From: Rhodovarius lipocyclicus
Lineage (GTDB): Bacteria > Pseudomonadota > Alphaproteobacteria > Acetobacterales > Acetobacteraceae
Length of the DNA: 62,310 nt
Direction of reading: 5' to 3'
NCBI RefSeq assembly: GCF_009900765.1
Contig: NZ_JAAABL010000021.1
Span: 1-62,310, forward strand
Below are positions 1-62,310 of the stretch, piece by piece (position 1 is the first letter of the stretch; every line of letters starts with the position of its first letter). Below the pieces are notes generated by a model that was given only the letters and a program-made list of their open reading frames with translations, had not been told where the DNA came from and did no database searches. Made by a program: the position numbers and the translations under genes.

Positions 1-120
1 TCTCGGCGACTGTCCATGATCGATACAGGCTTCCAGGGCATCGCTCCGCTCCCGCGAAACTCTCACCCAAAAACCGTCAACCATCTCTCCGAACATCAGT
101 CAGGGATGTGTCCGGTCTGA
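1..120. other. Window edge, unassigned open frames
   Basis: This 120-base edge is visibly less GC-rich than the rest of the window. One frame is open on the plus strand from the edge to a TGA at 118-120. Another is open on the minus strand from an ATG at 96 to the edge (32 codons, beginning MFGEMVDGFW). I recognise neither product. The composition would fit the end of a transferred gene or insertion sequence, but no terminal repeat is visible and the flanking sequence is missing. Confidence 0.25.
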
Positions 121-121
121 A

Positions 122-138
122 CAGGGGCAAAGCCCCTG
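122..138. terminator. GC hairpin after the amidohydrolase gene
   Basis: Perfect 7-bp stem CAGGGGC / GCCCCTG with loop AAA. It lies 12 bases beyond the stop of the minus-strand gene at 151-774 and directly after the plus-strand stop at 118-120. There is no T-tract. It has the same stem-3-nt-loop-stem design as the outer hairpins of the six-copy repeat family elsewhere in this window. A termination or 3'-end stabilising role is inferred. Confidence 0.45.
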
Positions 139-150
139 AGTGCGCCCCCC

Positions 151-774
151 TCAGCCCGCCTGCGCCATGATCTGCGCGCTGGTCATCAGGTCCGCGTATT
201 TCTGCCCCATGTCGAACAGGTTGGCTTCATGCGGGGCCAGCGCGCGGTCGCCCACGCAATCTGTCGCCACGATGGTGCGGAAGTCGTTCTGCATCGAATC
301 CAGCACGGTCGCCCGCACGCAGCCGGAGGTCGTGCAGCCCGTGATCACCAGCGTGTCCGCGCCATGGAAGCGCAGGAAGCCTTGCAGCGGCGTGTCGAAG
401 AAGGCGCTGGCGCCGCGTTTGCGCACCACCAGCTCACCGGGGTTGGGTGTCAGCTCCGGCACGATCTGCGACAGGGGCGAGGTCTCGGTCAGCTTCAGCA
501 GACCCGGGGATTTCAGGGTGAACACCCCGGCGTCGGAGCCGTCATCGGCATAGACCACGCGGGTGTGGGCGATGGGCCAGCCCTTGGCGCGGGCGTGGGC
601 CAGCAGGGGCACGGTGGCGGTGATGGCGTCACCGATATTGCCGCCGCCGAAATGCGCGGGGTCGGTGAAGCCCACCACGAAATCCACGATCACCAGCGCC
701 ACCTTGGCGCCGAAGCCCGAGGAAGCGCCCATGCCCTGGGCCTTGTAGATGGCGACTTCGGGGTGCTCGCTCAT
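151..774 (-). CDS. Isochorismatase-family amidohydrolase
   Basis: Cysteine hydrolase of the isochorismatase superfamily, 207 aa, close in style to N-carbamoylsarcosine amidase and maleamate amidohydrolase (NicF). The expected catalytic triad is visible: Asp in ALVIVDFVVGF, Lys in VVRKRGASAFF and Cys in TGCTTSGCVRATVLDS. Such enzymes hydrolyse small amides or carbamoyl groups in the cytoplasm. The start codon overlaps the stop of the upstream FAD monooxygenase in an ATGA, so the two are translationally coupled and probably act in sequence on one substrate. A maleamate or N-carbamoyl substrate is plausible, but the substrate cannot be read from the sequence. Confidence 0.85.
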   Translation of the reverse strand: MSEHPEVAIYKAQGMGASSGFGAKVALVIVDFVVGFTDPAHFGGGNIGDAITATVPLLAHARAKGWPIAHTRVVYADDGSDAGVFTLKSPGLLKLTETSPLSQIVPELTPNPGELVVRKRGASAFFDTPLQGFLRFHGADTLVITGCTTSGCVRATVLDSMQNDFRTIVATDCVGDRALAPHEANLFDMGQKYADLMTSAQIMAQAG

Positions 775-1949
775 GCCACTGCCTCCAGGTCGCGCAGGGA
801 TTGGATCAGGCTGCCGCGCAGCAGGAAGGCGCGGTGCTTCGCGGGGTCGGCGACCGTGGCGCGCAGGTCGTTGAAATGGGCCTCACGCGCCGCGGGGTCG
901 CGCATGTTCATGGTCTGGCGGTTGCGCAGGGCCTGCTGCTGCACGACCTCCAGCGCCACCTTGCGGCGCTGGCGCTCATACCGGCCCAGCAGCGCGGGGT
1001 CCGCGCCGCGGATGATGGCGATCAGCTTGTCGCCCAGGTTGAAGGCATCGTGCGCGCCGCCATTCATGCCCATGCCGCCGAGCGGGTTGTTCACATGGGC
1101 GGCGTCGCCCACCAGCGCCACGCGGCCCTTGATGTAGTGGTCGGCCACGCGCTCATGCACGCGGTAGGCCGTGCGGTGGCGGATCTCGAACGGCACGCCG
1201 GTGGGCAGCACGCCCTGCATGCGCTCCTGCACCCGCTTCTCGGAGAGCATGACATCCTCCGGCTCATTCGCATCCGTCGGCAGCAGCAGGCGCCACAGGG
1301 ACAGGTTGCGCAGCAGCACGAACCATTCGTTGGGGTCGCTGATGTAGGAAATGTTGGCGAGGTCGGGGATCGCCTCATGGAACTTGAAGGTGGTGGACAG
1401 CGTCAGGAACACCTCGGGGATGGTGATGCCGTCGAAGGCAACGCCCAGCGCCCGGCGGACGGCGCTGCGGGCGCCGTCGCTGCCCACCAGCCAGTCGCCG
1501 GTGAAGGTCTCGCCGCCGGCGATGGTGACGGTCACGCTGTCCGCGTCCTGGCTCACGCCTTCCACCTTCGCGTCGTAGCGGAAGGTGACGTCGGGGTTGG
1601 TGGCCAGGCGGTCGCGCAGCAGGCGCGTCAGGCGCCATTGCTCGCATTGCAGGCGATAGGGGTGGTTGGTGTCGTTCTTCAGCACACCCAGGTCGAAGGT
1701 GGCGATCACCCCCTTCTCCCGGTCGCGCACCTGCCATTGCGGGCACACCAGGCCCATGCCGATCAGCTTGTCCGTCACGCCGAAGCGCTCCAGCAGGTCC
1801 AGTGTGGGGGGGTGGAAGGTGCTGGCGCGCAGATCGTCCGGCAGGTCGGGCGATTGCTCCAGGATCGTGACCTTGATGCCGGCATCGGCCAGGCAACAGG
1901 CGGTGATCATTCCGGCGGGTCCAGCGCCCACCACCAGCACATGCGCCAT
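771..1949 (-). CDS. FAD-dependent aromatic-type monooxygenase
   Basis: Class A flavoprotein monooxygenase (PheA/UbiH/MhpA type), 392 aa. The N-terminal Rossmann motif VVGAGPAGMITA binds FAD. A mid-protein VGSDGARSAVRR gives the DG motif for FAD/NAD(P)H contacts, and VALVGDAAHVNNPLGGMGMN is the second FAD (GD) motif. The start was set at MAHVLVVG because it sits directly before the Rossmann strand; an ATG four codons upstream (1961) is possible. It would insert one oxygen atom into an aromatic or heteroaromatic ring with NAD(P)H. It is coupled to the amidohydrolase downstream and divergent from a Bug receptor, which suggests one small uptake and degradation unit. Confidence 0.85.
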   Translation of the reverse strand: MAHVLVVGAGPAGMITACCLADAGIKVTILEQSPDLPDDLRASTFHPPTLDLLERFGVTDKLIGMGLVCPQWQVRDREKGVIATFDLGVLKNDTNHPYRLQCEQWRLTRLLRDRLATNPDVTFRYDAKVEGVSQDADSVTVTIAGGETFTGDWLVGSDGARSAVRRALGVAFDGITIPEVFLTLSTTFKFHEAIPDLANISYISDPNEWFVLLRNLSLWRLLLPTDANEPEDVMLSEKRVQERMQGVLPTGVPFEIRHRTAYRVHERVADHYIKGRVALVGDAAHVNNPLGGMGMNGGAHDAFNLGDKLIAIIRGADPALLGRYERQRRKVALEVVQQQALRNRQTMNMRDPAAREAHFNDLRATVADPAKHRAFLLRGSLIQSLRDLEAVA

Positions 1950-2107
1950 TGGATACTCCACAGATCGGCGGCGTCGGGTATGGCACCGGCCGGCGCGGCG
2001 ATGAGCCCCCCGGGGCGCCAGTTTCGGTCAAACGATTGCACTGACTGACGCGAAACCTTGCAATGCTGCCGCCGCGTTGGGCAAGCTGGGGTCAGGGAGG
2101 ATACCCA

Positions 2108-3082
2108 ATGAACATGTCACGCCGCGCGGCGCTGGCCGCGCCTGCGCTGTTTTGCACGCCTTATGCCGCAACTGCGCAAAGCAACTGGCCCGACAAATCC
2201 TGGCGCGTGCTGGTGGGCGGTGCGCCGGGCGGGGCCAGCGACATCTTCATGCGCTGCCTGGAACCCAGCCTGAGGGAGAGCCTGAGCCACGGCTTCTGGT
2301 TGGACAACCGCCCCGGCGCGGGCGGCATGCTGGCCGCCGAGATCTGCGCCGCCGCCCCGCCGGACGGCTATAATTTCCTCGTCAACCACATCGCCAGCAA
2401 CGGAATCGGCCCGCACCTGCATCGCCGTGCCGGGTTCGAACCGAACCGGGACCTGCAGGGGGTGGCGCGTATCGCCACCCTGGCGAACTGGATGATCGTG
2501 CGGCCCCAGCGCGGCTTCCGCACCGTGCAGGACCTGGTGGCCTATGCCCGCGCCCACCCGCGGGAGGCGACGTTCAGCTCGGCCGGTGTCGGCACGTCCT
2601 CTCACCTGTCGGGGGTGCTGTTCGGGCAGAAGATGGGCATCGAGGTGACGCATGTGCCCTATCGCGGCACCGCCCCCAGTATGCAGGCGGTGCTGACCGG
2701 AGAGGTGCTGTTCGCCATCGACAACGCGCCCGCCAGCGCCGAGCAGGTGCGCGCCGGCATGCTGCGGGCGCTCGCCGTCAGCCCCGCCCAGCGCTGGAGC
2801 CAGATGCCCGACGTGCCCACGATGCAGGAGGCGGGGGTGCCGGATTTCGACGTGTCCTCCTGGTATGGGCTGGCGGCGCCCGCCGCCACGCCGCGCCCCA
2901 TCGTGGACCGGCTGGGCCAGGCGGTGCTGCGCGCCCTGGCGGACCCGGCGGTAATCCAGCGCATCCGCGAATTCGGCGCCGACCCCTGGCCCGCCGGGCC
3001 GGACGACTACCAGGCCTTCATGCGGGCCGAGGAAGCGAAGTGGGGGCCGATCGTGCGGGCGGCGGGTGTGGAGCGCAGCTGA
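2108..3082 (+). CDS. TctC/Bug-type substrate-binding protein 1
   Basis: Periplasmic receptor of the tripartite tricarboxylate transporter (TctC/Bug) family, 324 aa. The N-terminus MNMSRRAALAAPALF followed by a small-residue region ending near ATAQS looks like a signal peptide. Family landmarks are W-P-(D/E)-K-S-W-R-V near the start, GGAPGGASDIFMR, NRPGAGG and HVPYRGTAPS. The start is the ATG preceded by GGGAGG at 2095-2100; an ATG 15 codons upstream would bury the signal. No TctA or TctB membrane partners lie nearby, as is common for the many orphan Bug proteins of this bacterial group. The ligand is probably a carboxylate used by the divergent monooxygenase/amidohydrolase pair (inference). 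Confidence 0.9.
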   Translation: MNMSRRAALAAPALFCTPYAATAQSNWPDKSWRVLVGGAPGGASDIFMRCLEPSLRESLSHGFWLDNRPGAGGMLAAEICAAAPPDGYNFLVNHIASNGIGPHLHRRAGFEPNRDLQGVARIATLANWMIVRPQRGFRTVQDLVAYARAHPREATFSSAGVGTSSHLSGVLFGQKMGIEVTHVPYRGTAPSMQAVLTGEVLFAIDNAPASAEQVRAGMLRALAVSPAQRWSQMPDVPTMQEAGVPDFDVSSWYGLAAPAATPRPIVDRLGQAVLRALADPAVIQRIREFGADPWPAGPDDYQAFMRAEEAKWGPIVRAAGVERS

Positions 3083-3216
3083 GTTTTCCCTCCACGGGCA
3101 TCTTCGCCCGGCCAGGCGATTTCGCCCGGCCGGGATCTGCCCTTGCCCCGCTTGCCCCACCCCGCGCATTCGCGCTTGATGCGCCCTGTGCCCAAACCGG
3201 GGGCGGGAGCAGCGAC

Positions 3217-4056
3217 ATGCGCGTCAGCGTGATCCAGATGAACCAAGGCAGCGACAAGGCCGCCAACCTCGACCAGGCGCGCCGCCTGATCGAGGCCGCC
3301 ATCGCCGCCGACCGGCCCGACATCGTCTCCCTGCCGGAGACCTGGACCAACCTGGGCGGCGGCCGCGAGTCGCGGGAGGCAGCGGCGGAACTCCTGCCCG
3401 AACCCGGCGGCACCGGCGGCCCGGCCTATGAGATGCTGCGCGACGTCGCGCGCGGCGCCGGCATCGCCGTGCATGGCGGCAGCATCATCGAGCGTGGGCC
3501 GGAAAAGCTGTTCAACACCACGCTGGTGTTCGACGCCACGGGCACCGAGATCGCGCGCTACCGCAAGATCCACCTGTTCGACATCACGGGCCCCGACGGC
3601 ACCGGCTACAAGGAAAGCGCGCTGTATGGCGCGGGGGATGCCATCGTCACCTGCCAGGTCGGCGGCGTCACGCTCGGCCTGACCATCTGCTACGACATGC
3701 GCTTCGGGGAGCTGTACGCGGCGCTGCGCGAACGCGGGGCGGAAGTGATCTTCGTGCCCAGCAACTTCACCCTGCAAACCGGCAAGGACCATTGGGAGGC
3801 ACTGCTGCGCGCCCGCGCGATCGAGACGCAGTGCTGGATCGCCGCCGCCGCCTCCTGGGGCAGCTATGAGGAACGCGGCGCGCAGCGCTTCGTCTATGGC
3901 CATTCGCTGATCGCCGACCCCTGGGGCCATGTCGTCGCCAAGGCCAGCGACGGCCGCGGCTGGGCCACCGCCCGCATCGACCCCGCCGTGACCGCGCGCG
4001 TCAGGCGGGACATGCCTATTTTGGAGCACCGCGCGGCGCGGCGCGTCCGGCTGTGA
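3217..4056 (+). CDS. Carbon-nitrogen hydrolase (nitrilase superfamily)
   Basis: Cytoplasmic amidase-type hydrolase of 279 aa. The Glu-Lys-Cys triad is visible at E41 (SLPETWTN), K117 (YRKIHLFD) and C158 (LTICYDMRF). The pattern matches the omega-amidase/deaminated-glutathione amidase branch, which hydrolyses small linear amides, but the exact substrate is not determinable. The start is the ATG of MRVSVIQMN, where the family's first beta strand begins; the longer frame from 3040 runs through the preceding gene. The stop overlaps the GTG start of the NAD kinase gene (GTGA), so the two are coupled. Confidence 0.88.
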
Positions 4057-4817
4057 CCACCCCCCGCATCGCCATCCTGGCAGCCGGCACGGATGTGGCC
4101 CAGGCGGCGCGCAATCGTTTGGCCCAGCTCTATGGCGACATCCCGCCGGAGCAGGCGACGCATCTCGTCGCCCTGGGCGGCGACGGCTTCATGCTGGAAA
4201 CCCAGCACCGCTTCCTCGGCCGCAACCTGCCGGTGTTCGGCATGAACCTCGGCACCGTGGGCTTCATGATGAACGCCTACCGCGAGGAAGACCTGATCGA
4301 GCGCGTGGCCGCCGCCCAGTCGGCCAGCCTGTTCCCGCTGCGCATGCGCGCCCACACCGCCACCGCCACCCACGCGGCGCTGGCGATCAACGAGGTCTCT
4401 CTGCTGCGCGAAACCCGCCAGACCGCCAAGCTGCGCATCCTGGTCGATGGCAAGGAACGCCTGCCGGAACTGGCCTGCGACGGCGTGCTGGTGGCCACCC
4501 CCGCGGGCAGCACGGCCTACAACCTGTCCGCCCACGGCCCCATCGTGCCGCTTTCGGCCAATCTGCTGCCGCTGACGCCGATTTCCGCCTTCCGCCCCAG
4601 GCGCTGGCGCGGCGCCCTGCTGCCGGCCGAGGCGCGGGTGGTGATCGAGGTGCTGGACCCCATCAAGCGCCCCGTCTCCGCCACCGCCGACTACACGGAG
4701 GTGCGCGATGTGCGCCGGGTGGAGGTGCGCCAGGACACCACCATCAGCCTGACCCTGCTGTTCGACCCGGACACCAGCCTGTCCGAGCGCATCATCGCGG
4801 AGCAGTTTGTTGGGTAA
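4053..4817 (+). CDS. nadK: NAD kinase
   Basis: ATP-NAD kinase of 254 aa, making NADP from NAD in the cytoplasm. The diagnostic GGDGFML motif is near residues 43-50, followed by [12 protein letters not shown], the NE-type segment INEVSLLRE and [21 protein letters not shown], all typical of bacterial NadK. Translation starts at a GTG overlapping the stop of the nitrilase-type gene. The length is on the short side but normal for alphaproteobacterial enzymes. The next gene, an MFS transporter, begins inside its last codons. Confidence 0.95.
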
Positions 4818-5970
4818 TGACGCGCGGCTGATCCTGATCATCGCCGCGACCCAGTTCACCGGCTGGGGCACCATGTTCATTCCCTTCCAGCTGATGGTGG
4901 CCCCCATGGAGGCCGATCTGGGCTGGTCGCGCGCCACCATGAACATTGCCTTCACGCTGGGGCTGCTGGTCTCGGGCCTCGCGGCCGTGCCGGTGGGCCG
5001 CATCGTGGACCGCGCCGGCGGGCGCCTGCCGCTGGCCTGGGGCGGGCTGGCCGGCGCGGCACTGCTCGCGGTCTGGAGCCAGATCACCTGGCTGCCCGCC
5101 TTCTTCGCGCTGTGGCTGGTGATGGGCCTGGCCCACGCCTTCGCCCTGTGGGGTGCCGCCATGGCCGTGATGGTGACCCAGGCGCGGGAGCCGGTGCGCT
5201 CCATCACCACCCTCACCTTCATCACCGGCTTCACCGGCACCGTCTTCCTGCCGCTGATCGCCTGGCTGGAGGCGCATCTGGGCTGGCGCGGGGCGCTGCT
5301 GGCCCTGGCCGCCCTGCAGGCCCTGCCGGTGCCGCTCGCGCTGCTGTGCCTGCGGGATGCGCGCCCGCCCGCCAAGGAACGCCCGGCCCCCATCCCCCTC
5401 GGCCCCGTCATCCGCCGGCCGGCCTTCATCGGCCTGGCGCTGTGCCTGTGCGCGCATTCCTTCATCGGCACCGGGCTGGGCGCGCATCTGGTGCTGATGC
5501 TGCGGGAAAAAGGCCTGGATACCGCCACCGCCGTGACCGTCGTGGCCTTCCAGGGCCCCTTGCAGGTGGCCGCCCGCGCCGTGCTCTTCTTTCTGGGCAA
5601 CCGCGTGCAGGTGCTGCGCGTGGGCATCTTCGCCTGCCTGTGCCTGCCGGTGGCGCTGGGCTGGCTGTGGCTCTCGCCCGGGGAAATGCTGGTGCTGATG
5701 GGCTTCGTGCTGTTCTGGGCCATGGCCGACGGGCTGCTGACCATCGTGCGCGCCGCCGCCCCGGCCGAATTGCTGGGGCGGGAAGGCTACGGCGCCATCT
5801 CCGGCGCGCTGACCGCCAGCACCGTGCTGCCACGCGCCATGGCGCCGGCGGTGATCGCGGGGATCTGGCAGGCCTCGGGCGGATACGGGCCGGTGATGCC
5901 GCTGCTGCTGGCATTGGCCGTGGTGGCGCTGGGGGCGTTCGTGTTCGCGGCGAAGGATGGGCGGGCGTGA
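4807..5970 (+). CDS. MFS transporter
   Basis: Major facilitator superfamily permease, 387 aa with about 12 hydrophobic segments. The first is near residues 5-30 and the loop after the second segment carries the [13 protein letters not shown] motif. The cargo is not identifiable. The start is uncertain: the frame opens at TTG codons at 4807 and 4810, overlapping the end of nadK, and the first in-frame ATG (4873) would remove part of the first membrane segment, so the TTG start is preferred. Its last codons are followed by copy 1 of the composite repeat. Confidence 0.8.
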
Positions 5971-5982
5971 GGGGAAGTAAGG

Positions 5983-6192
5983 CCGAGGGGCTCTGCCCCT
6001 CGGACACCCCGCCAAAGGCCGAAAGGCCCTTGGAACCCATGAATTGGCGCCTTACCTTGGCAGGTGAGGCACAAAAATATTATTATAATATAATGGGTTA
6101 TACCTTTCCAAAAGGTGGCACCAAACTGCTGGGGTCCAGGGGCCTTTCGGCTCCTGGTGGGGGGAGCCCGAGGGGGGCAAAGCCCCTCTCGG
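5983..6192 (-). repeat. Composite hairpin repeat, copy 1 (inverted)
   Basis: Member of a six-copy intergenic family, in the opposite orientation to the others. On the plus strand it contains CCGAGGGGC-TCT-GCCCCTCGG (5983-6003), a GAAA-loop stem (6012-6033), an imperfect GGCGCC-type hairpin (from about 6046), an AT-rich core (about 6070-6112), the mirrored GAAA hairpin CCAGGGGCC-TTTC-GGCTCCTGG (6136-6157) and an 11-bp outer stem (6168-6192). The core is more diverged and more AT-rich than in other copies. It lies between two plus-strand genes, so it is downstream of the MFS gene and just upstream of xerD. Confidence 0.8.
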
Positions 6193-6202
6193 AGCCACAC
6201 CA

Positions 6203-7162
6203 ATGACCGCCCACTGGCTCGACATTTTCCTCGAAATGCTGGCTGCCGAGCGCAATGCCGCCCGCAACACCTTGCTGGCTTACCGGGCCGACCTCTCGGA
6301 TTTCCTGACCCAGCACGGGGCCGAGGCCACGGCCGATGATGTGCGTGATTACCTGCATCATCTGGCGGCCTCCGGCCTCGCGGCCCGCAGCCAGGCGCGC
6401 AAGTTGTCGGCCATCCGTCAGTTCTTCCGCTTCCTGGCGCGGGAGGGTTATCGCGCCGATGACCCGACGGAGCTGATCGACAGCCCCCGCCTGCCGCCCA
6501 GCCTGCCCAAGGCGCTGACCGAGGCGGAGGTGGAGGCGCTGATCCAGGGTGCCGAGCGCCTGCCGCCCACCCGCGCCCCCCTGGCCGTCGCGGCGCTGGA
6601 ACTGCTCTATGCCTCGGGGCTGCGCGCGTCGGAGCTGGTGACGCTGCCGGCGGGTGCCCTGCGGCAGAACGCGCCGTTGATCACGGTGCGCGGCAAGGGG
6701 GGGAAGGAGCGGCTGGTCCCCATCTCCCGCCGAGCGCGGGAGGCGGTGGCCGAGACGGCGGGCGAGGCCGAGCGGCGCGGGCGGGGCCATGTGCAGGCGG
6801 CGCGGTATCTGTTTCCGTCGCGCGGCAAGGCCGGGCATTTCACCCGCCAGGGGCTGGGGCTGCTGCTGAAGGAAGCGGCGCTGGCCGCGGGCGTGGACCC
6901 GGAGCGGGTTTCGCCGCATGTGCTGCGGCATTCCTTCGCCACCCATCTGCTGGGCCGCGGGGCGGATCTGCGCAGCCTGCAGACGCTGCTGGGCCATGCG
7001 GACATCGTGACCACGCAGATCTACACCAAGGTGCTGGACGAACATCTGCGGCGGCTGGTGGAAACGCATCACCCCCTGGCGACAGAAGCGCCCGCTCCGC
7101 GCATCATGCGGCCAGAACCAAGGCCGGCGCCCGCGCGCCGCAAGAAACGGGATAGTCCATGA
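6203..7162 (+). CDS. xerD: Tyrosine recombinase XerD
   Basis: Site-specific tyrosine recombinase, 319 aa, that with XerC resolves chromosome dimers at dif. An N-terminal SAM-like core-binding domain spans about residues 1-85. The catalytic residues are visible: Arg in ASGLRASELVTLP, Lys in GKGGKERLVP, HxxR in HVLRHSFATHLL, His/Trp-position His in LLGHADIVTT and the nucleophile Tyr in QIYTKV. XerD rather than XerC is assigned from overall similarity and because a second recombinase at 54629-55549 fits XerC. The stop overlaps the start of the CoA-lyase gene by 4 bp. The start is 11 bp after repeat copy 1. Confidence 0.9.
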   Translation: MTAHWLDIFLEMLAAERNAARNTLLAYRADLSDFLTQHGAEATADDVRDYLHHLAASGLAARSQARKLSAIRQFFRFLAREGYRADDPTELIDSPRLPPSLPKALTEAEVEALIQGAERLPPTRAPLAVAALELLYASGLRASELVTLPAGALRQNAPLITVRGKGGKERLVPISRRAREAVAETAGEAERRGRGHVQAARYLFPSRGKAGHFTRQGLGLLLKEAALAAGVDPERVSPHVLRHSFATHLLGRGADLRSLQTLLGHADIVTTQIYTKVLDEHLRRLVETHHPLATEAPAPRIMRPEPRPAPARRKKRDSP

Positions 7163-8100
7163 GTTTCCGCACCGTCACCGAAGCCACGCCGCGCCTGCAT
7201 CGCAGCGAGCTGGCCGTCCCTGCCTCCCGCCCCGCGATCTTCGAGAAGGCCGCCGCCTCCGCCGCCGACCTGGTCTTCCTGGACCTGGAGGACGCGGTGG
7301 CGCCGGACGAGAAGGAGGCCGCCCGCCGCAACGCCATCGACGCGATGACGAATGTGGATTGGGGCGACAAGATCATGGCCGTGCGGATCAACGGCCTGGA
7401 CACGCACTACATGTACCGCGACGTGATCGACCTGATCGAGCAGGCGGGCGAGCGGCTGGACCTGTTCATCATCCCCAAGGTGGGCGATGCGCGCGATGTC
7501 TATGCGCTGGACATGCTGACCACCCAGGTCGAGGCCGCGATGGGCCGCAAGAAGCGCATCGGCTTTTCCCTGATCATCGAGACGGCGCTGGGCCTGGCGA
7601 ATGTGGAACGCATCGCCGAGGCATCGCCGCGCATCGAGGCATTGCAGATGGGCGTGGCGGACCTCGCGGCGTCCTTGCGCATGCGCACCACCAATATCGG
7701 CGGGCCGGTGGAGGAATATGCCTCGGCGGCGGGCGTGCTGGATGCGTGGCAGTTCCCGATGTCGCGCGTGATCACGGCGGCGCGGGCGGCGGGGCGGCGG
7801 CCGATCGCCGGGCCCTTCGGCAATTTCAAGGACCCGGAGGGGCTGGAAGCCGCCGCCCGCCGCGCCCGTGCCCTGGGGGCGGAGGGCATGATGGCCATCC
7901 ACCCCAGCCAGATCGCCATCATCAACAGCGTGTTCACCCCCAGCGAGGCGGAGATCCATCAGGCCCGCCGCATCCTGCAGGCGATGGAGGAAGCCACCCG
8001 CACCGGTCGCGGTGCCGTGGCGCTGGATGGGCGGCTGCTGGACATCGCCAGCATCCGGCAGGCGGAGGCGCTGTTGGAAAAGGCCAAGATGCTTGGGTAG
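7159..8100 (+). CDS. HpcH/HpaI-family CoA-ester lyase
   Basis: Malyl-CoA/beta-methylmalyl-CoA lyase-like protein of the citrate lyase beta subunit family, 313 aa with a TIM-barrel fold. Landmarks are LAVPASRPAIFEKA, the metal and CoA region VFLDLEDAVAPDEK, AVRINGLDTHYMYRD, FIIPKVGDARDVY and IHPSQIAIIN near the C-terminus. Such enzymes cleave malyl-CoA or related esters to acetyl-CoA or propionyl-CoA plus glyoxylate with Mg2+. The exact ester cannot be told. It overlaps xerD by 4 bp (ATGA), and the next MFS gene begins within its last codons. Confidence 0.87.
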   Translation: MSFRTVTEATPRLHRSELAVPASRPAIFEKAAASAADLVFLDLEDAVAPDEKEAARRNAIDAMTNVDWGDKIMAVRINGLDTHYMYRDVIDLIEQAGERLDLFIIPKVGDARDVYALDMLTTQVEAAMGRKKRIGFSLIIETALGLANVERIAEASPRIEALQMGVADLAASLRMRTTNIGGPVEEYASAAGVLDAWQFPMSRVITAARAAGRRPIAGPFGNFKDPEGLEAAARRARALGAEGMMAIHPSQIAIINSVFTPSEAEIHQARRILQAMEEATRTGRGAVALDGRLLDIASIRQAEALLEKAKMLG

Positions 8101-9208
8101 GGGCCCGGGCGTCGCCTGGGCGGGCGCCGCCGCCACCTTCATCGGCATCGGGCTGGCGCGCTTCGCCTTCGTGCCGCTGTTCCCGGCCATGGTTTCGGCG
8201 GGTTGGGTGGATGGCGGGGGCGCGGGGCTGCTGGGGGCCACCACCCTGGCGGGCTATCTGCCCGGCGTGCTGATGGGCCAGCGCCTGGCGCGCGCCATCG
8301 GCACCGCCCGCGTGCTCGACCTCGCGATCGGGCTGGTGGTGCTGGCCTTCGCGGCCTGTGCCTGGAATGGCGGGCTGTGGTGGCTGCTGCCCTGGCGGGG
8401 TGCGGTGGGCGTGGCGGGCGGCTGGGTCATGGCGCTGGCCGCCCCCGCCACCCAGGCCGAACTGCCGCCCGAGCGCCGGGGCATGGTCGCCGGCATGGTG
8501 ATCGGCGGCGTGGCCAGCGGCATCTGGGTGGGCGCGCTGCTGATGCCCTGGCTGCTGCTGCGCGGGCCGGGCCCGGCCTGGGCCGCCCTGGCCGCCATCG
8601 CGGGCGCGCTGTGGCTGGTGGCCCGGCCGCGCTGGCCGCGCGCGGTGCTGCCGCCGCTGCGCGCCGGGGCCGGGTGGTCGCCGCTGCTGACGGCCTATCT
8701 GCTCTCGGGCGCCGGGATGGTGCCGCCCATGGTGTACCTGTCGGATCTGGTGGCGCGCGGGCATGGGCTGGGGCTATCGGCGGGCTCCCTGGCCTGGGCG
8801 CTGTTCGGGCTGGGAGGCCTTGGCGGCGCCTTGCTCGGCGGGCGGGTGGCGCAGGCCATGGGCGGCGCGCGGGCCGCCATGCTGTGGCTGCTGGCGCAGG
8901 TGCTGGGCATGGCCGGGCTGACCTTGCCGTGGCCCTGGCTCGTCTGGCCCGGGGCGGCGCTGGCCGGCTTCGCCGGCATCGGCGTCACCGCCGTGCTGCT
9001 GGTGCTGCTGCGTGAGCGCCATGGCGCCGATGCCCCGGCCCTGTGGGCGCGCGGCACCGCGGGCTATGCGCTGGGCCAGGCGGCGGGCGCCTTTCTGCTG
9101 GCGGCGATCTTCGCCATGACGCATGAAAGCCATGCGGCGGTGTTCGGGGCCGGGCTGCTGGTGTCCCTGGGCGCCGTCTGGGTGATGCGGGAGGCGATGA
9201 CGCCATGA
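8093..9208 (+). CDS. YbfB/YjiJ-type MFS transporter
   Basis: MFS permease of the YbfB/YjiJ family, about 371 aa and extremely rich in Gly, Ala, Leu and Trp, with about 12 membrane segments. The opening IGLARFAFVPLFPAMV followed by AGLLGATTLAGYLPGVLMG is the family signature. No ATG precedes the first membrane segment in this frame except far inside the CoA-lyase gene (8012), so a TTG start at 8093 overlapping that gene's stop is proposed. The cargo is unknown. The stop overlaps the alpha/beta hydrolase start in an ATGA. Confidence 0.82.
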   Translation: MGRGPGVAWAGAAATFIGIGLARFAFVPLFPAMVSAGWVDGGGAGLLGATTLAGYLPGVLMGQRLARAIGTARVLDLAIGLVVLAFAACAWNGGLWWLLPWRGAVGVAGGWVMALAAPATQAELPPERRGMVAGMVIGGVASGIWVGALLMPWLLLRGPGPAWAALAAIAGALWLVARPRWPRAVLPPLRAGAGWSPLLTAYLLSGAGMVPPMVYLSDLVARGHGLGLSAGSLAWALFGLGGLGGALLGGRVAQAMGGARAAMLWLLAQVLGMAGLTLPWPWLVWPGAALAGFAGIGVTAVLLVLLRERHGADAPALWARGTAGYALGQAAGAFLLAAIFAMTHESHAAVFGAGLLVSLGAVWVMREAMTP

Positions 9209-10089
9209 AGACCATCGACAGCGGCGTGCTGCGCCAAGCCTATGAGGAGCACGGCCCCGCCGGGGGCGAGCCCGTGATCCTGCTGCACGGCTTTCCCTAT
9301 GACCCGCGCTGCTATGACGCGGTGGCGCCGGCGCTGGCGGCGCGCGGCTATCGCGTGATCGTGCCCTATCTGCGCGGCTACGGGCCCACGCGCTTCCTGT
9401 CGGAATCCACGCCGCGCTCCGGCCAGCAGGCGGCATTGGCCTTCGACCTGCTGGCGCTGATGGACGCGCTGGGCATCGAGGCCGCGGCGCTGGCCGGCTA
9501 TGACTGGGGCGGCCGCGCCGCCTGCATCGCCGCCGCCCTGCACCCCGGCCGCGTGCGCTGCCTGGTCACCGGCAATGGCTACAATCTTCAGGACATCCCG
9601 GGCTCCGTCGCGCCCGCGGCGCCCGAGGCCGAGCACCGCCTGTGGTACCAATATTACCTCCACACCCCGCGCGGAGAGGCCGGGCTGCTGGCCGACCGCT
9701 TCGCGCTGTGCCGGCTGCTGTGGAAGCTGTGGTCGCCCAGCTGGCACTTCTCGGCCGAGGACTACGCCCGCAGCGCCCGCAGCTTCGAGAACCCGGATTT
9801 CGTGCCGGTGGTCGTCCAATCCTACCGCCACCGCTTCGGCTACGCGGCGGGCGACCCGGCGCTGGACGCCATGGAAGCCGCGCTGGAGGCCCAGCCCCGC
9901 ATCGCCGTGCCCAGCATCAACCTGTGGGGCGAGGATGACGGCGTGAACCCGCCCGGCGCGGGGGATGGCGCGGCGCACCGTTTCACCGGCCGGTATGAAC
10001 GCCGGCTGCTGCCCGGGGTGGGGCACAATATCCCGCAGGAAGCGCCGGAAGCGGTGGTGGAGGCGCTGGTGGACCTGATGGAAGGATGA
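9205..10089 (+). CDS. Alpha/beta hydrolase, epoxide-hydrolase-like
   Basis: Alpha/beta-fold hydrolase, 294 aa. HGFPYDP (residues 29-33) is the oxyanion-loop motif. The nucleophile elbow is AGYDWGG with an Asp (D100) rather than a Ser, which points to epoxide hydrolases or dehalogenases rather than esterases. A cap domain covers about residues 130-210, and the catalytic His is in GVGHNIPQEAPE near the C-terminus. It is translationally coupled to the upstream MFS gene. Its stop codon lies within the first hairpin of repeat copy 2. Confidence 0.85.
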   Translation: MKTIDSGVLRQAYEEHGPAGGEPVILLHGFPYDPRCYDAVAPALAARGYRVIVPYLRGYGPTRFLSESTPRSGQQAALAFDLLALMDALGIEAAALAGYDWGGRAACIAAALHPGRVRCLVTGNGYNLQDIPGSVAPAAPEAEHRLWYQYYLHTPRGEAGLLADRFALCRLLWKLWSPSWHFSAEDYARSARSFENPDFVPVVVQSYRHRFGYAAGDPALDAMEAALEAQPRIAVPSINLWGEDDGVNPPGAGDGAAHRFTGRYERRLLPGVGHNIPQEAPEAVVEALVDLMEG

Positions 10090-10240
10090 GGGGGCGCTGC
10101 CCCCTCAAACTCCCCCGGCAGGAGCCGAAAGGCCCCTGCACCCCATCAGTTTGGCGCCGGTCCTGCCAACGGTGTTCTCTTTGAATCTTATAATGAAAAT
10201 GGCGCCCCCCGGCGGGGAGCCGAGGGGTGGAACCCCTCGG
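10088..10240 (+). repeat. Composite hairpin repeat, copy 2 (shortened)
   Basis: Contains a GAGGGGGC-GCT-GCCCCCTC stem (10088-10106) that includes the last two bases of the hydrolase stop codon, the GAAA-loop hairpin (10118-10139), the AT-rich core (about 10174-10200) ending in ATGGCGCC, and an outer stem CCGAGGGGT-GGA-ACCCCTCGG (10220-10240). The second half seen in copies 3-6, with the GGCGCC and CAAAGGGTTG hairpins, is missing. It sits between convergent genes: the hydrolase and ftsY. Confidence 0.8.
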
Positions 10241-10252
10241 TCCTGTGGAAGT

Positions 10253-11308
10253 TCAATCCAACCCCATCAGCGACCGCGCGAAGTCCTTGGCCTCGAAGGG
10301 CCGCAGGTCCTCGGCTTTCTCCCCCACCCCCACCATATGCAGCGGGATGGCGAATTCCTGGGCCAGCGCCACCACCACGCCGCCTTTGGCCGAGCCATCC
10401 AGCTTGGTCACCGCGATGCCGGTCACGGCCACCAGTTCCTTGAACACCTTCGCCTGCTGCACGGCGTTCTGGCCGGTGGTGGCGTCCAGCACCAGCAGCA
10501 CGGAATGCGGCGCGGTCTCGTCGATGCGCCGGATCACGCGCACCACCTTGGCCAGTTCCTCCATCAGCGCGGATTTGTTGTGCAGCCGCCCGGCGGTGTC
10601 GATCAGCAGCACGTCCATGGCTTCGTCGCGCGCGCGGGTCAGCGCGTCGAAGGCCAGGCCCGCGGCGTCGGCGCCTTGCTTGGCGGGGGCGACGACGGGG
10701 CAGCCGGTGCGTTCGCCCCAGATCTGCAATTGCTCGACGGCGGCGGCGCGGAAGGTGTCGCCGGCGGCGAACATCACGGATTTGCCCTCGGCGCGCCATT
10801 GCTGGCCCAGCTTGGCGATGGTGGTGGTCTTGCCCACCCCGTTCACGCCGACCACCAGCACCACATGGGGTTTGCGCGCGGGGTCGAGCACCAGCGGCTG
10901 CGCCACCGGGGCCAGGATAGCGGTGATTTCCTCGGCCAGGGCGGCCTTCACCTCCTCGGCGGTCACTTCCTTGCCGAAGCGGTTGCGGCGAAAGTTCTGC
11001 ACGATGCGCTGAGAGGCCGAGACGCCGATATCGGCGACGATCAGGGTTTCTTCCAGCTCCTCCAGCGCCGCGTCATCCAGCTTCCGCTTGGTGAAGACGC
11101 TGGCGATGTTGTCGGTCAGCTGGCGCGTGGTGCGCGTCAGCCCGGCCTTGAGGCGCGAGAAGAAGCCGCGCGGGGCCCCCGGTTCGGGTGCCGGTTCGGG
11201 CTCCGGTTCCGGCATGGGCTCGGGCACCGGCTCGGGCGCGGGGGGCGGCACCTCCGGTGTGGGTTCCGCCTTGCCGGCGATGCGGCTCCAGAGGTCACGC
11301 AGCGCCAT
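10253..11308 (-). CDS. ftsY: Signal recognition particle receptor FtsY
   Basis: SRP receptor GTPase, 351 aa, docking ribosome-SRP complexes to the inner membrane during co-translational insertion. A Pro/Glu-rich acidic linker follows the start, then the four-helix N domain, then the G domain with GVNGVGKTT (P-loop, about residue 155), DTFRAAAVEQL, DTAGRLHN and TKLDGSAKGG. The start is [12 protein letters not shown]; a longer frame to 11374 lies inside mtaB. It overlaps the end of mtaB by 14 bp. The SRP RNA partner is encoded at 33509-33605 in this window. Confidence 0.95.
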   Translation of the reverse strand: MALRDLWSRIAGKAEPTPEVPPPAPEPVPEPMPEPEPEPAPEPGAPRGFFSRLKAGLTRTTRQLTDNIASVFTKRKLDDAALEELEETLIVADIGVSASQRIVQNFRRNRFGKEVTAEEVKAALAEEITAILAPVAQPLVLDPARKPHVVLVVGVNGVGKTTTIAKLGQQWRAEGKSVMFAAGDTFRAAAVEQLQIWGERTGCPVVAPAKQGADAAGLAFDALTRARDEAMDVLLIDTAGRLHNKSALMEELAKVVRVIRRIDETAPHSVLLVLDATTGQNAVQQAKVFKELVAVTGIAVTKLDGSAKGGVVVALAQEFAIPLHMVGVGEKAEDLRPFEAKDFARSLMGLD

Positions 11309-12509
11309 GGGGAATCTCCTCGGCCAGCAGGGTGGCGCCCTCTCGGGCCGTGACGCGCACCGGGCGCAGGGCACCGCGCGGGGCCGTGCCGCGCGTCAGG
11401 CGCAGGCGCAGGCCATGGGCGGTGGTGGCCTCGGTGGCGGTTTCGAAGATGGCCTGCTCCACGGCGCCCAGCCGGGTTTCGGCGAAGGCCTGGGCGCTGG
11501 CGGCGCCGGCCGCGCGCAGCTCGGCGGCGCGGGCGCGCGCCACGGCCACCGGCAGGGCGGGCATGCGCGCCGCGGCCGTGCCCGGCCGGGCGGAATAGGG
11601 GAACACATGCAGCGCCGAGGGCCGTAGCGCCGCCACCAGCGCCAGGTTGGCGGCGTGGGCCGCGTCGTCCTCGGTGGGGAAGCCCGCGATCAGGTCGGCG
11701 CTCAGCGCCATGTCGGGGCGGATGGAGCGCGCGCGATCGGCCAGTGCCTCGGCATCGCCCGCGCCATGGCGGCGGCGCATGCGCTTCAGCATCAGCCCGT
11801 CGGCATGCTGGGCCGACAGGTGCAGGAAGGGCGCCAGCCGCGCCTCATCCCGCCACAGCGCCCACAGCCCTTCCGGGATCGCCGCCGGGTCCAGCGAGGA
11901 CAGGCGCAGCCGCCCCAACCCCGGAATGGCCAGCACCGCGCGGGCCAGATGCGACAGGTCGCGCCCGTCCTCGGCCCAGCTGGCCAGGTCCACGCCGGTC
12001 AGCACGACTTCCGGCTGGCCGCGCGCCACGGCCTGGCGGGCGGCGCCCAGCACCGCCTCCAGGCCCATCCCGCGCGACGGCCCGCGCGCGATGCGGATGA
12101 CGCAGAAGGTGCATTCATGGTCGCAGCCCTGCTGCACCTCCAGAAAGGCGCGGGCGCGGCGGGTGGTGGCGGCGGGCGCCACCGGCATGTCGGGCGCGCC
12201 CCAGGCGGCGGGCGACAGCTTTTCGCTGTTCCCCAGCACCCGCGCCACGCCCGGCAGGGCGGCCCAGGCGGCGGGCGCCAGGGTGGCGGCGCAGCCGGTG
12301 ACGATGATGGGCCGGCCCGGAGCCTCCCGCGCCGCGCGGCGGATGGCCTGGCGCGCCTGGGCCTCGGCCTCGGCGGTGACGGCGCAGGTGTTCACGATCA
12401 GCGCGTCATGCAGCCCCCCGGCGGCGGCCAGCGCGGCCATGGTCTCGGCCTCCGCGCCATTCAGGCGGCAGCCGAGGGCCAGTGTCTCAGGCATCGAGGA
12501 GGGCGGCAT
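11295..12509 (-). CDS. mtaB: tRNA t6A37 methylthiotransferase MtaB
   Basis: Radical SAM methylthiotransferase of about 404 aa. It converts t6A to ms2t6A at position 37 of tRNAs reading ANN codons. The N-terminal MTTase domain begins at [15 protein letters not shown], with conserved Cys in [12 protein letters not shown] and TGCAATL. The radical SAM cluster motif is [11 protein letters not shown] near residues 132-142. A C-terminal TRAM-like segment follows. An alternative ATG at 12494 (MPETLALGC) is possible and would reduce the overlap with dapF. It lies between dapF and ftsY, an order often seen in alphaproteobacteria. Confidence 0.92.
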
Positions 12510-13314
12510 CCAACTCGCCGGTGAAGGAGACGGCGGTGGGGCCTTCCATCAGCACATGGCCGTCCTCGCGCCAGGTGATGGTCAGGGTGCCGCCCGGCAG
12601 TTCCACGGCGGCGCGGCGGCCCGTCAGCCCGCGCCGATGCGCGTTCACCAGCGTGGCGCAGGCGCCCGAGCCGCAGGCCAGCGTCAGCCCCGCGCCCCGT
12701 TCCCACACCCGCAGCACGATGTGCTCCGGCGAGACGACCTGCGCGAAGCCCACATTGGCCCGGTCGGGGAAGATCGCGGCATGTTCCAGAACCGGACCGA
12801 TCCGCTCCAGCGGCAGCGCCCAGGGGTCATCCACAAAGAATGTGGCGTGGGGATTGCCCATGGAGCACGCGGCCGGGTCGCTGACCGGGCCCTCGGACAG
12901 GTCCAGGTGCAGGGTATCCATCTCCCGCGCCAGGGGCACTTCGCGCCAGCCCAGGCGGGCGGGGCCCATGTCGATCTCGATCAGCCCCGGGGCGCTGACG
13001 CGGGCGGGCAGCAGGCCGGAGATGGTCTGGATCACGCCGGTGTCGCGGCCGGTTTCCTCGAACAGGATGCGCGCCACGCAACGGGTGGCGTTGCCGCAGG
13101 CCCCGGCCTCGCTGCCATCGGGGTTCAGGATGCGCATGAACACATCGCCCTGTGGGGCCTTCTCCAGCCGGATGATCTGGTCCGCCCCCACCCCCCGGTT
13201 GCGGTCCGCGAGCCAGCGCGCGCCGGCCTCGGTGATCGGCAGCGGGGTCTCGCGCGCGTCCAGGATGACGAAATCATTCCCGGCGCCATGCATCTTGCGG
13301 AAGGGTGTACGCAT
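12487..13314 (-). CDS. dapF: Diaminopimelate epimerase
   Basis: Converts LL-diaminopimelate to the meso form for lysine and peptidoglycan synthesis, 275 aa in the cytoplasm. It begins [15 protein letters not shown]. The two catalytic cysteines are in [11 protein letters not shown] and [11 protein letters not shown], the thiolate pair of this PLP-independent racemase. The start at [10 protein letters not shown] matches the family; an ATG three codons earlier (13323) is also possible. The much longer open frame to 14415 is a shadow of the opposite-strand lipoprotein and MFS region. It is the first gene of the dapF-mtaB-ftsY run. Confidence 0.96.
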
Positions 13315-13359
13315 ATGCCGCATATAGGATGATGCGGCGGGCCGCGCTATGTGGGGGGC

Positions 13360-14133
13360 ATGAAGCACGCATGCTTGGCGCTGGCCCTGGTGATGCCGTT
13401 GGGCCTGGTGGGATGTGGGACCACCTATTCCGCGAATGAATACGCCGTCCGGGCCGTTCAGCAGGCCAACCGCGTCAACCAGGGCGTGATCGTCGGTTTC
13501 CGAAGAATCGAGATCAGCGCCGAGGGCACGACCGGTGCCGCCGCGGGCGGCGCCGCGGGCGGCGTGCTGGGTGCCGCCGTGGGCGGCAATCGCGTGACGA
13601 ACGCGCTGGGTGCCGTGGGCGGCGCCCTGGTGGGCGGGCTGATCGGTTCCGCCGCCGAGCGGGCCGCCAACAGCAACGATGGCATCGAGTATGTGGTGCG
13701 CAAGACCAATGGCGATCTGGTCAGCGTGACCCAGCGCGACCTGGTGCCCCTGCCGGTCGGCGCGCATGTGCTGGTGATCGAGGGCGCGCAGGCCCGCATC
13801 GTCGCCGACTATACCGTGCCGGCGGAAACCCCGGCCCCCACCGCCGCCCGCGTGGATGGCCCGCGCCGCCGGACCGACCCGGTGCCCGCGCCTGCCCCCG
13901 CCCCCACGCCCGCCCCGGCCGCCGAAACCCCGGCCCCCGCCACGGAACCCGGCGGCCTGCCCGCCGTGGCCGCGCCCGCCCCCGCCCCGGCGGCGGCCGA
14001 GCCCGAAGCGCCCGCCACGCCGAGCGACCCTGGCACCTCGGCCGGCGTGGCCCCGGCGCAGGTGCTGCAGGCCCTGCCGGAATGGCTGCGGAACCAGCCG
14101 GCGATGAGCGTGGTGCCCTCGCTGACCCGATGA
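13360..14133 (+). CDS. SlyB-like glycine-zipper lipoprotein with Pro/Ala tail
   Basis: Outer-membrane lipoprotein candidate, 257 aa. [19 protein letters not shown] is a lipoprotein signal with lipobox LVGC. The following 120 residues resemble SlyB/Pcp: [12 protein letters not shown], then Gly-zipper helices ([29 protein letters not shown]) and a small beta domain [19 protein letters not shown]. Unlike the roughly 155-aa family norm, it continues with about 105 residues very rich in Pro and Ala, ending in a short segment with [13 protein letters not shown]. Transcribed divergently from dapF. An ATG three codons upstream (13351) is possible. Confidence 0.8.
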
Positions 14134-14135
14134 AG

Positions 14136-15518
14136 TCAGGGGGCCTTCCTGGCCCCCGCGATGCCCGGCAGCAGCCGTGACAGGCTGATCGCGCTGCCGA
14201 GCGCGCCCATCCCGGCCCCGATCCAGATCGCGGCATCGATGCCGCGCTCCGGCGACAGGGACAGGCAAATCGCCACCACCGCCGCCCCCAGCGACTGCCC
14301 GATCAGCCGCGACGCCGCCAGGATGCCGCTGGCGCCGCCGCTTCGGTCGCGGGGCGCGCTGCTCATGATCGCGCGCATGTTGGGCGACTGGAAAAAGCTG
14401 AACCCCACGCCGCACAGCATCAGCCGCCAGGCGATGTCGATGACAGTGGGCTCAGCGGGCAGCAGCGCCAGGGAAGCGAGGCCCAGGGTCACCACGCCCA
14501 GCCCCCCGCCGCCCAGGATTCCGGGCGGGATGCGGTCGCTCAACGGCCCCGCCACCATGGTCAGCACCACCAGCGTCGCGGGCCAGGGGGTGATGAGGAA
14601 GCCCGCCTCCACCTGGCTGTAGCCCAGCCGGAATTGCAGCAGGAAGGGCAGCACCACGAAGGCCAGCCCCTGGATGGTGAAGGCGCAGATCGACGTGGCC
14701 GAGGACAGCGCGAAGACCGGGATGCGGAACAGGTCGATGGCCAGGATCGGCGCGGGGTGCCCGGCCTCCCGCCGCAGCAGGCCCCAGCCGCAGACGGCCG
14801 CCGCCAGCAGCGCCAGGCCCACCGGCAGCCACCCCGACCGGTGCGCGATGCCCGCGATGCCGAACAGCAGGGCGGCGAACATGCCCGCGCACAGCGCCGC
14901 CGACAGGCCGTCGAAGGGCCGAATGTTGCGCTCCGTCGCCGGCAGGTCGCGCCGGGCCAGCGCGATGGAGACCAGCGCCAGCGGCACGCCCATCAGGAAC
15001 AGCCAGGGCCAGCTGAGCACCGACAGGATCGCGGAGGCCGCCGTGGGGCCGACCGAGAAGGCCACGCCCACCACCAGCGCATAGAAGCCCAGCCCGCGCC
15101 CGAGCCGGGAGGGCGGATACAGGGAGCGGATCAGCGCCGGTGTGGTGGCCGAGACCGCCGCGGCACCCACCCCCACCACCGCCCGCGCCCCGGCCAGCAC
15201 CGGCAGGGACCCCGCCAGCCCGCAGCCCAGTGAGCCGAGCGCGAACACCACCAGCCCGATGAAGAAGATGCGCCGGTGGCCATGGATCTCACCCAGCGCC
15301 GCCAGCGGCAGCAGCGCCGCGACCACCGCCAGGTAGTAGCTGTTGACGATCCAGATCGTGCTGGTCGCGCTGGCGCCGATGCCGGCCGCGATGGCCGGCA
15401 GCGCCGTGCTGGTCAGGGAGATGTCGAGGGTGACGATCGCCACGCCGAGCTGCACGGCCAGCAGCGCGGGAAAGGATGTCCGCGCCGCCTGGGCGGCCAT
15501 GGGTGCGTTCATATTCAT
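14136..15518 (-). CDS. DHA2-type MFS exporter
   Basis: Drug:H+ antiporter-like MFS protein, 460 aa, with 12-14 hydrophobic segments. Segment 1 contains the antiporter-type stretch [16 protein letters not shown], and [15 protein letters not shown] is the loop 2-3 motif A equivalent. The family exports drugs or small metabolites at the inner membrane. It is divergent from a LysR regulator (start-to-start about 87 bp), which probably controls it. The substrate is not inferable. Confidence 0.87.
14139..14157. terminator. Hairpin between convergent genes
   Basis: Perfect GGGGGCC / GGCCCCC stem (7 bp, loop TTCCT) placed just after the lipoprotein stop codon and spanning the last codons of the convergent MFS gene. 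No T-tract follows, so it may be a weak or factor-assisted terminator for both strands. Confidence 0.45.
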
Positions 15519-15604
15519 GATGAGCCGATGGTAGGTCCATCAATCCAGCAGGGAAAATTCTAAAATCTCTTATGTTCGATGAGGCACAATCATACATTGG
15601 CGCC

Positions 15605-16477
15605 ATGTCGCTCCGAGCCCTCCGCACCCTGCGGGCCATCGCCCGCCACGGTTCCTTCGGCCGCGCGGGTGAGGCGGTGGGGCTGACCCAATCCGCCGTC
15701 AGCCTGCAGGTGAAGACGCTGGAGGAGGAATTCGCCGTCCAGCTCTTCGACCGGTCCCGCCGCCTGCCCGTGTTCACCGAGGCGGGCCGGATCGTGCTGG
15801 CGAAGGCGGAGGAGGTGCTGGCCCTGTACGACCGCATCCCCGAGGCGCTGAGCGACGAGCGCTCCCTGGCCGGGCGCCTCAGGGTGGGCGCGATGCCGAG
15901 CGTGCTGTCGGGCATCCTGCCCGATGCGCTGGTGGTGCTGAACCGCGCCCATCCGCGCATCCGCATCCATGTCTCCTACGGGCTGTCCGGTGAGCTGGCG
16001 CACCAGGTCGCGTCCGGCGAGCTGGATGTCGCCATGACGTTGGAACCCGCGCGGCCGCACCCGGCGAACCAGTTCTGGTCGCCGCTGTATGAGAACCGCT
16101 TCTGGGTGATCGTCCCGCCCGCCCTGGCCCGGCAGGACATCCGCAAGCTGCTGGCGGAGCAGCCCTTCATCCGGCTGGACAGCCGGGCCTGGTCGGGCCG
16201 CCCGATCGAGCGCGAATTGAGGCGCCTGCGCATTGATGTGCGGGAGGAAATGGTGCTGGGCAGCCCGGAGACGATCATCCGGATGGTCCAGAAGGGGCTG
16301 GGCATCTCCATCCTCTCGCTGTCCGAGGAATTGCGGGCGGAGCTGCCCCTCGCCTGCCTGCCCTTCGGAGAGCCGCAGCTGACCCGCCGGATCGGACTGC
16401 TGGAGCGCCAGGAGCGCGGCAAGAAAGCCCTGGTGGAGGCGCTGGCGCAGGCGGTGGCGGAGGCCATGCGCCAGTAG
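15605..16477 (+). CDS. LysR-family transcriptional regulator
   Basis: LysR-type regulator, 290 aa. The winged helix-turn-helix occupies residues about 1-60 (LRTLRAIARHGSFGRAGEAV then LTQSAVSLQVKTLEEEF), followed by a periplasmic-binding-like effector domain from about residue 90. The start MSLRALRTLR matches the family; a longer frame begins at 15572. It is divergent from the DHA2-type MFS gene, with an AT-rich intergenic stretch (15555-15600) likely holding the binding site. The inducer is unknown. Confidence 0.9.
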   Translation: MSLRALRTLRAIARHGSFGRAGEAVGLTQSAVSLQVKTLEEEFAVQLFDRSRRLPVFTEAGRIVLAKAEEVLALYDRIPEALSDERSLAGRLRVGAMPSVLSGILPDALVVLNRAHPRIRIHVSYGLSGELAHQVASGELDVAMTLEPARPHPANQFWSPLYENRFWVIVPPALARQDIRKLLAEQPFIRLDSRAWSGRPIERELRRLRIDVREEMVLGSPETIIRMVQKGLGISILSLSEELRAELPLACLPFGEPQLTRRIGLLERQERGKKALVEALAQAVAEAMRQ

Positions 16478-16485
16478 CCCCGCCT

Positions 16486-17427
16486 TTACTCCGGCTGCAC
16501 CCCCAGCTGCCGCAGGATATCCCGGTAGGCCTCGTATTCCGACTGCACGAAGGCCGCGAATTCCCGGCGCGGCACATAGCGCACGACCATCCGCGCGGTC
16601 TGCGCCACCCGCCGCACGGGCTCCTGCTCCATGCCTTCCCGGCACAGCTGTTCCAGCCGGTTCAGCACTGGCTCCGGCGTGCCAGCGGGGGCGTAGATTC
16701 CCACCTGGCTGAATTGCAGCGCGTCGATGCCCTGCTGGCGCATGGTCGGCACGTCGGGGAAGTCCGGGTGGCGGTTCTCGCTGAACACGCCCAGCAGCCG
16801 CATCCGGCCCGACAGGATGAACTCGCTGGCGGAGGACACGACGGTGGTCGAGAAATCCAGCCGCCCGGCCAGGGTCTCGTTCAGGTGCGGCGGGTCGCCG
16901 CGGAAGGGCAGGTGGGTGAACTCCACCCCCGTCGCCTTCTGGATGCGCCACACCCCCAGGAAGGGCAGGCTGTTCGGCCCGGCGCTGCCGAAGGTCAGGT
17001 TCCGCTGCCGCCCGGCCGCCACGATATCCGCGATGGAGCGGAAGGGGCTGTCGTCGCGCACCACCACGCCGATCACGTTCTCATGCGTGCCGCAGACGGG
17101 GGCGAAATTCGCGGGGCCGATGCCCAAGTTGCGCACCATGTGCGGCTGCACGGTGATGGCGGTCATGGGCGTCAGCGCCAGGGTGCGGCCATCGGCGGGG
17201 GCGCTGGCCAGGGCGCGCATGCCCACCACGCCGGAGCCGCCGTCGCGGTTCGTCACCACCACGCTGGCCCCGGTCTGGCGGGACCAGTAATCGCCCAGCA
17301 TGCGCATCATCACGTCCGTGTTGCCCGGGGAGTAGGGGCTGATCAGCGTGATCGGGCTTTCGGGGCGCCATTCCTGCGCTGTGGCGGGGGATGCCGCCAG
17401 CAGCGCCGCGAGGATCAACCGGCGCAT
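16486..17427 (-). CDS. TctC/Bug-type substrate-binding protein 2
   Basis: Periplasmic Bug receptor, 313 aa, with signal peptide MRRLILAALLAASPATAQE. Family features are WRPESPITLISPYSPGNTD, VVTNRDGGSGVVGMRALA and THLPFRGDPPHL. It is the last gene of a minus-strand set with a cyclase and a fumarylacetoacetase-like gene; 5 bp separate it from the cyclase stop. No TctAB partners are present. It presumably delivers the substrate of the two enzymes (inference). It is convergent with the LysR gene, 8 bp away. Confidence 0.9.
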   Translation of the reverse strand: MRRLILAALLAASPATAQEWRPESPITLISPYSPGNTDVMMRMLGDYWSRQTGASVVVTNRDGGSGVVGMRALASAPADGRTLALTPMTAITVQPHMVRNLGIGPANFAPVCGTHENVIGVVVRDDSPFRSIADIVAAGRQRNLTFGSAGPNSLPFLGVWRIQKATGVEFTHLPFRGDPPHLNETLAGRLDFSTTVVSSASEFILSGRMRLLGVFSENRHPDFPDVPTMRQQGIDALQFSQVGIYAPAGTPEPVLNRLEQLCREGMEQEPVRRVAQTARMVVRYVPRREFAAFVQSEYEAYRDILRQLGVQPE

Positions 17428-17432
17428 CGGCG

Positions 17433-18218
17433 TCACTCCTCGATGATCGCCACGGCGCGGACCCAGCCGGCCGAGGCGCGATGGATCTTCACCGGGAAGG
17501 CCGCGACCGTGAAGCCGGTGCTGGGCAGGGCCTCCAGGTTCGACAGCTTCTCGATGTGGGAGTAGCCGATCTCCCGCCCCGCGCGGTGGCCTTCCCAGAT
17601 CAGCGCGGGGTCGCCGCCCGCCTCGATGCGGCGCTTGGTGGCGGAGAAGGGGGCATCCCAGCTCCAGCCATCCGTGCCTACCAGGCGCACGCCGCGTTCC
17701 AGCAGCCACAGCGTGGCGGCCTTGCCCATGCCGCAGCCGGCGTCGATGTAGTCGTCCTCGCCATAGCGGCTGCCGGCGCGGGTGTTCACCACCACGATGT
17801 CCAACGGCTTCAGGCTGTGGCCGATCCGGGCCAGCTCCTCCTCCACCTCCTGCGGCTGCACCACGTGGCCGTCGGGCTTGTGGCGGAAATCCAGCTTCAC
17901 CCCAGGGTTGAAGCACCATTCCAGCGGCACCTCGTCGATGCGCAGGGACGGGCGGCCGCCGGGCACCAGCGCCTCATCCTGGCGGGAGAAGTAGTGATAC
18001 GGCGCGTCCATATGCGTGCCGTTGTGGGTGGACAGGTCGATGCGCTCGACGGCGGCGTATTCGCCCTCCGGCAGGGCGGAGACGGGCACGCCCATGTAGT
18101 CGGCCATCTTGGGCGCGGTCATGTGGTGGTCGAAATACTGGATCTTGGGTTCGCTGCCCGGCGGGTCCGACTTGATGCCGGATTTCAGGGCGCAGGAAAT
18201 GTCGATGATGCGGCGCAT
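17433..18218 (-). CDS. Cyclase-family metal hydrolase
   Basis: Cyclase (kynurenine formamidase-like) family protein, 261 aa. The metal-binding motif STHNGTHMDAPYHYF (HxGTHxDxPxH) is near residues 65-80, and VVVNTRAGSRYGEDDYIDAG and LVGTDGWSWDAP are further family regions. Members hydrolyse amide or lactone bonds in aromatic and polyketide catabolism. The start is the ATG of MRRIIDISCALKSG. It lies between the fumarylacetoacetase-like gene (8 bp upstream) and a Bug receptor, so it likely acts in the same degradative unit. Confidence 0.87.
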   Translation of the reverse strand: MRRIIDISCALKSGIKSDPPGSEPKIQYFDHHMTAPKMADYMGVPVSALPEGEYAAVERIDLSTHNGTHMDAPYHYFSRQDEALVPGGRPSLRIDEVPLEWCFNPGVKLDFRHKPDGHVVQPQEVEEELARIGHSLKPLDIVVVNTRAGSRYGEDDYIDAGCGMGKAATLWLLERGVRLVGTDGWSWDAPFSATKRRIEAGGDPALIWEGHRAGREIGYSHIEKLSNLEALPSTGFTVAAFPVKIHRASAGWVRAVAIIEE

Positions 18219-18226
18219 GGCGGGCC

Positions 18227-19507
18227 TCAGGTCACGGATGCATGGGCGGGGAGGACCTCGCCCCGGCATTCGCCGAAGCCGATGGTCGTGAAGCCGGGGG
18301 CGCTGGCGGTGCCGGTGAAGATCACCTCGTCGCCATCCTCCAGGAAGCGGCGGGTCTCGCCGTTCGGGAAGGCGATGGGGCCGCGCAGCAGCAGCTCGGC
18401 GATGCAGGCCTCCTGCCCGTCCTCGGGGCCGGAGACGGTGCCGGAGCCCAGCAGGTCCCCGGGCAGCAGGTTGCAGCCGTTGGAGGTGTGGTGCGCCACC
18501 ATCTGCGCCGCCGTCCAGGACATGCCGGCGAAGGGCGTGTCGGTCACGGTATGCGGGGCGGCGCCGGCCGCGCGCAGCCTGGGCGTCAGGATCGCGGCGC
18601 GCAGTTGCAGGTTCAGCGCGTCCGGCCGGGTGGTGGCCAGGTGGGGCGGGCAGGGCGGGTCCCCGGCCTGCCGCGCGGGCTGGGGCAGCAGGAAGGGTTC
18701 CAGCGCCTCGGCGGTGACGACCCAGGGGGAGACGGCGGTCATCACGCTCTTGCCCAGGAAGGGGCCAAGGGGCGGCATCTCGTAACGCTGCACGTCGCGC
18801 ACGGACCAGTCGTTCAGCAGGCCGAAGCCGAACAGGCGGCGGTCCGCCAGGCTGATGGGGGTGGGTTCGCCCAGCGCGTTCTCGCCCGCGATCCAGATCG
18901 CCAGTTCCAGCTCGAAATCCATCGCCTCGGTGGGGGCGAAGACCACGGCGCCGTCCTTGGGATACTGGCCCCAGGGGCGGCGCAGCGGCGCGCCGGAAGG
19001 CCGCACCGAGCTGGCGCGCGAGTGATAGGCCACGGGCAAATGGTGGAAGGCGGGCGGCAGCGGGTTGGCCGGGTCGCGCTTCACGCCCAGCCGCGCGCAA
19101 TGGGGGCGGCTGGCCATGAAGTCGGAGAAGTTCCGCACCTCGGTGGGCAGGTGCATGGTCACGGCGGATTGGGCGTGCAGCAGCTGGGGTAGGGGCTCCG
19201 CACCCTCGGCCAGCAGGGCGGAGAGGGCGGCGCGCAGCTCGGCCGCGGCATCCCGGCCCATGGCCATCAGGCGGTTCAGGCTGGGTTCGGCGGCGGCTTC
19301 GGCGGCGGCGCCCTTCAGCTTGCCGGCGGCGAGGGCGGCCGCGACATCCAGCACCTGGTCGCCGATCGCGACACCGCCGCGCGGGGCGCCGCCGGGCGGG
19401 GAAAACACCCCATGCGGCAGGTTCTGGATGGGAAAATCACAACCGGGCGCATTCGCGCCCTGAACCCAGCTTCTGAGGCCGGGCGCATGGGTGGCGTTGG
19501 TGGGCAC
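18227..19507 (-). CDS. fahA: Fumarylacetoacetase-like hydrolase
   Basis: Two-domain fumarylacetoacetate hydrolase, 426 aa, the usual length of FahA. The N-terminal SH3-like domain starts at THAPGLRSWVQGAN. The catalytic C-terminal domain has FELELAIWIAGENALGE and GDLLGSGTVSGPEDGQ. FahA makes fumarate and acetoacetate as the last step of tyrosine/homogentisate degradation. The start is a GTG with AGGAGG seven bases upstream. No homogentisate dioxygenase or maleylacetoacetate isomerase lies beside it; a cyclase and Bug receptor do, so the substrate may be a different acylpyruvate. Divergent from a GntR regulator. Confidence 0.87.
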   Translation of the reverse strand: MPTNATHAPGLRSWVQGANAPGCDFPIQNLPHGVFSPPGGAPRGGVAIGDQVLDVAAALAAGKLKGAAAEAAAEPSLNRLMAMGRDAAAELRAALSALLAEGAEPLPQLLHAQSAVTMHLPTEVRNFSDFMASRPHCARLGVKRDPANPLPPAFHHLPVAYHSRASSVRPSGAPLRRPWGQYPKDGAVVFAPTEAMDFELELAIWIAGENALGEPTPISLADRRLFGFGLLNDWSVRDVQRYEMPPLGPFLGKSVMTAVSPWVVTAEALEPFLLPQPARQAGDPPCPPHLATTRPDALNLQLRAAILTPRLRAAGAAPHTVTDTPFAGMSWTAAQMVAHHTSNGCNLLPGDLLGSGTVSGPEDGQEACIAELLLRGPIAFPNGETRRFLEDGDEVIFTGTASAPGFTTIGFGECRGEVLPAHASVT

Positions 19508-19576
19508 TGTATTTCCTCCTGGCGGGGAGCATGCCGCGCTTGATCGAGATTGCAAGAGGAAATATATTTTTCGAAG
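19508..19576. promoter_or_regulatory. Divergent fahA-like / GntR promoter region
   Basis: Only about 69 bp separate the two divergent start codons. The half nearer the regulator is AT-rich (AAATATATTTTT at 19560-19571) against a GC-rich background, as expected for a shared promoter/operator. The exact -10, -35 and operator bases cannot be assigned. Confidence 0.5.
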
Positions 19577-20287
19577 ATGCTCGATGATTCACCGAACACG
19601 CTGCCCTCGAACACGCTCACCGAAACCGCCCTGAACCGCCTGCGCGGCGCGATCCTGGGCGGCGCGCTGGCGCCAGAGGAAAAGCTGCGCCTGCGCGCCC
19701 TGTCCGAGCGGTTCGGCATCGGCGCCACGCCGCTGCGGGAGGCCCTGTCCCGCCTGGCCGCCGAGGGGCTGGTGCTGTCGGAGGGCCAGCGCGGTTTCTC
19801 CGTGCCGCCCATCACGCGCGAGCACCTGCTGGACATCACCCGCAGCCGCCAGATCACGGAGGCCGAGGCGCTGCGCCAGGCCATGGCCCTGGGCGACGCG
19901 GCGTGGGAGGACGAGATCGTCGCCAGCTTCCACCTGCTGAAGCGGCAGTTGGAGCGGCGGGAGGCCACGGAAGCCTGGCTCGATGCCTATGAGGCCCGGC
20001 ACCACCGCTTCCACCGCGCGCTGATCGCCGCCTGCCCGCTGAATGCGCTGAAGGGCTTCTGCGAGGCGCTGTATGGCCAGACCACGCGCTATCGCCGCGT
20101 GCTGACCGGGGCGGGGTTGCTTACGCGTTCGGTGGATGCCCATCATGTGCTGATGGAAAAGGTCCTGGCTCGCGCCCCCGATGCGCCGGCGGAACTGGCC
20201 GCCCATATCGGCACCACGGCGGAAGCGGTGCTGGCGGTGCTGGCGAGCGCCGCCAAGGATGGCGCGGCGGCCCCGACCGCGCTTTGA
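19577..20287 (+). CDS. GntR-family regulator, FCD type
   Basis: GntR/FadR-subfamily regulator, 236 aa from the ATG at 19577 (a TTG at 19550 would lengthen it by nine residues). The N-terminal winged helix includes LRLRALSERFGIGATPLREALSRLAAEGLV. The C-terminal all-helical FCD domain has the metal/effector residues expected in DAYEARHHRFHRAL and in DAHHVLMEKVL. Divergent from the fahA-cyclase-Bug genes, it is the probable regulator of that unit, responding to a carboxylate intermediate (inference). Confidence 0.88.
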   Translation: MLDDSPNTLPSNTLTETALNRLRGAILGGALAPEEKLRLRALSERFGIGATPLREALSRLAAEGLVLSEGQRGFSVPPITREHLLDITRSRQITEAEALRQAMALGDAAWEDEIVASFHLLKRQLERREATEAWLDAYEARHHRFHRALIAACPLNALKGFCEALYGQTTRYRRVLTGAGLLTRSVDAHHVLMEKVLARAPDAPAELAAHIGTTAEAVLAVLASAAKDGAAAPTAL

Positions 20288-20317
20288 TAGACCCGGCACT
20301 GTGCCGGAGGAGGTTTC

Positions 20318-21253
20318 ATGGCCGAAGATCCCTACAAGGTTCTGGGCGTGCCCCGCACGGCGACGGACAAGCAGATCCGCTCCGCCTTCCTGAAACTGGC
20401 CAAGACCAGCCACCCCGACCTGAACCCTGGCGACAAGAACGCCGAGGAACGGTTCAAGGCCATCAACGCCGCCCATGACCTGCTGGCCGACAAGGAAAAG
20501 CGCGCGCGCTTCGACCGCGGTGAGATCGATGCCTCGGGCCAGGAGACGGGGCCGCCGCAGCCCCCGCCCGGCAGCCGGTACCGCCAGCACGCCGATGGGC
20601 CGGCCGGCGCGCGCTACAGCACCGGCTTCGGTGCGGATGAGGACGATCTGGGCGATATCCTGTCCGAGATGTTCCGCGCCCGGGCCCAGGCGAATGCCCA
20701 GGCGCAGGCCCGCCGGGCGCGCGCCGGGGCGGACCACCAGTATCACCTGACCGTGCCCTTCCTGGATGCGGTGCGCGGCGGTTCCCAGCGGCTGTCCCTG
20801 CCGGAGGGCGGGACGCTGGATGTGCGCATCCCCGCGGGGCTCGTATCCGGGCAGGTGCTGCGCCTGCGCGGCAAGGGCGGCGCGGGCGACCCGCCCGGCG
20901 ACGCGCTGATCGAGGTGGAGGTGGCCCCCCACCCCTTCTTCCGGCGCGAGGGCAACGACATCGTCTGCGACCTGCCGGTGACGGTCACGGAGGCGGTGCT
21001 GGGCGGCAGGATCACCGTGCCCACCATCGGCGGGCCGGTGGCGATGAGCATCCCCGCCGGGTCCGACACCGGCACCCGGCTGCGGCTGCGCGGGCGGGGC
21101 GTGCCGGCCCATGGCGATGTGCCGGTCGGCGATGCCTATGTGGTGCTGAAGCTGGTGCTGGGCGGGCCTGACCCGGGCCTGGAGAAGTTCCTGCGCGAGC
21201 GCCAGGACGCCCCTGCCCACAACCCCCGCGCCGGGATGGAGGACGCGGCATGA
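20318..21253 (+). CDS. cbpA: DnaJ-like co-chaperone CbpA
   Basis: Curved-DNA-binding/J-domain protein, 311 aa. The J domain spans residues 4-68 with the HPD motif in SHPDLNPGDKNAEERFK. A Gly/Pro-rich linker follows, then the two C-terminal beta domains, without the Cys-rich zinc region of true DnaJ. It stimulates DnaK and may bind bent DNA. GGAGGAGG precedes the start. It overlaps the next gene, cbpM, its usual modulator, by 4 bp. Confidence 0.9.
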   Translation: MAEDPYKVLGVPRTATDKQIRSAFLKLAKTSHPDLNPGDKNAEERFKAINAAHDLLADKEKRARFDRGEIDASGQETGPPQPPPGSRYRQHADGPAGARYSTGFGADEDDLGDILSEMFRARAQANAQAQARRARAGADHQYHLTVPFLDAVRGGSQRLSLPEGGTLDVRIPAGLVSGQVLRLRGKGGAGDPPGDALIEVEVAPHPFFRREGNDIVCDLPVTVTEAVLGGRITVPTIGGPVAMSIPAGSDTGTRLRLRGRGVPAHGDVPVGDAYVVLKLVLGGPDPGLEKFLRERQDAPAHNPRAGMEDAA

Positions 21254-21573
21254 TCACGCTGGAAACCCTGACCGTCACCGTGACCGGCCTCGACGCCGCG
21301 CAGGTGGAGCAATGGATCGCCCAGGACCTGGTGCGGCCGGAGGGCGCGCCCGGCGCCTGGCTGTTCCGCGACATCGACGTGGAGCGCCTGCGCCTGATCC
21401 AGAACCTGCGCCGCGACCTGGCCTTGCAGGAGGAAGCGCTGCCGGTGGTGCTGCACCTGCTGGACCAGCTGTACGACACCCGCCGCCGGTTGCGGCGCCT
21501 GCGCGACGCGGTGGAGGAGCTGGCGCCGGCGGAGGTGCGGGAGGTGCTGGTTCAGGCGCTGCGCCGCGCCTGA
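21250..21573 (+). CDS. cbpM: Chaperone modulator CbpM
   Basis: MerR-like helical protein of 107 aa that binds the J domain of CbpA and inhibits its co-chaperone and DNA-binding activities. Visible features are VEQWIAQDLVRPEGAPGAW and FRDIDVERLRLIQNLRRDL, typical of the CbpM helix-turn-helix, and an Arg-rich coiled region near residues 75-95. Translationally coupled to cbpA (ATGA). Confidence 0.85.
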   Translation: MITLETLTVTVTGLDAAQVEQWIAQDLVRPEGAPGAWLFRDIDVERLRLIQNLRRDLALQEEALPVVLHLLDQLYDTRRRLRRLRDAVEELAPAEVREVLVQALRRA

Positions 21574-21705
21574 GGCGCGCAGGCAACACGCCTGTGTGGG
21601 CGGGGTTGCGCGGCCGTCATCCCCGCCCCACCCTCCCTTCATCATGACAGGCCGTCCCGTTCGGCCTATCGTCCCGGGCAACAACCGGGGAAACGGAGAA
21701 CCACC

Positions 21706-23178
21706 ATGCTCGACACCACGGCCAAGCTGCCGCTGAACGACCCCAAGCTGTTCCGCCAGGCCAATTACATCGACGGCGCCTGGGTGCAGGCCGCCAGCGG
21801 CAAGACCATCACCGTGCGCAACCCGGCCACGGGCGAGGTGGTGGGCCAGGTGCCCGCCCTGTCCGCCGCCGAGACCCGCGCCGCCATCGAGGCCGCCCAC
21901 GCCGCCTTCCCCGCCTGGCGCAAGCTGCTGGCGAAGGAGCGCGCCGCCATCCTGATGCGCCTGGCGGCGCTGATGCACGCTAATGCCGACGACCTGGCCG
22001 CCATCATGACCGCCGAACAGGGCAAGCCGCTCGCGGAGGCGAAGGGCGAGGTGGTCTATTCCGCCAGCTTCCTCGAATGGTTCGCCGAGGAAGGCAAGCG
22101 CGTCTACGGCGACATCATCCCGCAGAACGCGCAGGGGCGCCGCATCCTGGTCTCCAAGGAGCCGATCGGGGTGTTCGCCGCCATCACGCCCTGGAACTTC
22201 CCCTCGGCCATGATCACCCGCAAGGCGGGCCCGGCCTGGGCCGTGGGCTGCACCGGCGTGATCCGCCCGGCCAGCCAGACGCCCTTCAGCGCCCTGGCCC
22301 TGGCCGAACTGGCCGAGCGCGCGGGCATGCCCAAGGGCGTGTGCAACGTCATCACCGGCCCCTCCGGCGAGACGGGCGGCGAGCTGACCGCCAACCCGCT
22401 GGTGCGCAAGCTGTCGTTTACCGGCAGCACGGAGGTCGGGCGCATCCTGCTGCGCCAATGCGCCGACACCATCAAGAAGACCAGCATGGAGCTGGGCGGC
22501 AACGCGCCCTTCCTGGTCTTCGACGACGCCGATCTGGATGAGGCGGTGAAGGGGGCCATGGCCTCCAAGTACCGCAACACCGGGCAGACCTGCGTCTGCG
22601 CCAACCGGCTGCTGGTGCAGGATGGCGTGTACGACGCCTTCGCCGCCAAGCTGAAGACGGCCGTCGAGCAGCTGAAGGTCGGCAACGGCATGGAGCCGGG
22701 CGTGACCCAGGGCCCGCTGATCAACGCCGATGCGGTCGCCAAGGTCGAGGAACACATCGCCGACGCCACCGCCCATGGCGCCAAGGTGCTGACCGGCGGC
22801 AAGCGGCACGAGAAGGGCGGCAACTTCTTCCAGCCGACCATCCTGACCGATGTGCCGAAGGAAGCCCTGATCTTCCGCGAGGAGACCTTCGGCCCCGTCG
22901 CGCCCCTGATCCGCTTCAAGACGGATGAGGAAGGCATCGCCATGGCGAACGACAGCGAGTTCGGCCTGGCCGCCTATTTCTACGCCCGCGATGTCGGCCG
23001 CATCTTCCGCGTGGCGGAGGGGCTGGAGGCCGGGATCATCGGCATCAATGAGGGCATCATCTCCACCGCCGAGGCGCCCTTCGGCGGCGTGAAGCAATCC
23101 GGCCTCGGCCGCGAGGGCAGCAAGTATGGCGTCGAGGACTATCTCGAGATCAAATACATGGCGCTGGGCGGCCTGTAA
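21706..23178 (+). CDS. gabD: Succinate-semialdehyde dehydrogenase
   Basis: NAD(P)-dependent aldehyde dehydrogenase of the GabD type, 490 aa, oxidising succinate semialdehyde to succinate in GABA and related degradation. Key residues are the general-base Glu in SMELGGNAPFLVFD, the catalytic Cys in YRNTGQTCVCANR, the cofactor-binding GSTEVGRILL and TPWNFPSAMITRK. Substrate specificity rests on overall similarity to SSADHs and is not proven by a motif. It is monocistronic, followed by a strong intrinsic terminator. Confidence 0.88.
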   Translation: MLDTTAKLPLNDPKLFRQANYIDGAWVQAASGKTITVRNPATGEVVGQVPALSAAETRAAIEAAHAAFPAWRKLLAKERAAILMRLAALMHANADDLAAIMTAEQGKPLAEAKGEVVYSASFLEWFAEEGKRVYGDIIPQNAQGRRILVSKEPIGVFAAITPWNFPSAMITRKAGPAWAVGCTGVIRPASQTPFSALALAELAERAGMPKGVCNVITGPSGETGGELTANPLVRKLSFTGSTEVGRILLRQCADTIKKTSMELGGNAPFLVFDDADLDEAVKGAMASKYRNTGQTCVCANRLLVQDGVYDAFAAKLKTAVEQLKVGNGMEPGVTQGPLINADAVAKVEEHIADATAHGAKVLTGGKRHEKGGNFFQPTILTDVPKEALIFREETFGPVAPLIRFKTDEEGIAMANDSEFGLAAYFYARDVGRIFRVAEGLEAGIIGINEGIISTAEAPFGGVKQSGLGREGSKYGVEDYLEIKYMALGGL

Positions 23179-23204
23179 CGGCCGCGTTCCCGGCGGAACG
23201 GAGG

Positions 23205-23235
23205 GGGGCGGTGCCTGGCGGCGCCGCCCCTTTTT
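23205..23235 (+). terminator. Rho-independent terminator of gabD
   Basis: Stem GGGGCGG-T-GCC / GGC-G-CCGCCCC with loop TGGC and one internal mismatch, followed by five Ts (23231-23235), 27 bases after the gabD stop. Confidence 0.85.
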
Positions 23236-23278
23236 CATGCGCGGCACCCGGCGCGATAGAAAGCGACAATGCCCGCCA

Positions 23279-23299
23279 TAGGTTACAATTTATCACCTA
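23279..23299. promoter_or_regulatory. Operator-like palindrome upstream of RTX protease
   Basis: A 21-bp near-palindrome with arms TAGGT and ACCTA around an AT-rich centre; 8 of 10 symmetric positions match. It lies in the AT-rich leader (about 23265-23330) of the S8/RTX protease gene, about 115 bp before its start codon. Binding of a dimeric regulator is inferred; the regulator is unknown. Confidence 0.45.
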
Positions 23300-23412
23300 A
23301 CACTTGATGAACAGTAATCCATCGTGAAAATACGGCCCGCATCCTCCGGGCCGGTCATCAGACCCGGCCCGGCACCGACAACCAGGCGCGCCGCCGAAGC
23401 CGGGACATCTCC

Positions 23413-26328
23413 ATGGTCACGACCCCCTTCCTGCCCAGCGATCCGCTCTATCGCTATTCCTGGCACCTGAAGAATGTCGGCGGTGCCGACCAGGGCAATG
23501 GCGTGGCGGGGGTGGATATCCGCGCCGAGCAGGCCTGGACGCGCTACACCGGCAAGAACGTGCTGGTCGCCGTACTGGATGACGGCGTGGAGGCCACCCA
23601 CCCCGACCTGGCCGCCAACATGTGGACGCGCCCGGGCACCATCACGGTCTCCAGCGACCCCAACCTGGCCAATGGCCTGCCCGTGGCATCGGGCCGGGAC
23701 AGCGCGGGGGACAATCACGGCACGGCGGTGGCGGGCGTCATCGCGGGCGTGGCGAACAACGGCATCGGTAGCACCGGCGTGGCGCCGGATGCGCGCCTCG
23801 TCGGCTATCGCGTGCTGGGCGACGGGTCGGCCAATTTCGCGGATGCGCTGCTGCAATCCCTGGCCGATGGCGCGCAGGTGCTGAACAATTCCTGGGGCTA
23901 CACCGTGCCCATGCTCAGCACGGAGGCCGCCACGCTGGCGGCCGCGCTGCGCGTGGCCGGCGAGGGGCGCGGCGGGCTCGGTTCCGTCATCGTGAAATCG
24001 GCGGGCAATTCGCGCACCATCACGCTGAACGGCGAACCCGCGCCGGCCGATGCCAATCTCGACGCGCTCTCGGCCTCCCACACCGCCATCGTGGTGTCGG
24101 CGCTGAACAACACGGGCATCATCTCCGACTACTCCACCCCGGGCGCCAACACGCTGGTCTCGGCCTTCGGCGGGCCGGGCGATGGAGAGATCGTCAACAA
24201 GAACAGCGTCGTCACCACCGACCGGGTGGGCAGCGTCAACGGCTACAGCGATGGCGACTATACGGGGTTCAACGGCACCTCCGCGGCGGCCCCCATCGTC
24301 TCGGGCGTGGTGGCGCTGATCCTGGAGGCCAACCCCACCCTGGGCTACCGCGATGTGCAGGAGATCCTGGCCTATACCGCGCGCCAGACCGACTACAACG
24401 CCGGCATCGGCGCGGATGCCAGCTTCAGCCGCACCCCCTGGGTCACCACCCACACCACGAACGCCAATGGCGGCGGGCTGAATTTCAGCCGCGACTACGG
24501 CTTCGGCATCATCGACGCGGGGGCGGCCGTGCGCCTGGCCGAGACCTGGACCCAGGCGCGGACGGAGGCGAACTACGTCACCGCCAGCCTGGCCGCCACG
24601 GGCGCCGCGGCGGGTACCAGCATCACCACCGGCGGCCTGCCCACGGCGCAGAACCTGGCGCTGACCTTCAACGCCACGGCACCGGCCGGGGCCTCCAGCG
24701 GGTTCCGGCTGAACTTCGTGGAGCTCACGCTGGACCTGACCACGGCCAAGGCCGCGAATATCAGCATGGTGCTGACCTCGCCCACCGGCACCGCCGTGAC
24801 CATGCTGATCAACAGCGGCTTCCTGTATGTGCAGGCCAGCGAGGACGTGGCCGACCCGGCCCAGCCCATCGCCTGGGCGAATGGCGGCTGGACCTTCGCC
24901 TCCCCGGCCTTCTGGGGCGAGAGCGGGGTGGGCGCCTGGAACCTGGCCGTGACGGCGGCCGGTGGGGCGGAGGCGGCGGTGTTCAACGCGGCCTCCCTGA
25001 AATTGCTGGGCGACGCGGCGGCGCAGGATGGCGCCGCCAAGGTGCAGGTCTTCACCGACGATTTCGCGCGCCTCGCGGGGCTGGACGCCAGCCGCGCCAT
25101 CCTCGGCGCCCATGGCGAGACCGGGCTGAACGCGGCGGCGCTGAGCCAGGCCGTGACGATCGACCTCAGCGCGCAGGACGGCAACGCGGCGGCCCAGGCC
25201 TCCGTCATCGGCGGCAAGTCCATCGGCTTCACGGGCCACACCATCACCGACCTGTGGGGCGGCGGCGGGGATGACGTGCTGGTGGGCGGCGCCGGCGGCA
25301 ACCACCTGTATGGCGGCTGGGGCCACGACACGCTGCTGGGCGGGGCCGGCGACGACACGCTGATGGGCGGCGCCGGCAACGACCTGCTGGCCGGCGGCAC
25401 GGGCAACGACACCCTCGCGGGCGGGGAGGGCGACGACACCTACATCCTGGAAGACACGGATACGGTGAACGAGGCCGCGGATGGCGGCATCGACACCGTC
25501 TTCGTCACCTTCAACGACTGGGTGGCGGCGCCGTATCTGGAGATCCTGTACCTGGCCATCGGCGCCACGCGCCTGACCGGCGGCTGGACCGACAATGTGC
25601 TGGTCGCCCATCCCACCCTGGCCAGCGTGCTGGATGGCGGCGTGGGCGACGACATCCTGTGGGGCGGCGCGGGCAACGACACGCTGACCGGCGGCGCGGG
25701 CGACGACATCCTCCGCGGCGGCGGCGGGGACAACGCCATGCTGGGCGGGCTGGGCGACGACATCTATGTGGTCGGCAGCACCGGCGACACCGTGACCGAG
25801 AACCCGGGCGAAGGCACGGACATCGTGTTCGTGACCGTCAGCGGCTGGACGCTGGGGGCGAATATCGAGGCCGCCTATCTGACCGGCACCGCCGCCAGCT
25901 TGACCGGCAGCGCGGGCGACGACGTGCTGGTGGCCAACGACACCCTGGCCAGCGTGCTGAATGGCGGGCAGGGCAACGACACGCTGTGGGGCCAGGCGGG
26001 CGGCGACGCGCTGCGCGGCGATGCGGGGGACGACACCCTGCGCGGCGGCGCCGGCAATGACGTGCTGGTGGGCGGTGCCGGCAACGACAAGCTGGTGGGC
26101 GGCGAGGGCGCGGACCGCTTCGTGTTCGGCCCGGGCCATGATGAGCTGTTCGACTTCAACCGCGCCGAGGGTGACCGCATCGATGTCTCGGAGATGGGGG
26201 CGCTGGACCTGGCGGGGCTGACCATCCAGGTGATCGGCGGCAACAGCGCCATCTTCCTGGGGGCGGAGCGGATGGATGTGTATGGCGTGACCAACCTGGT
26301 GGCGGGGGATTTCCTCTTCGCCGCCTGA
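23413..26328 (+). CDS. Secreted S8 serine protease with P domain and RTX repeats
   Basis: Subtilisin-like protease of 971 aa. The catalytic domain is residues about 15-375, with D56 (AVLDDGVEATHPDL), H102 (GDNHGTAVAGVI), oxyanion N199 (KSAGNS) and S290 (FNGTSAAAPIVSG). A proprotein-convertase P domain follows at about 405-535. From about 610 come glycine/aspartate RTX nonapeptides of the GGxGxD type, which bind Ca2+, in blocks separated by two related segments of about 45 residues. There is no N-terminal signal peptide and the catalytic domain starts almost at once, so type I secretion through the RTX C-terminus is expected; no type I exporter is in the window. Confidence 0.9.
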   Translation: MVTTPFLPSDPLYRYSWHLKNVGGADQGNGVAGVDIRAEQAWTRYTGKNVLVAVLDDGVEATHPDLAANMWTRPGTITVSSDPNLANGLPVASGRDSAGDNHGTAVAGVIAGVANNGIGSTGVAPDARLVGYRVLGDGSANFADALLQSLADGAQVLNNSWGYTVPMLSTEAATLAAALRVAGEGRGGLGSVIVKSAGNSRTITLNGEPAPADANLDALSASHTAIVVSALNNTGIISDYSTPGANTLVSAFGGPGDGEIVNKNSVVTTDRVGSVNGYSDGDYTGFNGTSAAAPIVSGVVALILEANPTLGYRDVQEILAYTARQTDYNAGIGADASFSRTPWVTTHTTNANGGGLNFSRDYGFGIIDAGAAVRLAETWTQARTEANYVTASLAATGAAAGTSITTGGLPTAQNLALTFNATAPAGASSGFRLNFVELTLDLTTAKAANISMVLTSPTGTAVTMLINSGFLYVQASEDVADPAQPIAWANGGWTFASPAFWGESGVGAWNLAVTAAGGAEAAVFNAASLKLLGDAAAQDGAAKVQVFTDDFARLAGLDASRAILGAHGETGLNAAALSQAVTIDLSAQDGNAAAQASVIGGKSIGFTGHTITDLWGGGGDDVLVGGAGGNHLYGGWGHDTLLGGAGDDTLMGGAGNDLLAGGTGNDTLAGGEGDDTYILEDTDTVNEAADGGIDTVFVTFNDWVAAPYLEILYLAIGATRLTGGWTDNVLVAHPTLASVLDGGVGDDILWGGAGNDTLTGGAGDDILRGGGGDNAMLGGLGDDIYVVGSTGDTVTENPGEGTDIVFVTVSGWTLGANIEAAYLTGTAASLTGSAGDDVLVANDTLASVLNGGQGNDTLWGQAGGDALRGDAGDDTLRGGAGNDVLVGGAGNDKLVGGEGADRFVFGPGHDELFDFNRAEGDRIDVSEMGALDLAGLTIQVIGGNSAIFLGAERMDVYGVTNLVAGDFLFAA

Positions 26329-26392
26329 GGGCGCGCCAGCCTTGCGCCATCGGCGCCGCGCGCTACATCGGAACCCTCACAGGAGTGTTCCC

Positions 26393-27754
26393 ATGGCCCG
26401 CGACTTCGATCTGTTCGTCATTGGCGGTGGTTCCGGCGGGGTGCGGCTGGCCCGCATCGCGGCGGGGCACGGCGCCCGGGTGGGCGTGGCCGAGGAGCGC
26501 TTCTGGGGCGGCACCTGCGTGAATGTCGGCTGCGTGCCGAAGAAGATCATGGTGAACGCCGCCGAATACGGCATGTGGGCGCAAGACGCCGCCGCCTTCG
26601 GCTGGAACATCGAGAATCACGGCCATGACTGGGCCACGCTGGCCGCCGCGCGCGATGCGGAGGTGGCGCGGCTGTCGGCCATCTATGGCCGGCTGCTGGG
26701 GGGCGCGGGTGTCACCAGCTTCGACGCGCGCGCCACCTTCATCGACGCCCACACGCTGGATGTGGGCGGCGAGACCGTGACCGCCGACCGTATCGTGATC
26801 GCCACTGGCGGCCAGGCCAGCCGCCTGCCCATCCCCGGCGCCGAGCACGGGCTGATCAGCGACGGGCTGTTCACGCTGAAGGCGCTGCCGAAGCGCGTGG
26901 CGGTGTTCGGCTCGGGCTATATCGCCTTGGAATTCGCCTGCCTGCTACAAGGGCTGGGGGCGCAGGTGGATGTGTTCTACCGCGCCGCCCTGCCGCTGAC
27001 CGGCTTCGACCAGGATATCCGGGAGGTATTGCCGGAGGCGCTGACCGCCCAGGGCATCCGCCTGCACCCCGGCGTGGTGCCCACCGCCCTGTCGAAGGAG
27101 GGCGACGCCACAGTGGTGCATTTGCCCGGCGACGCCACGCTGACGGTGGATGCGGCGTTCTTCTGCACCGGCCGCGTGGCCAACACGAAGGGGCTGGGGC
27201 TGGAGGCCGCCGGTGTCATCACCGACGCGCGCGGCGCCGTGGTGGTGGATGCCAGCCACGCGACCAACGTGCCGCACATCTACGCCATCGGCGACGTGAT
27301 CGACCGGCTGAACCTGACCCCCATGGCCACCGCCGTGGGCCATGCCCTGGCGGACACGCTGTTCGGCCACAACCCGCGCAGCGCGAGTTACGAGAACGTG
27401 CCGACCGCCGTCTTCACCTCGCCCCCCATCGGCACGGTGGGGCTGACGGAGGCGGAGGCGGCGGCCCGTGGCCCGGCCGACATCTACGTCACGCGCTTCA
27501 CCCCCATGCGCCACACCATCAGCAAGCGCGAGGGCCGCAAGACCCTGATGAAGCTGGTGGTGGACCAGAAGACGCAGAAGATCCTGGGCGCGCACATGCT
27601 GGGCGAGGATTCGGCCGAGATCATGCAGGGCGTCGGCATCGCCATGGTGATGGGCGCCACCAAGCAGGATTTCGACCGCACCATCGGCATCCACCCGACC
27701 GCGGCGGAGGAGTTTGTCACGCTTCGCACGCGGACCCGGGTTGCGGGCGGCTGA
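26393..27754 (+). CDS. gor: Glutathione-disulfide reductase
   Basis: Class I pyridine nucleotide-disulfide oxidoreductase, 453 aa, reducing GSSG with NADPH. Visible features are the FAD Rossmann motif FVIGGGSGGVRLARIA, redox-active cysteines in GGTCVNVGCVPKK, the NADPH Rossmann motif AVFGSGYIALEFACLL, the FAD motif YAIGDVIDRLNLTPMA, and the C-terminal IGIHPTAAEEFVT with the catalytic His. The start is the ATG with AGGAG a few bases upstream; the longer frame from 26342 lacks support. It lies alone between the protease and DAHP synthase genes. Confidence 0.93.
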   Translation: MARDFDLFVIGGGSGGVRLARIAAGHGARVGVAEERFWGGTCVNVGCVPKKIMVNAAEYGMWAQDAAAFGWNIENHGHDWATLAAARDAEVARLSAIYGRLLGGAGVTSFDARATFIDAHTLDVGGETVTADRIVIATGGQASRLPIPGAEHGLISDGLFTLKALPKRVAVFGSGYIALEFACLLQGLGAQVDVFYRAALPLTGFDQDIREVLPEALTAQGIRLHPGVVPTALSKEGDATVVHLPGDATLTVDAAFFCTGRVANTKGLGLEAAGVITDARGAVVVDASHATNVPHIYAIGDVIDRLNLTPMATAVGHALADTLFGHNPRSASYENVPTAVFTSPPIGTVGLTEAEAAARGPADIYVTRFTPMRHTISKREGRKTLMKLVVDQKTQKILGAHMLGEDSAEIMQGVGIAMVMGATKQDFDRTIGIHPTAAEEFVTLRTRTRVAGG

Positions 27755-27841
27755 AGCCCCGGACAGTAGCGCGCGCCATATTTCCGCCATATGGTGCGCC
27801 CCCACCCGCCCATCCCATGGGCGAGCAGGAGGAGCGAAACA

Positions 27842-29221
27842 ATGGCACGCGCATGGAGCCCGCAGAGCTGGCGGGACATGCCCATCCGGCAAGTGCCGGA
27901 TTACCCGGACATGGGCGCACTCACGGCCATGGAGAAGAAGCTCGCCTCCTTCCCGCCGCTGGTGTTCGCCGGTGAGTGCGAGCGCCTGAAGACCTCGCTG
28001 GCCGAGGCCGGGCAGGGCAAGGCCTTCGTCCTCCAGGGTGGCGACTGCGCCGAGAGCTTCGGCGATTTCCGCGCGGACCCGATCCGCGACACCTTCCGCG
28101 TGCTGCTGCAGATGGCGGTGATCCTGACCTTCGGTGCCACGGTGCCGGTGGTGAAGCTCGGCCGCATGGCCGGCCAGTTCGCCAAGCCGCGCTCCTCCGA
28201 TACCGAGACGGTGGACGGCATCACCCTGCCCTCCTATCGCGGCGACATCATCAACGGCCCCGAGTTCACCGCCGAGGCGCGCATCCCCGACCCGTCGCGG
28301 ATGGAATTCGCGTACATGCAGTCGGCCGGCACGCTGAACCTGCTGCGCGCCTTCGCGACCGGCGGCTTCGCGGACCTGCACCAGGTGCACCGCTGGAACC
28401 TGGATTTCGTGGGCCAGAGCCAGGCCTGGTCGCAATACCAGGGCCTGGCGCACCGGATCGAGGAAACGCTCAGCTTCATGGCCGCCTGCGGCATGAACAG
28501 CGAGAACGCGCCCCAGATCCGCGAGACCGCCTTCTACACCAGCCATGAGAGCCTGCTGCTTCCGTATGAGGAAGCGCTGACGCGCATGAGCTCCACGCAC
28601 AACAAGCACTATGCGTGCAGCGCGCACTTCCTGTGGATCGGGGACCGCACCCGCCAGCTGGACGGCGCGCATGTGGAGTTCCTGCGCGGCGTGGCCAACC
28701 CGATCGGCATGAAGGTGGGCCCCAGCATGGAGGCCGCGGACCTGATCGCGCTGACCGAGAAGCTGAACCCCGCGAACGAGATGGGCCGCCTGACCCTGAT
28801 CACCCGCATGGGTGCCGCCAAGGTGGCCGAGAAGCTGCCGCCGCTGCTGCGCGCCGTGCGCGACGCCGGCCGCAACGTGGTGTGGCTGTGCGACCCCATG
28901 CACGGCAACACCACCACCCAAGCCGGCTACAAGACCCGCAGCTTCGACGCCATCGTCGATGAGGTGAAGGGCTTCTTCGACGCGCATGACGAGGCCGGCA
29001 CCATCGCCGGCGGCGTGCATGTGGAAATGACCGGCCAGGACGTGACGGAATGCACCGGCGGCGCCAACCGCCTGACCGCCGCCGACCTGGGCGAGAACTA
29101 CGCCACCTCCTGCGATCCGCGGCTGAATGCCGGGCAGTCGCTGGAACTGGCCTTCCGCCTGGCGGAGGGTCTGAAGGCCCGCCGCCACCCGCCGATCGCC
29201 CCGGCCCGCGCCGCCGAATGA
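27842..29221 (+). CDS. Class II DAHP synthase
   Basis: 3-deoxy-7-phosphoheptulonate synthase of the plant-like type II family, 459 aa. It joins PEP and erythrose 4-phosphate at the entry of the shikimate pathway. Conserved blocks are [13 protein letters not shown] (metal-ligand Cys), [35 protein letters not shown] and CDPMHGNT. The ATG at 27842 follows GGAG and precedes the typical WSPQSWR start region. The stop overlaps the start of the NAPRTase-like gene (ATGA). Confidence 0.95.
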
Positions 29222-30396
29222 GCGATGGCGGGGACGGGCGGCCGGTCATAGCCGAGTCCGACGCGTCGATTTCGGCGCGCACGGACGCCTATTTCAACCG
29301 CACCCGCGCCATCGTCGAGAAATTCGGCGATGCGCAGGTGACCTATGCGGTGTTCCTGCGCCGGCCCGTCATCTCCGCCCCGCGCATGGCGGTGGACTGG
29401 CTGCGCAGCGTGGCCGCCCGGCGCGGCACCAGCTTCGGCATCGAGGTGCTGCACGAGGAAGGCAGCTGGGTGGGGGCGGGCGACCCGATCCTGTATCTCA
29501 GCGGCTCCTTCGCGCAGTTGTCGGACCTGGAGACGCTGTATCTGCAGAAGCTGGGCGCGCCCTGCGTGGCGGCGCACAACGCCTATCAGATGGCCGCCGA
29601 ACTGCCGACCGCGACCTTCCTGGCCATGGAGGCCCGGCACTGCGCCGGGGCCGAGATGCAGGACATGATGGGCTATGCCGCATCCGTCGGCAGCCGCGCC
29701 GCCCAGCGAGAGGGCGCGAAGGGCTTCATCGGCAACGCCAACGACTTCACCGCGCACTGGTTCGGCCAGCCGCGCGGCTTCGGCACCATGCCGCATGCCC
29801 TGATCGGCTATGCCGGCAGCACCGTCCGCGCCGCCGAGATGTTCTATGAGACCTATCCCGACGAGAACCTGACGGTGCTGGTCGATTACTTCGGCCGTGA
29901 GATCACCGATGGGCTGGCCGTGTGCCGGCGCTTCCCGGAGATCGCGAAGGCCGGGCGCATGTCCGTGCGGCTCGACACCCATGGCGGCCGCTTCCTGGAG
30001 GGGCTGGACCCCGCCGAGAGCTACGCCGTGCTGGAACGCCACGCGCCCGCCGCCGTCCGCCGCTATCGCAGCGAGACGGAGCTGCGGCACCTGGTGGGCA
30101 CCGGCGTGTCCGCCGCCGCCATCTGGCGCATGCGTGAGGCGCTGGACGAGGCCGGCTTCCCGGCGGTGAAGATCGTCGCGTCCTCCGGCTTCGGGGTGGG
30201 CAAGTGCCGCGTGATGGCGGAGGCCAAGGCCCCCGTGGACATGGTGGGCACCGGCAGCTTCATCCCCGAAAGCTGGAACGAGACCTACGCCACCGCCGAC
30301 ATCGTGGAATATGATGGCGTGCCGCGCGTGAAGATCGGGCGCGAGTTCCTGTTGCGGCACGCCCGTGCCCGGCAGAAGCGGGATGGGGGCCAGTAG
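29218..30396 (+). CDS. Nicotinate phosphoribosyltransferase-like protein, short form
   Basis: Nicotinate phosphoribosyltransferase family, 392 aa, acting in NAD salvage (nicotinate plus PRPP to NaMN). The N-terminal segment [20 protein letters not shown] replaces the TDLYxLTM motif of the common long enzymes and resembles the short archaeal-type NAPRTase. Other landmarks are [15 protein letters not shown] (active-site His), [16 protein letters not shown] and [14 protein letters not shown]. The start is the ATG overlapping the DAHP synthase stop; the longer frame from 29050 is inside that gene. An aromatic-biosynthesis gene as co-transcribed partner is unexpected. Confidence 0.82.
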
Positions 30397-30597
30397 GGGG
30401 GCCAGTAAGCCCCCGCCGCTTTGCCGCCATTGAGCTGCCGCAATGGCTGACTAACTCAATCCTGTCAGGTTCCTGGCCTGCCACGGCCCGCCGCGCTCAC
30501 GCGAATGTGGGGGCGGCGATCTCCTTGCAACCCGAGGGGCGGCTGTGGTGTTCTGATGTTGACGCAACGGCGGCCCACTGGCCGCAATGGAGACGCC

Positions 30598-30873
30598 ATG
30601 TTCCGCAAGCTCGCCTTGCCGCTGGTTCTGGTCGGCGCCCTGGGCGCCACTGCCTGCACCAACCCCTATGACCCGACGCAGCGTGCGGCGGGCGGTGCGC
30701 TGATCGGCGCCGGCTCCGGCGCGGCGCTGGGCGCCATCGCCGGCGGCGGCCGCGGTGCCGCCATCGGCGCCATCACCGGCGGCCTGGTGGGCACCGCCGC
30801 CGGCGTGCTGACCACGCCGCAGCCCGCACCCCAGCCGGCCCCGCCGGCCTACTACGCGCCCTCGGGCAAGTAA
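30598..30873 (+). CDS. Small glycine-zipper lipoprotein
   Basis: 91-aa envelope protein. A signal sequence MFRKLALPLVLVGALGATAC ends in a lipobox-like ATAC. It is followed by a Gly-zipper region, ALIGAGSGAALGAIAGGG then GAAIGAITGGLVGTAAG, of the YMGG/OsmB-like type, and a Pro-rich tail. Glycine zippers form tight helix pairs in membranes; the function of such small lipoproteins is mostly unknown. It stands alone, with about 200 bp upstream showing no other gene and an intrinsic terminator directly downstream. Confidence 0.82.
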   Translation: MFRKLALPLVLVGALGATACTNPYDPTQRAAGGALIGAGSGAALGAIAGGGRGAAIGAITGGLVGTAAGVLTTPQPAPQPAPPAYYAPSGK

Positions 30874-30878
30874 GCGAG

Positions 30879-30903
30879 AAAGGGCCCGGAAGGGCCCTTT
30901 TTT
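30879..30903 (+). terminator. Rho-independent terminator
   Basis: Nine-bp perfect stem AAAGGGCCC / GGGCCCTTT with a GGAA loop, continued by Ts to 30903, starting 5 bases after the lipoprotein stop. Repeat copy 3 follows within 20 bp. Confidence 0.9.
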
Positions 30904-30920
30904 GTGGGCAAGGGGCTGAG

Positions 30921-31178
30921 CAGGGGGCGTTGCCCCCTGGACCCCCAGCAGGGGCGCCGCCCCTCGGGCACCCCGCCCATACCGCGGGGCGAAGCCCCGC
31001 ACCCCAGGGAGCCGAAAGGCCCCTGGACCCCATCAGTTTGGCGCTGGTGCTGGGAAGGTGTTTCTTATTGATTTTAATAATGAAAATGGCGCCCCGCCTG
31101 TCAAGGTAAGGCGCCAATCCATGGGTTCCAAGGGTTGCTACAACCCTTGGCGGGGGTCCAGGGGGCGGAGCCCCTTGG
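30921..31178 (+). repeat. Composite hairpin repeat, copy 3
   Basis: The longest copy on the left side: three GC stems (CAGGGGGC-GTT-GCCCCCTG at 30921-30939, a GGGGC type near 30950-30965, GCGGGGC-GAA-GCCCCGC near 30983-31000), the GAAA-loop hairpin with CCAGG/CCTGG ends (31004-31026), an AT-rich core (about 31059-31087), the GGCGCC hairpin (31088-31115), CCAAGGGTTG-CTA-CAACCCTTGG (31128-31150) and the outer stem CCAGGGGGC-GGA-GCCCCTTGG (31158-31178). It lies between convergent genes (lipoprotein and ybaB), although the lipoprotein already has its own terminator. Confidence 0.85.
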
Positions 31179-31183
31179 CCTTT

Positions 31184-31519
31184 TCAGAACGGCAGCTTGA
31201 ACCCGCCTGGCAGCCCGCCCGGGATATTCAGGCCGGAGGTCGCCTTCTGCATTTCCTCCGCCATCATCCCTTCCACTTTCTGTTTCGCGTCGGCGTGGGC
31301 GGCGATGATCAGGTCTTCCAGCACTTCGCGTTCGTCGGCGGCCATCAGGCTGGGGTCGATGCTGATGCGCTTCAGGTCGCCCTTGCCGGAGAGCTTCACC
31401 TTCACCATGCCCGCGCCGGCCTGGCCTTCCACCTCGGTGGCTTCCAGCTTGGCCTGCATCTCGGCCATCTTGGATTGCATCTGCTGGGCCTGCTTCAGCA
31501 TGTTGGTCAGGTTTTTCAT
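31184..31519 (-). CDS. ybaB: YbaB/EbfC nucleoid-associated protein
   Basis: Small DNA-binding protein of 111 aa with a tweezer-like homodimer fold. The N-terminal helix NMLKQAQQMQSKMAEMQAKL and the segment MVKVKLSGKGDLKRISIDP match the family, ending in a Gly/Pro-rich tail. It starts 3 bp after the dnaX stop, the classic dnaX-ybaB arrangement (recR, often next, is absent here; repeat copy 3 follows instead). Its role in nucleoid organisation or replication support is known only in outline. Confidence 0.93.
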   Translation of the reverse strand: MKNLTNMLKQAQQMQSKMAEMQAKLEATEVEGQAGAGMVKVKLSGKGDLKRISIDPSLMAADEREVLEDLIIAAHADAKQKVEGMMAEEMQKATSGLNIPGGLPGGFKLPF

Positions 31520-31522
31520 CGA

Positions 31523-33484
31523 TCAGTCCTCGTCCGAAGGGGCTTCATCGTCGTCATAGGCCGGCATGGCGTCCGGCGGGGCGAAATCGCGCAGGTCGTC
31601 GGGCATGGCGCTGGCGGCAAGCAGCGCGGGCGCCGTCAGGCCATAGGCATCGGCGTGGATGTCGCGCACGTTCTGCACCTCGGCGCCCGGAAAGGCTTCC
31701 AGGATGGCCTGCACGAAGGGGTGGGCGCGGGCGGTGGCGAAGCGGTCGGCCTCGGCGGCCTTGCCCTGTTCGCCCAGGGTGGCGGCACCTGCCTCGCGTG
31801 AGATGCCGACGACCCAGCGCGTGCCCGTGGCTTTTTCCAGCAGCAGGGACAGCCTGCCGGCTAGGTCGCGCGGGGCGGTGGGGCGGGGGTGGATCTCCAG
31901 CCGGCCCGGGGCCAGGGAGACGGGGTGCACCTCGAAGCGCAGCTGGGCGTGCAGGGTGGGGTCGGGCTCGGCGGCCAGCGCCACCACCTCCTGCCAGGTG
32001 GTAGGCTGGGGGGCGAAGCTGGGGCCGGGCTCGGGTTCGGGCTCCGGCATGGCCAGGGCCGCGCCGCCGCCGGTCAGCGCCCTCAGGGTGGGCCCGCCGC
32101 CGCTGCCGGAGGGGCCGGGCCGGGCCGCCACGGGCGGCATGCCGCCCTCGGTCAGGCGGCGCACCAGGTCGCCCGGGGTGGGCATGTCGGCCACATGCGC
32201 CAGGCGGATCAGCACCATCTCAAGCGCGGCGCGCCGGTCCGGCGCCTCGGCGATCTCGGAGACGCCCTTCAGCAGTATCTGCCAGGCACGGCCCAGCACC
32301 GGCAGGGTCAGCTTCGCCGCCAGATCGGCCCCGCGAGAGCGTTCGTGTTCGGGCAGCGACAAGTCCTGCGCCAGGCCGGGCACGGTGTGCAGGCGCGTCA
32401 GCGTGTGCGTCAGCTCCAGCATGTCGGCCAGCACGACGCCGGGTTCGGCGCCGCGTTCGTGCGCGCGGTCCAGGTGGCCGATCAGCGCGGGCATGTCGCC
32501 GGTCAGCGCGGCCTCCAGCGCGTCCAGCACCAGGGTGCGGTCCGCGAGGCCCAGCATTTCCCGCACCGTCTCGCCGGTCACGGCGCCGGCCGAGAGCGCG
32601 ATCGCCTGGTCGAGCAGGGAAAGCCCGTCGCGCACCGAGCCATCGGCGGCGCGGGCGATGATCGAGAGGGCTTCCTCCTCCGCCGCGACGCCTTCCTTGC
32701 CGCAGATATTGGCGTAATGCGCGCGCAGCGTGGCCTGCGGCACGCGCGGCAGGTGGAAGGTCTGGCAGCGCGACAGGATGGTCGCGGGCACCTTGCGCAG
32801 CTCGGTGGTGGCGAAGATGAACTTCACCGCCGGCGGCGGTTCTTCCAGTGTCTTCAGCAGCGCGTTGAACGCCGCGTTGGACAGCATGTGCACTTCGTCG
32901 AGGATATAGATCTTGAAGCGCGCCTGAGCGGGGCGATAGCGCACGGCCTCCCGCAGCTCGCGCACGTCGTCCACGCCGTTGTTGCTGGCGGCGTCCAACT
33001 CCATCACGTCCGGGTGGCGGTCGGCCAGGATGGCGGTGCAGTTGGCGCAGACACCGCAGGGTTCCGGGGTGGGGCCGCCTTTGCCGTCCACGCCGATGCA
33101 GTTCAGGGCGCGGGCGATGATGCGGGCGGTGGTGGTCTTGCCCACGCCCCGCACGCCCGTGAGCATGAAGGCATGCGCCACGCGGCCGGTGGCGAAGGCG
33201 TTGCGCAGGGTGCGCACCAGCGCGTCCTGGCCCACCAGCTCCGAGAAATCGCGCGGGCGGTATTTGCGCGCCAGCACGCGATAGGGCTGGGCGTCGGCGG
33301 CCGGCCCAGGGGCGGCGGCGGGTGCGGCGGCGGGCACGGGTGTGGGGGCTGGCGGCGGGGGCGCGGCGGCTGGGGGCGGCGGGTCATCCATGCCGAACAG
33401 CCCGGGGCCTTCGGGCGCGGGCGGTTCGGGGATGGTGTCCGCCGTTGGCTCCGGCGCATCGGCGCCGAACATGTCGCTCGTCAT
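31523..33484 (-). CDS. dnaX: DNA polymerase III gamma/tau subunit
   Basis: Clamp-loader ATPase of the replicative polymerase, 653 aa. An unusual Pro/Ala-rich N-terminal extension of about 75 residues precedes the core, which starts at YRVLARKYRPRDFSELVG. Walker A is GVRGVGKTTTARI (about residues 105-117). The zinc cysteines lie in NCIGVDGKG and EPCGVCANCTAI, Walker B/sensor in YILDEVHMLSNAAFNALLK and the SRC motif in ATILSRCQTF. The C-terminal tau region is acidic at the end. The SRP RNA gene lies immediately upstream on the same strand. Confidence 0.95.
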   Translation of the reverse strand: MTSDMFGADAPEPTADTIPEPPAPEGPGLFGMDDPPPPAAAPPPPAPTPVPAAAPAAAPGPAADAQPYRVLARKYRPRDFSELVGQDALVRTLRNAFATGRVAHAFMLTGVRGVGKTTTARIIARALNCIGVDGKGGPTPEPCGVCANCTAILADRHPDVMELDAASNNGVDDVRELREAVRYRPAQARFKIYILDEVHMLSNAAFNALLKTLEEPPPAVKFIFATTELRKVPATILSRCQTFHLPRVPQATLRAHYANICGKEGVAAEEEALSIIARAADGSVRDGLSLLDQAIALSAGAVTGETVREMLGLADRTLVLDALEAALTGDMPALIGHLDRAHERGAEPGVVLADMLELTHTLTRLHTVPGLAQDLSLPEHERSRGADLAAKLTLPVLGRAWQILLKGVSEIAEAPDRRAALEMVLIRLAHVADMPTPGDLVRRLTEGGMPPVAARPGPSGSGGGPTLRALTGGGAALAMPEPEPEPGPSFAPQPTTWQEVVALAAEPDPTLHAQLRFEVHPVSLAPGRLEIHPRPTAPRDLAGRLSLLLEKATGTRWVVGISREAGAATLGEQGKAAEADRFATARAHPFVQAILEAFPGAEVQNVRDIHADAYGLTAPALLAASAMPDDLRDFAPPDAMPAYDDDEAPSDED

Positions 33485-33508
33485 CGACCCTCGCCCGCAT
33501 GTTCCGGT

Positions 33509-33605
33509 GGAAGGCCGGCTGAGCGACCCGGGCGAGAACCCGTTACGGCTGCTTCCTTCCGGACCTGACCGGGTTGGCGAGGAGCCCGTCCGCCGCCGAC
33601 CTTCC
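33509..33605 (-). ncRNA. ffs: Bacterial small SRP RNA (4.5S)
   Basis: The minus strand carries the universally conserved SRP RNA hairpin: GGTCAGGTCCGGAAGGAAGC followed by AGCC, with the GGAA tetraloop and the asymmetric loop that bind Ffh. Flanking bases extend into one long hairpin closed by GGAAGGUCGGC (33605-33595) pairing with GCCGGCCUUCC (33519-33509), giving about 97 nt. This RNA works with Ffh and FtsY in protein targeting. It lies 24 bp upstream of dnaX, a neighbourhood common in proteobacteria. Confidence 0.93.
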
Positions 33606-33611
33606 GCCCCC

Positions 33612-33640
33612 CATATCGCGTGCCGCGCGCTTCAGGGCAA
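33612..33640 (-). promoter_or_regulatory. Predicted sigma-70 promoter of the SRP RNA
   Basis: On the minus strand TTGCCC (33640-33635), a 17-bp spacer and GATATG (33617-33612) precede the predicted RNA 5' end at 33605 by six bases. The spacing is ideal for the housekeeping sigma factor. Confidence 0.6.
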
Positions 33641-33682
33641 GGGCAGCGGAACCGATGGCGCCCATGCGGCGAAAAGGGAGGC

Positions 33683-34132
33683 ATGACCCAACACCTCTCC
33701 CGTCGCGCCCTGGCGGCGCTTTCCCTGCTGTTTCCGGACCTGGCGCGCGCCGAAGGGCAGCGGCAGAACCTGACCCGTGGCCTGGCCATCCAGGGGTACG
33801 ACCCCGTGGCCTATTTCACCGAAGGCCGCGCCCGGCGCGGCCGATACGATATCCGCACGCAGTGGAACGGCGCCACCTGGCGCTTCGCCAACGCCGAGCA
33901 TCGCCGGATGTTCCTGGCCGACCCGGAACGCTACGCCCCGGCCTTCGGCGGCTTCTGCGCCTATGCGGTGTCCGAGGGCTATACGGCCACGGTCGATCCC
34001 ACGGCCTTCCGCATCGTCGAGGGGCGGCTGTTCCTGAACTACAGCCACGCCGTGCAGGCGCGGTGGGAGGAAGACCGCGCGGCCCGCATCCAGCGCGGCG
34101 AGGCGAACTGGCCGGGCCTGTCGGCGCGCTGA
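33683..34132 (+). CDS. Exported YHS-domain protein
   Basis: 149-aa protein. The N-terminus MTQHLSRRALAALSLLFPDL followed by ARAEG looks like an export signal with a twin Arg. The remainder is a YHS-like domain: AIQGYDPVAYFTEGRARRG, then WNGATWRFANAEHRRMFLAD and YAPAFGGFCAYAVSEG, with the C-terminal WEEDRAARIQRGEANW found in periplasmic YHS proteins. Some YHS domains bind metals, but no function is established here. A strong GGGAGG precedes the start. It is divergent from the SRP RNA gene. Confidence 0.85.
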   Translation: MTQHLSRRALAALSLLFPDLARAEGQRQNLTRGLAIQGYDPVAYFTEGRARRGRYDIRTQWNGATWRFANAEHRRMFLADPERYAPAFGGFCAYAVSEGYTATVDPTAFRIVEGRLFLNYSHAVQARWEEDRAARIQRGEANWPGLSAR

Positions 34133-34211
34133 AAAGCCGCTTGGGAATGGGAGCGCCCCGAATACTGTCCAGGTCATGCAAACCTGACGGCGTCCGAGGC
34201 GTTATCCCCGT

Positions 34212-34388
34212 ATGAGCACCCCTGACGAACATCCCTCGGGCGCGGCGCCGCCCGGCGTCCATCGCGCCACCGCCACCGATGCCCGGCAGGGCCTGCGGGC
34301 AGGCTGGGTATGGCGCGTGCTGCTGGTTTCGGTCGTGATGGCCGCGATCGCCATGGCGCTGGTGTGGGGGCTGACGCCGGAACCGTAA
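34212..34388 (+). CDS. Small single-span membrane protein
   Basis: A 58-aa frame from ATG at 34212 to TAA at 34388. It has a hydrophilic N-terminal half containing HRATATDARQG and one clear membrane helix, WRVLLVSVVMAAIAMALVW, near the C-terminus, ending TPEP. It uses GC-rich third positions like real genes here and lies in a gap between the YHS gene and nudC, 43 bp before the latter. I do not recognise a named family; such small tail-helix proteins are common and mostly uncharacterised. Confidence 0.6.
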   Translation: MSTPDEHPSGAAPPGVHRATATDARQGLRAGWVWRVLLVSVVMAAIAMALVWGLTPEP

Positions 34389-34431
34389 CCCCCCACTCGC
34401 CGGCCCGCGCGCGATGTGGCAGCGTGGCGGC

Positions 34432-35370
34432 ATGCTCTCATTCCCCGCCAGCCGCCCGAACGCCTATACAGGCAGCCCGCTCGACCGCGCCGCCGAGAAG
34501 CGCGAGGACGCGGAATGGATCGCTCACGCGCTCCGAGACCCGGAAACCCTGTTCGCGCCGGTCTGGCGCTCGCGCTCGCTGCTGCGCGGGCTGGAGGACG
34601 GGGCGCCGGAGGCGGTGCTGCTGGCCGGCGCCGCCGCCCACCCGCTGCTGGGCGCGGGGCGGGGCACGGGCGGTGAGGATGCTTCCCCCTGGGCCTTCCT
34701 GGGCCTGTGGGAGCAGAAGCCGGTCTTCGCCGTGGATGTCAGCCATGAGGACGAGCCGCCGGTGCCCGAGGGCGCGGGCAGTTTCAGCGATCTGCGCCAG
34801 GTGGCCGGGCTGCTGCCGGCCGGCGAGGCCAGCGTGCTGGCCCATGCGCGCGGCCTGATGCACTGGCGGGTGAAGCACCGCTTCTGCGGCATTTGCGGTT
34901 TCCGCTGCGAGCCGCACAGCGCGGGCCACGTCATGAAGTGCGTGAACTGCCAGACCAGCCATTTCCCCCGCACCGACCCGGCCGTGATCATGCTGGTGGT
35001 GCGCGGCGACTCGTGCCTGCTGGGCCACAACATCCGCTTCCCCACCCCGATGTATTCGACGCTGGCGGGCTTCGTGGAACCGGGCGAGAGCCTGGAGGAA
35101 GCCGTGCGGCGGGAGGTGATGGAGGAAGCGGGCGTGGCCGTGGGCCGCGTGGTGTATCATTCCAGCCAGCCCTGGCCCTTCCCGTCCTCCATCATGCTGG
35201 GCTTCCATGCGGAGGGGCTGACGGAGGCCATCCGCGTGGACGAAACCGAATTGCAGGATGCCCGGTGGTTTTCCCGCGGCGAGTTGTTGCGGCACAAGGA
35301 GCTGGGCTTCGGCCTGCCGCGGGTGGATTCGATCGCCCGCCGGCTTATCGAGGATTGGCTGCACGCATGA
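34432..35370 (+). CDS. nudC: NAD+ diphosphatase (Nudix)
   Basis: 312 aa. Hydrolyses NAD(H) to NMN(H) and AMP and can decap NAD-capped RNA. The zinc ribbon is FCGICGF with MKCVNCQTSHFPRTDPA. The Nudix box is GFVEPGESLEEAVRREVMEE, and the NADH-pyrophosphatase signature SQPWPFPSS follows it. The start MLSFPASRPNAY was chosen over an ATG six codons upstream. Its stop overlaps the start of a small lipoprotein gene (ATGA). Confidence 0.94.
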   Translation: MLSFPASRPNAYTGSPLDRAAEKREDAEWIAHALRDPETLFAPVWRSRSLLRGLEDGAPEAVLLAGAAAHPLLGAGRGTGGEDASPWAFLGLWEQKPVFAVDVSHEDEPPVPEGAGSFSDLRQVAGLLPAGEASVLAHARGLMHWRVKHRFCGICGFRCEPHSAGHVMKCVNCQTSHFPRTDPAVIMLVVRGDSCLLGHNIRFPTPMYSTLAGFVEPGESLEEAVRREVMEEAGVAVGRVVYHSSQPWPFPSSIMLGFHAEGLTEAIRVDETELQDARWFSRGELLRHKELGFGLPRVDSIARRLIEDWLHA

Positions 35371-35660
35371 CCATCACCCGTCTCTCCCCCCTGGGTGCGC
35401 CCCTGGCGCTGCTGCTGCTGGCGGGTTGTTCCAGCCTTCTCGGCCCGCGCCGCCCGCCCGACCTGCCGGAACAGGCCGTCTGCCGGCAGGAGGCCCGCCG
35501 CAGCGAGGAAGTGCGCAATGTGCAGCGGCGCTGGGCGCCCGGCGCCAACGACCTGATGATCCAGAACGAGATGTATCTGGCCGAGGACCGGGCCTTCCGG
35601 AACTGCCTGCGCGAACGACATCTGCCGGGCGCGAACGGGGTGGAACTGCCCCAGCGCTGA
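35367..35660 (+). CDS. Small putative lipoprotein
   Basis: 97 aa, with a signal segment ending in LLLLAGC, a clear lipobox, and the +2/+3 residues SS that favour outer-membrane sorting. The mature part is charged, with two Cys (QAVCRQE, FRNCLRE) that could form a disulfide. No family recognised. Coupled to nudC by a 4-bp overlap. Confidence 0.75.
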   Translation: MTITRLSPLGAPLALLLLAGCSSLLGPRRPPDLPEQAVCRQEARRSEEVRNVQRRWAPGANDLMIQNEMYLAEDRAFRNCLRERHLPGANGVELPQR

Positions 35661-35711
35661 GCGATTGCCGCCCCGCCGGCCGCCCAGGTGGAATATTGAC
35701 CCCGCCGCGCG

Positions 35712-35740
35712 TTGACGCATGCGGGTGCCATCTTCATAAA
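35712..35740 (+). promoter_or_regulatory. Predicted promoter of sdhCDAB
   Basis: TTGACG (35712-35717), a 17-bp spacer and CATAAA (35735-35740), about 65 bp before the sdhC start. This is a good match to the housekeeping sigma-70 consensus. Confidence 0.6.
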
Positions 35741-35804
35741 GCGGGGTCGAAGGGCGCCGCATTCCCGGCGCCGGCGAAGCCCAGACGAAAGTCGAGGAAC
35801 GAAC

Positions 35805-36248
35805 ATGTCGGAAGCGCTTGACCCGCGGGAGGCCACCTATATCGGCCACCGCACGGACGGCACCATCATCAAGCGCCCCATGTCCCCCCACCTGCAAGCC
35901 TATGACATGATGCAGGTCACCAGCGCGCTGTCGATCATGCACCGCATCACGGGTATGGCCTGGGCGGTGGGCGCGCTGGTTCTGGTGTGGTGGCTGGCGG
36001 CGCTGGCGGCAGGGCCCTCGGCCTTCGCCAAGGTTCAGTGGTTCCTGTCCTCCTTCATCGGCATCCTGTTCCTGTTCGGGCTGACGGCGGTGGCCTGGTA
36101 CCACACGCTGGCCGGCATCCGGCACATGATGTGGGATGCGGGCCGCGGCTTCGACATGCCCAGCGTGTACCGCACGGGCAAAGCCGTGCTGGTGGGGACC
36201 GCCGTGCTGACGGTGCTCACCTGGATCATCGGCATCATCGCGTGGTGA
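35805..36248 (+). CDS. sdhC: Succinate dehydrogenase cytochrome b556 subunit
   Basis: 147 aa with three membrane helices. It carries the SdhC signatures SALSIMHRITGMAW and HTLAGIRHMMWDAG, which contribute heme b and quinone binding. It anchors the catalytic subunits of complex II to the inner membrane. The start at MSEALDPREA excludes 31 upstream codons of the longer frame. First gene of the sdhCDAB operon. Confidence 0.95.
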   Translation: MSEALDPREATYIGHRTDGTIIKRPMSPHLQAYDMMQVTSALSIMHRITGMAWAVGALVLVWWLAALAAGPSAFAKVQWFLSSFIGILFLFGLTAVAWYHTLAGIRHMMWDAGRGFDMPSVYRTGKAVLVGTAVLTVLTWIIGIIAW

Positions 36249-36253
36249 GTGGC

Positions 36254-36649
36254 ATGTCCAAGATCGAGATCAACTCCCTCCGCACCCCGCTCGGCCGCGT
36301 CCGTGGCCTGGGTTCCGCCAAGACCGGCACGCATCACTGGTGGATGCAGCGCGTGACCTCGGTCGCGCTGCTGCCGCTGTTCCTGTGGTTCGTCTATGCC
36401 TGCTTCGCGCTGGCCGGCGCTTCCTACGCCGAGACGAAGGCCTTCGTCGGCTCCCCGGTGAACGCGGTGCTGTTCCTGGTGCTGATCGGCTTCCTGTTCC
36501 ACCACATGGCCTCTGGCCTGCAGGTGGTGGTCGAGGATTACGTCCGCCCCGATATCCGGCGCATGACCGTGGTGCTGGCCATCAAGGCGGTTTGCGTGCT
36601 GCTGGCCGTGATCGCCGGTTTTTCCGTTCTGCGTGTGGCCTTTACCTGA
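36254..36649 (+). CDS. sdhD: Succinate dehydrogenase membrane anchor subunit
   Basis: 131 aa with three membrane helices. TGTHHWWMQRVTSVALLPL and FHHMASGLQVVVEDYV match SdhD, with His residues near the heme. The ATG at 36254 is used, but a GTG at 36245 overlapping the sdhC stop (GTGA) could also start it. Completes the membrane part of complex II. Confidence 0.92.
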   Translation: MSKIEINSLRTPLGRVRGLGSAKTGTHHWWMQRVTSVALLPLFLWFVYACFALAGASYAETKAFVGSPVNAVLFLVLIGFLFHHMASGLQVVVEDYVRPDIRRMTVVLAIKAVCVLLAVIAGFSVLRVAFT

Positions 36650-36721
36650 AGGCCTTCGCCCCTATTTCCGCCTTGTCGCCGGTATCCTCCGGCCCTTGGA
36701 ACGTTTGAGAGCCTGAGAGCC

Positions 36722-38533
36722 ATGAACGCCATCAGCAAGCCTTCTCAATCCGCCTACCGCATCGTCGATCATACCTATGACGTCGTGGTGGTGGGCGCCG
36801 GCGGTGCCGGTTTGCGCGCCACCTTCGGCATGGGCGCGGCGGGGCTCAAAACGGCCTGCATCACCAAGGTCTTCCCGACCCGCAGCCACACCGTGGCGGC
36901 GCAGGGCGGCGTTGGCGCCTCGCTCGGCAACATGGGCGAGGACAATTGGCGCTGGCACATGTACGACACCGTGAAGGGGTCGGACTGGCTGGGCGACCAG
37001 GACGCCATCGAATACATGTGCCGCGAGGCGGTGCCGGCGATCATCGAGCTTGAGCACTACGGCGTGCCGTTCAGCCGCACCGATGACGGCCGCATCTACC
37101 AGCGCCCCTTCGGCGGCCACATGCAGGATTACGGCAAGACCCCGGCAATGCGCGCCTGCGCCGCCGCCGACCGCACGGGCCACGCCATCCTGCACACGCT
37201 GTATCAGCAGGCGCTGAAGGCCAATTGCGAGTTCTTCGTCGAATACATCGCGCTTGACCTCATCATGGACGATGAAGGCGCCTGCCGCGGTGTGATGGCC
37301 TGGAACCTGGAAGACGGCACCATCCATCGCTTCCGCGCCCAGTCCGTGGTGCTGGCGACGGGCGGTTATGGCCGCGCCTATTTCTCCTGCACCTCCGCCC
37401 ACACCTGCACCGGCGATGGCGGCGGCATGGTGCTGCGCGCCGGCCTGCCCCTGCAGGACAACGAGTTCGTGCAGTTCCACCCCACCGGCATCTACGGCTC
37501 CGGCTGCCTGGTGACCGAGGGTGCGCGCGGCGAGGGCGGCTACCTGACCAACTCCGAGGGCGAGCGCTTCATGGAGCGCTACGCCCCCACCGCCAAGGAC
37601 CTGGCCAGCCGCGACGTCGTGTCGCGCGCCATGTCCATGGAAATCCGCGAAGGCCGCGGCGTGGGCCCCCACAAGGACCACATCCACCTGCATCTGGAGC
37701 ATCTGGGCGCCGAGCTGCTGCATGAGCGCCTGCCGGGCATCTCCGAGACCGCGAAGATCTTCGCGGGCGTGGATGTGACCAAGGAGCCCATCCCGATGCT
37801 GCCGACCGTGCACTACAACATGGGCGGCATCCCCACGAACCTGTTCACCGAGGTGCTGCGCCCCACCGCGCAGAACCAGGACGCGACGGTGCCCGGCCTG
37901 ATGGCCGTGGGCGAAGCCGCCTGCGTCTCGGTGCACGGCGCGAACCGCCTGGGCACCAACTCGCTGCTCGACCTCGTGGTGTTCGGCCGCGCGGCCGCGC
38001 TGCGCGCCAAGGACACCATCAAGCCCGGCGCCACCCAGGCGCCGCTGCCGCCCAAGGCCGGCGAGAACGCGCTGGACCGCCTGGATCGGGTGCGCCATGC
38101 CAAGGGCAGCACCTCCGTCGCCGAGCTGCGCCTGTCCATGCAGCGCACGATGCAGACGCATGCCGCCGTGTTCCGCACCTCCGAACTGCTGAAGGAAGGC
38201 TGCGAGAAGATGGCGAAGGTGGCTGCGGGCTACGACGACATCCGCATCGCCGACCGCAGCCTGATCTGGAACAGCGACCTGGTGGAGGCGCTGGAGCTGG
38301 ACAACCTGCTCGGCAACGCGCTGACCACCATCGTCGGCGGCGAGGCCCGCAAGGAATCCCGAGGCGCCCACGCGCAGGAGGATTACCCCGAGCGCGACGA
38401 CGTGAACTGGATGAAGCACACGCTGGCCTGGGTGAACGACAAGCGCGAGGTCACGCTCGACTACCGGGACGTGAAGATGCGCACCCTGACCAATGAAGTG
38501 CAGGTGTTCCCTCCCAAGCCGCGGGTGTACTGA
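36722..38533 (+). CDS. sdhA: Succinate dehydrogenase flavoprotein subunit
   Basis: 603 aa, oxidising succinate to fumarate on the cytoplasmic face. The FAD Rossmann motif [16 protein letters not shown] lies at about residues 22-37. The flavin-linking His is in [15 protein letters not shown], and other landmarks are [20 protein letters not shown] and [18 protein letters not shown]. The C-terminus ends [11 protein letters not shown], as in other SdhA. 72 bp after sdhD and 3 bp before sdhB. Confidence 0.97.
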
Positions 38534-38536
38534 ACC

Positions 38537-39319
38537 ATGGCCACGTTTACCCTTCCCAAGAACAGCACGATCGGCCAGGGCAAGACCCACAAGGCCGAGC
38601 CGGGTGCCAAGAACGTCAAGGCGTTCAAGATCTATCGCTGGGATCCGGACACGGGCGAAAACCCGCACATGGACACCTACGAGATCGATCTCGACAAGTG
38701 CGGCCCGATGGTTCTGGACGCGCTGATCAAGATCAAGAACGAGGTGGACACGACCCTGACCTTCCGGCGTTCCTGCCGCGAGGGCATCTGCGGGTCCTGC
38801 GCCATGAACATCGACGGCCTGAACACGCTCGCGTGCCTCAAGCCGATCGAGGACGTGAAGGGCGAGGTGAAGATCAACCCGCTGCCGCACATGCCGGTGG
38901 TGAAGGATCTCGTGCCCGACCTGAACCAGGTCTACGCCCAGTACCGCTCCATCGAGCCCTGGCTGAAGGCCGACACCCCCGCGCCGCCGGATGAGGAGCG
39001 CCGCCAGTCCAAGGAAGAGCGCGCCAAGCTGGACGGCATGTGGGAGTGCATCCTGTGCTTCTGCTGCTCGACCAGCTGCCCCAGCTACTGGTGGAACGGC
39101 GACCGCTACCTGGGCCCGGCCGTGCTGCTGGCCGCCTATCGCTGGATCGCGGACAGCCGCGACGAGCACACCGGCCAGCGGCTGGACGACCTGGAAGACC
39201 CCTTCCGCCTGTACCGCTGCCACACCATCATGAACTGCACCCGGACCTGCCCGAAGGGGCTGAACCCGGCCGAGGCGATCGGCAAGATCAAGCAGCTGAT
39301 GGTGGAACGCCAGGGCTGA
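38537..39319 (+). CDS. sdhB: Succinate dehydrogenase iron-sulfur subunit
   Basis: 260 aa, carrying electrons from FAD to quinone. The [2Fe-2S] ligands lie in [13 protein letters not shown] and CLK. The [4Fe-4S] and [3Fe-4S] ligands lie in [16 protein letters not shown] and [17 protein letters not shown]. Last gene of sdhCDAB; repeat copy 4 begins 9 bp downstream and probably marks the operon end. Confidence 0.97.
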
Positions 39320-39328
39320 GCAAGCAGG

Positions 39329-39502
39329 CCAGGGGGCGCCGCCCCCTGGACCCCAAGAGTTTGGTGCCGGTCCTGTAAGCGTATTTCTTATTGATTTTAA
39401 TCATGAAAATGGCGCCCCGCCTCCCAAGGTAAGGCGCCAATCAATGGGTTCAAAGGGTTGCTACAACCCTTTGCGGGGAGCCCGAGGGGCAGAGCCCCTC
39501 GG
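39329..39502 (+). repeat. Composite hairpin repeat, copy 4 (GAAA hairpin missing)
   Basis: CCAGGGGGC-GCC-GCCCCCTGG (39329-39349) is followed directly by the GTTTGGTGCC segment without the GAAA-loop hairpin. The AT-rich core (about 39380-39408), the GGCGCC-type hairpin, CAAAGGGTTG-CTA-CAACCCTTTG and the outer stem CCGAGGGGC-AGA-GCCCCTCGG (39482-39502) follow. It lies in the 346-bp gap between sdhB and the peptide-binding protein gene. The rest of that gap (39503-39665) shows no gene. Confidence 0.85.
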
Positions 39503-39665
39503 CCTTCTTACGCCCTTGGAAGGCAGCGCCCCTCGGCCCTCCCCCCCGCCTACAACGCGGGCATTTCCCGCCCCGCTTTCGTCGATCCCGCGCAAATACC
39601 GCATCGCCACCTGGCTAACGCGCGTGTCATCCTTCGCCGTATTCACTGAAGAAGGAGTAGCGCCG

Positions 39666-41246
39666 ATGGATCGTCGCACTATGTTCAAGGCGGCCGGCGC
39701 GGCCACGTTGGGGGCGGCCTCCGCCCCGGCTTTGGCCCAGGGCAGCCGCACCTTGCGCTTCATCGCGCAGATCGACCTGACCTTCCTGGACCCGCATTTC
39801 TCCACCGCCAACATCAGCCGCAACCATGCCTACATGGTCTATGACACGCTGTTCGGCCTGGATGAGAACTACAATGCCAAGCCCCAGATGCTGGAGGGTT
39901 TCACCACCAGCAGCGACGGCAAGCAGTGGGACCTGAAGCTGCGGGAAAACCTGTGGTTCCATGATGGCGAGCCGGTGCGCGCGAAGGATTGCGTGGCCAG
40001 CCTGAAGCGCTGGGCCGTGCGCGATGCCTTCGGCGGCGCGCTGATGCGCAGCACCGATGAACTCACCGCCGTGGACGACCGCACCATCCGCTTCACGATG
40101 AAGCGCCCCTTCCCCCTGCTGCCGGACGCGCTGGGCAAGTTCGTGGCGATGATGCCCGCCATCATGCCGGAGCGCCTGGCCAACGCCGACCCCAACACCC
40201 AGGTGACGGAGATCATCGGCAGCGGCCCCTTCCGCTATGTCGCCAGTGAGCGTCTGCAGGGCGCGCGCAACGTCTATCAGAAGTTCGACCGCTATGTGCC
40301 GCGCGCCGATGGGCCCGCGATCGGCACCGCCGGGCCGAAGGTGGTGCATTTCGACCGCGTGGTGTGGTCCACCATCCCCGATTCCTCCACCGCCGCCGGC
40401 GCGCTGCTGAACAATGAGCAGGATTGGTGGGAATATGTCTCCCACGATCTGGCGCCGATGGTGCGGCGCGCGCGCGGCATCACCATGCGCGTGCAGGATG
40501 AGACGGGCACGCTGGGCATGCTGCGCCCGAACTTCCTGCAGCCGCCCTTCGACAACCCCGCCATCCGCAAGGTGGTGATGAAGGCGATCGACCAGACCGC
40601 CTGCATGCAGGCCATCGTGGGCGACGACCGCAGCCTGTACCACACGCCGCTGGGCTTCTTCTGCCCCAACACGCCCATGGCCAGCGAGGTGGGCCTGGAA
40701 CCCCTGAAGGGCCCGCGCGACTACGAGGCGCTGAAGCGGGAGCTGATCGCCGCCGGCTATAAGGGCGAGCGCGTGGTGATGATGGTCGCCTCCGACTATC
40801 TGACCATGAAGCTGCAGGGCGACGTGGTGGCCGATTCGCTGAAGCGCATCGGCATGAACGTGGACTACCTGGTGACCGATTGGGGCAGCATGCTGCAGCG
40901 GCGCACCAATCGCGGCCCGGTGGATCGCGGCGGCTGGAGCGCCTTCATCACCACCTGGACCGGCACCGACTGGGTCAGCCCCGCCGTGCATATCAGCATC
41001 CGCGGCCGTGGCGAGGCCGGCTATCCGGGCTGGAACAACAATCCGCGGCTGGAGGAGCTCTACACCGCCTGGATGGACGCGCCGGACTTGGCGACCCGCC
41101 AGGCGATCTGCCGCGACATCCAGCTGGCCTGCATGGAGGAATGCACCTACTACCCGCTCGGCCAGTTCAAGCAGGCCTCGGCCTGGCGCGGCCTGCGGGA
41201 CGTGCAGCCGGGCTTCACGAAGTTCTGGGGCGTGCGCCCGGCGTGA
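39666..41246 (+). CDS. Peptide/nickel-type ABC substrate-binding protein
   Basis: Family 5 extracellular solute-binding protein, 526 aa. An export signal with a twin-arginine-like start, MDRRTMFKAAGAATLGAA, ends near ALAQG. The motif GLDENYNAKPQMLEGF and the segment WDLKLRENLWFHDGEPVRAKD are typical of the DppA/OppA fold. No permease or ATPase genes follow, so it is an orphan receptor here. The ATG at 39666 follows GAAGGAG. It is convergent with the DUF4387/AtuA genes, 38 bp away. Confidence 0.9.
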   Translation: MDRRTMFKAAGAATLGAASAPALAQGSRTLRFIAQIDLTFLDPHFSTANISRNHAYMVYDTLFGLDENYNAKPQMLEGFTTSSDGKQWDLKLRENLWFHDGEPVRAKDCVASLKRWAVRDAFGGALMRSTDELTAVDDRTIRFTMKRPFPLLPDALGKFVAMMPAIMPERLANADPNTQVTEIIGSGPFRYVASERLQGARNVYQKFDRYVPRADGPAIGTAGPKVVHFDRVVWSTIPDSSTAAGALLNNEQDWWEYVSHDLAPMVRRARGITMRVQDETGTLGMLRPNFLQPPFDNPAIRKVVMKAIDQTACMQAIVGDDRSLYHTPLGFFCPNTPMASEVGLEPLKGPRDYEALKRELIAAGYKGERVVMMVASDYLTMKLQGDVVADSLKRIGMNVDYLVTDWGSMLQRRTNRGPVDRGGWSAFITTWTGTDWVSPAVHISIRGRGEAGYPGWNNNPRLEELYTAWMDAPDLATRQAICRDIQLACMEECTYYPLGQFKQASAWRGLRDVQPGFTKFWGVRPA

Positions 41247-41284
41247 TGGCCATGGGGGCCGGGGGCGGCGTGCCCCCCGCCCTC

Positions 41285-41602
41285 TCACAGGTTGATCGGC
41301 ACTTCCACATCCAGCAGCGGCGCGTGCTGCTGGGCGCCATACACATCGGTGTCCCCGATGCCGCCCGCCGGCACCAGCCTGGGCAGCGTCGCCTTGAAGG
41401 CATTGGCGCTGTCATAGGGCGTCAGTAGCACGTCGCTTTCCTTCACCCCGTACAGGCGGGCGAACAGGGCCTCGTTGATCACGCCCGTCGCCTTCACGGC
41501 GCGGTAGCGGGCCGGATCCTCGAACAGGATGTCGATGGTCACCAGGAAGGGCCCGGCGTTCTTGCTTTTGCAGATCTGCGCGATGTCTCGGATCTTGGGC
41601 AT
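41285..41602 (-). CDS. DUF4387 protein
   Basis: 105-aa cytoplasmic protein beginning MPKIRDIAQICKSKNAGPF and ending with VYGAQQHAPLLDV, as in the DUF4387 family. It starts 1 bp after the AtuA-family stop. AtuA (DUF1446) and DUF4387 proteins are regularly adjacent or fused, suggesting one complex or one enzyme in two parts. The biochemical role is not established. Confidence 0.85.
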   Translation of the reverse strand: MPKIRDIAQICKSKNAGPFLVTIDILFEDPARYRAVKATGVINEALFARLYGVKESDVLLTPYDSANAFKATLPRLVPAGGIGDTDVYGAQQHAPLLDVEVPINL

Positions 41603-41603
41603 C

Positions 41604-42968
41604 TCAGTTCCTGACGGTTTCGTATTCGATGGGGAACAGCTCGCACGGGTCCTTCGGCGCCAGGGTGTGGAAGACGCTGAACTGGTACATGGGGCCGAGT
41701 TCGATGTCGGACGGCGAGAAGGGGAAGGCCATGTTGCCCTCCTTGCACAAACGCTCCGGGAAATCGGCGTGCAGCATGCTGGTGCGGGCCATGGCGATCA
41801 CGGCGTTGGCGGTGTCCTGGTCCTGGGCCACCACCTCGATCACGAAGCCCAGCTCGTGGCTCGTGATCTGCTTGATGGGTTCCCAGCCCGCCATCACGCC
41901 GTCCTTGCCATAGGTGCGGACAACCATGGTGTAGCTGTCGGGCGAGACGCCGAAGGCCGCGGCCTTGGCCAGCACCTTGGCGCGGTGGGTGTCCAGGTAG
42001 TCGTCTATCTGGCTGATCAGCACCGGGTCGCGGGTGCCGCAGATGGTGATGGCGCGATAGCCCGCGAGTTCCACGCCCTCCAGCTTCACGGTGTAGGGGC
42101 GGGGCGTCCAGCTCATGCCACTGACGCGCACGGCGCGCTCGGTCTCGATGTCGAAGCGCACATTGGAGGTATCGAGCAGCCCGCCCGGCTCCACATGGTG
42201 GATGGGGCTGGAATTCTCGTGCAGGGCGAAGTTCGCCACCGACAGCGGGGTGCAGCGGCGGATCGGGTTGGGCGGCTCGCAGATCAGGTAGTCGTCGCGG
42301 ATGGTGACCAGCAGGCAGTCGGGCTCCTTGGGTGTGGTGGGCTCGGCGCCGCATTCCAGCATCTTGCCGGCGTACCAGCTGGGGGCGGGCTGCATGCCGG
42401 CGCGGATGGCCGCCGCCGCCCATTGCGCGGGGTCGCTGCTGCGCCCGGCCAGGATCACTTCCGCACCCTCGTCCAGCGCCTTGATGAAGGGCTCGGGGCC
42501 CATCATCGCCACGATGCGCTTGGCGCGGCGGATGCGGTCGGCGTCCAGCTCCGGCATGTTGGCGAGCGGCTTGGTCAGCCCGGCCTCGGCGCGCGCCACC
42601 AGATCCTCACGGTCGGGCTCGGCATGGATCAGCGCCATCTTGAAGGAGAGTTTCTCCTCCCGCGCGATCTCGCGCACGATCTCGGCCTGCCAGGCCAGGT
42701 GCGGCTCACCGCCCGCGCCGCCGGAGGTGCCGATGATGCAGGGAATTTTCGCGGCCCGCGCCGCGATCAGCATCAGCCGCAGGTCGCGCTTCACCGCGAG
42801 GCGTGAGGTGAAGCTGGTGCCATTGCCCAGGTAGAAGGGGCCGGGGTCGGTGCTGCCGGCATCGGCGCCGATCACATGCGGCTCCCGCGCCATGCCGATG
42901 CGCAGCGATTCCTCGGCATAGCCATAGCCGAGGATGCCGCTGGTCGAGAGGAGGCGATATTCCTTCAC
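41604..42968 (-). CDS. AtuA-family (DUF1446) protein
   Basis: 454-aa cytoplasmic protein of the acyclic terpene utilisation AtuA family. Landmarks are HVIGADAGSTDPGPFYLG, IIGTSGGAGGEPHL and EVILAGRSSDPAQWAAAA. AtuA belongs to the citronellol/geraniol pathway in pseudomonads, but most members occur elsewhere without the carboxylase genes of that pathway, and none are seen here. It sits between a Bug receptor (10 bp) and DUF4387 (1 bp), so it likely works on the acid brought in by that receptor (inference). Confidence 0.85.
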   Translation of the reverse strand: MKEYRLLSTSGILGYGYAEESLRIGMAREPHVIGADAGSTDPGPFYLGNGTSFTSRLAVKRDLRLMLIAARAAKIPCIIGTSGGAGGEPHLAWQAEIVREIAREEKLSFKMALIHAEPDREDLVARAEAGLTKPLANMPELDADRIRRAKRIVAMMGPEPFIKALDEGAEVILAGRSSDPAQWAAAAIRAGMQPAPSWYAGKMLECGAEPTTPKEPDCLLVTIRDDYLICEPPNPIRRCTPLSVANFALHENSSPIHHVEPGGLLDTSNVRFDIETERAVRVSGMSWTPRPYTVKLEGVELAGYRAITICGTRDPVLISQIDDYLDTHRAKVLAKAAAFGVSPDSYTMVVRTYGKDGVMAGWEPIKQITSHELGFVIEVVAQDQDTANAVIAMARTSMLHADFPERLCKEGNMAFPFSPSDIELGPMYQFSVFHTLAPKDPCELFPIEYETVRN

Positions 42969-42978
42969 GGTCTTTTCC

Positions 42979-43950
42979 TTACTGGCGGGTGATCAGGCCT
43001 TCGCGGGCGGCGGCGATCCAGCGTGCGTCGTCTTCCCGCATCAGGGTGGCCAGCTGCTCCAGGTTCATCGGCGCGGCCTCATTGCCCAGCGTCGCGTAGC
43101 GTTCCTGCATGGCGGGGGTGGCGATGATCTCGTTCAGCGCCTGGTTCAGCTTGCTGGTGATGTCGGTGGGGGTGCGGACGGGGGCCAGCAGGCCGAACCA
43201 GCCGATGAAGTCGGCGCCGCTCACCCCCGCTTCCTTCAGCGTCGGCACATCGGGCAGGAAGGGCGACCGCTCGGGCGAGGAGACGCCGATGACGCGCACC
43301 TGGCCCGACTGCACCAGGGCGCGGGCGGTGGCCGGGCTGCCCCAGGCCATGGGCAGGTGCCCCGCCGTCAGGTCCGCCAGATAGGCGCCGCTGCCGCGAT
43401 AGGGCACCTCATTCAGCTCGATGTTCGCGCGCTTGGCGAACTGGCGCGCCGCGAAGGAGGACTGGGCATCGGAAGTGCCCTGGGCCATGCCGCCCTGGGT
43501 GGCGCGGGCGTGTTCCAGCATGCCGCGGATGTCGCTGAACGGCGCGCGCATGCTGGACATCATCACCAGCGGATAGCGCGCCAGCAGCGAGACCAGCTGG
43601 AAATCCGTCACCGGGTCATAGGGCAGGTTCACCAACTGCCGCGCCATGATGTGGGTGCTGGTCTGCGCGCCGAAGGTGTAGCCATCGGGCTGGCTGCGGG
43701 CCACGGCCTCCGTGCCCACCACGCCATTGGCGCCGGCGCGGTTTTCCACCACGAAGCTGTGGCCGGTGCGGCCGGTCAGCGCCTCCGCCAGGGCGCGGCA
43801 GGTCACGTCGGTGCCGCCGCCGGGGGCATAGGGCACGACGATGCGCACGGTGCGCGCGGGCCAGTTCTCCTGCGCCGAGGCGATTGCGGGCAAGGCGGGG
43901 GCGGTGAGCGCGGCCAGGGCGGCCCGGCGCGTCAGGGTCGGACGGTTCAT
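42979..43950 (-). CDS. TctC/Bug-type substrate-binding protein 3
   Basis: 323-aa periplasmic receptor with a signal peptide, MNRPTLTRRAALAALTAPAL, ending near ASAQE. Family blocks are WPARTVRIVVPYAPGGGTD, VVENRAGANGVVG and VPYRGSGAYLADL. It lies in a minus-strand run with an LLM monooxygenase upstream (64 bp) and AtuA downstream (10 bp). No TctAB partner is present. Confidence 0.92.
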   Translation of the reverse strand: MNRPTLTRRAALAALTAPALPAIASAQENWPARTVRIVVPYAPGGGTDVTCRALAEALTGRTGHSFVVENRAGANGVVGTEAVARSQPDGYTFGAQTSTHIMARQLVNLPYDPVTDFQLVSLLARYPLVMMSSMRAPFSDIRGMLEHARATQGGMAQGTSDAQSSFAARQFAKRANIELNEVPYRGSGAYLADLTAGHLPMAWGSPATARALVQSGQVRVIGVSSPERSPFLPDVPTLKEAGVSGADFIGWFGLLAPVRTPTDITSKLNQALNEIIATPAMQERYATLGNEAAPMNLEQLATLMREDDARWIAAAREGLITRQ

Positions 43951-44014
43951 GAACGTTATCCCGGTTGGCTTCTTGTGATGGGCCGCGCGGTCAGGCCCCG
44001 CGCGGCGATGGGGT

Positions 44015-45397
44015 TCAGGCGGCGGAAGCGGGTTTGACCCGGCGCCAGTCCCCGGCATTGGGCCTGGGCAGGCCCAAATTCTCGCGCAGCGTCTCGCCGG
44101 CGTAATCCTGGTGGTACAGGCCGCGCCGCTGCAGTTCGGGCACCACCAGCCGCACGAAATCCTCGAAGGCGCCGGGGGTGTGGGTGGCGGCCAGCACGAA
44201 GCCGTCGCAGGCCGGCGTGGTGAACCATTCCTCCATCTGATCGGCCACATCCGTGGGCGTGCCGCAGAAGATGGGGAATTCGCCGATCGTGCCGCGCCCG
44301 GAGAAATGCACGAAATCCCGCACGGTCGGGTTCGCCTTGCCCGAGAGCATCACCACCCGGTCGCGGAAACCGGTCCAGGAGATGCGCCGCAACTCCTCGT
44401 CGGTGAATTCGGAATCGAGGTCCTTGGAGCCGAAATCGAAGTTCAGCGCCTCCGACAGCAGCACCAGCGCGTCGATGGGCTTGGCCAGGGTGCGGATGTA
44501 GTCGCGCTTGGCCTCCGCGATCTCCCGCGTTTCGCCGACGCAGACATAGCAGGCGGGCGCGACGGAGACGCTGGCGGGGTCGCGCCCGGCCTCGGCCACG
44601 GCCTGCTTGAGTTCGGCATACTGCTTCCGGCCGGCGGCGAGGTTGGGATAGACGACGAAGATCAGCTCCCCCCAGCGGCCTGCGAACTGGCGCCCGCGCC
44701 CGCTCTGCCCGGCCTGGATCAGCACGGGCTGGCCCTGGGGGGAGCGGGGGACCGACAGCGGCCCGCGGCTGCGGAAATACCGGCCCTCATGCTTCAGCGC
44801 GCGCACCTTCGCGCCATCGGCGAAGCGGCCGGTGGCCTTGTCCATGATCAGCGCGTCGTCGTCCCAGCTGTCCCAATGGCCCAGCACCACCTCCACGAAC
44901 TCATCGGCGCGGTCATAGCGCTGGTCGTGGGCCAGGTGCTCGGTGCGGCCGAAATTCCCGGCCTCGGAGCTGTTGAGGGAGGTGACGACGTTCCAGGCGG
45001 CGCGGCCCCGGGTCATCAGGTCCAGCGTGGCGAACAGGCGCGCGACGTGGAAGGGCTCGTAATAGGTGGTGGAGTAGGTGGCCCCCAGCCCCAGCCGCTT
45101 CGTGGCCATGCCGATGGCGGTGAGGATGGAGATGGGGTCCATCTTCACCACGCGGATGCCGTTCTCCACCGCTTCCCGATGGTCGTCGGTGAAGATGTCG
45201 GGCATGGCCAGGCGGTCGTCGAAGAAGGCCAGGTGGAACTTGCCTTCCTCCAGCACGCGGCCGATGCGCTGGAAATACTCCGGCGTCAGGAAATCCATCA
45301 TGTTGGCGGGGTGGCGCCAGGAACCCGGGGTGATCGAGCAGTTCTGCGCCTGCATGAATCCCACCATCTTGATCTGGCGGGGCTTGCCCTGCGGCAT
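44015..45397 (-). CDS. LLM-class flavin-dependent monooxygenase (NtaA/DszA type)
   Basis: 460-aa FMNH2-dependent monooxygenase of the bacterial-luciferase-like NtaA/SnaA/DszA group. Landmarks are AFFDDRLAMPDIFTD, LGLGATYSTTYYEPFHVARL, TRGRAAWNVVTSLNSSEAGN and PVLIQAGQSGRGRQFAGR. Members oxidise nitrilotriacetate, EDTA, alkanesulfonates or dibenzothiophene sulfone with flavin supplied by a separate reductase; no reductase is visible nearby. First gene of the unit with Bug 3, AtuA and DUF4387, and divergent from a LacI regulator. Confidence 0.9.
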   Translation of the reverse strand: MPQGKPRQIKMVGFMQAQNCSITPGSWRHPANMMDFLTPEYFQRIGRVLEEGKFHLAFFDDRLAMPDIFTDDHREAVENGIRVVKMDPISILTAIGMATKRLGLGATYSTTYYEPFHVARLFATLDLMTRGRAAWNVVTSLNSSEAGNFGRTEHLAHDQRYDRADEFVEVVLGHWDSWDDDALIMDKATGRFADGAKVRALKHEGRYFRSRGPLSVPRSPQGQPVLIQAGQSGRGRQFAGRWGELIFVVYPNLAAGRKQYAELKQAVAEAGRDPASVSVAPACYVCVGETREIAEAKRDYIRTLAKPIDALVLLSEALNFDFGSKDLDSEFTDEELRRISWTGFRDRVVMLSGKANPTVRDFVHFSGRGTIGEFPIFCGTPTDVADQMEEWFTTPACDGFVLAATHTPGAFEDFVRLVVPELQRRGLYHQDYAGETLRENLGLPRPNAGDWRRVKPASAA

Positions 45398-45773
45398 GGG
45401 TTCCTCCGTTCATGTCAACGTTTGCGCGGAAAACGCCACGTCTGTGCTTGTTGAGGCAGGAAAACCTGCCGGATCGGACAGCGGGGAGGGTTGCATACGC
45501 CAGGCACAAGCGGGGGCATGCGGGGTTGGCCCGTTTTCCTCCGTGTTGCGCGGCGTATGCATGCCCGCTTGGGGCGCAGACTAGGCAGGGGAGAGGGTCC
45601 TGTCCAGGGGATTCATGCCAGCGTTCGCATGGTGGAAAAGGCATGTTTTCTGCCGCAGTGCAGCGAGGCGGGTGTGCAAAATCAGGCATTGATTTGCGCA
45701 GTCTTTGCGCGATCCGTGCACGCTTCTTGCTTTCCCGCTTTTCAGTCCATGCAAAGCCCGCTATGCCCGATGC
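45398..45773. promoter_or_regulatory. Divergent LLM / LacI control region with inverted repeats
   Basis: 376 bp without a gene. It holds a pseudo-palindrome with CGTTT and AAACG arms 7 bases apart at 45419-45435, just before the monooxygenase gene. TGCATACGCC (45492-45501) is matched by its exact inverse GGCGTATGCA (45552-45561), 50 bp apart. The word TTTGCGC occurs three times (45421, 45693, 45704), the last two 11 bp apart. These are candidate operators for the LacI-type regulator. Confidence 0.5.
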
Positions 45774-46835
45774 ATGCCATCATCCCCCGTCCGCGCACCG
45801 GCGCCCCGGTCCAGGCCGCAAGGCGCCTCCAAGGGCCGGGCCACCATCGTCACCCTCTCGCAGCTCGCGGGCGTGTCGGCCTCGACCGTCTCCCGCGCGC
45901 TCAAGAACGACCCCCGCATCTCCGAGGAGACGCGCAACCGCATCGCGGCGCTGGCCACCAAGGCGGGCTACACGCCCAATGCCTTCGCCCGCACCCTGTC
46001 CAGCGGGCGCAGCGGCCTGCTCGGCATCGTGCTGGGCTCCGTGCAGAACCCGTTCTATTCGGAACTGCTGGAGGAAGCGGTGGCCCAGGCGGCCGCCCGC
46101 GGCATGCGCCTGCTGATCGTGCACGCCGGCGGCGGGCCCATCGAGGACCGCACCGCCGAGGCCCTGCTGCAATACCAGGTCGATGGCTGCATCATCACCT
46201 CGGCCGAGCTGTCGTCCAACGCCGTCAACATCTGCGCCGCCAACGGCGTGCCGGTGGTGATGGTCAACCGCATCCCGCGCCTGCATGCCTCCGCGGTCGC
46301 CTGCGACAATGCCGAGGGCGGGCGCGAGCTGGCGCAGTTCCTGTTCGACGGCGGCCACCGCCGCATCGCCATGGTGCAGGCCCCGGCCCGCAGCTCCACG
46401 GGCCTGGAGCGCGTGCGCGGCTTCGTCGAGCAACTGCACCAGCTGGGGCTGGAGCCGCTGATGCGCATGGAAGGCGGCGGCAATTACGATGGCGGCTTCG
46501 CCTGCGGGCAGGAGATCGCGAAGCTGCCCCCCAGCCGCCGGCCGGATGCCATCTTCGGCATCAGCGACGTGATGGCCATGGGCGCGATGGACGCGCTGCG
46601 CATCGCCGGCATCCGCGTGCCGGAGGACATCTCGGTGGTCAGCTTCGACAATATCTCCGCCGCCTCCCACCCGCCCTATGGGCTGACGACCATCGCCCAG
46701 CCGCTGCAGGCCATGGTGCACCGGGGCCTCGATATCCTGATGGCACGCATCCGCGACCCGTCGCTGCCGGATGAGGCAGTGCAGTTGCGCGGGCGCCTGA
46801 TCGTGCGGCGCTCCGCCCGCGTGCCCGGGGGGTAA
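45774..46835 (+). CDS. LacI-family transcriptional regulator
   Basis: 353 aa. A basic N-terminal lead of about 25 residues is followed by the LacI helix-turn-helix, VTLSQLAGVSASTVSRALKN, and the hinge region TPNAFARTLSSGRSGLLGIV. The periplasmic-binding-like effector domain contains RRIAMVQAP and SVVSFDNISAASHPPYG. It is divergent from the LLM-Bug-AtuA-DUF4387 unit and is its probable repressor or activator. A longer frame from 45705 is unlikely. Confidence 0.9.
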   Translation: MPSSPVRAPAPRSRPQGASKGRATIVTLSQLAGVSASTVSRALKNDPRISEETRNRIAALATKAGYTPNAFARTLSSGRSGLLGIVLGSVQNPFYSELLEEAVAQAAARGMRLLIVHAGGGPIEDRTAEALLQYQVDGCIITSAELSSNAVNICAANGVPVVMVNRIPRLHASAVACDNAEGGRELAQFLFDGGHRRIAMVQAPARSSTGLERVRGFVEQLHQLGLEPLMRMEGGGNYDGGFACGQEIAKLPPSRRPDAIFGISDVMAMGAMDALRIAGIRVPEDISVVSFDNISAASHPPYGLTTIAQPLQAMVHRGLDILMARIRDPSLPDEAVQLRGRLIVRRSARVPGG

Positions 46836-46897
46836 ATGGGCGGCTGAGCCGCCCCGGCCGGTTGTGGCGGGGGCGGGCGGGGGCGTAACTTCCGCCC

Positions 46898-48328
46898 ATG
46901 CCCGCACCGCGCAACCTGACCGAACTCGAAGCCGATGTCCGCCGCGACCTGGAGCTGACGGCCCACCCCCGCGCCCCCTGGCTGCAACCGAAAACCGCCG
47001 GCGGCGCCCCGGTGCTGGACGCGCTGGTGATCGGCGCCGGGCAGTGCGGCCTGGCCGTGGCCCACGCGCTGAAGCGCGACCGCGTGGACAACATCCTGTG
47101 CATCGACCGTGCGGCGGAAGGCCGGGAGGGCCCCTGGGTCACCTATGCCCGCATGCGGTCCCTGCGCAGCCTGAAGGACCAGACCGGCCCGGACCTGAAG
47201 ACCCCCTCCCTGACCTATCAGGCCTGGCATGAGGCCCGCTATGGCGTGCCGAGCTGGGAGGCGATGACCTGGATCCCGAAGGAGAACTGGAACGACTATC
47301 TGCTGTGGTTCCGCCGCGTCACGGCCATCCCGGTGCGCAACGGCGTCGAGGCCGGGCTGATCACCCCCACCACCACCGATGACGGCCTGCCGGCCCTGCA
47401 TGTGCAGACCAGCGCCGGCCCCATGACCGCCCGCAAGATCGTGCTGGCCACCGGCCAGGAGGGCGTGGGCGGCTGGTGGATGCCGCCCCATATCGCCGCC
47501 CTGCCGCCCCGCTACCGAGCCCACACCAACCAGGAGATCGACTTCCGTGCCCTGCGCGGCAAGGTCGTCGCCGTGCTGGGCGCCGGGGCCTCCGCCTTCG
47601 ACAACGCGGCCGTCGCGCTGGAGAACGGCGCCGCCGAGGTGCACCTGTTCTGCCGCCGCGCGGAGCCCATGGTGGTGCAGCCCTATCGCTGGCTGACCTT
47701 CGCGGGCTTCCTGCGCCATATGGGCGAGATGCCCGATGAGTGGCGCTGGCGCTTCATGAGCTACATCCTGGGCCTGCGGGAAGGCTTCGCGCAGGAGCAC
47801 TACAACCGCGTGCTGCCGCACCCGAACTTCCTGATGCATATCGGCCGCAGCTGGGACAGCGTGCGGGTGGAGGATGATCGCGTCATCATCGGCACCCCGC
47901 GTGGGGACTTCACCGCCGACTTCCTGATCACTGGCACCGGCGTGCGGATGGACCCGGCCATGTGCCCGGAACTGGCCGCCTGCGCCCACAACATCGCCGC
48001 CTGGAACGACCGCTACACCCCGCCGGCCGAGGAAGCCAACGAACGGCTGGGCCAATTCCCCTACCTGGCGCAGGACAGCAGCTTCATCGAGAAAGCCCCG
48101 GGCGAAACCCCCTGGATCCGCGACATCCATCTGTTCGGCATCGGCACGACCATGAGCTTCGGGCCCGCCGGCAGCAGCATCAACGCCATGTCCATCGCAG
48201 CGCCCCGCGTGGCGGCGGGTGTGACACGCGGGTTGTTCGAGGCCGACCTGCCGCGGCTGTACGCGGATCTGCGGGCGTATGACACGGTGCAGGTGGAGTT
48301 GCAGGCGGAGAAGATCGCGGCGGAGTAG
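46898..48328 (+). CDS. Flavin-containing monooxygenase-like oxidoreductase
   Basis: 476-aa FAD/NAD(P)-binding protein. The first Rossmann motif is ALVIGAGQCGLAVAHAL (about residue 45). A second dinucleotide motif is VAVLGAGASAFDNAAVAL (about residue 225), and ATGQEGVGGWWMP lies between them. The arrangement fits FMO or Baeyer-Villiger-like monooxygenases, but no clear BVMO fingerprint is visible, so the substrate is open. It stands alone and is followed by repeat copy 5. Confidence 0.8.
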   Translation: MPAPRNLTELEADVRRDLELTAHPRAPWLQPKTAGGAPVLDALVIGAGQCGLAVAHALKRDRVDNILCIDRAAEGREGPWVTYARMRSLRSLKDQTGPDLKTPSLTYQAWHEARYGVPSWEAMTWIPKENWNDYLLWFRRVTAIPVRNGVEAGLITPTTTDDGLPALHVQTSAGPMTARKIVLATGQEGVGGWWMPPHIAALPPRYRAHTNQEIDFRALRGKVVAVLGAGASAFDNAAVALENGAAEVHLFCRRAEPMVVQPYRWLTFAGFLRHMGEMPDEWRWRFMSYILGLREGFAQEHYNRVLPHPNFLMHIGRSWDSVRVEDDRVIIGTPRGDFTADFLITGTGVRMDPAMCPELAACAHNIAAWNDRYTPPAEEANERLGQFPYLAQDSSFIEKAPGETPWIRDIHLFGIGTTMSFGPAGSSINAMSIAAPRVAAGVTRGLFEADLPRLYADLRAYDTVQVELQAEKIAAE

Positions 48329-48332
48329 AAGG

Positions 48333-48595
48333 CCGAGGGGCGCTGCCCCCAAAGGGCACAAAGACCGAGGGGCGCTGCCCCTCGGGCTCCCCGGCAGGAG
48401 CCGAAAGGCCCCTGCACCCCATCAGTTTGGCGCTGATTCTGCCAAGGTGTTTCCCATTGAATTTTATAATGAAAATGGCGCCCTACCTGCCAAGGTAAGG
48501 CGCCAATTCATGGGTTCAAAGGGTTGCTACAACCCTTTGCGGGGGTGTCGGGGGCAGCGCCCCTGACCGGGGGTCCAGGGGGCGGAGCCCCTTGG
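48333..48595 (+). repeat. Composite hairpin repeat, copy 5
   Basis: Starts with a damaged GGGGC stem (from 48333), then CCGAGGGGC-GCT-GCCCCTCGG (48365-48385), the GAAA-loop hairpin (48394-48415), an AT-rich core (about 48448-48476), the GGCGCC hairpin with one mismatch, CAAAGGGTTG-CTA-CAACCCTTTG, a GGGGGC-AGC-GCCCCT stem and CCAGGGGGC-GGA-GCCCCTTGG (48575-48595) followed by CTTTT. It lies between convergent genes, where it could end transcription from both sides. Confidence 0.85.
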
Positions 48596-48599
48596 CTTT

Positions 48600-49382
48600 T
48601 CACCCCCCAAGTATCGCCAGCGCTTCCGCCATCAGGCCCGGGTCCCCCAGCGCCAGCACATCCCCGGCCGAATCCAGCGTCAGTGCGCGGCCGTGCCAAT
48701 CCGTCAGGCTGCCGCCCGCGCCCTGGATCACGGGTGCCAGGGCGGCCCAATCCCAGGGTTTCAGGGTCGATTCCGCCACCACGTCGATCGCGCCCAGCGC
48801 CAGCAGGCCGTAGCCATAGGCATCCCCGCCCCAGGTCGCGCGCTTGCAGGCGGCGCGCAGGGTTTCGAAGCGCGGCAGGTCGTGGGCGGTGAAGATGTCG
48901 GGGGCTGTGCAGCTCAGCTCCGCCTCGGCCAGGGTGGCGCAGGGGCGGCAGCCGGCGGTGCCGCCGAAGGGGCCGGTGAAGACCGTGGCCTGCCCGGCCA
49001 CGCCCAGCCAGCGCTCACGCGTGGCGGGCTGGTCGATGATGCCCAGCACGGGCTTGCCCCGGTGCAGCAGCGAAATCAGGGTGGTGAACAGCGGCCGGCC
49101 GGTGATGAAGGCGCGGGTGCCGTCGATGGGGTCCAGCAGCCACACCCATTCGGCGTCGGCGCGGTCGGGGCCGAATTCCTCGCCCCAGATGCCGTGGTCA
49201 GGGAAGCGCTGGCCGAGGAATTCGCGCAACGCCACCTCGGCGCCGCGATCGGCGGCGGTGACGGGCGATTCGTCGGCCTTGCCCTCCACCGCCAGCGGGC
49301 GGCGAAAATAGGGCAGGATGACGCGCCCGGCCAGATCGGCGGCCTCGGTGGCCGCCGCGACGATCCCGGGCGCGACGGTCAT
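48600..49382 (-). CDS. hisN: Inositol-monophosphatase-family phosphatase (HisN-like)
   Basis: 260 aa, Mg2+-dependent. Metal-binding motifs are GEEFGPDRADAEWVW with DPIDGTRAFITGRPLF (about residues 86-101) and WDWAALAPVIQGAGG near the C-terminus. This subgroup in actinobacteria and alphaproteobacteria includes histidinol-phosphate phosphatase, the eighth step of histidine synthesis; inositol phosphatase activity cannot be excluded. The stop of the upstream cytochrome c gene lies 2 bp before its start. Confidence 0.85.
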   Translation of the reverse strand: MTVAPGIVAAATEAADLAGRVILPYFRRPLAVEGKADESPVTAADRGAEVALREFLGQRFPDHGIWGEEFGPDRADAEWVWLLDPIDGTRAFITGRPLFTTLISLLHRGKPVLGIIDQPATRERWLGVAGQATVFTGPFGGTAGCRPCATLAEAELSCTAPDIFTAHDLPRFETLRAACKRATWGGDAYGYGLLALGAIDVVAESTLKPWDWAALAPVIQGAGGSLTDWHGRALTLDSAGDVLALGDPGLMAEALAILGG

Positions 49383-49384
49383 GC

Positions 49385-49930
49385 TCAGGGCAGCGGGACC
49401 GGGTTGGCCGCCAGGCTGCGCAGATAGGCGATGACGTCCGCGCGCTGCTCGATGTTGCGGATGCCGGCGAAGGCCATGCGCGTGCCGGGGACGGTGGTGC
49501 CCGGATGCGCCAGGAAGTTGTTCAGCGCCTCATAATCCCACGGGTGGCCCGCCTTGGCGCGCATCGCGTTGGAGTAGCTGAAGCCTTCATGCGCCGCGTG
49601 GTCGCGGCCGACCACACCGTACAGGTTCGGGCCCACCGCGTTGCGGCCGCCTTCGGTGAAGGTGTGGCAGGAGCCGCACTGGCGGGTGGCGATGGTGCGG
49701 CCGTTGTCGGCGTTCGCCGCGGCCAGCAGCGGTACGATCGGCGGTTCGGCCGGCACCTCGGCCGGGGCGGCGGGGGCGCCACCGGCGGCGGGCGCGCCCT
49801 GAATGGTGATGGCCGCGTGTTCCAGCTTGTGCGGGTGCACCAGAAGTTCACCCAGGAAGCCCGCGCCCATGAAAACCACACCGGCCACCAGCGGCGCGGC
49901 GAAGATCTTGTTCAGCTCCAGATTCGCCAT
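49385..49930 (-). CDS. Membrane-anchored class I cytochrome c
   Basis: 181 aa. The N-terminus holds an uncleaved anchor (APLVAGVVFMGAGFLGELLV), then a Pro/Ala-rich linker, then a c-type heme domain with CGSCH and the distal Met in GTRMAFAGI. It resembles CycM/cytochrome c552, which links the bc1 complex to cytochrome oxidase in alphaproteobacteria. The start is the ATG of MANLELNKIF. Divergent from kdsB. Confidence 0.9.
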   Translation of the reverse strand: MANLELNKIFAAPLVAGVVFMGAGFLGELLVHPHKLEHAAITIQGAPAAGGAPAAPAEVPAEPPIVPLLAAANADNGRTIATRQCGSCHTFTEGGRNAVGPNLYGVVGRDHAAHEGFSYSNAMRAKAGHPWDYEALNNFLAHPGTTVPGTRMAFAGIRNIEQRADVIAYLRSLAANPVPLP

Positions 49931-50014
49931 CGGGACCCGTAACCTTCCTGCATGCATGCCACCGCGCGAAAACGCCCGCGCGATCCTTGTCTTATTGCTG
50001 CACCACAGCCCAGC

Positions 50015-50043
50015 TTGGCAAGGGGCGGAGGGCTTCCTAAGAC
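50015..50043 (+). promoter_or_regulatory. Predicted promoter of kdsB
   Basis: TTGGCA (50015-50020), a 17-bp spacer and TAAGAC (50038-50043), about 68 bp upstream of the kdsB start in the divergent gap with the cytochrome c gene. Confidence 0.45.
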
Positions 50044-50111
50044 GCGCCGCACCATATAGGCCTGCTCGGAAGCCTTCAATCTCCCCCGATGAACCGCAAA
50101 GGTGCTGTTTC

Positions 50112-50843
50112 GTGAACCCGATCATTGTCATACCGGCACGCATGGGCAGCAGCCGGCTGCCCGGCAAGCCTCTGGCCGACATCCATGGCCAGCCCATGAT
50201 CGTGCATGTTCTGCGCCGCGCGCTGGAGGCCGGGATCGGCCCCGTGGCCGTCGCGGCCGGTGAGCCCGAGATCGTCGCCGCCGTGCGGGCGGCCGGCGGC
50301 ACCGCCGTGCTGGTGGCTGAGGATCTGCCCTCCGGCACGGATCGCGTGAAGCGCGCGGTGGATGTGCTGGACCCCGAGGGCCGGCACGACGTGGTGGTGA
50401 ATTTGCAGGGCGACGCGCCGACGCTGGCGCCGGAGCTGCTCTCGGCCGTGCTGCGCCCGTTGGCGGACCCGGGGGTGGAGATCGGCAGCCTGGTCGCCCC
50501 CATCGCCGATGCGCGGGAAGCGGCGAAGGACAGCTACGTCAAATGCGCCTGCGCCTTCGCGCCGGGCCAGGATGTGGCGCCAGCCCCCTATTTCAGCCGC
50601 GCGGCCGTGCCGTGGGGCGAGGGGCCGCTGTGGCACCATATCGGTGTCTATGCCTATCGCCGGGCGGCGCTGGAACGCTTCGTCACCCTGCCGGAAAGCC
50701 CGCTGGAGAAGCGCGAGAAGCTGGAACAGCTCCGCGCCCTGGAAGCTGGCATGCGCATCGCCGTGGCCCGCGTGCCGCACGGCCCCTTCGGCGTGGACAC
50801 GCCCGAGGATCTGGAACACGCCCGAGAGCTGCTGAAAGCCTGA
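50112..50843 (+). CDS. kdsB: 3-deoxy-manno-octulosonate cytidylyltransferase
   Basis: CMP-Kdo synthetase, 243 aa, activating Kdo for lipopolysaccharide core synthesis. It begins IIVIPARMGSSRLPGKPLAD (nucleotide-binding), with DLPSGTDRVKRA and NLQGDAPTLAPELL further on. A GTG start immediately before NPIIVIPAR is the only codon that gives the normal N-terminus. 3 bp separate it from pheA. Confidence 0.94.
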   Translation: MNPIIVIPARMGSSRLPGKPLADIHGQPMIVHVLRRALEAGIGPVAVAAGEPEIVAAVRAAGGTAVLVAEDLPSGTDRVKRAVDVLDPEGRHDVVVNLQGDAPTLAPELLSAVLRPLADPGVEIGSLVAPIADAREAAKDSYVKCACAFAPGQDVAPAPYFSRAAVPWGEGPLWHHIGVYAYRRAALERFVTLPESPLEKREKLEQLRALEAGMRIAVARVPHGPFGVDTPEDLEHARELLKA

Positions 50844-50846
50844 ACC

Positions 50847-51692
50847 ATGCCCATCATCGCCTTCCAGGGCGTCCCCGGCGCCTATTCCGACCTGGCCTGC
50901 CGCCACGCCTATCCCGGCTGGACCACCATGCCCTGCGCCAGCTTCGAGGCCGCCATCGAGGCGGTGCGCGACGGCGCGGCCGAGCTGGCCATGCTGCCCT
51001 GTGAGAACAACCTGGCCGGCCGCGTGCCCGACATCCACCGCATGCTGCCCGACAGCGGCCTGTTCGTTGTGGGCGAGCATTTCGAGCGCGTGGAACACTG
51101 CCTGCTGGCCAACAAGGGTGCCACCATCGCCGGGCTGAAGCGCGCGCATTCGCACCCCATGGCGCTGGGCCAGGTGCTGAAGGTGCTGAAGGAGCTGAAG
51201 CTGGAGGCCGTGATCGAGGCCGACACCGCCGGCGCCGCCAAGCTGCTGGCCGAGGCCGGCGGGCTGGAGGACGCGGCGATCGCCAGCTCCCTTGCCGCCG
51301 AAACCTATGGGTTGGAGATCCTGCGCCGCAATGTCGAGGACGCGGCGGACAACACCACCCGCTTCTACGTCATGTCCCGCGACGCGCGGCTGCCGGCCGT
51401 GGGCACGCCGCGCTGCGTGACCACCTTCGTCTTCCAGGTGCGCAGCATTCCGGCCGCGCTGTACAAGGCGCTGGGCGGCTTCGCCACCAATGGCGTGAAC
51501 CTGACCAAGCTCGAATCCTACATGCTGGGCGGGCGCTTCACCGCCGTGCAGTTCCTGTGCGACGCCGACGGCCACCCGGAGGAACCCGCCATGGCCCGCG
51601 CGCTGGAGGAGCTGCGCTTCTTCAGCCATGAGCTGCGCGTGCTGGGCACCTACACCGCCCATCCCTACCGCATCGAGAACGAGAGCAACTGA
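50847..51692 (+). CDS. pheA: Prephenate dehydratase
   Basis: 281 aa, monofunctional. The catalytic domain (about residues 1-180) has AFQGVPGAYSDLACRHAYP and LPCENNLAGRVPD, and NTTRFYVMSRD with the TRF motif. A C-terminal ACT domain (FVFQVRSIPAALYKAL, then KLESYMLGGRFTAVQF with the ESR-like region) gives feedback control by phenylalanine. No chorismate mutase domain. The kdsB-pheA pair next to a cytochrome c gene is a conserved alphaproteobacterial arrangement. Confidence 0.94.
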   Translation: MPIIAFQGVPGAYSDLACRHAYPGWTTMPCASFEAAIEAVRDGAAELAMLPCENNLAGRVPDIHRMLPDSGLFVVGEHFERVEHCLLANKGATIAGLKRAHSHPMALGQVLKVLKELKLEAVIEADTAGAAKLLAEAGGLEDAAIASSLAAETYGLEILRRNVEDAADNTTRFYVMSRDARLPAVGTPRCVTTFVFQVRSIPAALYKALGGFATNGVNLTKLESYMLGGRFTAVQFLCDADGHPEEPAMARALEELRFFSHELRVLGTYTAHPYRIENESN

Positions 51693-51695
51693 GCC

Positions 51696-52628
51696 ATGGC
51701 GATCCTCCTCTCCACCAAACTGAACGCCATGGAAGCCTGGCGCGACGCGCTGCTGGCGCTGGACCCCACGCTCGACATCCGCATGTTCCCCGATGCCGGC
51801 AAGCCGGAGGACATCGAGGCCGCCGTGTGCTGGACCGCGCATGACATGGCCGAGCTGCGCCGCTATCCGAACCTGAAGCTCATCGTCTCCATGGGCGCTG
51901 GCGTGGACCACCTGCTGCGCGCCCCGGGCCCGCCGCCGGGCGTGCCGGTGGCCCGCCTGAAGGACGAGATGCTGACCACCGCCATGGGCGAGTGGGTGCT
52001 GCTGAACGTGCTGCGCTTCCATCGGCAGGACCTGGAATACCGCGCCCAGCAGGAAGCCCGCATCTGGAACGAGCTGCCCGCCCCCTTCACCGCCGAGCGC
52101 CGCGTGGGCTTCCTGGGCCTGGGGCAGCTGGGGGCGCACGCCGCCCAGCTATGCCGCCACCTGGGCTTCCCGGTGCTGGGCTGGACGCGCAACCCGCGCC
52201 AGGTCGAGGGCATCCGGTGCTTCCACGGCGACGCCGGGCTGCGCGACATGCTGCGCCAGACCGACATTCTGTGCTGCCTGCTGCCGCTGACGCCGGACAC
52301 GCGCGGGGTGATCAACAAGGACACGCTCGGCCTGCTGCCGCGCGGGGCCTATGTGATCAACTCCGCCCGCGGCGGGCATGTGGTGGATGCCGACCTGCTG
52401 GCGGCCCTCGACAGCGGCCATGTGGCCGCCGCCGCGCTGGATGTGTTCGAGCCGGAACCCCTGCCGGCCGACCACCCCTATTGGGGCCACCCGAAGGTGC
52501 TGGTCTGGCCGCATGCCAGCAGCATCACCATCCCGCGCAGCGCCGCACCGCAGGTGGTGGAAAACCTGAAGCGCCTGAAGGATGGGCGGGAACTGATCAA
52601 CCTGGTGGATTTCAGCGCGGGGTATTGA
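51696..52628 (+). CDS. Glyoxylate/hydroxypyruvate reductase-like D-2-hydroxyacid dehydrogenase
   Basis: 310 aa, GhrA-like. NAD(P)-binding motif GFLGLGQLGAHAAQLC (about residue 140). Catalytic residues are Arg in INSARGGHVVDADLL, Glu in DVFEPEPLPADHPYW and His in VLVWPHASSITI. It reduces glyoxylate or hydroxypyruvate in the cytoplasm. 3 bp after pheA, so probably in the same operon, which ends at repeat copy 6. Confidence 0.9.
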   Translation: MAILLSTKLNAMEAWRDALLALDPTLDIRMFPDAGKPEDIEAAVCWTAHDMAELRRYPNLKLIVSMGAGVDHLLRAPGPPPGVPVARLKDEMLTTAMGEWVLLNVLRFHRQDLEYRAQQEARIWNELPAPFTAERRVGFLGLGQLGAHAAQLCRHLGFPVLGWTRNPRQVEGIRCFHGDAGLRDMLRQTDILCCLLPLTPDTRGVINKDTLGLLPRGAYVINSARGGHVVDADLLAALDSGHVAAAALDVFEPEPLPADHPYWGHPKVLVWPHASSITIPRSAAPQVVENLKRLKDGRELINLVDFSAGY

Positions 52629-52637
52629 GGGCGTAGC

Positions 52638-52866
52638 CCAGGGGGCGCCGCCCCCTGGACCCCCGGCAGGAGCCGAAAGGCCCCTGCACCCCATCAGTTT
52701 GGCGCCATACAGTGCCAAGGTGTTTCTTATTGATTTTAATAATGAAAATGGCGCCTTACCTGCCAAGGTAAGGCGCCAAACGCATGGGTTCAAAGGGTTG
52801 CTACAACCCTTTGCGGGGTCGCCAGGGGCAGCGCCCCTGGCTGGGGGCCCGGGGGCAACGCCCCCG
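52638..52866 (+). repeat. Composite hairpin repeat, copy 6 (most complete)
   Basis: CCAGGGGGC-GCC-GCCCCCTGG (52638-52658); GAAA-loop hairpin with GCAGG/CCTGC ends (52666-52687); AT-rich core (about 52722-52749); a perfect 12-bp stem GGCGCCTTACCT / AGGTAAGGCGCC with GCCA loop (52750-52777); CAAAGGGTTG-CTA-CAACCCTTTG (52791-52813); CCAGGGGC-AGC-GCCCCTGG (52822-52840); CGGGGGC-AAC-GCCCCCG (52850-52866). It lies between convergent genes. Confidence 0.88.
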
Positions 52867-52871
52867 TATCC

Positions 52872-53852
52872 TCACTCCGGCTTGATATTCGCCTGCCGGA
52901 TCAGATCCCCCCACCGCTGTGTCTCGCTGGCCAGGGTGGTGCGCAGTTGGTTCGCGTCGCCGGTCACCAGTTCCACCCCTTGTTCGGCCAGGCGCGCGCG
53001 CAGGTCCGGGTCGCTGGTCGCGGCGCCCAGGGCGCGGCCGGCCTTGGCCAGGATGGGTTCCGGCGTGCCGGCGGGCGCGAACAGCCCTTGCCAGAAGGTC
53101 ACTTCATAGCCCGGCAGCGTGTCCGAGATCGGCGGCAGGTTAGGGAAGTTCGGCAGCCGCTGGCCCAGGGTGACGGCGATGCCGCGCGTGGCCCCTGTGC
53201 TCAGGTGCGGCACGGCTTCCAGCACGGCGGAGAACATGGCCTGCACCCGCCCCTGGGCCAGGTCCAGCGCGCCGGGCACGCCGCCGCGATAGGGCACGTG
53301 CAGCACGTCGATGCCGGCCTGGCGCTTGAACAGTTCGATCGCCAGGTGGTTCACGGCGCCGGTGCCGCTGCTGGCCCAGGTGATCTCGCCGGGCTTGGAC
53401 TTCGCGTAGGCGATCAGCTCCGCCAGGTTGGTGGCGGGCACGGAGGGATGGACGTGCAGGATGAAGGGCGTGCGGAACACCATGCCCACCGGCACCAGCT
53501 CGCGCTGCGGCTCACGCGGGGTCAGGGTGGGCTGGAAGGCGGGGTTGATGGCCAGGGTGGTGGTGCCCATGCCCAGCGTGTAGCCATCCGGCCGCGCCCG
53601 CACGACGGAGGTGGTGGCGACCGAGGTGGCCGCCCCCGGCCGGTTTTCCACCAGCACCGCCTGGCCCAGCTCGCGCGTCATGCGCTCGGCGACGAGGCGG
53701 GAGGAGGTGTCGGTGACGCCGCCGGGCGGATAGCCCTCGACGATGGTGATGCTGCGGGTGGGCCATTCGGCGGTCTGGGCGCGGGCCGAGGCGAAGGGGG
53801 CGAGGAATGGCGCGGCCAGCAGGGCGCGGCGCCCCGCGATGGGCAGGGTCAT
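52872..53852 (-). CDS. TctC/Bug-type substrate-binding protein 4
   Basis: 326-aa periplasmic receptor. The signal peptide starts MTLPIAGRRALLAAPFLAPF and ends near ARAQT. Family blocks are WPTRSITIVEGYPPGGVTD, VENRPGAATSVA and HVPYRGGVPGALD. It is a lone gene: neither transporter partners nor catabolic genes adjoin it. Confidence 0.92.
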   Translation of the reverse strand: MTLPIAGRRALLAAPFLAPFASARAQTAEWPTRSITIVEGYPPGGVTDTSSRLVAERMTRELGQAVLVENRPGAATSVATTSVVRARPDGYTLGMGTTTLAINPAFQPTLTPREPQRELVPVGMVFRTPFILHVHPSVPATNLAELIAYAKSKPGEITWASSGTGAVNHLAIELFKRQAGIDVLHVPYRGGVPGALDLAQGRVQAMFSAVLEAVPHLSTGATRGIAVTLGQRLPNFPNLPPISDTLPGYEVTFWQGLFAPAGTPEPILAKAGRALGAATSDPDLRARLAEQGVELVTGDANQLRTTLASETQRWGDLIRQANIKPE

Positions 53853-53963
53853 GGTGTGGTTCCTTGGACGTGTCGCCCTGTGTCCGGGCGTGATGGCGCA
53901 TGGTGGGGGCGGAAGCGGGCGGCGCGCAAGCGGGCATCGGCGCTTGTGTTGGGCGGCTGGAAT

Positions 53964-53989
53964 TCTTACTCTTACCCGTAAGAGTAAGA
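53964..53989. promoter_or_regulatory. Perfect 12-bp inverted repeat, toxin-antitoxin operator
   Basis: TCTTACTCTTAC and its exact inverse GTAAGAGTAAGA are separated by CC and end 7 bp before the antitoxin start codon. Each arm is itself a tandem TCTTAC pair. It is strikingly AT-rich in this region. AbrB/MazE-type antitoxins usually repress their own operon at such palindromes. Confidence 0.75.
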
Positions 53990-53996
53990 GGTTCCG

Positions 53997-54230
53997 ATGC
54001 GCATCACCTCCAAGGGCCAGGTCACCATCCCGGCCGCCATCCGCGAACAGGCCGGGCTGCTGCCCGATACCGAGGTCGAATTCGAATTCGACGGCAAGGC
54101 GGTGCGCCTGCGCCCCGTCCGCGCCCGCAAGGCCGAGGGCCGGGGCGCGCGGCTGGTCGCGCATCTGCGCGGCCGTGGCGACGTGGCGATGAGCACTGAC
54201 GCCATCATGGCGCTGACCCGCGAGGATTGA
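53997..54230 (+). CDS. AbrB/MazE-type antitoxin
   Basis: 77 aa. The swapped-hairpin AbrB/SpoVT domain occupies the first 45 residues: MRITSKGQVTIPAAIREQAG then DTEVEFEFDGKAVRLRP. The acidic/hydrophobic C-terminal part is expected to wrap the toxin. The stop is immediately followed by the toxin start. A perfect palindrome just upstream is the likely autoregulatory operator. Confidence 0.9.
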   Translation: MRITSKGQVTIPAAIREQAGLLPDTEVEFEFDGKAVRLRPVRARKAEGRGARLVAHLRGRGDVAMSTDAIMALTRED

Positions 54231-54632
54231 TTGGCCGTCCTGGTCGACAGCAATGTCCTGCTGGATGTGATGACGGAGGACCCGGCCTGGTTCGCCTGGT
54301 CCTCCGGCGCGCTGGCGGAGGCGGCCGATGGCGCCCGGCTGGTCATCAACCCGGTGATCTACGCGGAGGTCTCGGTGCGGTATTCCCGCATCGAGGAGCT
54401 GGACGCCGCCCTGCCCAGAAGCCTGTTCGACCGGGAGGCACTGCCTTACGAGGCCGCCTTCCTGGCCGGGAAGTGCTTCCTGGCCTACCGGCGCCGGGGC
54501 GGTGAGAAGCGCTCGCCCCTGCCGGATTTCCTGATCGGCGCGCATGCGGCGGTGGCCGGCTATACGCTGCTGACGCGCGATGCGGCGCGGTATCGCAGCT
54601 ACTTCCCGAAGCTGGCCCTGATCACGCCTTAA
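54231..54632 (+). CDS. PIN-domain toxin (VapC-like)
   Basis: 133-aa PIN-domain ribonuclease, predicted to cleave RNA unless held by the antitoxin. The acidic residues expected for Mg2+ binding are visible: VLVDSNVLLDV (Asp), NPVIYAEVSV (Glu), LPDFLIGAHA (Asp) and LLTRDAARY (Asp). The start is a TTG directly abutting the antitoxin stop; no ATG or GTG fits before the first motif. Its last four bases overlap the end of the convergent xerC gene. Confidence 0.87.
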   Translation: MAVLVDSNVLLDVMTEDPAWFAWSSGALAEAADGARLVINPVIYAEVSVRYSRIEELDAALPRSLFDREALPYEAAFLAGKCFLAYRRRGGEKRSPLPDFLIGAHAAVAGYTLLTRDAARYRSYFPKLALITP

Positions 54633-55549
54633 TCCGCGCGCGGATGCGCCCCGCGCCACGTCTCCAGCAGCTTCGCCGCGTCCACCGCCGTGTAGCGCTG
54701 CGTGGTGGACAGGCTGGCATGGCCCAGCAATTCCTGGATCGCGCGCAGGTCCCCACCGCCGCCCAGCAGATGCGTGGCGAAGCTGTGCCGCAGCGCGTGC
54801 GGTGTGGCGTGTTCCGGCAGCCCGGCCAGCCGGCGGTAGTTGCGCATGGATTTCTGCGCGATCGCGGGGTCCAGCCGCTTGCCGCGCGCGCCCAGGAACA
54901 GCGGCTCGTCAGGCGCGGCATCGGGGCGATGGGCCAGCCAGCCCGCCATCGCCTGCCGCACGGCGGGCAGCACGGGCACGATGCGCGTCTTGCCGCCCTT
55001 GCCGGTGATGCGCAGCGGCAGCTCCGCGCCCGGCAGCGGCGCGTCGCGGATGTCCAGGCCCAGCGCCTCGCTGATGCGCAGGCCGCAGCCATACAGCAGG
55101 GTGAACAGCGCCACGTCCCGCGCGGCCTGGAAATCCGGGCGCTCCGCATTCGGGGTGGCATGGACCAGGCCGACCTCGGCGGCCAGGGCCCGGGCCTCCT
55201 GCGCCTCCAGCGCGCGGGGCACGGGGCGCGGCAGGCGCGGGCCGCGCAGGCCCGAGAGGGTGGGCGCCGCCATCCCCTCCCGCCGCGCCAGGAAGCGCAG
55301 ATAGCCGCGCACGGCCGCCAGTTGCCGCGCGCGGGTGGCGGCGCCCGCCCCCTCCTGCGCGCGCTGGGCCAGGAAGCCGCGGATATCGGCGGGCTTCAGG
55401 GCCGAGAGGGAGGCGAGGTCCGGCTCCCGCCCCTGATACCGCGTCAGGAAGCCCAGGAACTGCGCCACGTCGCGCTGATAGGCCTCCAGCGTGTGGGGGC
55501 TGGCGCGGCGCTCATCGGCCAGCCAGGCCAGGTAGCGGTCGAGCATCAT
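54629..55549 (-). CDS. xerC: Tyrosine recombinase XerC
   Basis: 306 aa. The N-terminal core-binding domain begins YLAWLADERRASPHTLEAYQ. Catalytic residues are Arg in LLYGCGLRISEALGLD, Lys in ITGKGGKTRIVPV, HxxR in HALRHSFATHLL, His in LLGHASLSTT and Tyr in QRYTAVDAAKLLE. Partner of XerD (6203-7162) at dif. It lies 10 bp downstream of the DUF484 gene, a well-known neighbour of xerC. Confidence 0.93.
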   Translation of the reverse strand: MMLDRYLAWLADERRASPHTLEAYQRDVAQFLGFLTRYQGREPDLASLSALKPADIRGFLAQRAQEGAGAATRARQLAAVRGYLRFLARREGMAAPTLSGLRGPRLPRPVPRALEAQEARALAAEVGLVHATPNAERPDFQAARDVALFTLLYGCGLRISEALGLDIRDAPLPGAELPLRITGKGGKTRIVPVLPAVRQAMAGWLAHRPDAAPDEPLFLGARGKRLDPAIAQKSMRNYRRLAGLPEHATPHALRHSFATHLLGGGGDLRAIQELLGHASLSTTQRYTAVDAAKLLETWRGAHPRAD

Positions 55550-55559
55550 GGGCTTGGCA

Positions 55560-56189
55560 TCATCGGCTGAGCGCCGCGCCGATGGCGCGCCCCAGGAAGA
55601 TCAGGCTCTCCAGCCCCGTGCCGGGCAGCATCTCCGGCTCCCGCGCGCCGAGGGCCAGCAGCATGGGCTGCGCCGAGGGGATGCGCGCCAGCGCGTCGCG
55701 GCGGATCAGGGGCGCTGCCTCCCGGTGGAACAGCTCGGTCTCGCGCGGCACGGGGCGCAGGATGGCCTCGCGCCCGGCGGGCAGCACGCGCTTCAGCGTG
55801 CCGGCCGGCAGCCGCGCCACATGGGCGCGGGCCGTGCGCTCGCACCCCACCAGGCAGGAATCGAGGCCCAGCAGCGCGGGCCATTCCTGCGTCACGCATT
55901 CCAGCGGGTCACGCGCGCGCATCAGGGCCAGCACCGCTTCCTGCGCGCGGGCGGCCAGGCCCGTGCCGGCGCGGCCGCTGGCCAGGGCCTGCTGCATGTC
56001 GGCCGCGCCCGCACGCACGCGGTCGCGGGCGGCGGCCAGCATGGCGGCCATGTGGTCGGCCATCGCCTCCCCATGCACGCGGGCAGGGGGGGCCAGCACC
56101 AGGTACAGCTCCGGGTTTTCCGCCAGAAAACCCGGGTTCGCACGCAGCCAGGCCTCGACATCCTGCCGGGTCGGGAGGCGCGCGGTCAT
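55560..56189 (-). CDS. DUF484 (GAF-like) protein
   Basis: 209 aa. The N-terminal helical part DVEAWLRANPGFLAENPEL is the DUF484 hallmark, followed by a predicted coiled segment and a GAF-like domain ending SLIFLGRAIGAALSR. Function unknown; linked to xerC in many proteobacteria. Confidence 0.87.
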   Translation of the reverse strand: MTARLPTRQDVEAWLRANPGFLAENPELYLVLAPPARVHGEAMADHMAAMLAAARDRVRAGAADMQQALASGRAGTGLAARAQEAVLALMRARDPLECVTQEWPALLGLDSCLVGCERTARAHVARLPAGTLKRVLPAGREAILRPVPRETELFHREAAPLIRRDALARIPSAQPMLLALGAREPEMLPGTGLESLIFLGRAIGAALSR

Positions 56190-56261
56190 GGGTTCAGCGT
56201 CCTGCCCGCGGCGCGCGATGCGCGGCGCGGATGAGCAGGCCGCTCACGGCGTTCCCGGGCG

Positions 56262-56915
56262 TCAGAGAATGCTCTGGCCCGTCTTGGCCCAATCGGCCAG
56301 GAAGGCTTCCAGCCCCTTGTCGGTCAGCGGGTGCTTGAACAGCATGCGGATGGTGGCCGGCCCCATGGTGGCCACATGCGCGCCCAGCTTGGCGGACTGC
56401 AGGATGTGCACCGGGTGGCGCACGGAAGCGACCAGCACCTCGGTCTTGAAGGCGTAGTTGCGATAGATCTGCACCACGTCCGCGATCAGACCCATGCCGT
56501 CCTGCCCGATATCGTCCAGCCGGCCGACGAAGGGAGAGATGAAGGTCGCCCCCGCCTTGGCCGCCAGCAGCGCCTGGTTGGCCGAAAAGCACAGCGTGAC
56601 GTTCACGGGCGTGCCTTCATCGGCCAGCGTGCGGCACACGCGCAGCCCGGCCTCGGTCAGCGGCACCTTCACGCACACGTTCTTGGCGATGCCGCGCAGA
56701 TAGCGGCCCTCGGCTAGCATCGTCTCGAAATCGGTGGACACCGCCTCGGCGGAGACCGGGCCCGGCGTCAGTTCGCAGATTTCCGCGATGACATCGGCCA
56801 TCTTGCGGCCGGACTTGGCGATCAGGCTGGGGTTGGTCGTCACGCCATCGAGAAGGCCGGTCTGCGCCATGGCGCGGATCTCGGACACATCGGCGGTGTC
56901 CACGAAGAATTTCAT
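56262..56915 (-). CDS. fsa: Transaldolase / fructose-6-phosphate aldolase family
   Basis: 217-aa short transaldolase. [18 protein letters not shown] and [15 protein letters not shown] open the barrel, the Schiff-base Lys is in [13 protein letters not shown], and [16 protein letters not shown] follows. Members transfer dihydroxyacetone units (pentose phosphate pathway) or cleave fructose 6-phosphate; the activity cannot be told apart by eye. Divergent from priA, 86 bp apart. Confidence 0.92.
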
Positions 56916-57001
56916 GGGTGGTCGGTTCCCTTGGGGGGTGGAAATCTGACGGCCCGGCCCGGGTTGCCCTCGGACCGGTCCTGACCCCATGTGCATAGCC
57001 C

Positions 57002-59191
57002 ATGCCACCATCCTCGGCCAGTTTGTTCCCGGAAAAGCCGCCCCACGGCGTGCCCGTGCTGCTGCCGCTGCCCCTGGGCGGCACCTATGATTACGCCGTG
57101 CCGCCGGGGCTGCATGCGGAACCGGGCAGCTTCGTCGTGGTGCCGCTGGGCCCGCGCCGCATGCTGGGCGTGGTGTGGGACCGCACGCCGGATGCCCCTG
57201 CGCCCGCCATCAAGCTGCGCCCGCTGATCGAGGTGCTGCCCGCGCCGCCCATGCGCCCGGCGCTGCGCCAGTTCATCGATTGGGTGGCGAACTACACGCT
57301 CAGCCCGCCCGGCGCCGTGCTGCGCATGGCCATGAGCGCGCCCACGGCGCTGGAAAAACCCGCGATTCGCGCGGGCTGGCGCCCCACCGGCACCGGCGTG
57401 GGCCGCCTGACGCCCGACCGCGCGAAGGTGCTGGAGGCCCTGGCCGCCCATTCCCCCCAGCCCGGCGAGGCCCTGCCCGCCACCCCCGCCGTGCTGCGCG
57501 GCATGGCCAAGGCGGGGATGATCGAACCCGCCCTGCTGCCCGCCGCCCCGCGCTTCACGCCCCCCGACCCGGAGCACCCCGGCCCCGCCTTGTCCGAGAC
57601 CCAGGCCGGGGTGGCGGAGGCCTTGCGGGCCCGGGTGGCGGCGCATGAATTCTCCGTGACCCTGCTGCGGGGCGTCACCGGCTCGGGCAAGACGGAGACC
57701 TATCTGGATGCCGTCGCGGAGTGCCTGCGCCACGGCCGCCAGGCGCTGGTGCTGCTGCCGGAGATCGCGCTCTCCTCCCAGTGGCTCGCCCGCTTCCGCG
57801 CGCGCTTCGGCTGCGCGCCGGCGCTGTGGCACAGCGAGCTGTCCCCGGCGGTGCGGCGCGACACCTGGCGCGCGGTGGCGGAGGGCTCGGCCCCCGTGCT
57901 GGTGGGCGCGCGCTCCGCGCTGTTCCTGCCCTTTCCCGATCTCGGCCTGATCATCGTGGATGAGGAGCACGAGACCGCCTTCAAGCAGGAGGACGGCGTG
58001 GTCTATCACGCGCGCGACATGGCGGTGGTGCGGGCGCGATTCAGCGAGGCCCCCTGCGTGCTGGTCAGCGCGACGCCGAGCCTGGAGACCATCGCGAATG
58101 TGGAGGCCGGGCGGTATTCCGAACTGACCCTGCCCACCCGCCACGGCGGCGCCAGCCTGCCGGAGATCGAGGTGCTGGACATGCGCGCCCACCCGCCCGA
58201 GCGTGGCCGCTTCCTGGCGCCGCCCCTGGTCGAGGCGATCGAGGCCACGCTCGCGCGCGGGGAGCAGGCGATGCTGTTCCTCAACCGCCGCGGCTACGCG
58301 CCGCTGACGCTGTGCCGCACCTGCGGCCACCGCATGCAGTGCCCCAACTGCACCGCCTGGCTGGTGGAACACCGCGCCCAGCGCCGCCTGCAATGCCACC
58401 ATTGCGGCCATGCGGAGCCCATCCCCGTCCGCTGCCCCGAATGCAACGCGGAAAACAGCCTGACCGCCATCGGCCCGGGGGTGGAGCGCGTGCAGGAGGA
58501 AGCGGCCCTGCTGTTCCCCGATGCACGGCGCCTGGTGATGGCCAGCGACAACATCCCCGGCCCCGCCGCCGCCGCCGAGGCCGCCCGCCGCATCGAGGAC
58601 CGGGAGGTGGACCTGGTGATCGGCACCCAGATCGTCGCCAAGGGCTGGCACTTTCCGCATTTGACGCTGGTCGGCGTGGTGGATGCCGACCTGGGCCTGG
58701 CGGGCGGGGACCTGCGCGCCGCGGAACGCACGGTGCAGCTGCTGCACCAGGTCGCCGGCCGCGCCGGCCGGGCGGAGGCCCCGGGCCGCGTGCTGTTGCA
58801 GAGCTTCTCCCCCGAACACCCGGTGATGCAGGCGCTGCTGCACCATGACCTCGGCGCCTTCGTGGCCGAGGAGAAGGCCCAGCGCGCCCCCGGCCACTGG
58901 CCGCCCTATGGCCGCCTCGCCGCGCTGATCGTCAGTGGCGAGGACCCGGTGGAGACGGCGCGCATCGCCCGCGCCCTGGGCCTGGCGGCGCCCGAGATGC
59001 CGGGCGTGCAGGTGCTGGGCCCCGCCCCCGCGCCGCTGGCCATGCTGCGCGGCCGCCATCGCCACCGCCTGCTGCTGAAGGCCCCGCGCGGCATCGCCGT
59101 ACAGCCCCTGCTGCGCGCCTGGCTGGCGCGGGTGGAGGTGCCCAACGCCGTCCGCGTGCAGGTGGATGTGGACCCGGTGAGTTTCCTGTGA
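57002..59191 (+). CDS. priA: Primosomal protein N' (PriA helicase)
   Basis: 729-aa replication-restart helicase. The N-terminal 3'-DNA-binding domain (about 1-105) includes [15 protein letters not shown]. Walker A is [12 protein letters not shown] (about residue 223), the DEEH box is [16 protein letters not shown] (about 318), and the zinc cysteines are in [19 protein letters not shown] and CPECN (about 438-482). It reloads the replisome at stalled forks. Confidence 0.95.
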
Positions 59192-59255
59192 GCGCCCTTG
59201 CCGCCATCCCCGCGCACCGCCATCCTGCGCGCTGTTGGGACAGGGAGCGGACAGC

Positions 59256-60209
59256 GTGACAACCCCCGCGCGGATACTGGTCACGGGCGCGACGGGCTTC
59301 GTCGGCGGCCACCTGCTGCCCGCGCTGCGCCAGGCCTTTCCGGCCGCCACGCTGATCGCCGGCCTGCACCACGACCCGGCACCGGGCTGGGACGAGGCCC
59401 TGCCCACACCGCTCGACTCCGAGGCGGCGCTGGCCGAGGCGTTGGCCGAGGCCGCCCCCGACGCCGTGGTGCATCTGGCCGCGCAATCCAACGTCGCCGA
59501 AAGCTTCCGCGCGCCGGAGGCCACCTGGAACGCCAACCTGTTCGGCGCCCTGCGCCTGGGCGGCGCCATCCTGCGCGCGGCGCCGAAGGCCCGGCTGCTG
59601 TTCGCCTCCACCGGCGAGGTCTACGGCCTGTCCTTCCAGCGCGCGGAGCCGCTGGACGAGGACGCGCCGCTGGCACCGGGAAACCCCTATGCCGCCGCCA
59701 AGGCCGCCGCCGACCTGGCGCTGGGCGAGATGGCGCTGCGCGGCCTGCGGGTGGTGCGCATGCGGCCGCTGAACCATGTGGGGCCGGGGCAGGGGACGGC
59801 CTTCGTCGTCTCGGCCTTCGCCCGGCAGGCGGCGCGGATCGCGGCGGGGCTGCAGCCGCCGGTGATGCAGGTGGGCGCGCTGGAACGCTGGCGGGATTTC
59901 CTGGACGTGCGCGATGTCTGCGCCGCCTATGCCCTGGCGCTGGGCCGGTTCGACGATCTGCCCCAGGGCGCCATCATCAACCTGGCCAGCGGCACGCCGC
60001 GCAAGGTGGGGGATATCCTACACGCGCTGCTGGCGCGCGCCGGGGTTTCCGCCCAGGTCGAGGAAGTGGCCGCCGCCCTGCGCCCGAACGACCTGCTGCG
60101 CTCCTGCGGGAATGCCGCCCGCGCGCGGGAATGGCTGGGCTGGGCGCCCGTGATCCCGTGGGAGACGACGCTGGACGATGTCTACGCGGATTGGCGGGCG
60201 CGGGTTTAG
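59256..60209 (+). CDS. NAD-dependent epimerase/dehydratase (GDP-deoxymannose reductase-like)
   Basis: 317-aa extended SDR. Rossmann motif ILVTGATGFVGGHLLPAL, catalytic Ser/Thr in LLFASTGEVYG and YxxxK in NPYAAAKAAADLAL. RMRPLNHVGPGQ resembles GDP-4-keto-6-deoxymannose reductase (Rmd), an enzyme of rhamnose-type surface sugar synthesis. A GTG start at 59256 with GGAGCGG upstream is preferred over a TTG at 59235. It is convergent with the GST genes. Confidence 0.85.
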   Translation: MTTPARILVTGATGFVGGHLLPALRQAFPAATLIAGLHHDPAPGWDEALPTPLDSEAALAEALAEAAPDAVVHLAAQSNVAESFRAPEATWNANLFGALRLGGAILRAAPKARLLFASTGEVYGLSFQRAEPLDEDAPLAPGNPYAAAKAAADLALGEMALRGLRVVRMRPLNHVGPGQGTAFVVSAFARQAARIAAGLQPPVMQVGALERWRDFLDVRDVCAAYALALGRFDDLPQGAIINLASGTPRKVGDILHALLARAGVSAQVEEVAAALRPNDLLRSCGNAARAREWLGWAPVIPWETTLDDVYADWRARV

Positions 60210-60216
60210 ACACCCT

Positions 60217-60861
60217 TCAGCCCGCCGCCTGCTCCTTCGCCAGCGCGGCCGCGATCGCCGGTTCCCCGAACACCTTGGCCATCAGCGCGTTCAGCGCCGC
60301 CAGGCCCGAGATGTCGAGCTTCAGATACCCGGCGAAGCTGGCCAGCAGGGCCAGGAACAGGTCGGGCGCCGTGATCCGCCCATTGCCCATCAGGGTCGCG
60401 TCCGGCGCCACATGGCGGTCGGCGAATTCCAGCGCCGCCATGGCGCGTTTGATGCTGGCCGCGCGCAGCACGGCGGCGGCGGCCGCATCCCCATCCACCA
60501 TCCGCTCCGGCTGGAACGCGACGGAGAAGCTGCGCCCCATCTGCAGATGGCACCAGGCCAGCCAGGACAGGGCGATGGCCCGCTGCGGATGGGCGGGCGG
60601 CAGCAGGCCGCTGGCCGGCGCCATGTCCGCCACCCAGGTCAGGATGGCGGGCAGTTCGGTCACGGTGCCGCCGCTGGGCAATTGCAGCGCCGGCACCTCT
60701 CCCTTCGGGTTGATGGCCAGGTAGTCCGGCGTCTGGTGCTCACCGCCGCGCAGGGAGATGAAGCGCACATCCACCGGCAGCCCCGCATAGGCCACGGCCA
60801 TATGGGCCAGCGTGCCGCTGGTGCTGGCGGAGGTCCAGAGCGTGGCGACCGGTGATGTCAT
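60217..60861 (-). CDS. Glutathione S-transferase-like protein 1
   Basis: 214 aa. The N-terminal thioredoxin-like domain contains INPKGEVPALQLPSG (cis-Pro) and VTELPAILTWVAD, and an all-helical C-terminal domain follows. The N-terminus LWTSASTSGTLAH lacks the Pro-Gly-Ala-Cys motif of its two neighbours, so it is a more distant paralogue. It starts 4 bp after the GST 2 stop. Confidence 0.85.
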   Translation of the reverse strand: MTSPVATLWTSASTSGTLAHMAVAYAGLPVDVRFISLRGGEHQTPDYLAINPKGEVPALQLPSGGTVTELPAILTWVADMAPASGLLPPAHPQRAIALSWLAWCHLQMGRSFSVAFQPERMVDGDAAAAAVLRAASIKRAMAALEFADRHVAPDATLMGNGRITAPDLFLALLASFAGYLKLDISGLAALNALMAKVFGEPAIAAALAKEQAAG

Positions 60862-60865
60862 GGCC

Positions 60866-61486
60866 TTACGCCAGCCCTTCGGCGGCCAGGGCCCGCTGCA
60901 CGGCCGGGCGGGCCAGCATGCGCGCGTAATGGGCCGCGACCTTCGGCGGCAGTTCCTTGCCCATCCGCGCCACCCACCAGAAGCTGACATAGAACAGCGC
61001 GCTGTCGGCGAAGGAGTAGTCGCCCGCCACATAGTCCTGCGTCGCCAGCTTCGCCTCGAACCAGGCCAGGCCCTTTTCGAAGATCTGCTGGCCGCGCGCC
61101 TTGATGGCGTCGCCGTCGCTCTCGGTCGGGCCGAAATTGGTGGGGCGGAACATGCGGCTGAACCCCTGCATGTGCAGGCTGGCCACGCAGTAGTCGGTCG
61201 CCTCCAGCGCGCGGGTCAGGCCCTCGGTGGTGGCGGGCAGCAGCTTGGCGGCCGGGTTGCTGGCGGCCAGCCAATAGGCGATGGCGGGGTATTCCGTCAG
61301 CACGCTGTCGTCGTCGCGCTGCAGCGCCGGCACCTTGGACTTCGCCGTGACGGCCACGAATTCCGGCTTGAACTGCGCGCCTTCCTTCAGGTTCACCAGC
61401 ACCGCCTCATAGGGCGCGCCGATTTCCTCCAGCAGCACATGGATGCCGAGCGAACAGGCGCCCGGGGAATAGAACAGCTTGGTCAT
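60866..61486 (-). CDS. Glutathione S-transferase 2, beta-class-like
   Basis: 206 aa. FYSPGACSLGIHVLL has the Cys of beta-class bacterial GSTs, VTAKSKVPALQ the cis-Pro, and SVLTEYPAIAYWLA the glutathione-binding region. Probable roles are conjugation or reduction of electrophiles with glutathione. Its start codon shares one base with the stop of GST 3. Confidence 0.9.
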   Translation of the reverse strand: MTKLFYSPGACSLGIHVLLEEIGAPYEAVLVNLKEGAQFKPEFVAVTAKSKVPALQRDDDSVLTEYPAIAYWLAASNPAAKLLPATTEGLTRALEATDYCVASLHMQGFSRMFRPTNFGPTESDGDAIKARGQQIFEKGLAWFEAKLATQDYVAGDYSFADSALFYVSFWWVARMGKELPPKVAAHYARMLARPAVQRALAAEGLA

Positions 61487-62103
61487 CAGAAGGTGGCCTC
61501 CGTTTCGAGTGCTTTTTTCACCGCCGGGCGGGCCAGCATGGCCTGGTAATGCGCGGCGAGCTTGGGGGGCAGGGGCGTGGCGGTGCGGTTCACCGTCCAG
61601 GCCTCCAGGAAGAACAGGGCGGTGTCGGCCACCGTGTACTGTTCGCCCATGTACCAGGGGCCCTTGAAGGCGGCTTCCAGCACCTTCAGGTAGCCTTCGC
61701 GCGCCTCGGTCGCCTGGGCGATCACGCGGGCCTCGTCGTCCTTGTCCTTCGCGAAGCGGCCGACGCGGAATTCGCGCGTGTAGCCCAGAGGGTGCACCGT
61801 GCCGCAGATATAGTCCATCACCTCCAGCACCTCGGCCTGGCCATCGAGGTCGGCGGGCAGCAGCCCGGCCTCGGGCGCGGAGCGGCCCAGATACAGCGCG
61901 ATGGTGGGGAATTCGGTCAGCAGCTTGCCATTGTCGCGGATCAGCGCCGGCACCTTGCCCTTCGGGTTGATGGCCAGATAGGCGGGCTTCAGGTTGTCGG
62001 CCTGCTTCGTGTTCACGAAGGCCAGCTCGAAGGGCTTGCCGATCTCATTGAGGATGATGTGCAGCCCGACGCTGCAGGCGCCGGGGGCAAAGAACAGCTT
62101 CAT
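61486..62103 (-). CDS. Glutathione S-transferase 3, beta-class-like
   Basis: 205 aa and clearly a paralogue of GST 2: FFAPGACSVGLHIIL, INPKGKVPALIRDNG and LLTEFPTIALYLG. The C-terminal helical domain ends LARPAVKKALETEATF. First of three tandem GST genes read on the minus strand, which arose by duplication. Confidence 0.9.
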   Translation of the reverse strand: MKLFFAPGACSVGLHIILNEIGKPFELAFVNTKQADNLKPAYLAINPKGKVPALIRDNGKLLTEFPTIALYLGRSAPEAGLLPADLDGQAEVLEVMDYICGTVHPLGYTREFRVGRFAKDKDDEARVIAQATEAREGYLKVLEAAFKGPWYMGEQYTVADTALFFLEAWTVNRTATPLPPKLAAHYQAMLARPAVKKALETEATF

Positions 62104-62165
62104 GTCTTCCGCGACCTTGGTTGCTTGGCACGGACGCTAGCCAACCGGCGGGCGTGGCGGAAGGG

Positions 62166-62310
62166 TCAGAGGAACCACGAAATCGCGGCATAGCCCGCGA
62201 CGGGCGGGGGCACCCGCCGGGCGGCGCGGGCATCCACGCCCCCCAGCGCCACCGCCGGCCGCCCCGCGCGGCGCGCCAGCCACGCCCAGCCATGCGCGCC
62301 CAGCCCCCGC
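62166..62310 (-). CDS. Thiamine-phosphate-synthase-like protein, C-terminal fragment
   Basis: Only the last 47 codons are in the window. The frame reads GLGAHGWAWLARRAG, then RPAVALGGVDARAARRV, and ends GYAAISWFL. The ALGGV-D-R and AAI-S pattern matches the phosphate-binding end of ThiE-type TIM barrels. The rest lies beyond the window edge, so the assignment is tentative. Confidence 0.55.
   Translation of the reverse strand, partial: RGLGAHGWAWLARRAGRPAVALGGVDARAARRVPPPVAGYAAISWFL

Follow-up and report, generated by a model that had tools for sequence, protein, structure and literature searches.

The RIB and RIP elements of Escherichia coli consist of a REP pair with an IHF-binding core, in which an AT-rich middle separates two oppositely oriented palindromic units. 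Intergenic repeats are also found in Alphaproteobacteria, such as RIME in Rhizobium, and inverted uptake-sequence pairs in Neisseria and Haemophilus exemplify a dispersed repeat that has taken on a second role as an intergenic terminator. An association of REP-like palindromes with the 3' ends of genes has long been noted, and whether they are parasites or working terminators is debated.

In the available parts of three reports, REPs are described as inverted hairpin pairs that are extragenic, lie 3' of genes, permit G.T pairing and serve as targets of insertion sequences (PMC3116915, PMC3733652, PMC1525189). The Correia or NEMIS elements of Neisseria are non-autonomous palindromes of 105–155 bp with 24-bp terminal inverted repeats, a TA duplication and an optional inner sequence containing an IHF site, and a hairpin role at the RNA level has been proposed for them; CIR of Caulobacter and Brucella is an alphaproteobacterial intergenic repeat with a methylation motif and no inverted ends (PMC2229807, available parts). 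Among the titles and abstract beginnings of the openly licensed literature, no published description of the family presented below was found.

The window analysed here, a stretch of 62,310 nt from the genome of Rhodovarius lipocyclicus (contig NZ_JAAABL010000021.1), contains six copies of a composite hairpin repeat of about 150–260 bp. The reading that we prefer, and consider probable on balance though with real reservations, is a REPIN/BIME-like non-autonomous mobile palindrome acting as a probable two-way 3'-end element behind genes. The family makes the debate over parasites and terminators testable, as it combines a constant frame with exchangeable cores, has filled and empty sites among congeners, and occurs in a genus in which no RAYT was found, which implies another way of spreading.

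Architecture and base pairing of the family

The six repeats listed in an earlier note on this DNA were all found when the letters were read and aligned. The fixed module order claimed for them holds for copies 2–6 on the + strand, and copy 1 (5983–6192, − strand) has to be reverse-complemented before it shows the same order; the element being a long imperfect palindrome, this copy reads inverted relative to the other five. It lies between genes 4810–5970 and 6203–7162, both on the + strand, and its outward half-elements at 5983–6040 (−) and 6129–6190 (+) enclose an AT-rich core. The stems listed in the note needed correction: they belong to a single two-hairpin half that occurs twice, in inverted orientation. 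Whole-module losses are real in two copies, according to the alignment of all six. The shortened copy 2 (10087–10240, +) has a complete left half (10087–10146, −) and a reduced right half (10199–10240, 27.9 bits), has lost the core stem and the inner hairpin on its right side, and occupies a convergent gap beside gene 10253–11308 (−), which we take to be ftsY-like. Copy 4 (39329–39502, +), in a tandem gap, has a right half at 39444–39502 (+) and lacks the left inner (GAAA) hairpin, leaving the outer hairpin 39329–39354 as its entire left half. The remaining three copies lie in convergent gaps and bear additional outer hairpins: copy 3 (30920–31178, +; halves 30984–31033 (−) and 31121–31178 (+)) has an additional stretch at 30920–30976, copy 5 (48333–48595, +; halves 48365–48422 (−) and 48510–48567 (+)) has such sequence at both ends, from 48333 and at 48568–48595, and copy 6 (52638–52866, +; halves 52638–52694 (−) and 52784–52841 (+)) has one at 52850–52866.

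In the unit, two halves of two hairpins each face in opposite directions and enclose an exchangeable core, and the ends of the unit are inverted hairpin arrays. From the centre outward, each half reads GGGTT, inner hairpin, CGGGG and an outer hairpin with a 3-nt loop. The core is usually AT-rich and about 100 nt long in the window's genome; other genomes have in its place a long palindrome, in many cases GA-rich, or hardly any sequence. R1, a covariance model built on the core together with the inner hairpins, recovered all six copies in a search of the window (E = 2.9e-23 to 2.2e-48), the best match beyond them being at 40298–40331 (E = 0.13), and the resemblance among the copies is far beyond chance. 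The search for further genomic copies, proposed in the earlier note, returned at least 149 R1 matches at no fewer than 132 distinct places in the whole 4.59-Mb genome; this count is a lower bound from scoring 150 of 3269 first-look candidates, and includes truncated copies and copies cut by insertion sequences. The module order is also kept elsewhere, so that neither of the outcomes named in the note as refuting the family occurred. The 94 stretches of the same genome drawn on here were selected for bearing R1 matches. Over 596,672 bases, a half-element model (R2) gave 264 matches, of which 229 fell into 115 outward pairs and 35 were unpaired, with no inward pair within 260 bases; the gap between the paired halves was 85–89 nt in 95 of the 115 pairs. 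Since the copies are related by descent, counts made across them are not independent observations. With at most 10 candidates scored per genome, R1 matched 78 of 299 Acetobacteraceae genomes, including the window's own, and the family occurs in Acetobacteraceae plus a few other Alphaproteobacteria. One carrier is Neoroseomonas terrae LMG 31159, in which ftsY is followed by a pair of half-elements whose core is not of the AT-rich type. A plasmid collection searched with copy 6 gave no match.

Base pairing in the half-elements is conserved. An alignment of 63 half-elements (49 rows from 27 other genomes and 14 from the window's own) had 99.5% of its cells paired and two-sided changes at 18 of 20 pairs, although its rows were chosen by a hairpin finder, which favours paired rows (64 of 74 halves passed and one more was dropped). 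The covariation score was 0.497 versus 0.167 in shuffled alignments, and none of 500 shuffles reached it; the number of further pair types was less extreme (39 versus 35.0 shuffled; 23 of 500). At one site shared with a congener (C59:11747), six of 21 core stem pairs differ at both partners, and no pair differs at just one. Wobble pairs show a strand bias: in the outward reading there are 276 G.U versus 38 A.C pairs, in 94 and 31 distinct hairpins, and the G.U excess is small in other genomes (13 versus 4; nine loci for, four against, 15 ties). Template-switch repair could keep the stems perfect without selection on an RNA.

Such strong folding and covariation would also suit a trans-acting structured RNA or riboswitch family, a reading that we regard as extremely unlikely given its at least 132 dispersed places, its occurrence in both orientations relative to tandem genes and the exchange of cores between lineages. 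Nor did the element match Rfam at the gathering score, SRP RNA being the sole match in the whole window, and a permissive scan of 48300–52900 gave two sub-threshold microRNA matches. The structured RNA suggested in the earlier note is retained as a base-paired structure under constraint, and its trans-acting form found no support, there being no Rfam match.

Filled and empty sites and the means of spread

Of the options raised previously, a non-autonomous mobile element has the strongest support. Seven orthologous gene pairs were comparable with the congener G005, in which the element is absent from five and present in two. One of the five empty sites, C14:31319, could be polarised: the insertion of about 220 bp includes both hairpin sets, and G005 and a second congener, G002, are both empty. 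Because the outgroup G002 also has no element, we read this as a gain, provided that G005 is the closer relative, as the protein identities to the window's genome indicate (93% versus 83% for G002). Loss in G005 instead of gain is possible at the other four sites. One of these is the site of copy 3, which is unpolarised because its gene order was found in none of the seven other congeners (one with an incomplete locus). In a second polarity test, at C14:17591, the gene was found in the window's genome and G005 alone among nine genomes. The empty G005 site of copy 3 holds a GGGGGCTTCGCC stretch, which could be a remnant of the element. No clear target-site duplication was seen by eye at the five empty sites, whose flanks have diverged. 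Movement is not very recent, because the best full-length matches elsewhere in the genome are at 93% identity for copy 6 (E = 1.9e-93) and at 84% over 180 bases for copy 1.

The two sites filled in both the window's genome and G005, C4:140896 and C59:11747, the latter with the two-sided stem changes, would fit immobile bidirectional terminators or 3'-UTR structures, inherited vertically and alike by gene conversion or convergent evolution, and the location of the copies fits terminators as well. We nevertheless consider this explanation improbable, as five of the seven comparable sites are empty in G005, and the one polarised gain of a unit with both hairpin sets has already weakened it.

A mobile palindrome with these properties might be a conventional REP/REPIN family that depends on a RAYT (IS200/IS605-like Y1 transposase) for its movement, since it shares with REPs the inverted hairpin pair, the extragenic position 3' of genes, the G.T pairing and the use as an insertion-sequence target, as far as the available parts of the reports describe them (PMC3116915, PMC3733652, PMC1525189). 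We assign this origin a very low probability. The Y1_Tnp domain (PF01797) was found in none of nine genomes of the genus, including the window's own (completeness 69–99%), whereas five of 14 control genomes matched; among other element-bearing genomes there were three matches in 22, all in one genus and weak (24–25 bits). GTAG or CGTC was present on neither strand at the inner flank or linker of any of the 63 half-elements, in a scan that stopped short of the far foot of the outer hairpin; each motif occurs eight times elsewhere in the 63 rows. CGTC repeats are also described as missing in Acetobacteraceae in the available part of one report (PMC3733652). Under the preferred reading, the element would be moved in trans by an enzyme other than the usual transposase. 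The element seems, in addition, to serve as a landing pad for an insertion sequence: one insertion-sequence end has 10 matches in the genome, and every one of them abuts an AT-rich core (flanks judged by eye).

Location behind genes and the AT-rich core

The copies settle just behind gene ends, mostly between convergent genes. With genes called by a custom codon-usage script, the 132 places comprised 73 in convergent, 35 in tandem and three in divergent neighbourhoods, and 21 bounded on one side by the end of a contig; none had its midpoint inside a called gene, and the model edge overlapped a gene call at six. Convergent gaps thus account for 73 and divergent gaps for three of the 111 places flanked by genes on both sides. 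In convergent gaps the model edge lies at a median of 52 nt from the stop codon, and in tandem gaps 34 of 35 copies lie closer to the upstream stop. Among window gaps of at least 100 bp, a copy is present in four of four convergent gaps versus two of 16 others (Fisher P 0.003). Insertion just downstream of stop codons, as the preferred reading proposes, would explain why the copies lie mostly between convergent genes.

The location also bears on a passive MITE- or REPIN-like parasite without a host role, whose insertions elsewhere are purged and whose moving enzyme reads the hairpins as single-stranded DNA. We judge this unlikely, though several observations favour it: five of the seven comparable orthologous sites are empty, no midpoint lies within a gene, and the outward strand bias of the wobble pairs also fits a rule of single-strand recognition. 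Moreover, the copy 3 site already has an ordinary hairpin-plus-T terminator, AAAGGGCCCGGAAGGGCCCTTTTTTG (30879–30904, +), behind gene 30598–30873 and outside the element, and a corresponding one is present in G005, whose site is empty. Purging alone should, however, also spare copies near gene starts where these are tolerated, yet tandem copies nearly always lie towards the upstream stop and divergent gaps hold only three of the 111 copies. T-rich tails after the core stems are also commoner than in shuffles.

Strict terminator patterns occur in 32 (+) and 35 (−) of 108 AT cores, versus 8.6% and 5.0% of shuffles, and strict criteria in both directions are reached by 12 of 108 versus 0.6% of shuffles. 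When folded as RNA, stem 1 is the more stable in the rightward reading in 95 of 108 AT cores; stem 2 favours the leftward strand in just 67, and when read leftward has a mean dG of −16.3 and at least four T in the next eight positions in 107. The AT-rich core resembles, by its sequence, two back-to-back terminators with one common U-rich stretch. In copy 6, stem 1 (52698–52719; 52698–52729 with its T-rich tail, + strand) is terminator-like in the rightward direction, and stem 2 (13 pairs, 52778–52749; 52739–52778 with its T-rich tail, − strand) in the leftward direction. RNAalifold favours an alternative core fold in which the left GGCGC pairs with the central GGCGCC. A pattern scan of window positions 1–20000 gave five terminator-like sites where 5.7 would be expected, and copies 1 and 2 contained none of them; no U-tract adjoining the GA-rich core was seen by eye. 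A U-tract behind the outermost hairpins is ruled out as a general explanation: TTT occurs in only 33 of 228 outermost tails, and the other 195, which lack it, accord with a passive parasite.

In 56 of 108 AT cores, the leftward strand carries a sigma-70-like pattern, versus 4.0% of shuffles, with matches in copies 1 and 6, so the core may serve another role. It might be a carried promoter or protein-binding site from which leftward transcripts run through the hairpins as antisense or small RNAs. This seems hardly probable to us, because the rightward strand has the pattern in none of 108 cores (5.2% of shuffles), other core types lack it by eye, and it overlaps stem 2 (at 52766–52739 in copy 6), a stem common to the copies by descent. 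The core, moreover, points with the tandem genes (19 cases) nearly as often as against them (16), and in convergent gaps it lies on the + strand 40 times and on the − strand 33 times, so that it aims at no gene.

In the preferred reading, the inserted element would be transcribed as the 3' end of the flanking mRNAs, and its hairpins would probably be two-way 3'-end elements that stop or trim read-through into the opposing gene, or protect the 3' end. Where the core is AT-rich, a stem would stand on each side of one common U-rich stretch, and the core could act as a two-way terminator because transcription from each direction would meet a stem and then U-rich RNA. The element may thus help to stop transcription behind genes. 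We infer termination at this strength because strict two-way patterns are confined to 12 of 108 cores and 56 of 108 bear the promoter-like leftward motif. The bidirectional transcription end proposed in the earlier note is accordingly plausible from the location and from core stems followed by U-rich stretches; the absence of scan sites in copies 1 and 2, the scarcity of TTT in the outermost tails and the promoter-like motif in half of the cores count against it.

More tentatively, and as a reading that we would not call likely in full, the family may be a transposing two-way terminator: a selfish palindrome tolerated, and perhaps kept, for carrying terminators for both convergent transcripts. 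It would then represent an old four-hairpin chassis of the Acetobacteraceae, with cores swapped by lineage (AT-rich two-stem, GA-rich long palindrome or almost none) and moved by a non-RAYT enzyme class.

Comparison with known repeat systems

The inverted units around an AT-rich middle are shared with RIB and RIP; unlike in these, no IHF-like site stood above chance here, the IHF consensus being present within one mismatch in 7 of 108 cores, against about 6% of shuffles. Uptake-sequence pairs differ in being short uptake motifs, whereas the present element is a mobile multi-hairpin unit. RIME and CIR are, like the present family, alphaproteobacterial intergenic repeats. With Correia/NEMIS, as described in the available parts of one report, the family shares the non-autonomous palindrome with an optional inner sequence (PMC2229807), and it differs in that no duplication was seen by eye and the IHF consensus is not enriched. 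The closest likeness is to REPIN/BIME, which the available parts of the reports describe as having inverted hairpin arms and a less conserved middle, as extragenic, high in copy number and likely non-autonomous, as lying mostly between convergent or behind unidirectional genes, and as insertion-sequence targets (PMC3116915, PMC3733652, PMC1525189). The present family departs from that plan in lacking a GTAG/CGTC tag at the inner flank or linker and any RAYT found in the genus, and in having two hairpins per arm instead of one, copies of about 150–260 bp in the window and exchangeable cores, one of which is the two-stem AT-rich type.

Architecture and copy number

The six hairpin repeats of the window (copies 1-6, at 5983-6192, 10088-10240, 30921-31178, 39329-39502, 48333-48595 and 52638-52866) had been described in the earlier note as sharing one order of modules and differing by the loss of whole modules. 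Inspection and alignment of the sequences bore out the coordinates, the module order and the losses; the order is read on the + strand in copies 2-6 only, and copy 1 is inverted relative to them. As a whole the element forms an imperfect palindrome, and its real unit is two halves forming an inverted pair. Outward from the centre, a half-element runs from (A)TGGGTTC through an inner hairpin, CGGGG and a short linker to an outer hairpin whose loop is 3 nt long. The AT-rich core between the halves measures 101-103 nt, counted from CCCC on its left to GGGTTC on its right (38 aligned sequences). A covariance model of one half-element (R2) gave 12 matches in the window at E <1e-4, all within the six copies and outward-facing.

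A second covariance model (R1), built from 37 copies and covering the core plus inner hairpins, yielded 149 matches at 132 distinct places in the 4,585,642-base genome, a lower bound in that 150 of 3269 candidates were scored. These places comprise 108 with the AT core (pattern match), 12 with a GA-rich palindromic core and 12 with other or truncated cores. A further scan with R2, over 95 stretches of the same genome (596,672 bases including the window), detected 264 half-elements, 229 in 115 outward-facing pairs and 35 unpaired, with no inward-facing pair within 260 bases; two pairs lay away from any R1 place. One pair, L143:11597-11829, has inner hairpins quite unlike the others and a long AT-rich core of another type.

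Genomic placement, mobility and insertion sequences

With genes called by a codon-usage script, 73 of the 132 places are convergent, 35 tandem and 3 divergent, and at 21 a contig end leaves one side without a called gene. Gene junctions in the window are only 9 convergent versus 41 tandem and 9 divergent, and 73/111 is therefore a strong excess of convergent gaps. Element midpoints fall inside called genes at none of the 132 places, and the edge of the model runs into a gene call at 6. All four window convergent gaps of >=100 bp hold a copy, the remaining five being <40 bp. Among the 35 tandem copies, the upstream stop codon is nearer than the downstream start in 34 (medians 47 and 117 nt). 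Cores point with the tandem genes about as often as against them (19 and 16). The window also contains, in a divergent gap, a lone 11-pair hairpin outside the element family (53964-53989), and a bacterial small SRP RNA (33509-33602, minus strand, 56.1 bits).

Genes of the window's genome were matched to 40 stretches (782,252 bases) of the congener G005, somewhat less than half of them picked for holding matches; the comparison starts from own stretches chosen for elements and covers sites filled in the window's genome. Seven of the 78 gene adjacencies common to both genomes hold an element in the window's genome. At two of these both genomes carry an element (C4:140896, 262 bp in each, and C59:11747); the other five are empty in G005, with gaps of 329 versus 63 bp (C4:65622), 274 versus 77 bp (C14:8129), 256 versus 70 bp (C14:17591), 310 versus 60 bp (C21:30873, window copy 3) and, by gene calls, 283 versus 115 bp (C14:31276, where protein similarity begins ~16 bp behind the stop). 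The upstream protein at C14:31276 shows 93% identity in G005 and 83% in the more distant congener G002; because G002 is also without the element, yet retains the gene downstream (64% identity), the element there was gained on the line leading to the window's genome, given that G005 is the closer relative. At the copy 3 site an ordinary hairpin-plus-T terminator adjoins the site in both genomes, so the element there is additional. A further polarity test gave no polarity, the gene being found in only 2/9 genus genomes. Inspection of the empty sites by eye showed no target duplication.

The element itself appears to be a landing place for insertion sequences. A 73-base insertion-sequence end (GGGCTTGTTGAGATT) has 10 genome matches, all at contig ends (C17, C37, C38, C39, C57, C59, C62, C64, C72 and C86). 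By eye, all ten flanks are AT-rich cores, beside TA-rich sequence: six of R1 type, three of the other AT-rich type seen at L143:11597-11829 (C38, C39, C86) and one degenerate (C62). A second pair of related ends (TGTTCAGAC...) occurs 10 times in the fetched stretches, a sample biased toward element neighbourhoods; nine lie directly behind a G-run resembling the first arm of an outer hairpin, and the tenth, which is the left end of the window, immediately follows a complete outer-type hairpin. There (1-138) the insertion-sequence end (TGTTCAGACCGGACACATCC, minus strand) adjoins the hairpin at 122-138, CAGGGGCAAAGCCCCTG, and the left end may be a seventh copy of the element, cut off where the contig stops. 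Another end (GGGTCTCGACTAG) interrupts AT cores in three cases (L110, L143:17309 and L168). Insertion sequences that target REPs, as described in one report (PMC1525189), offer a parallel to the ends at AT-rich cores.

Core features and base pairing

The earlier note had also offered a bidirectional transcription end. On the present analysis of the AT core, stem 1 would then act rightward and stem 2 leftward. In a pattern scan, copy 6 was terminator-like on both strands (minus, a 13-pair stem then TTTTCATTAT; plus, an 8-pair stem then GTGTTTCTTA), and scanning window 1-20000 in the same way gave no such sites in copies 1 and 2. Strict terminator criteria selected 32 of the 108 AT-core copies on plus, 35 on minus and 12 on both, versus 8.6%, 5.0% and 0.6% of dinucleotide shuffles. 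As leftward RNA, stem 2 averages -16.3 kcal/mol, and in 107/108 at least 4 of the 8 bases that follow it are T; stem 1 is weak (-5.8 kcal/mol), its rightward RNA is more stable than the leftward in 95/108, and a tail of this kind follows it in 71/108. Against a two-way terminator, RNAalifold folds the core differently, only 67/108 copies have a stem 2 that favours the leftward strand, and TTT occurs in 33/228 tails behind the outermost hairpins. A promoter-like pattern overlapping stem 2 appears on the leftward strand of 56/108 AT cores versus 4.0% of shuffles (e.g. window 6082-6111 and 52739-52766, both minus strand), and on the rightward strand of 0/108 (shuffles 5.2%). Because the copies share ancestry, these tallies over AT cores do not represent independent events. 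Copy 1 has another such pattern on the window + strand (6057-6086), and the IHF consensus is not enriched in the AT core. We prefer to read the element as a REPIN/BIME-like non-autonomous mobile palindrome.

Pairing was assessed on 63 half-elements (62 distinct; 49 rows from 27 other genomes and 14 own). Standard pairs fill 99.5% of cells, a value favoured by choosing the rows with a hairpin finder, and two-sided changes occur at 18/20 pairs. The covariation score was 0.497 versus 0.167 shuffled (reached by 0/500 shuffles), and further pair types numbered 39 versus 35.0 (reached by 23/500), which supports constraint on the paired structure. In the long core stem at the common C59 site, 6/21 pairs differ between genomes, all two-sided and none one-sided, and two more positions are unpaired in one genome. 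Imperfect pairs read outward from the core are 276 G.U and 38 A.C over the 132 copies, or 94 and 31 over 193 distinct hairpins. Since G.U exceeds A.C outward and the numbers swap inward, by complementarity, the sequence of each half seems tuned for outward reading as single-stranded RNA or DNA. At 28 loci of other genomes the G.U excess is small (13 to 4), with G.U favoured at 9, A.C at 4 and a tie at 15.

Spread and comparison with known palindromic repeats

The nearest ftsY relatives of the window's genome are Neoroseomonas, Plastoroseomonas and Roseomonas, and judging from these its family is Acetobacteraceae. R1 matches occur in 78/299 Acetobacteraceae genomes (own included) and 36/102 genera. 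At 28 loci, one from each of 28 other genomes, the frame is mostly kept, as judged with the hairpin finder (inner hairpins on either side at 28/28, outer at 26/28); many of the cores are long palindromes, commonly GA-rich, and some are almost absent. R2 matched 7/385 genomes sampled from the class: own, one more of Acetobacteraceae and five from four other families, two of these of one genus (12 and 14 matches) and three with one match each. In the ftsY-neighbourhood search, half-elements were found in Neoroseomonas terrae, N. oryzicola, Belnapia moabensis and, weakly, a Belnapia species, and were absent from 34/38 named loci. Lichenicola cladoniae also belongs to Acetobacteraceae. For that species, RepRanger is reported to give 1,369 REPs (PMC12306157).

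In the portions of the literature covered by our search, we found no published description of this hairpin repeat family. The RAYT domain Y1_Tnp had no match in 9/9 genus genomes (controls positive in 5/14) and weak matches in 3/22 other element-bearing genomes, all of one genus. Because two defining features of REPINs/BIMEs fail here, the GTAG/CGTC tag (looked for at the inner flank and linker of 63 half-elements) and the RAYT (looked for in the genus genomes), we file the element as a new variant of that kind rather than as a member. As described in the cited papers (PMC3116915, PMC3733652, PMC1525189), REPINs/BIMEs share with the element inverted hairpin arms, extragenic placement behind genes, G.T pairs in stems and a role as insertion-sequence targets, and the two may work alike.
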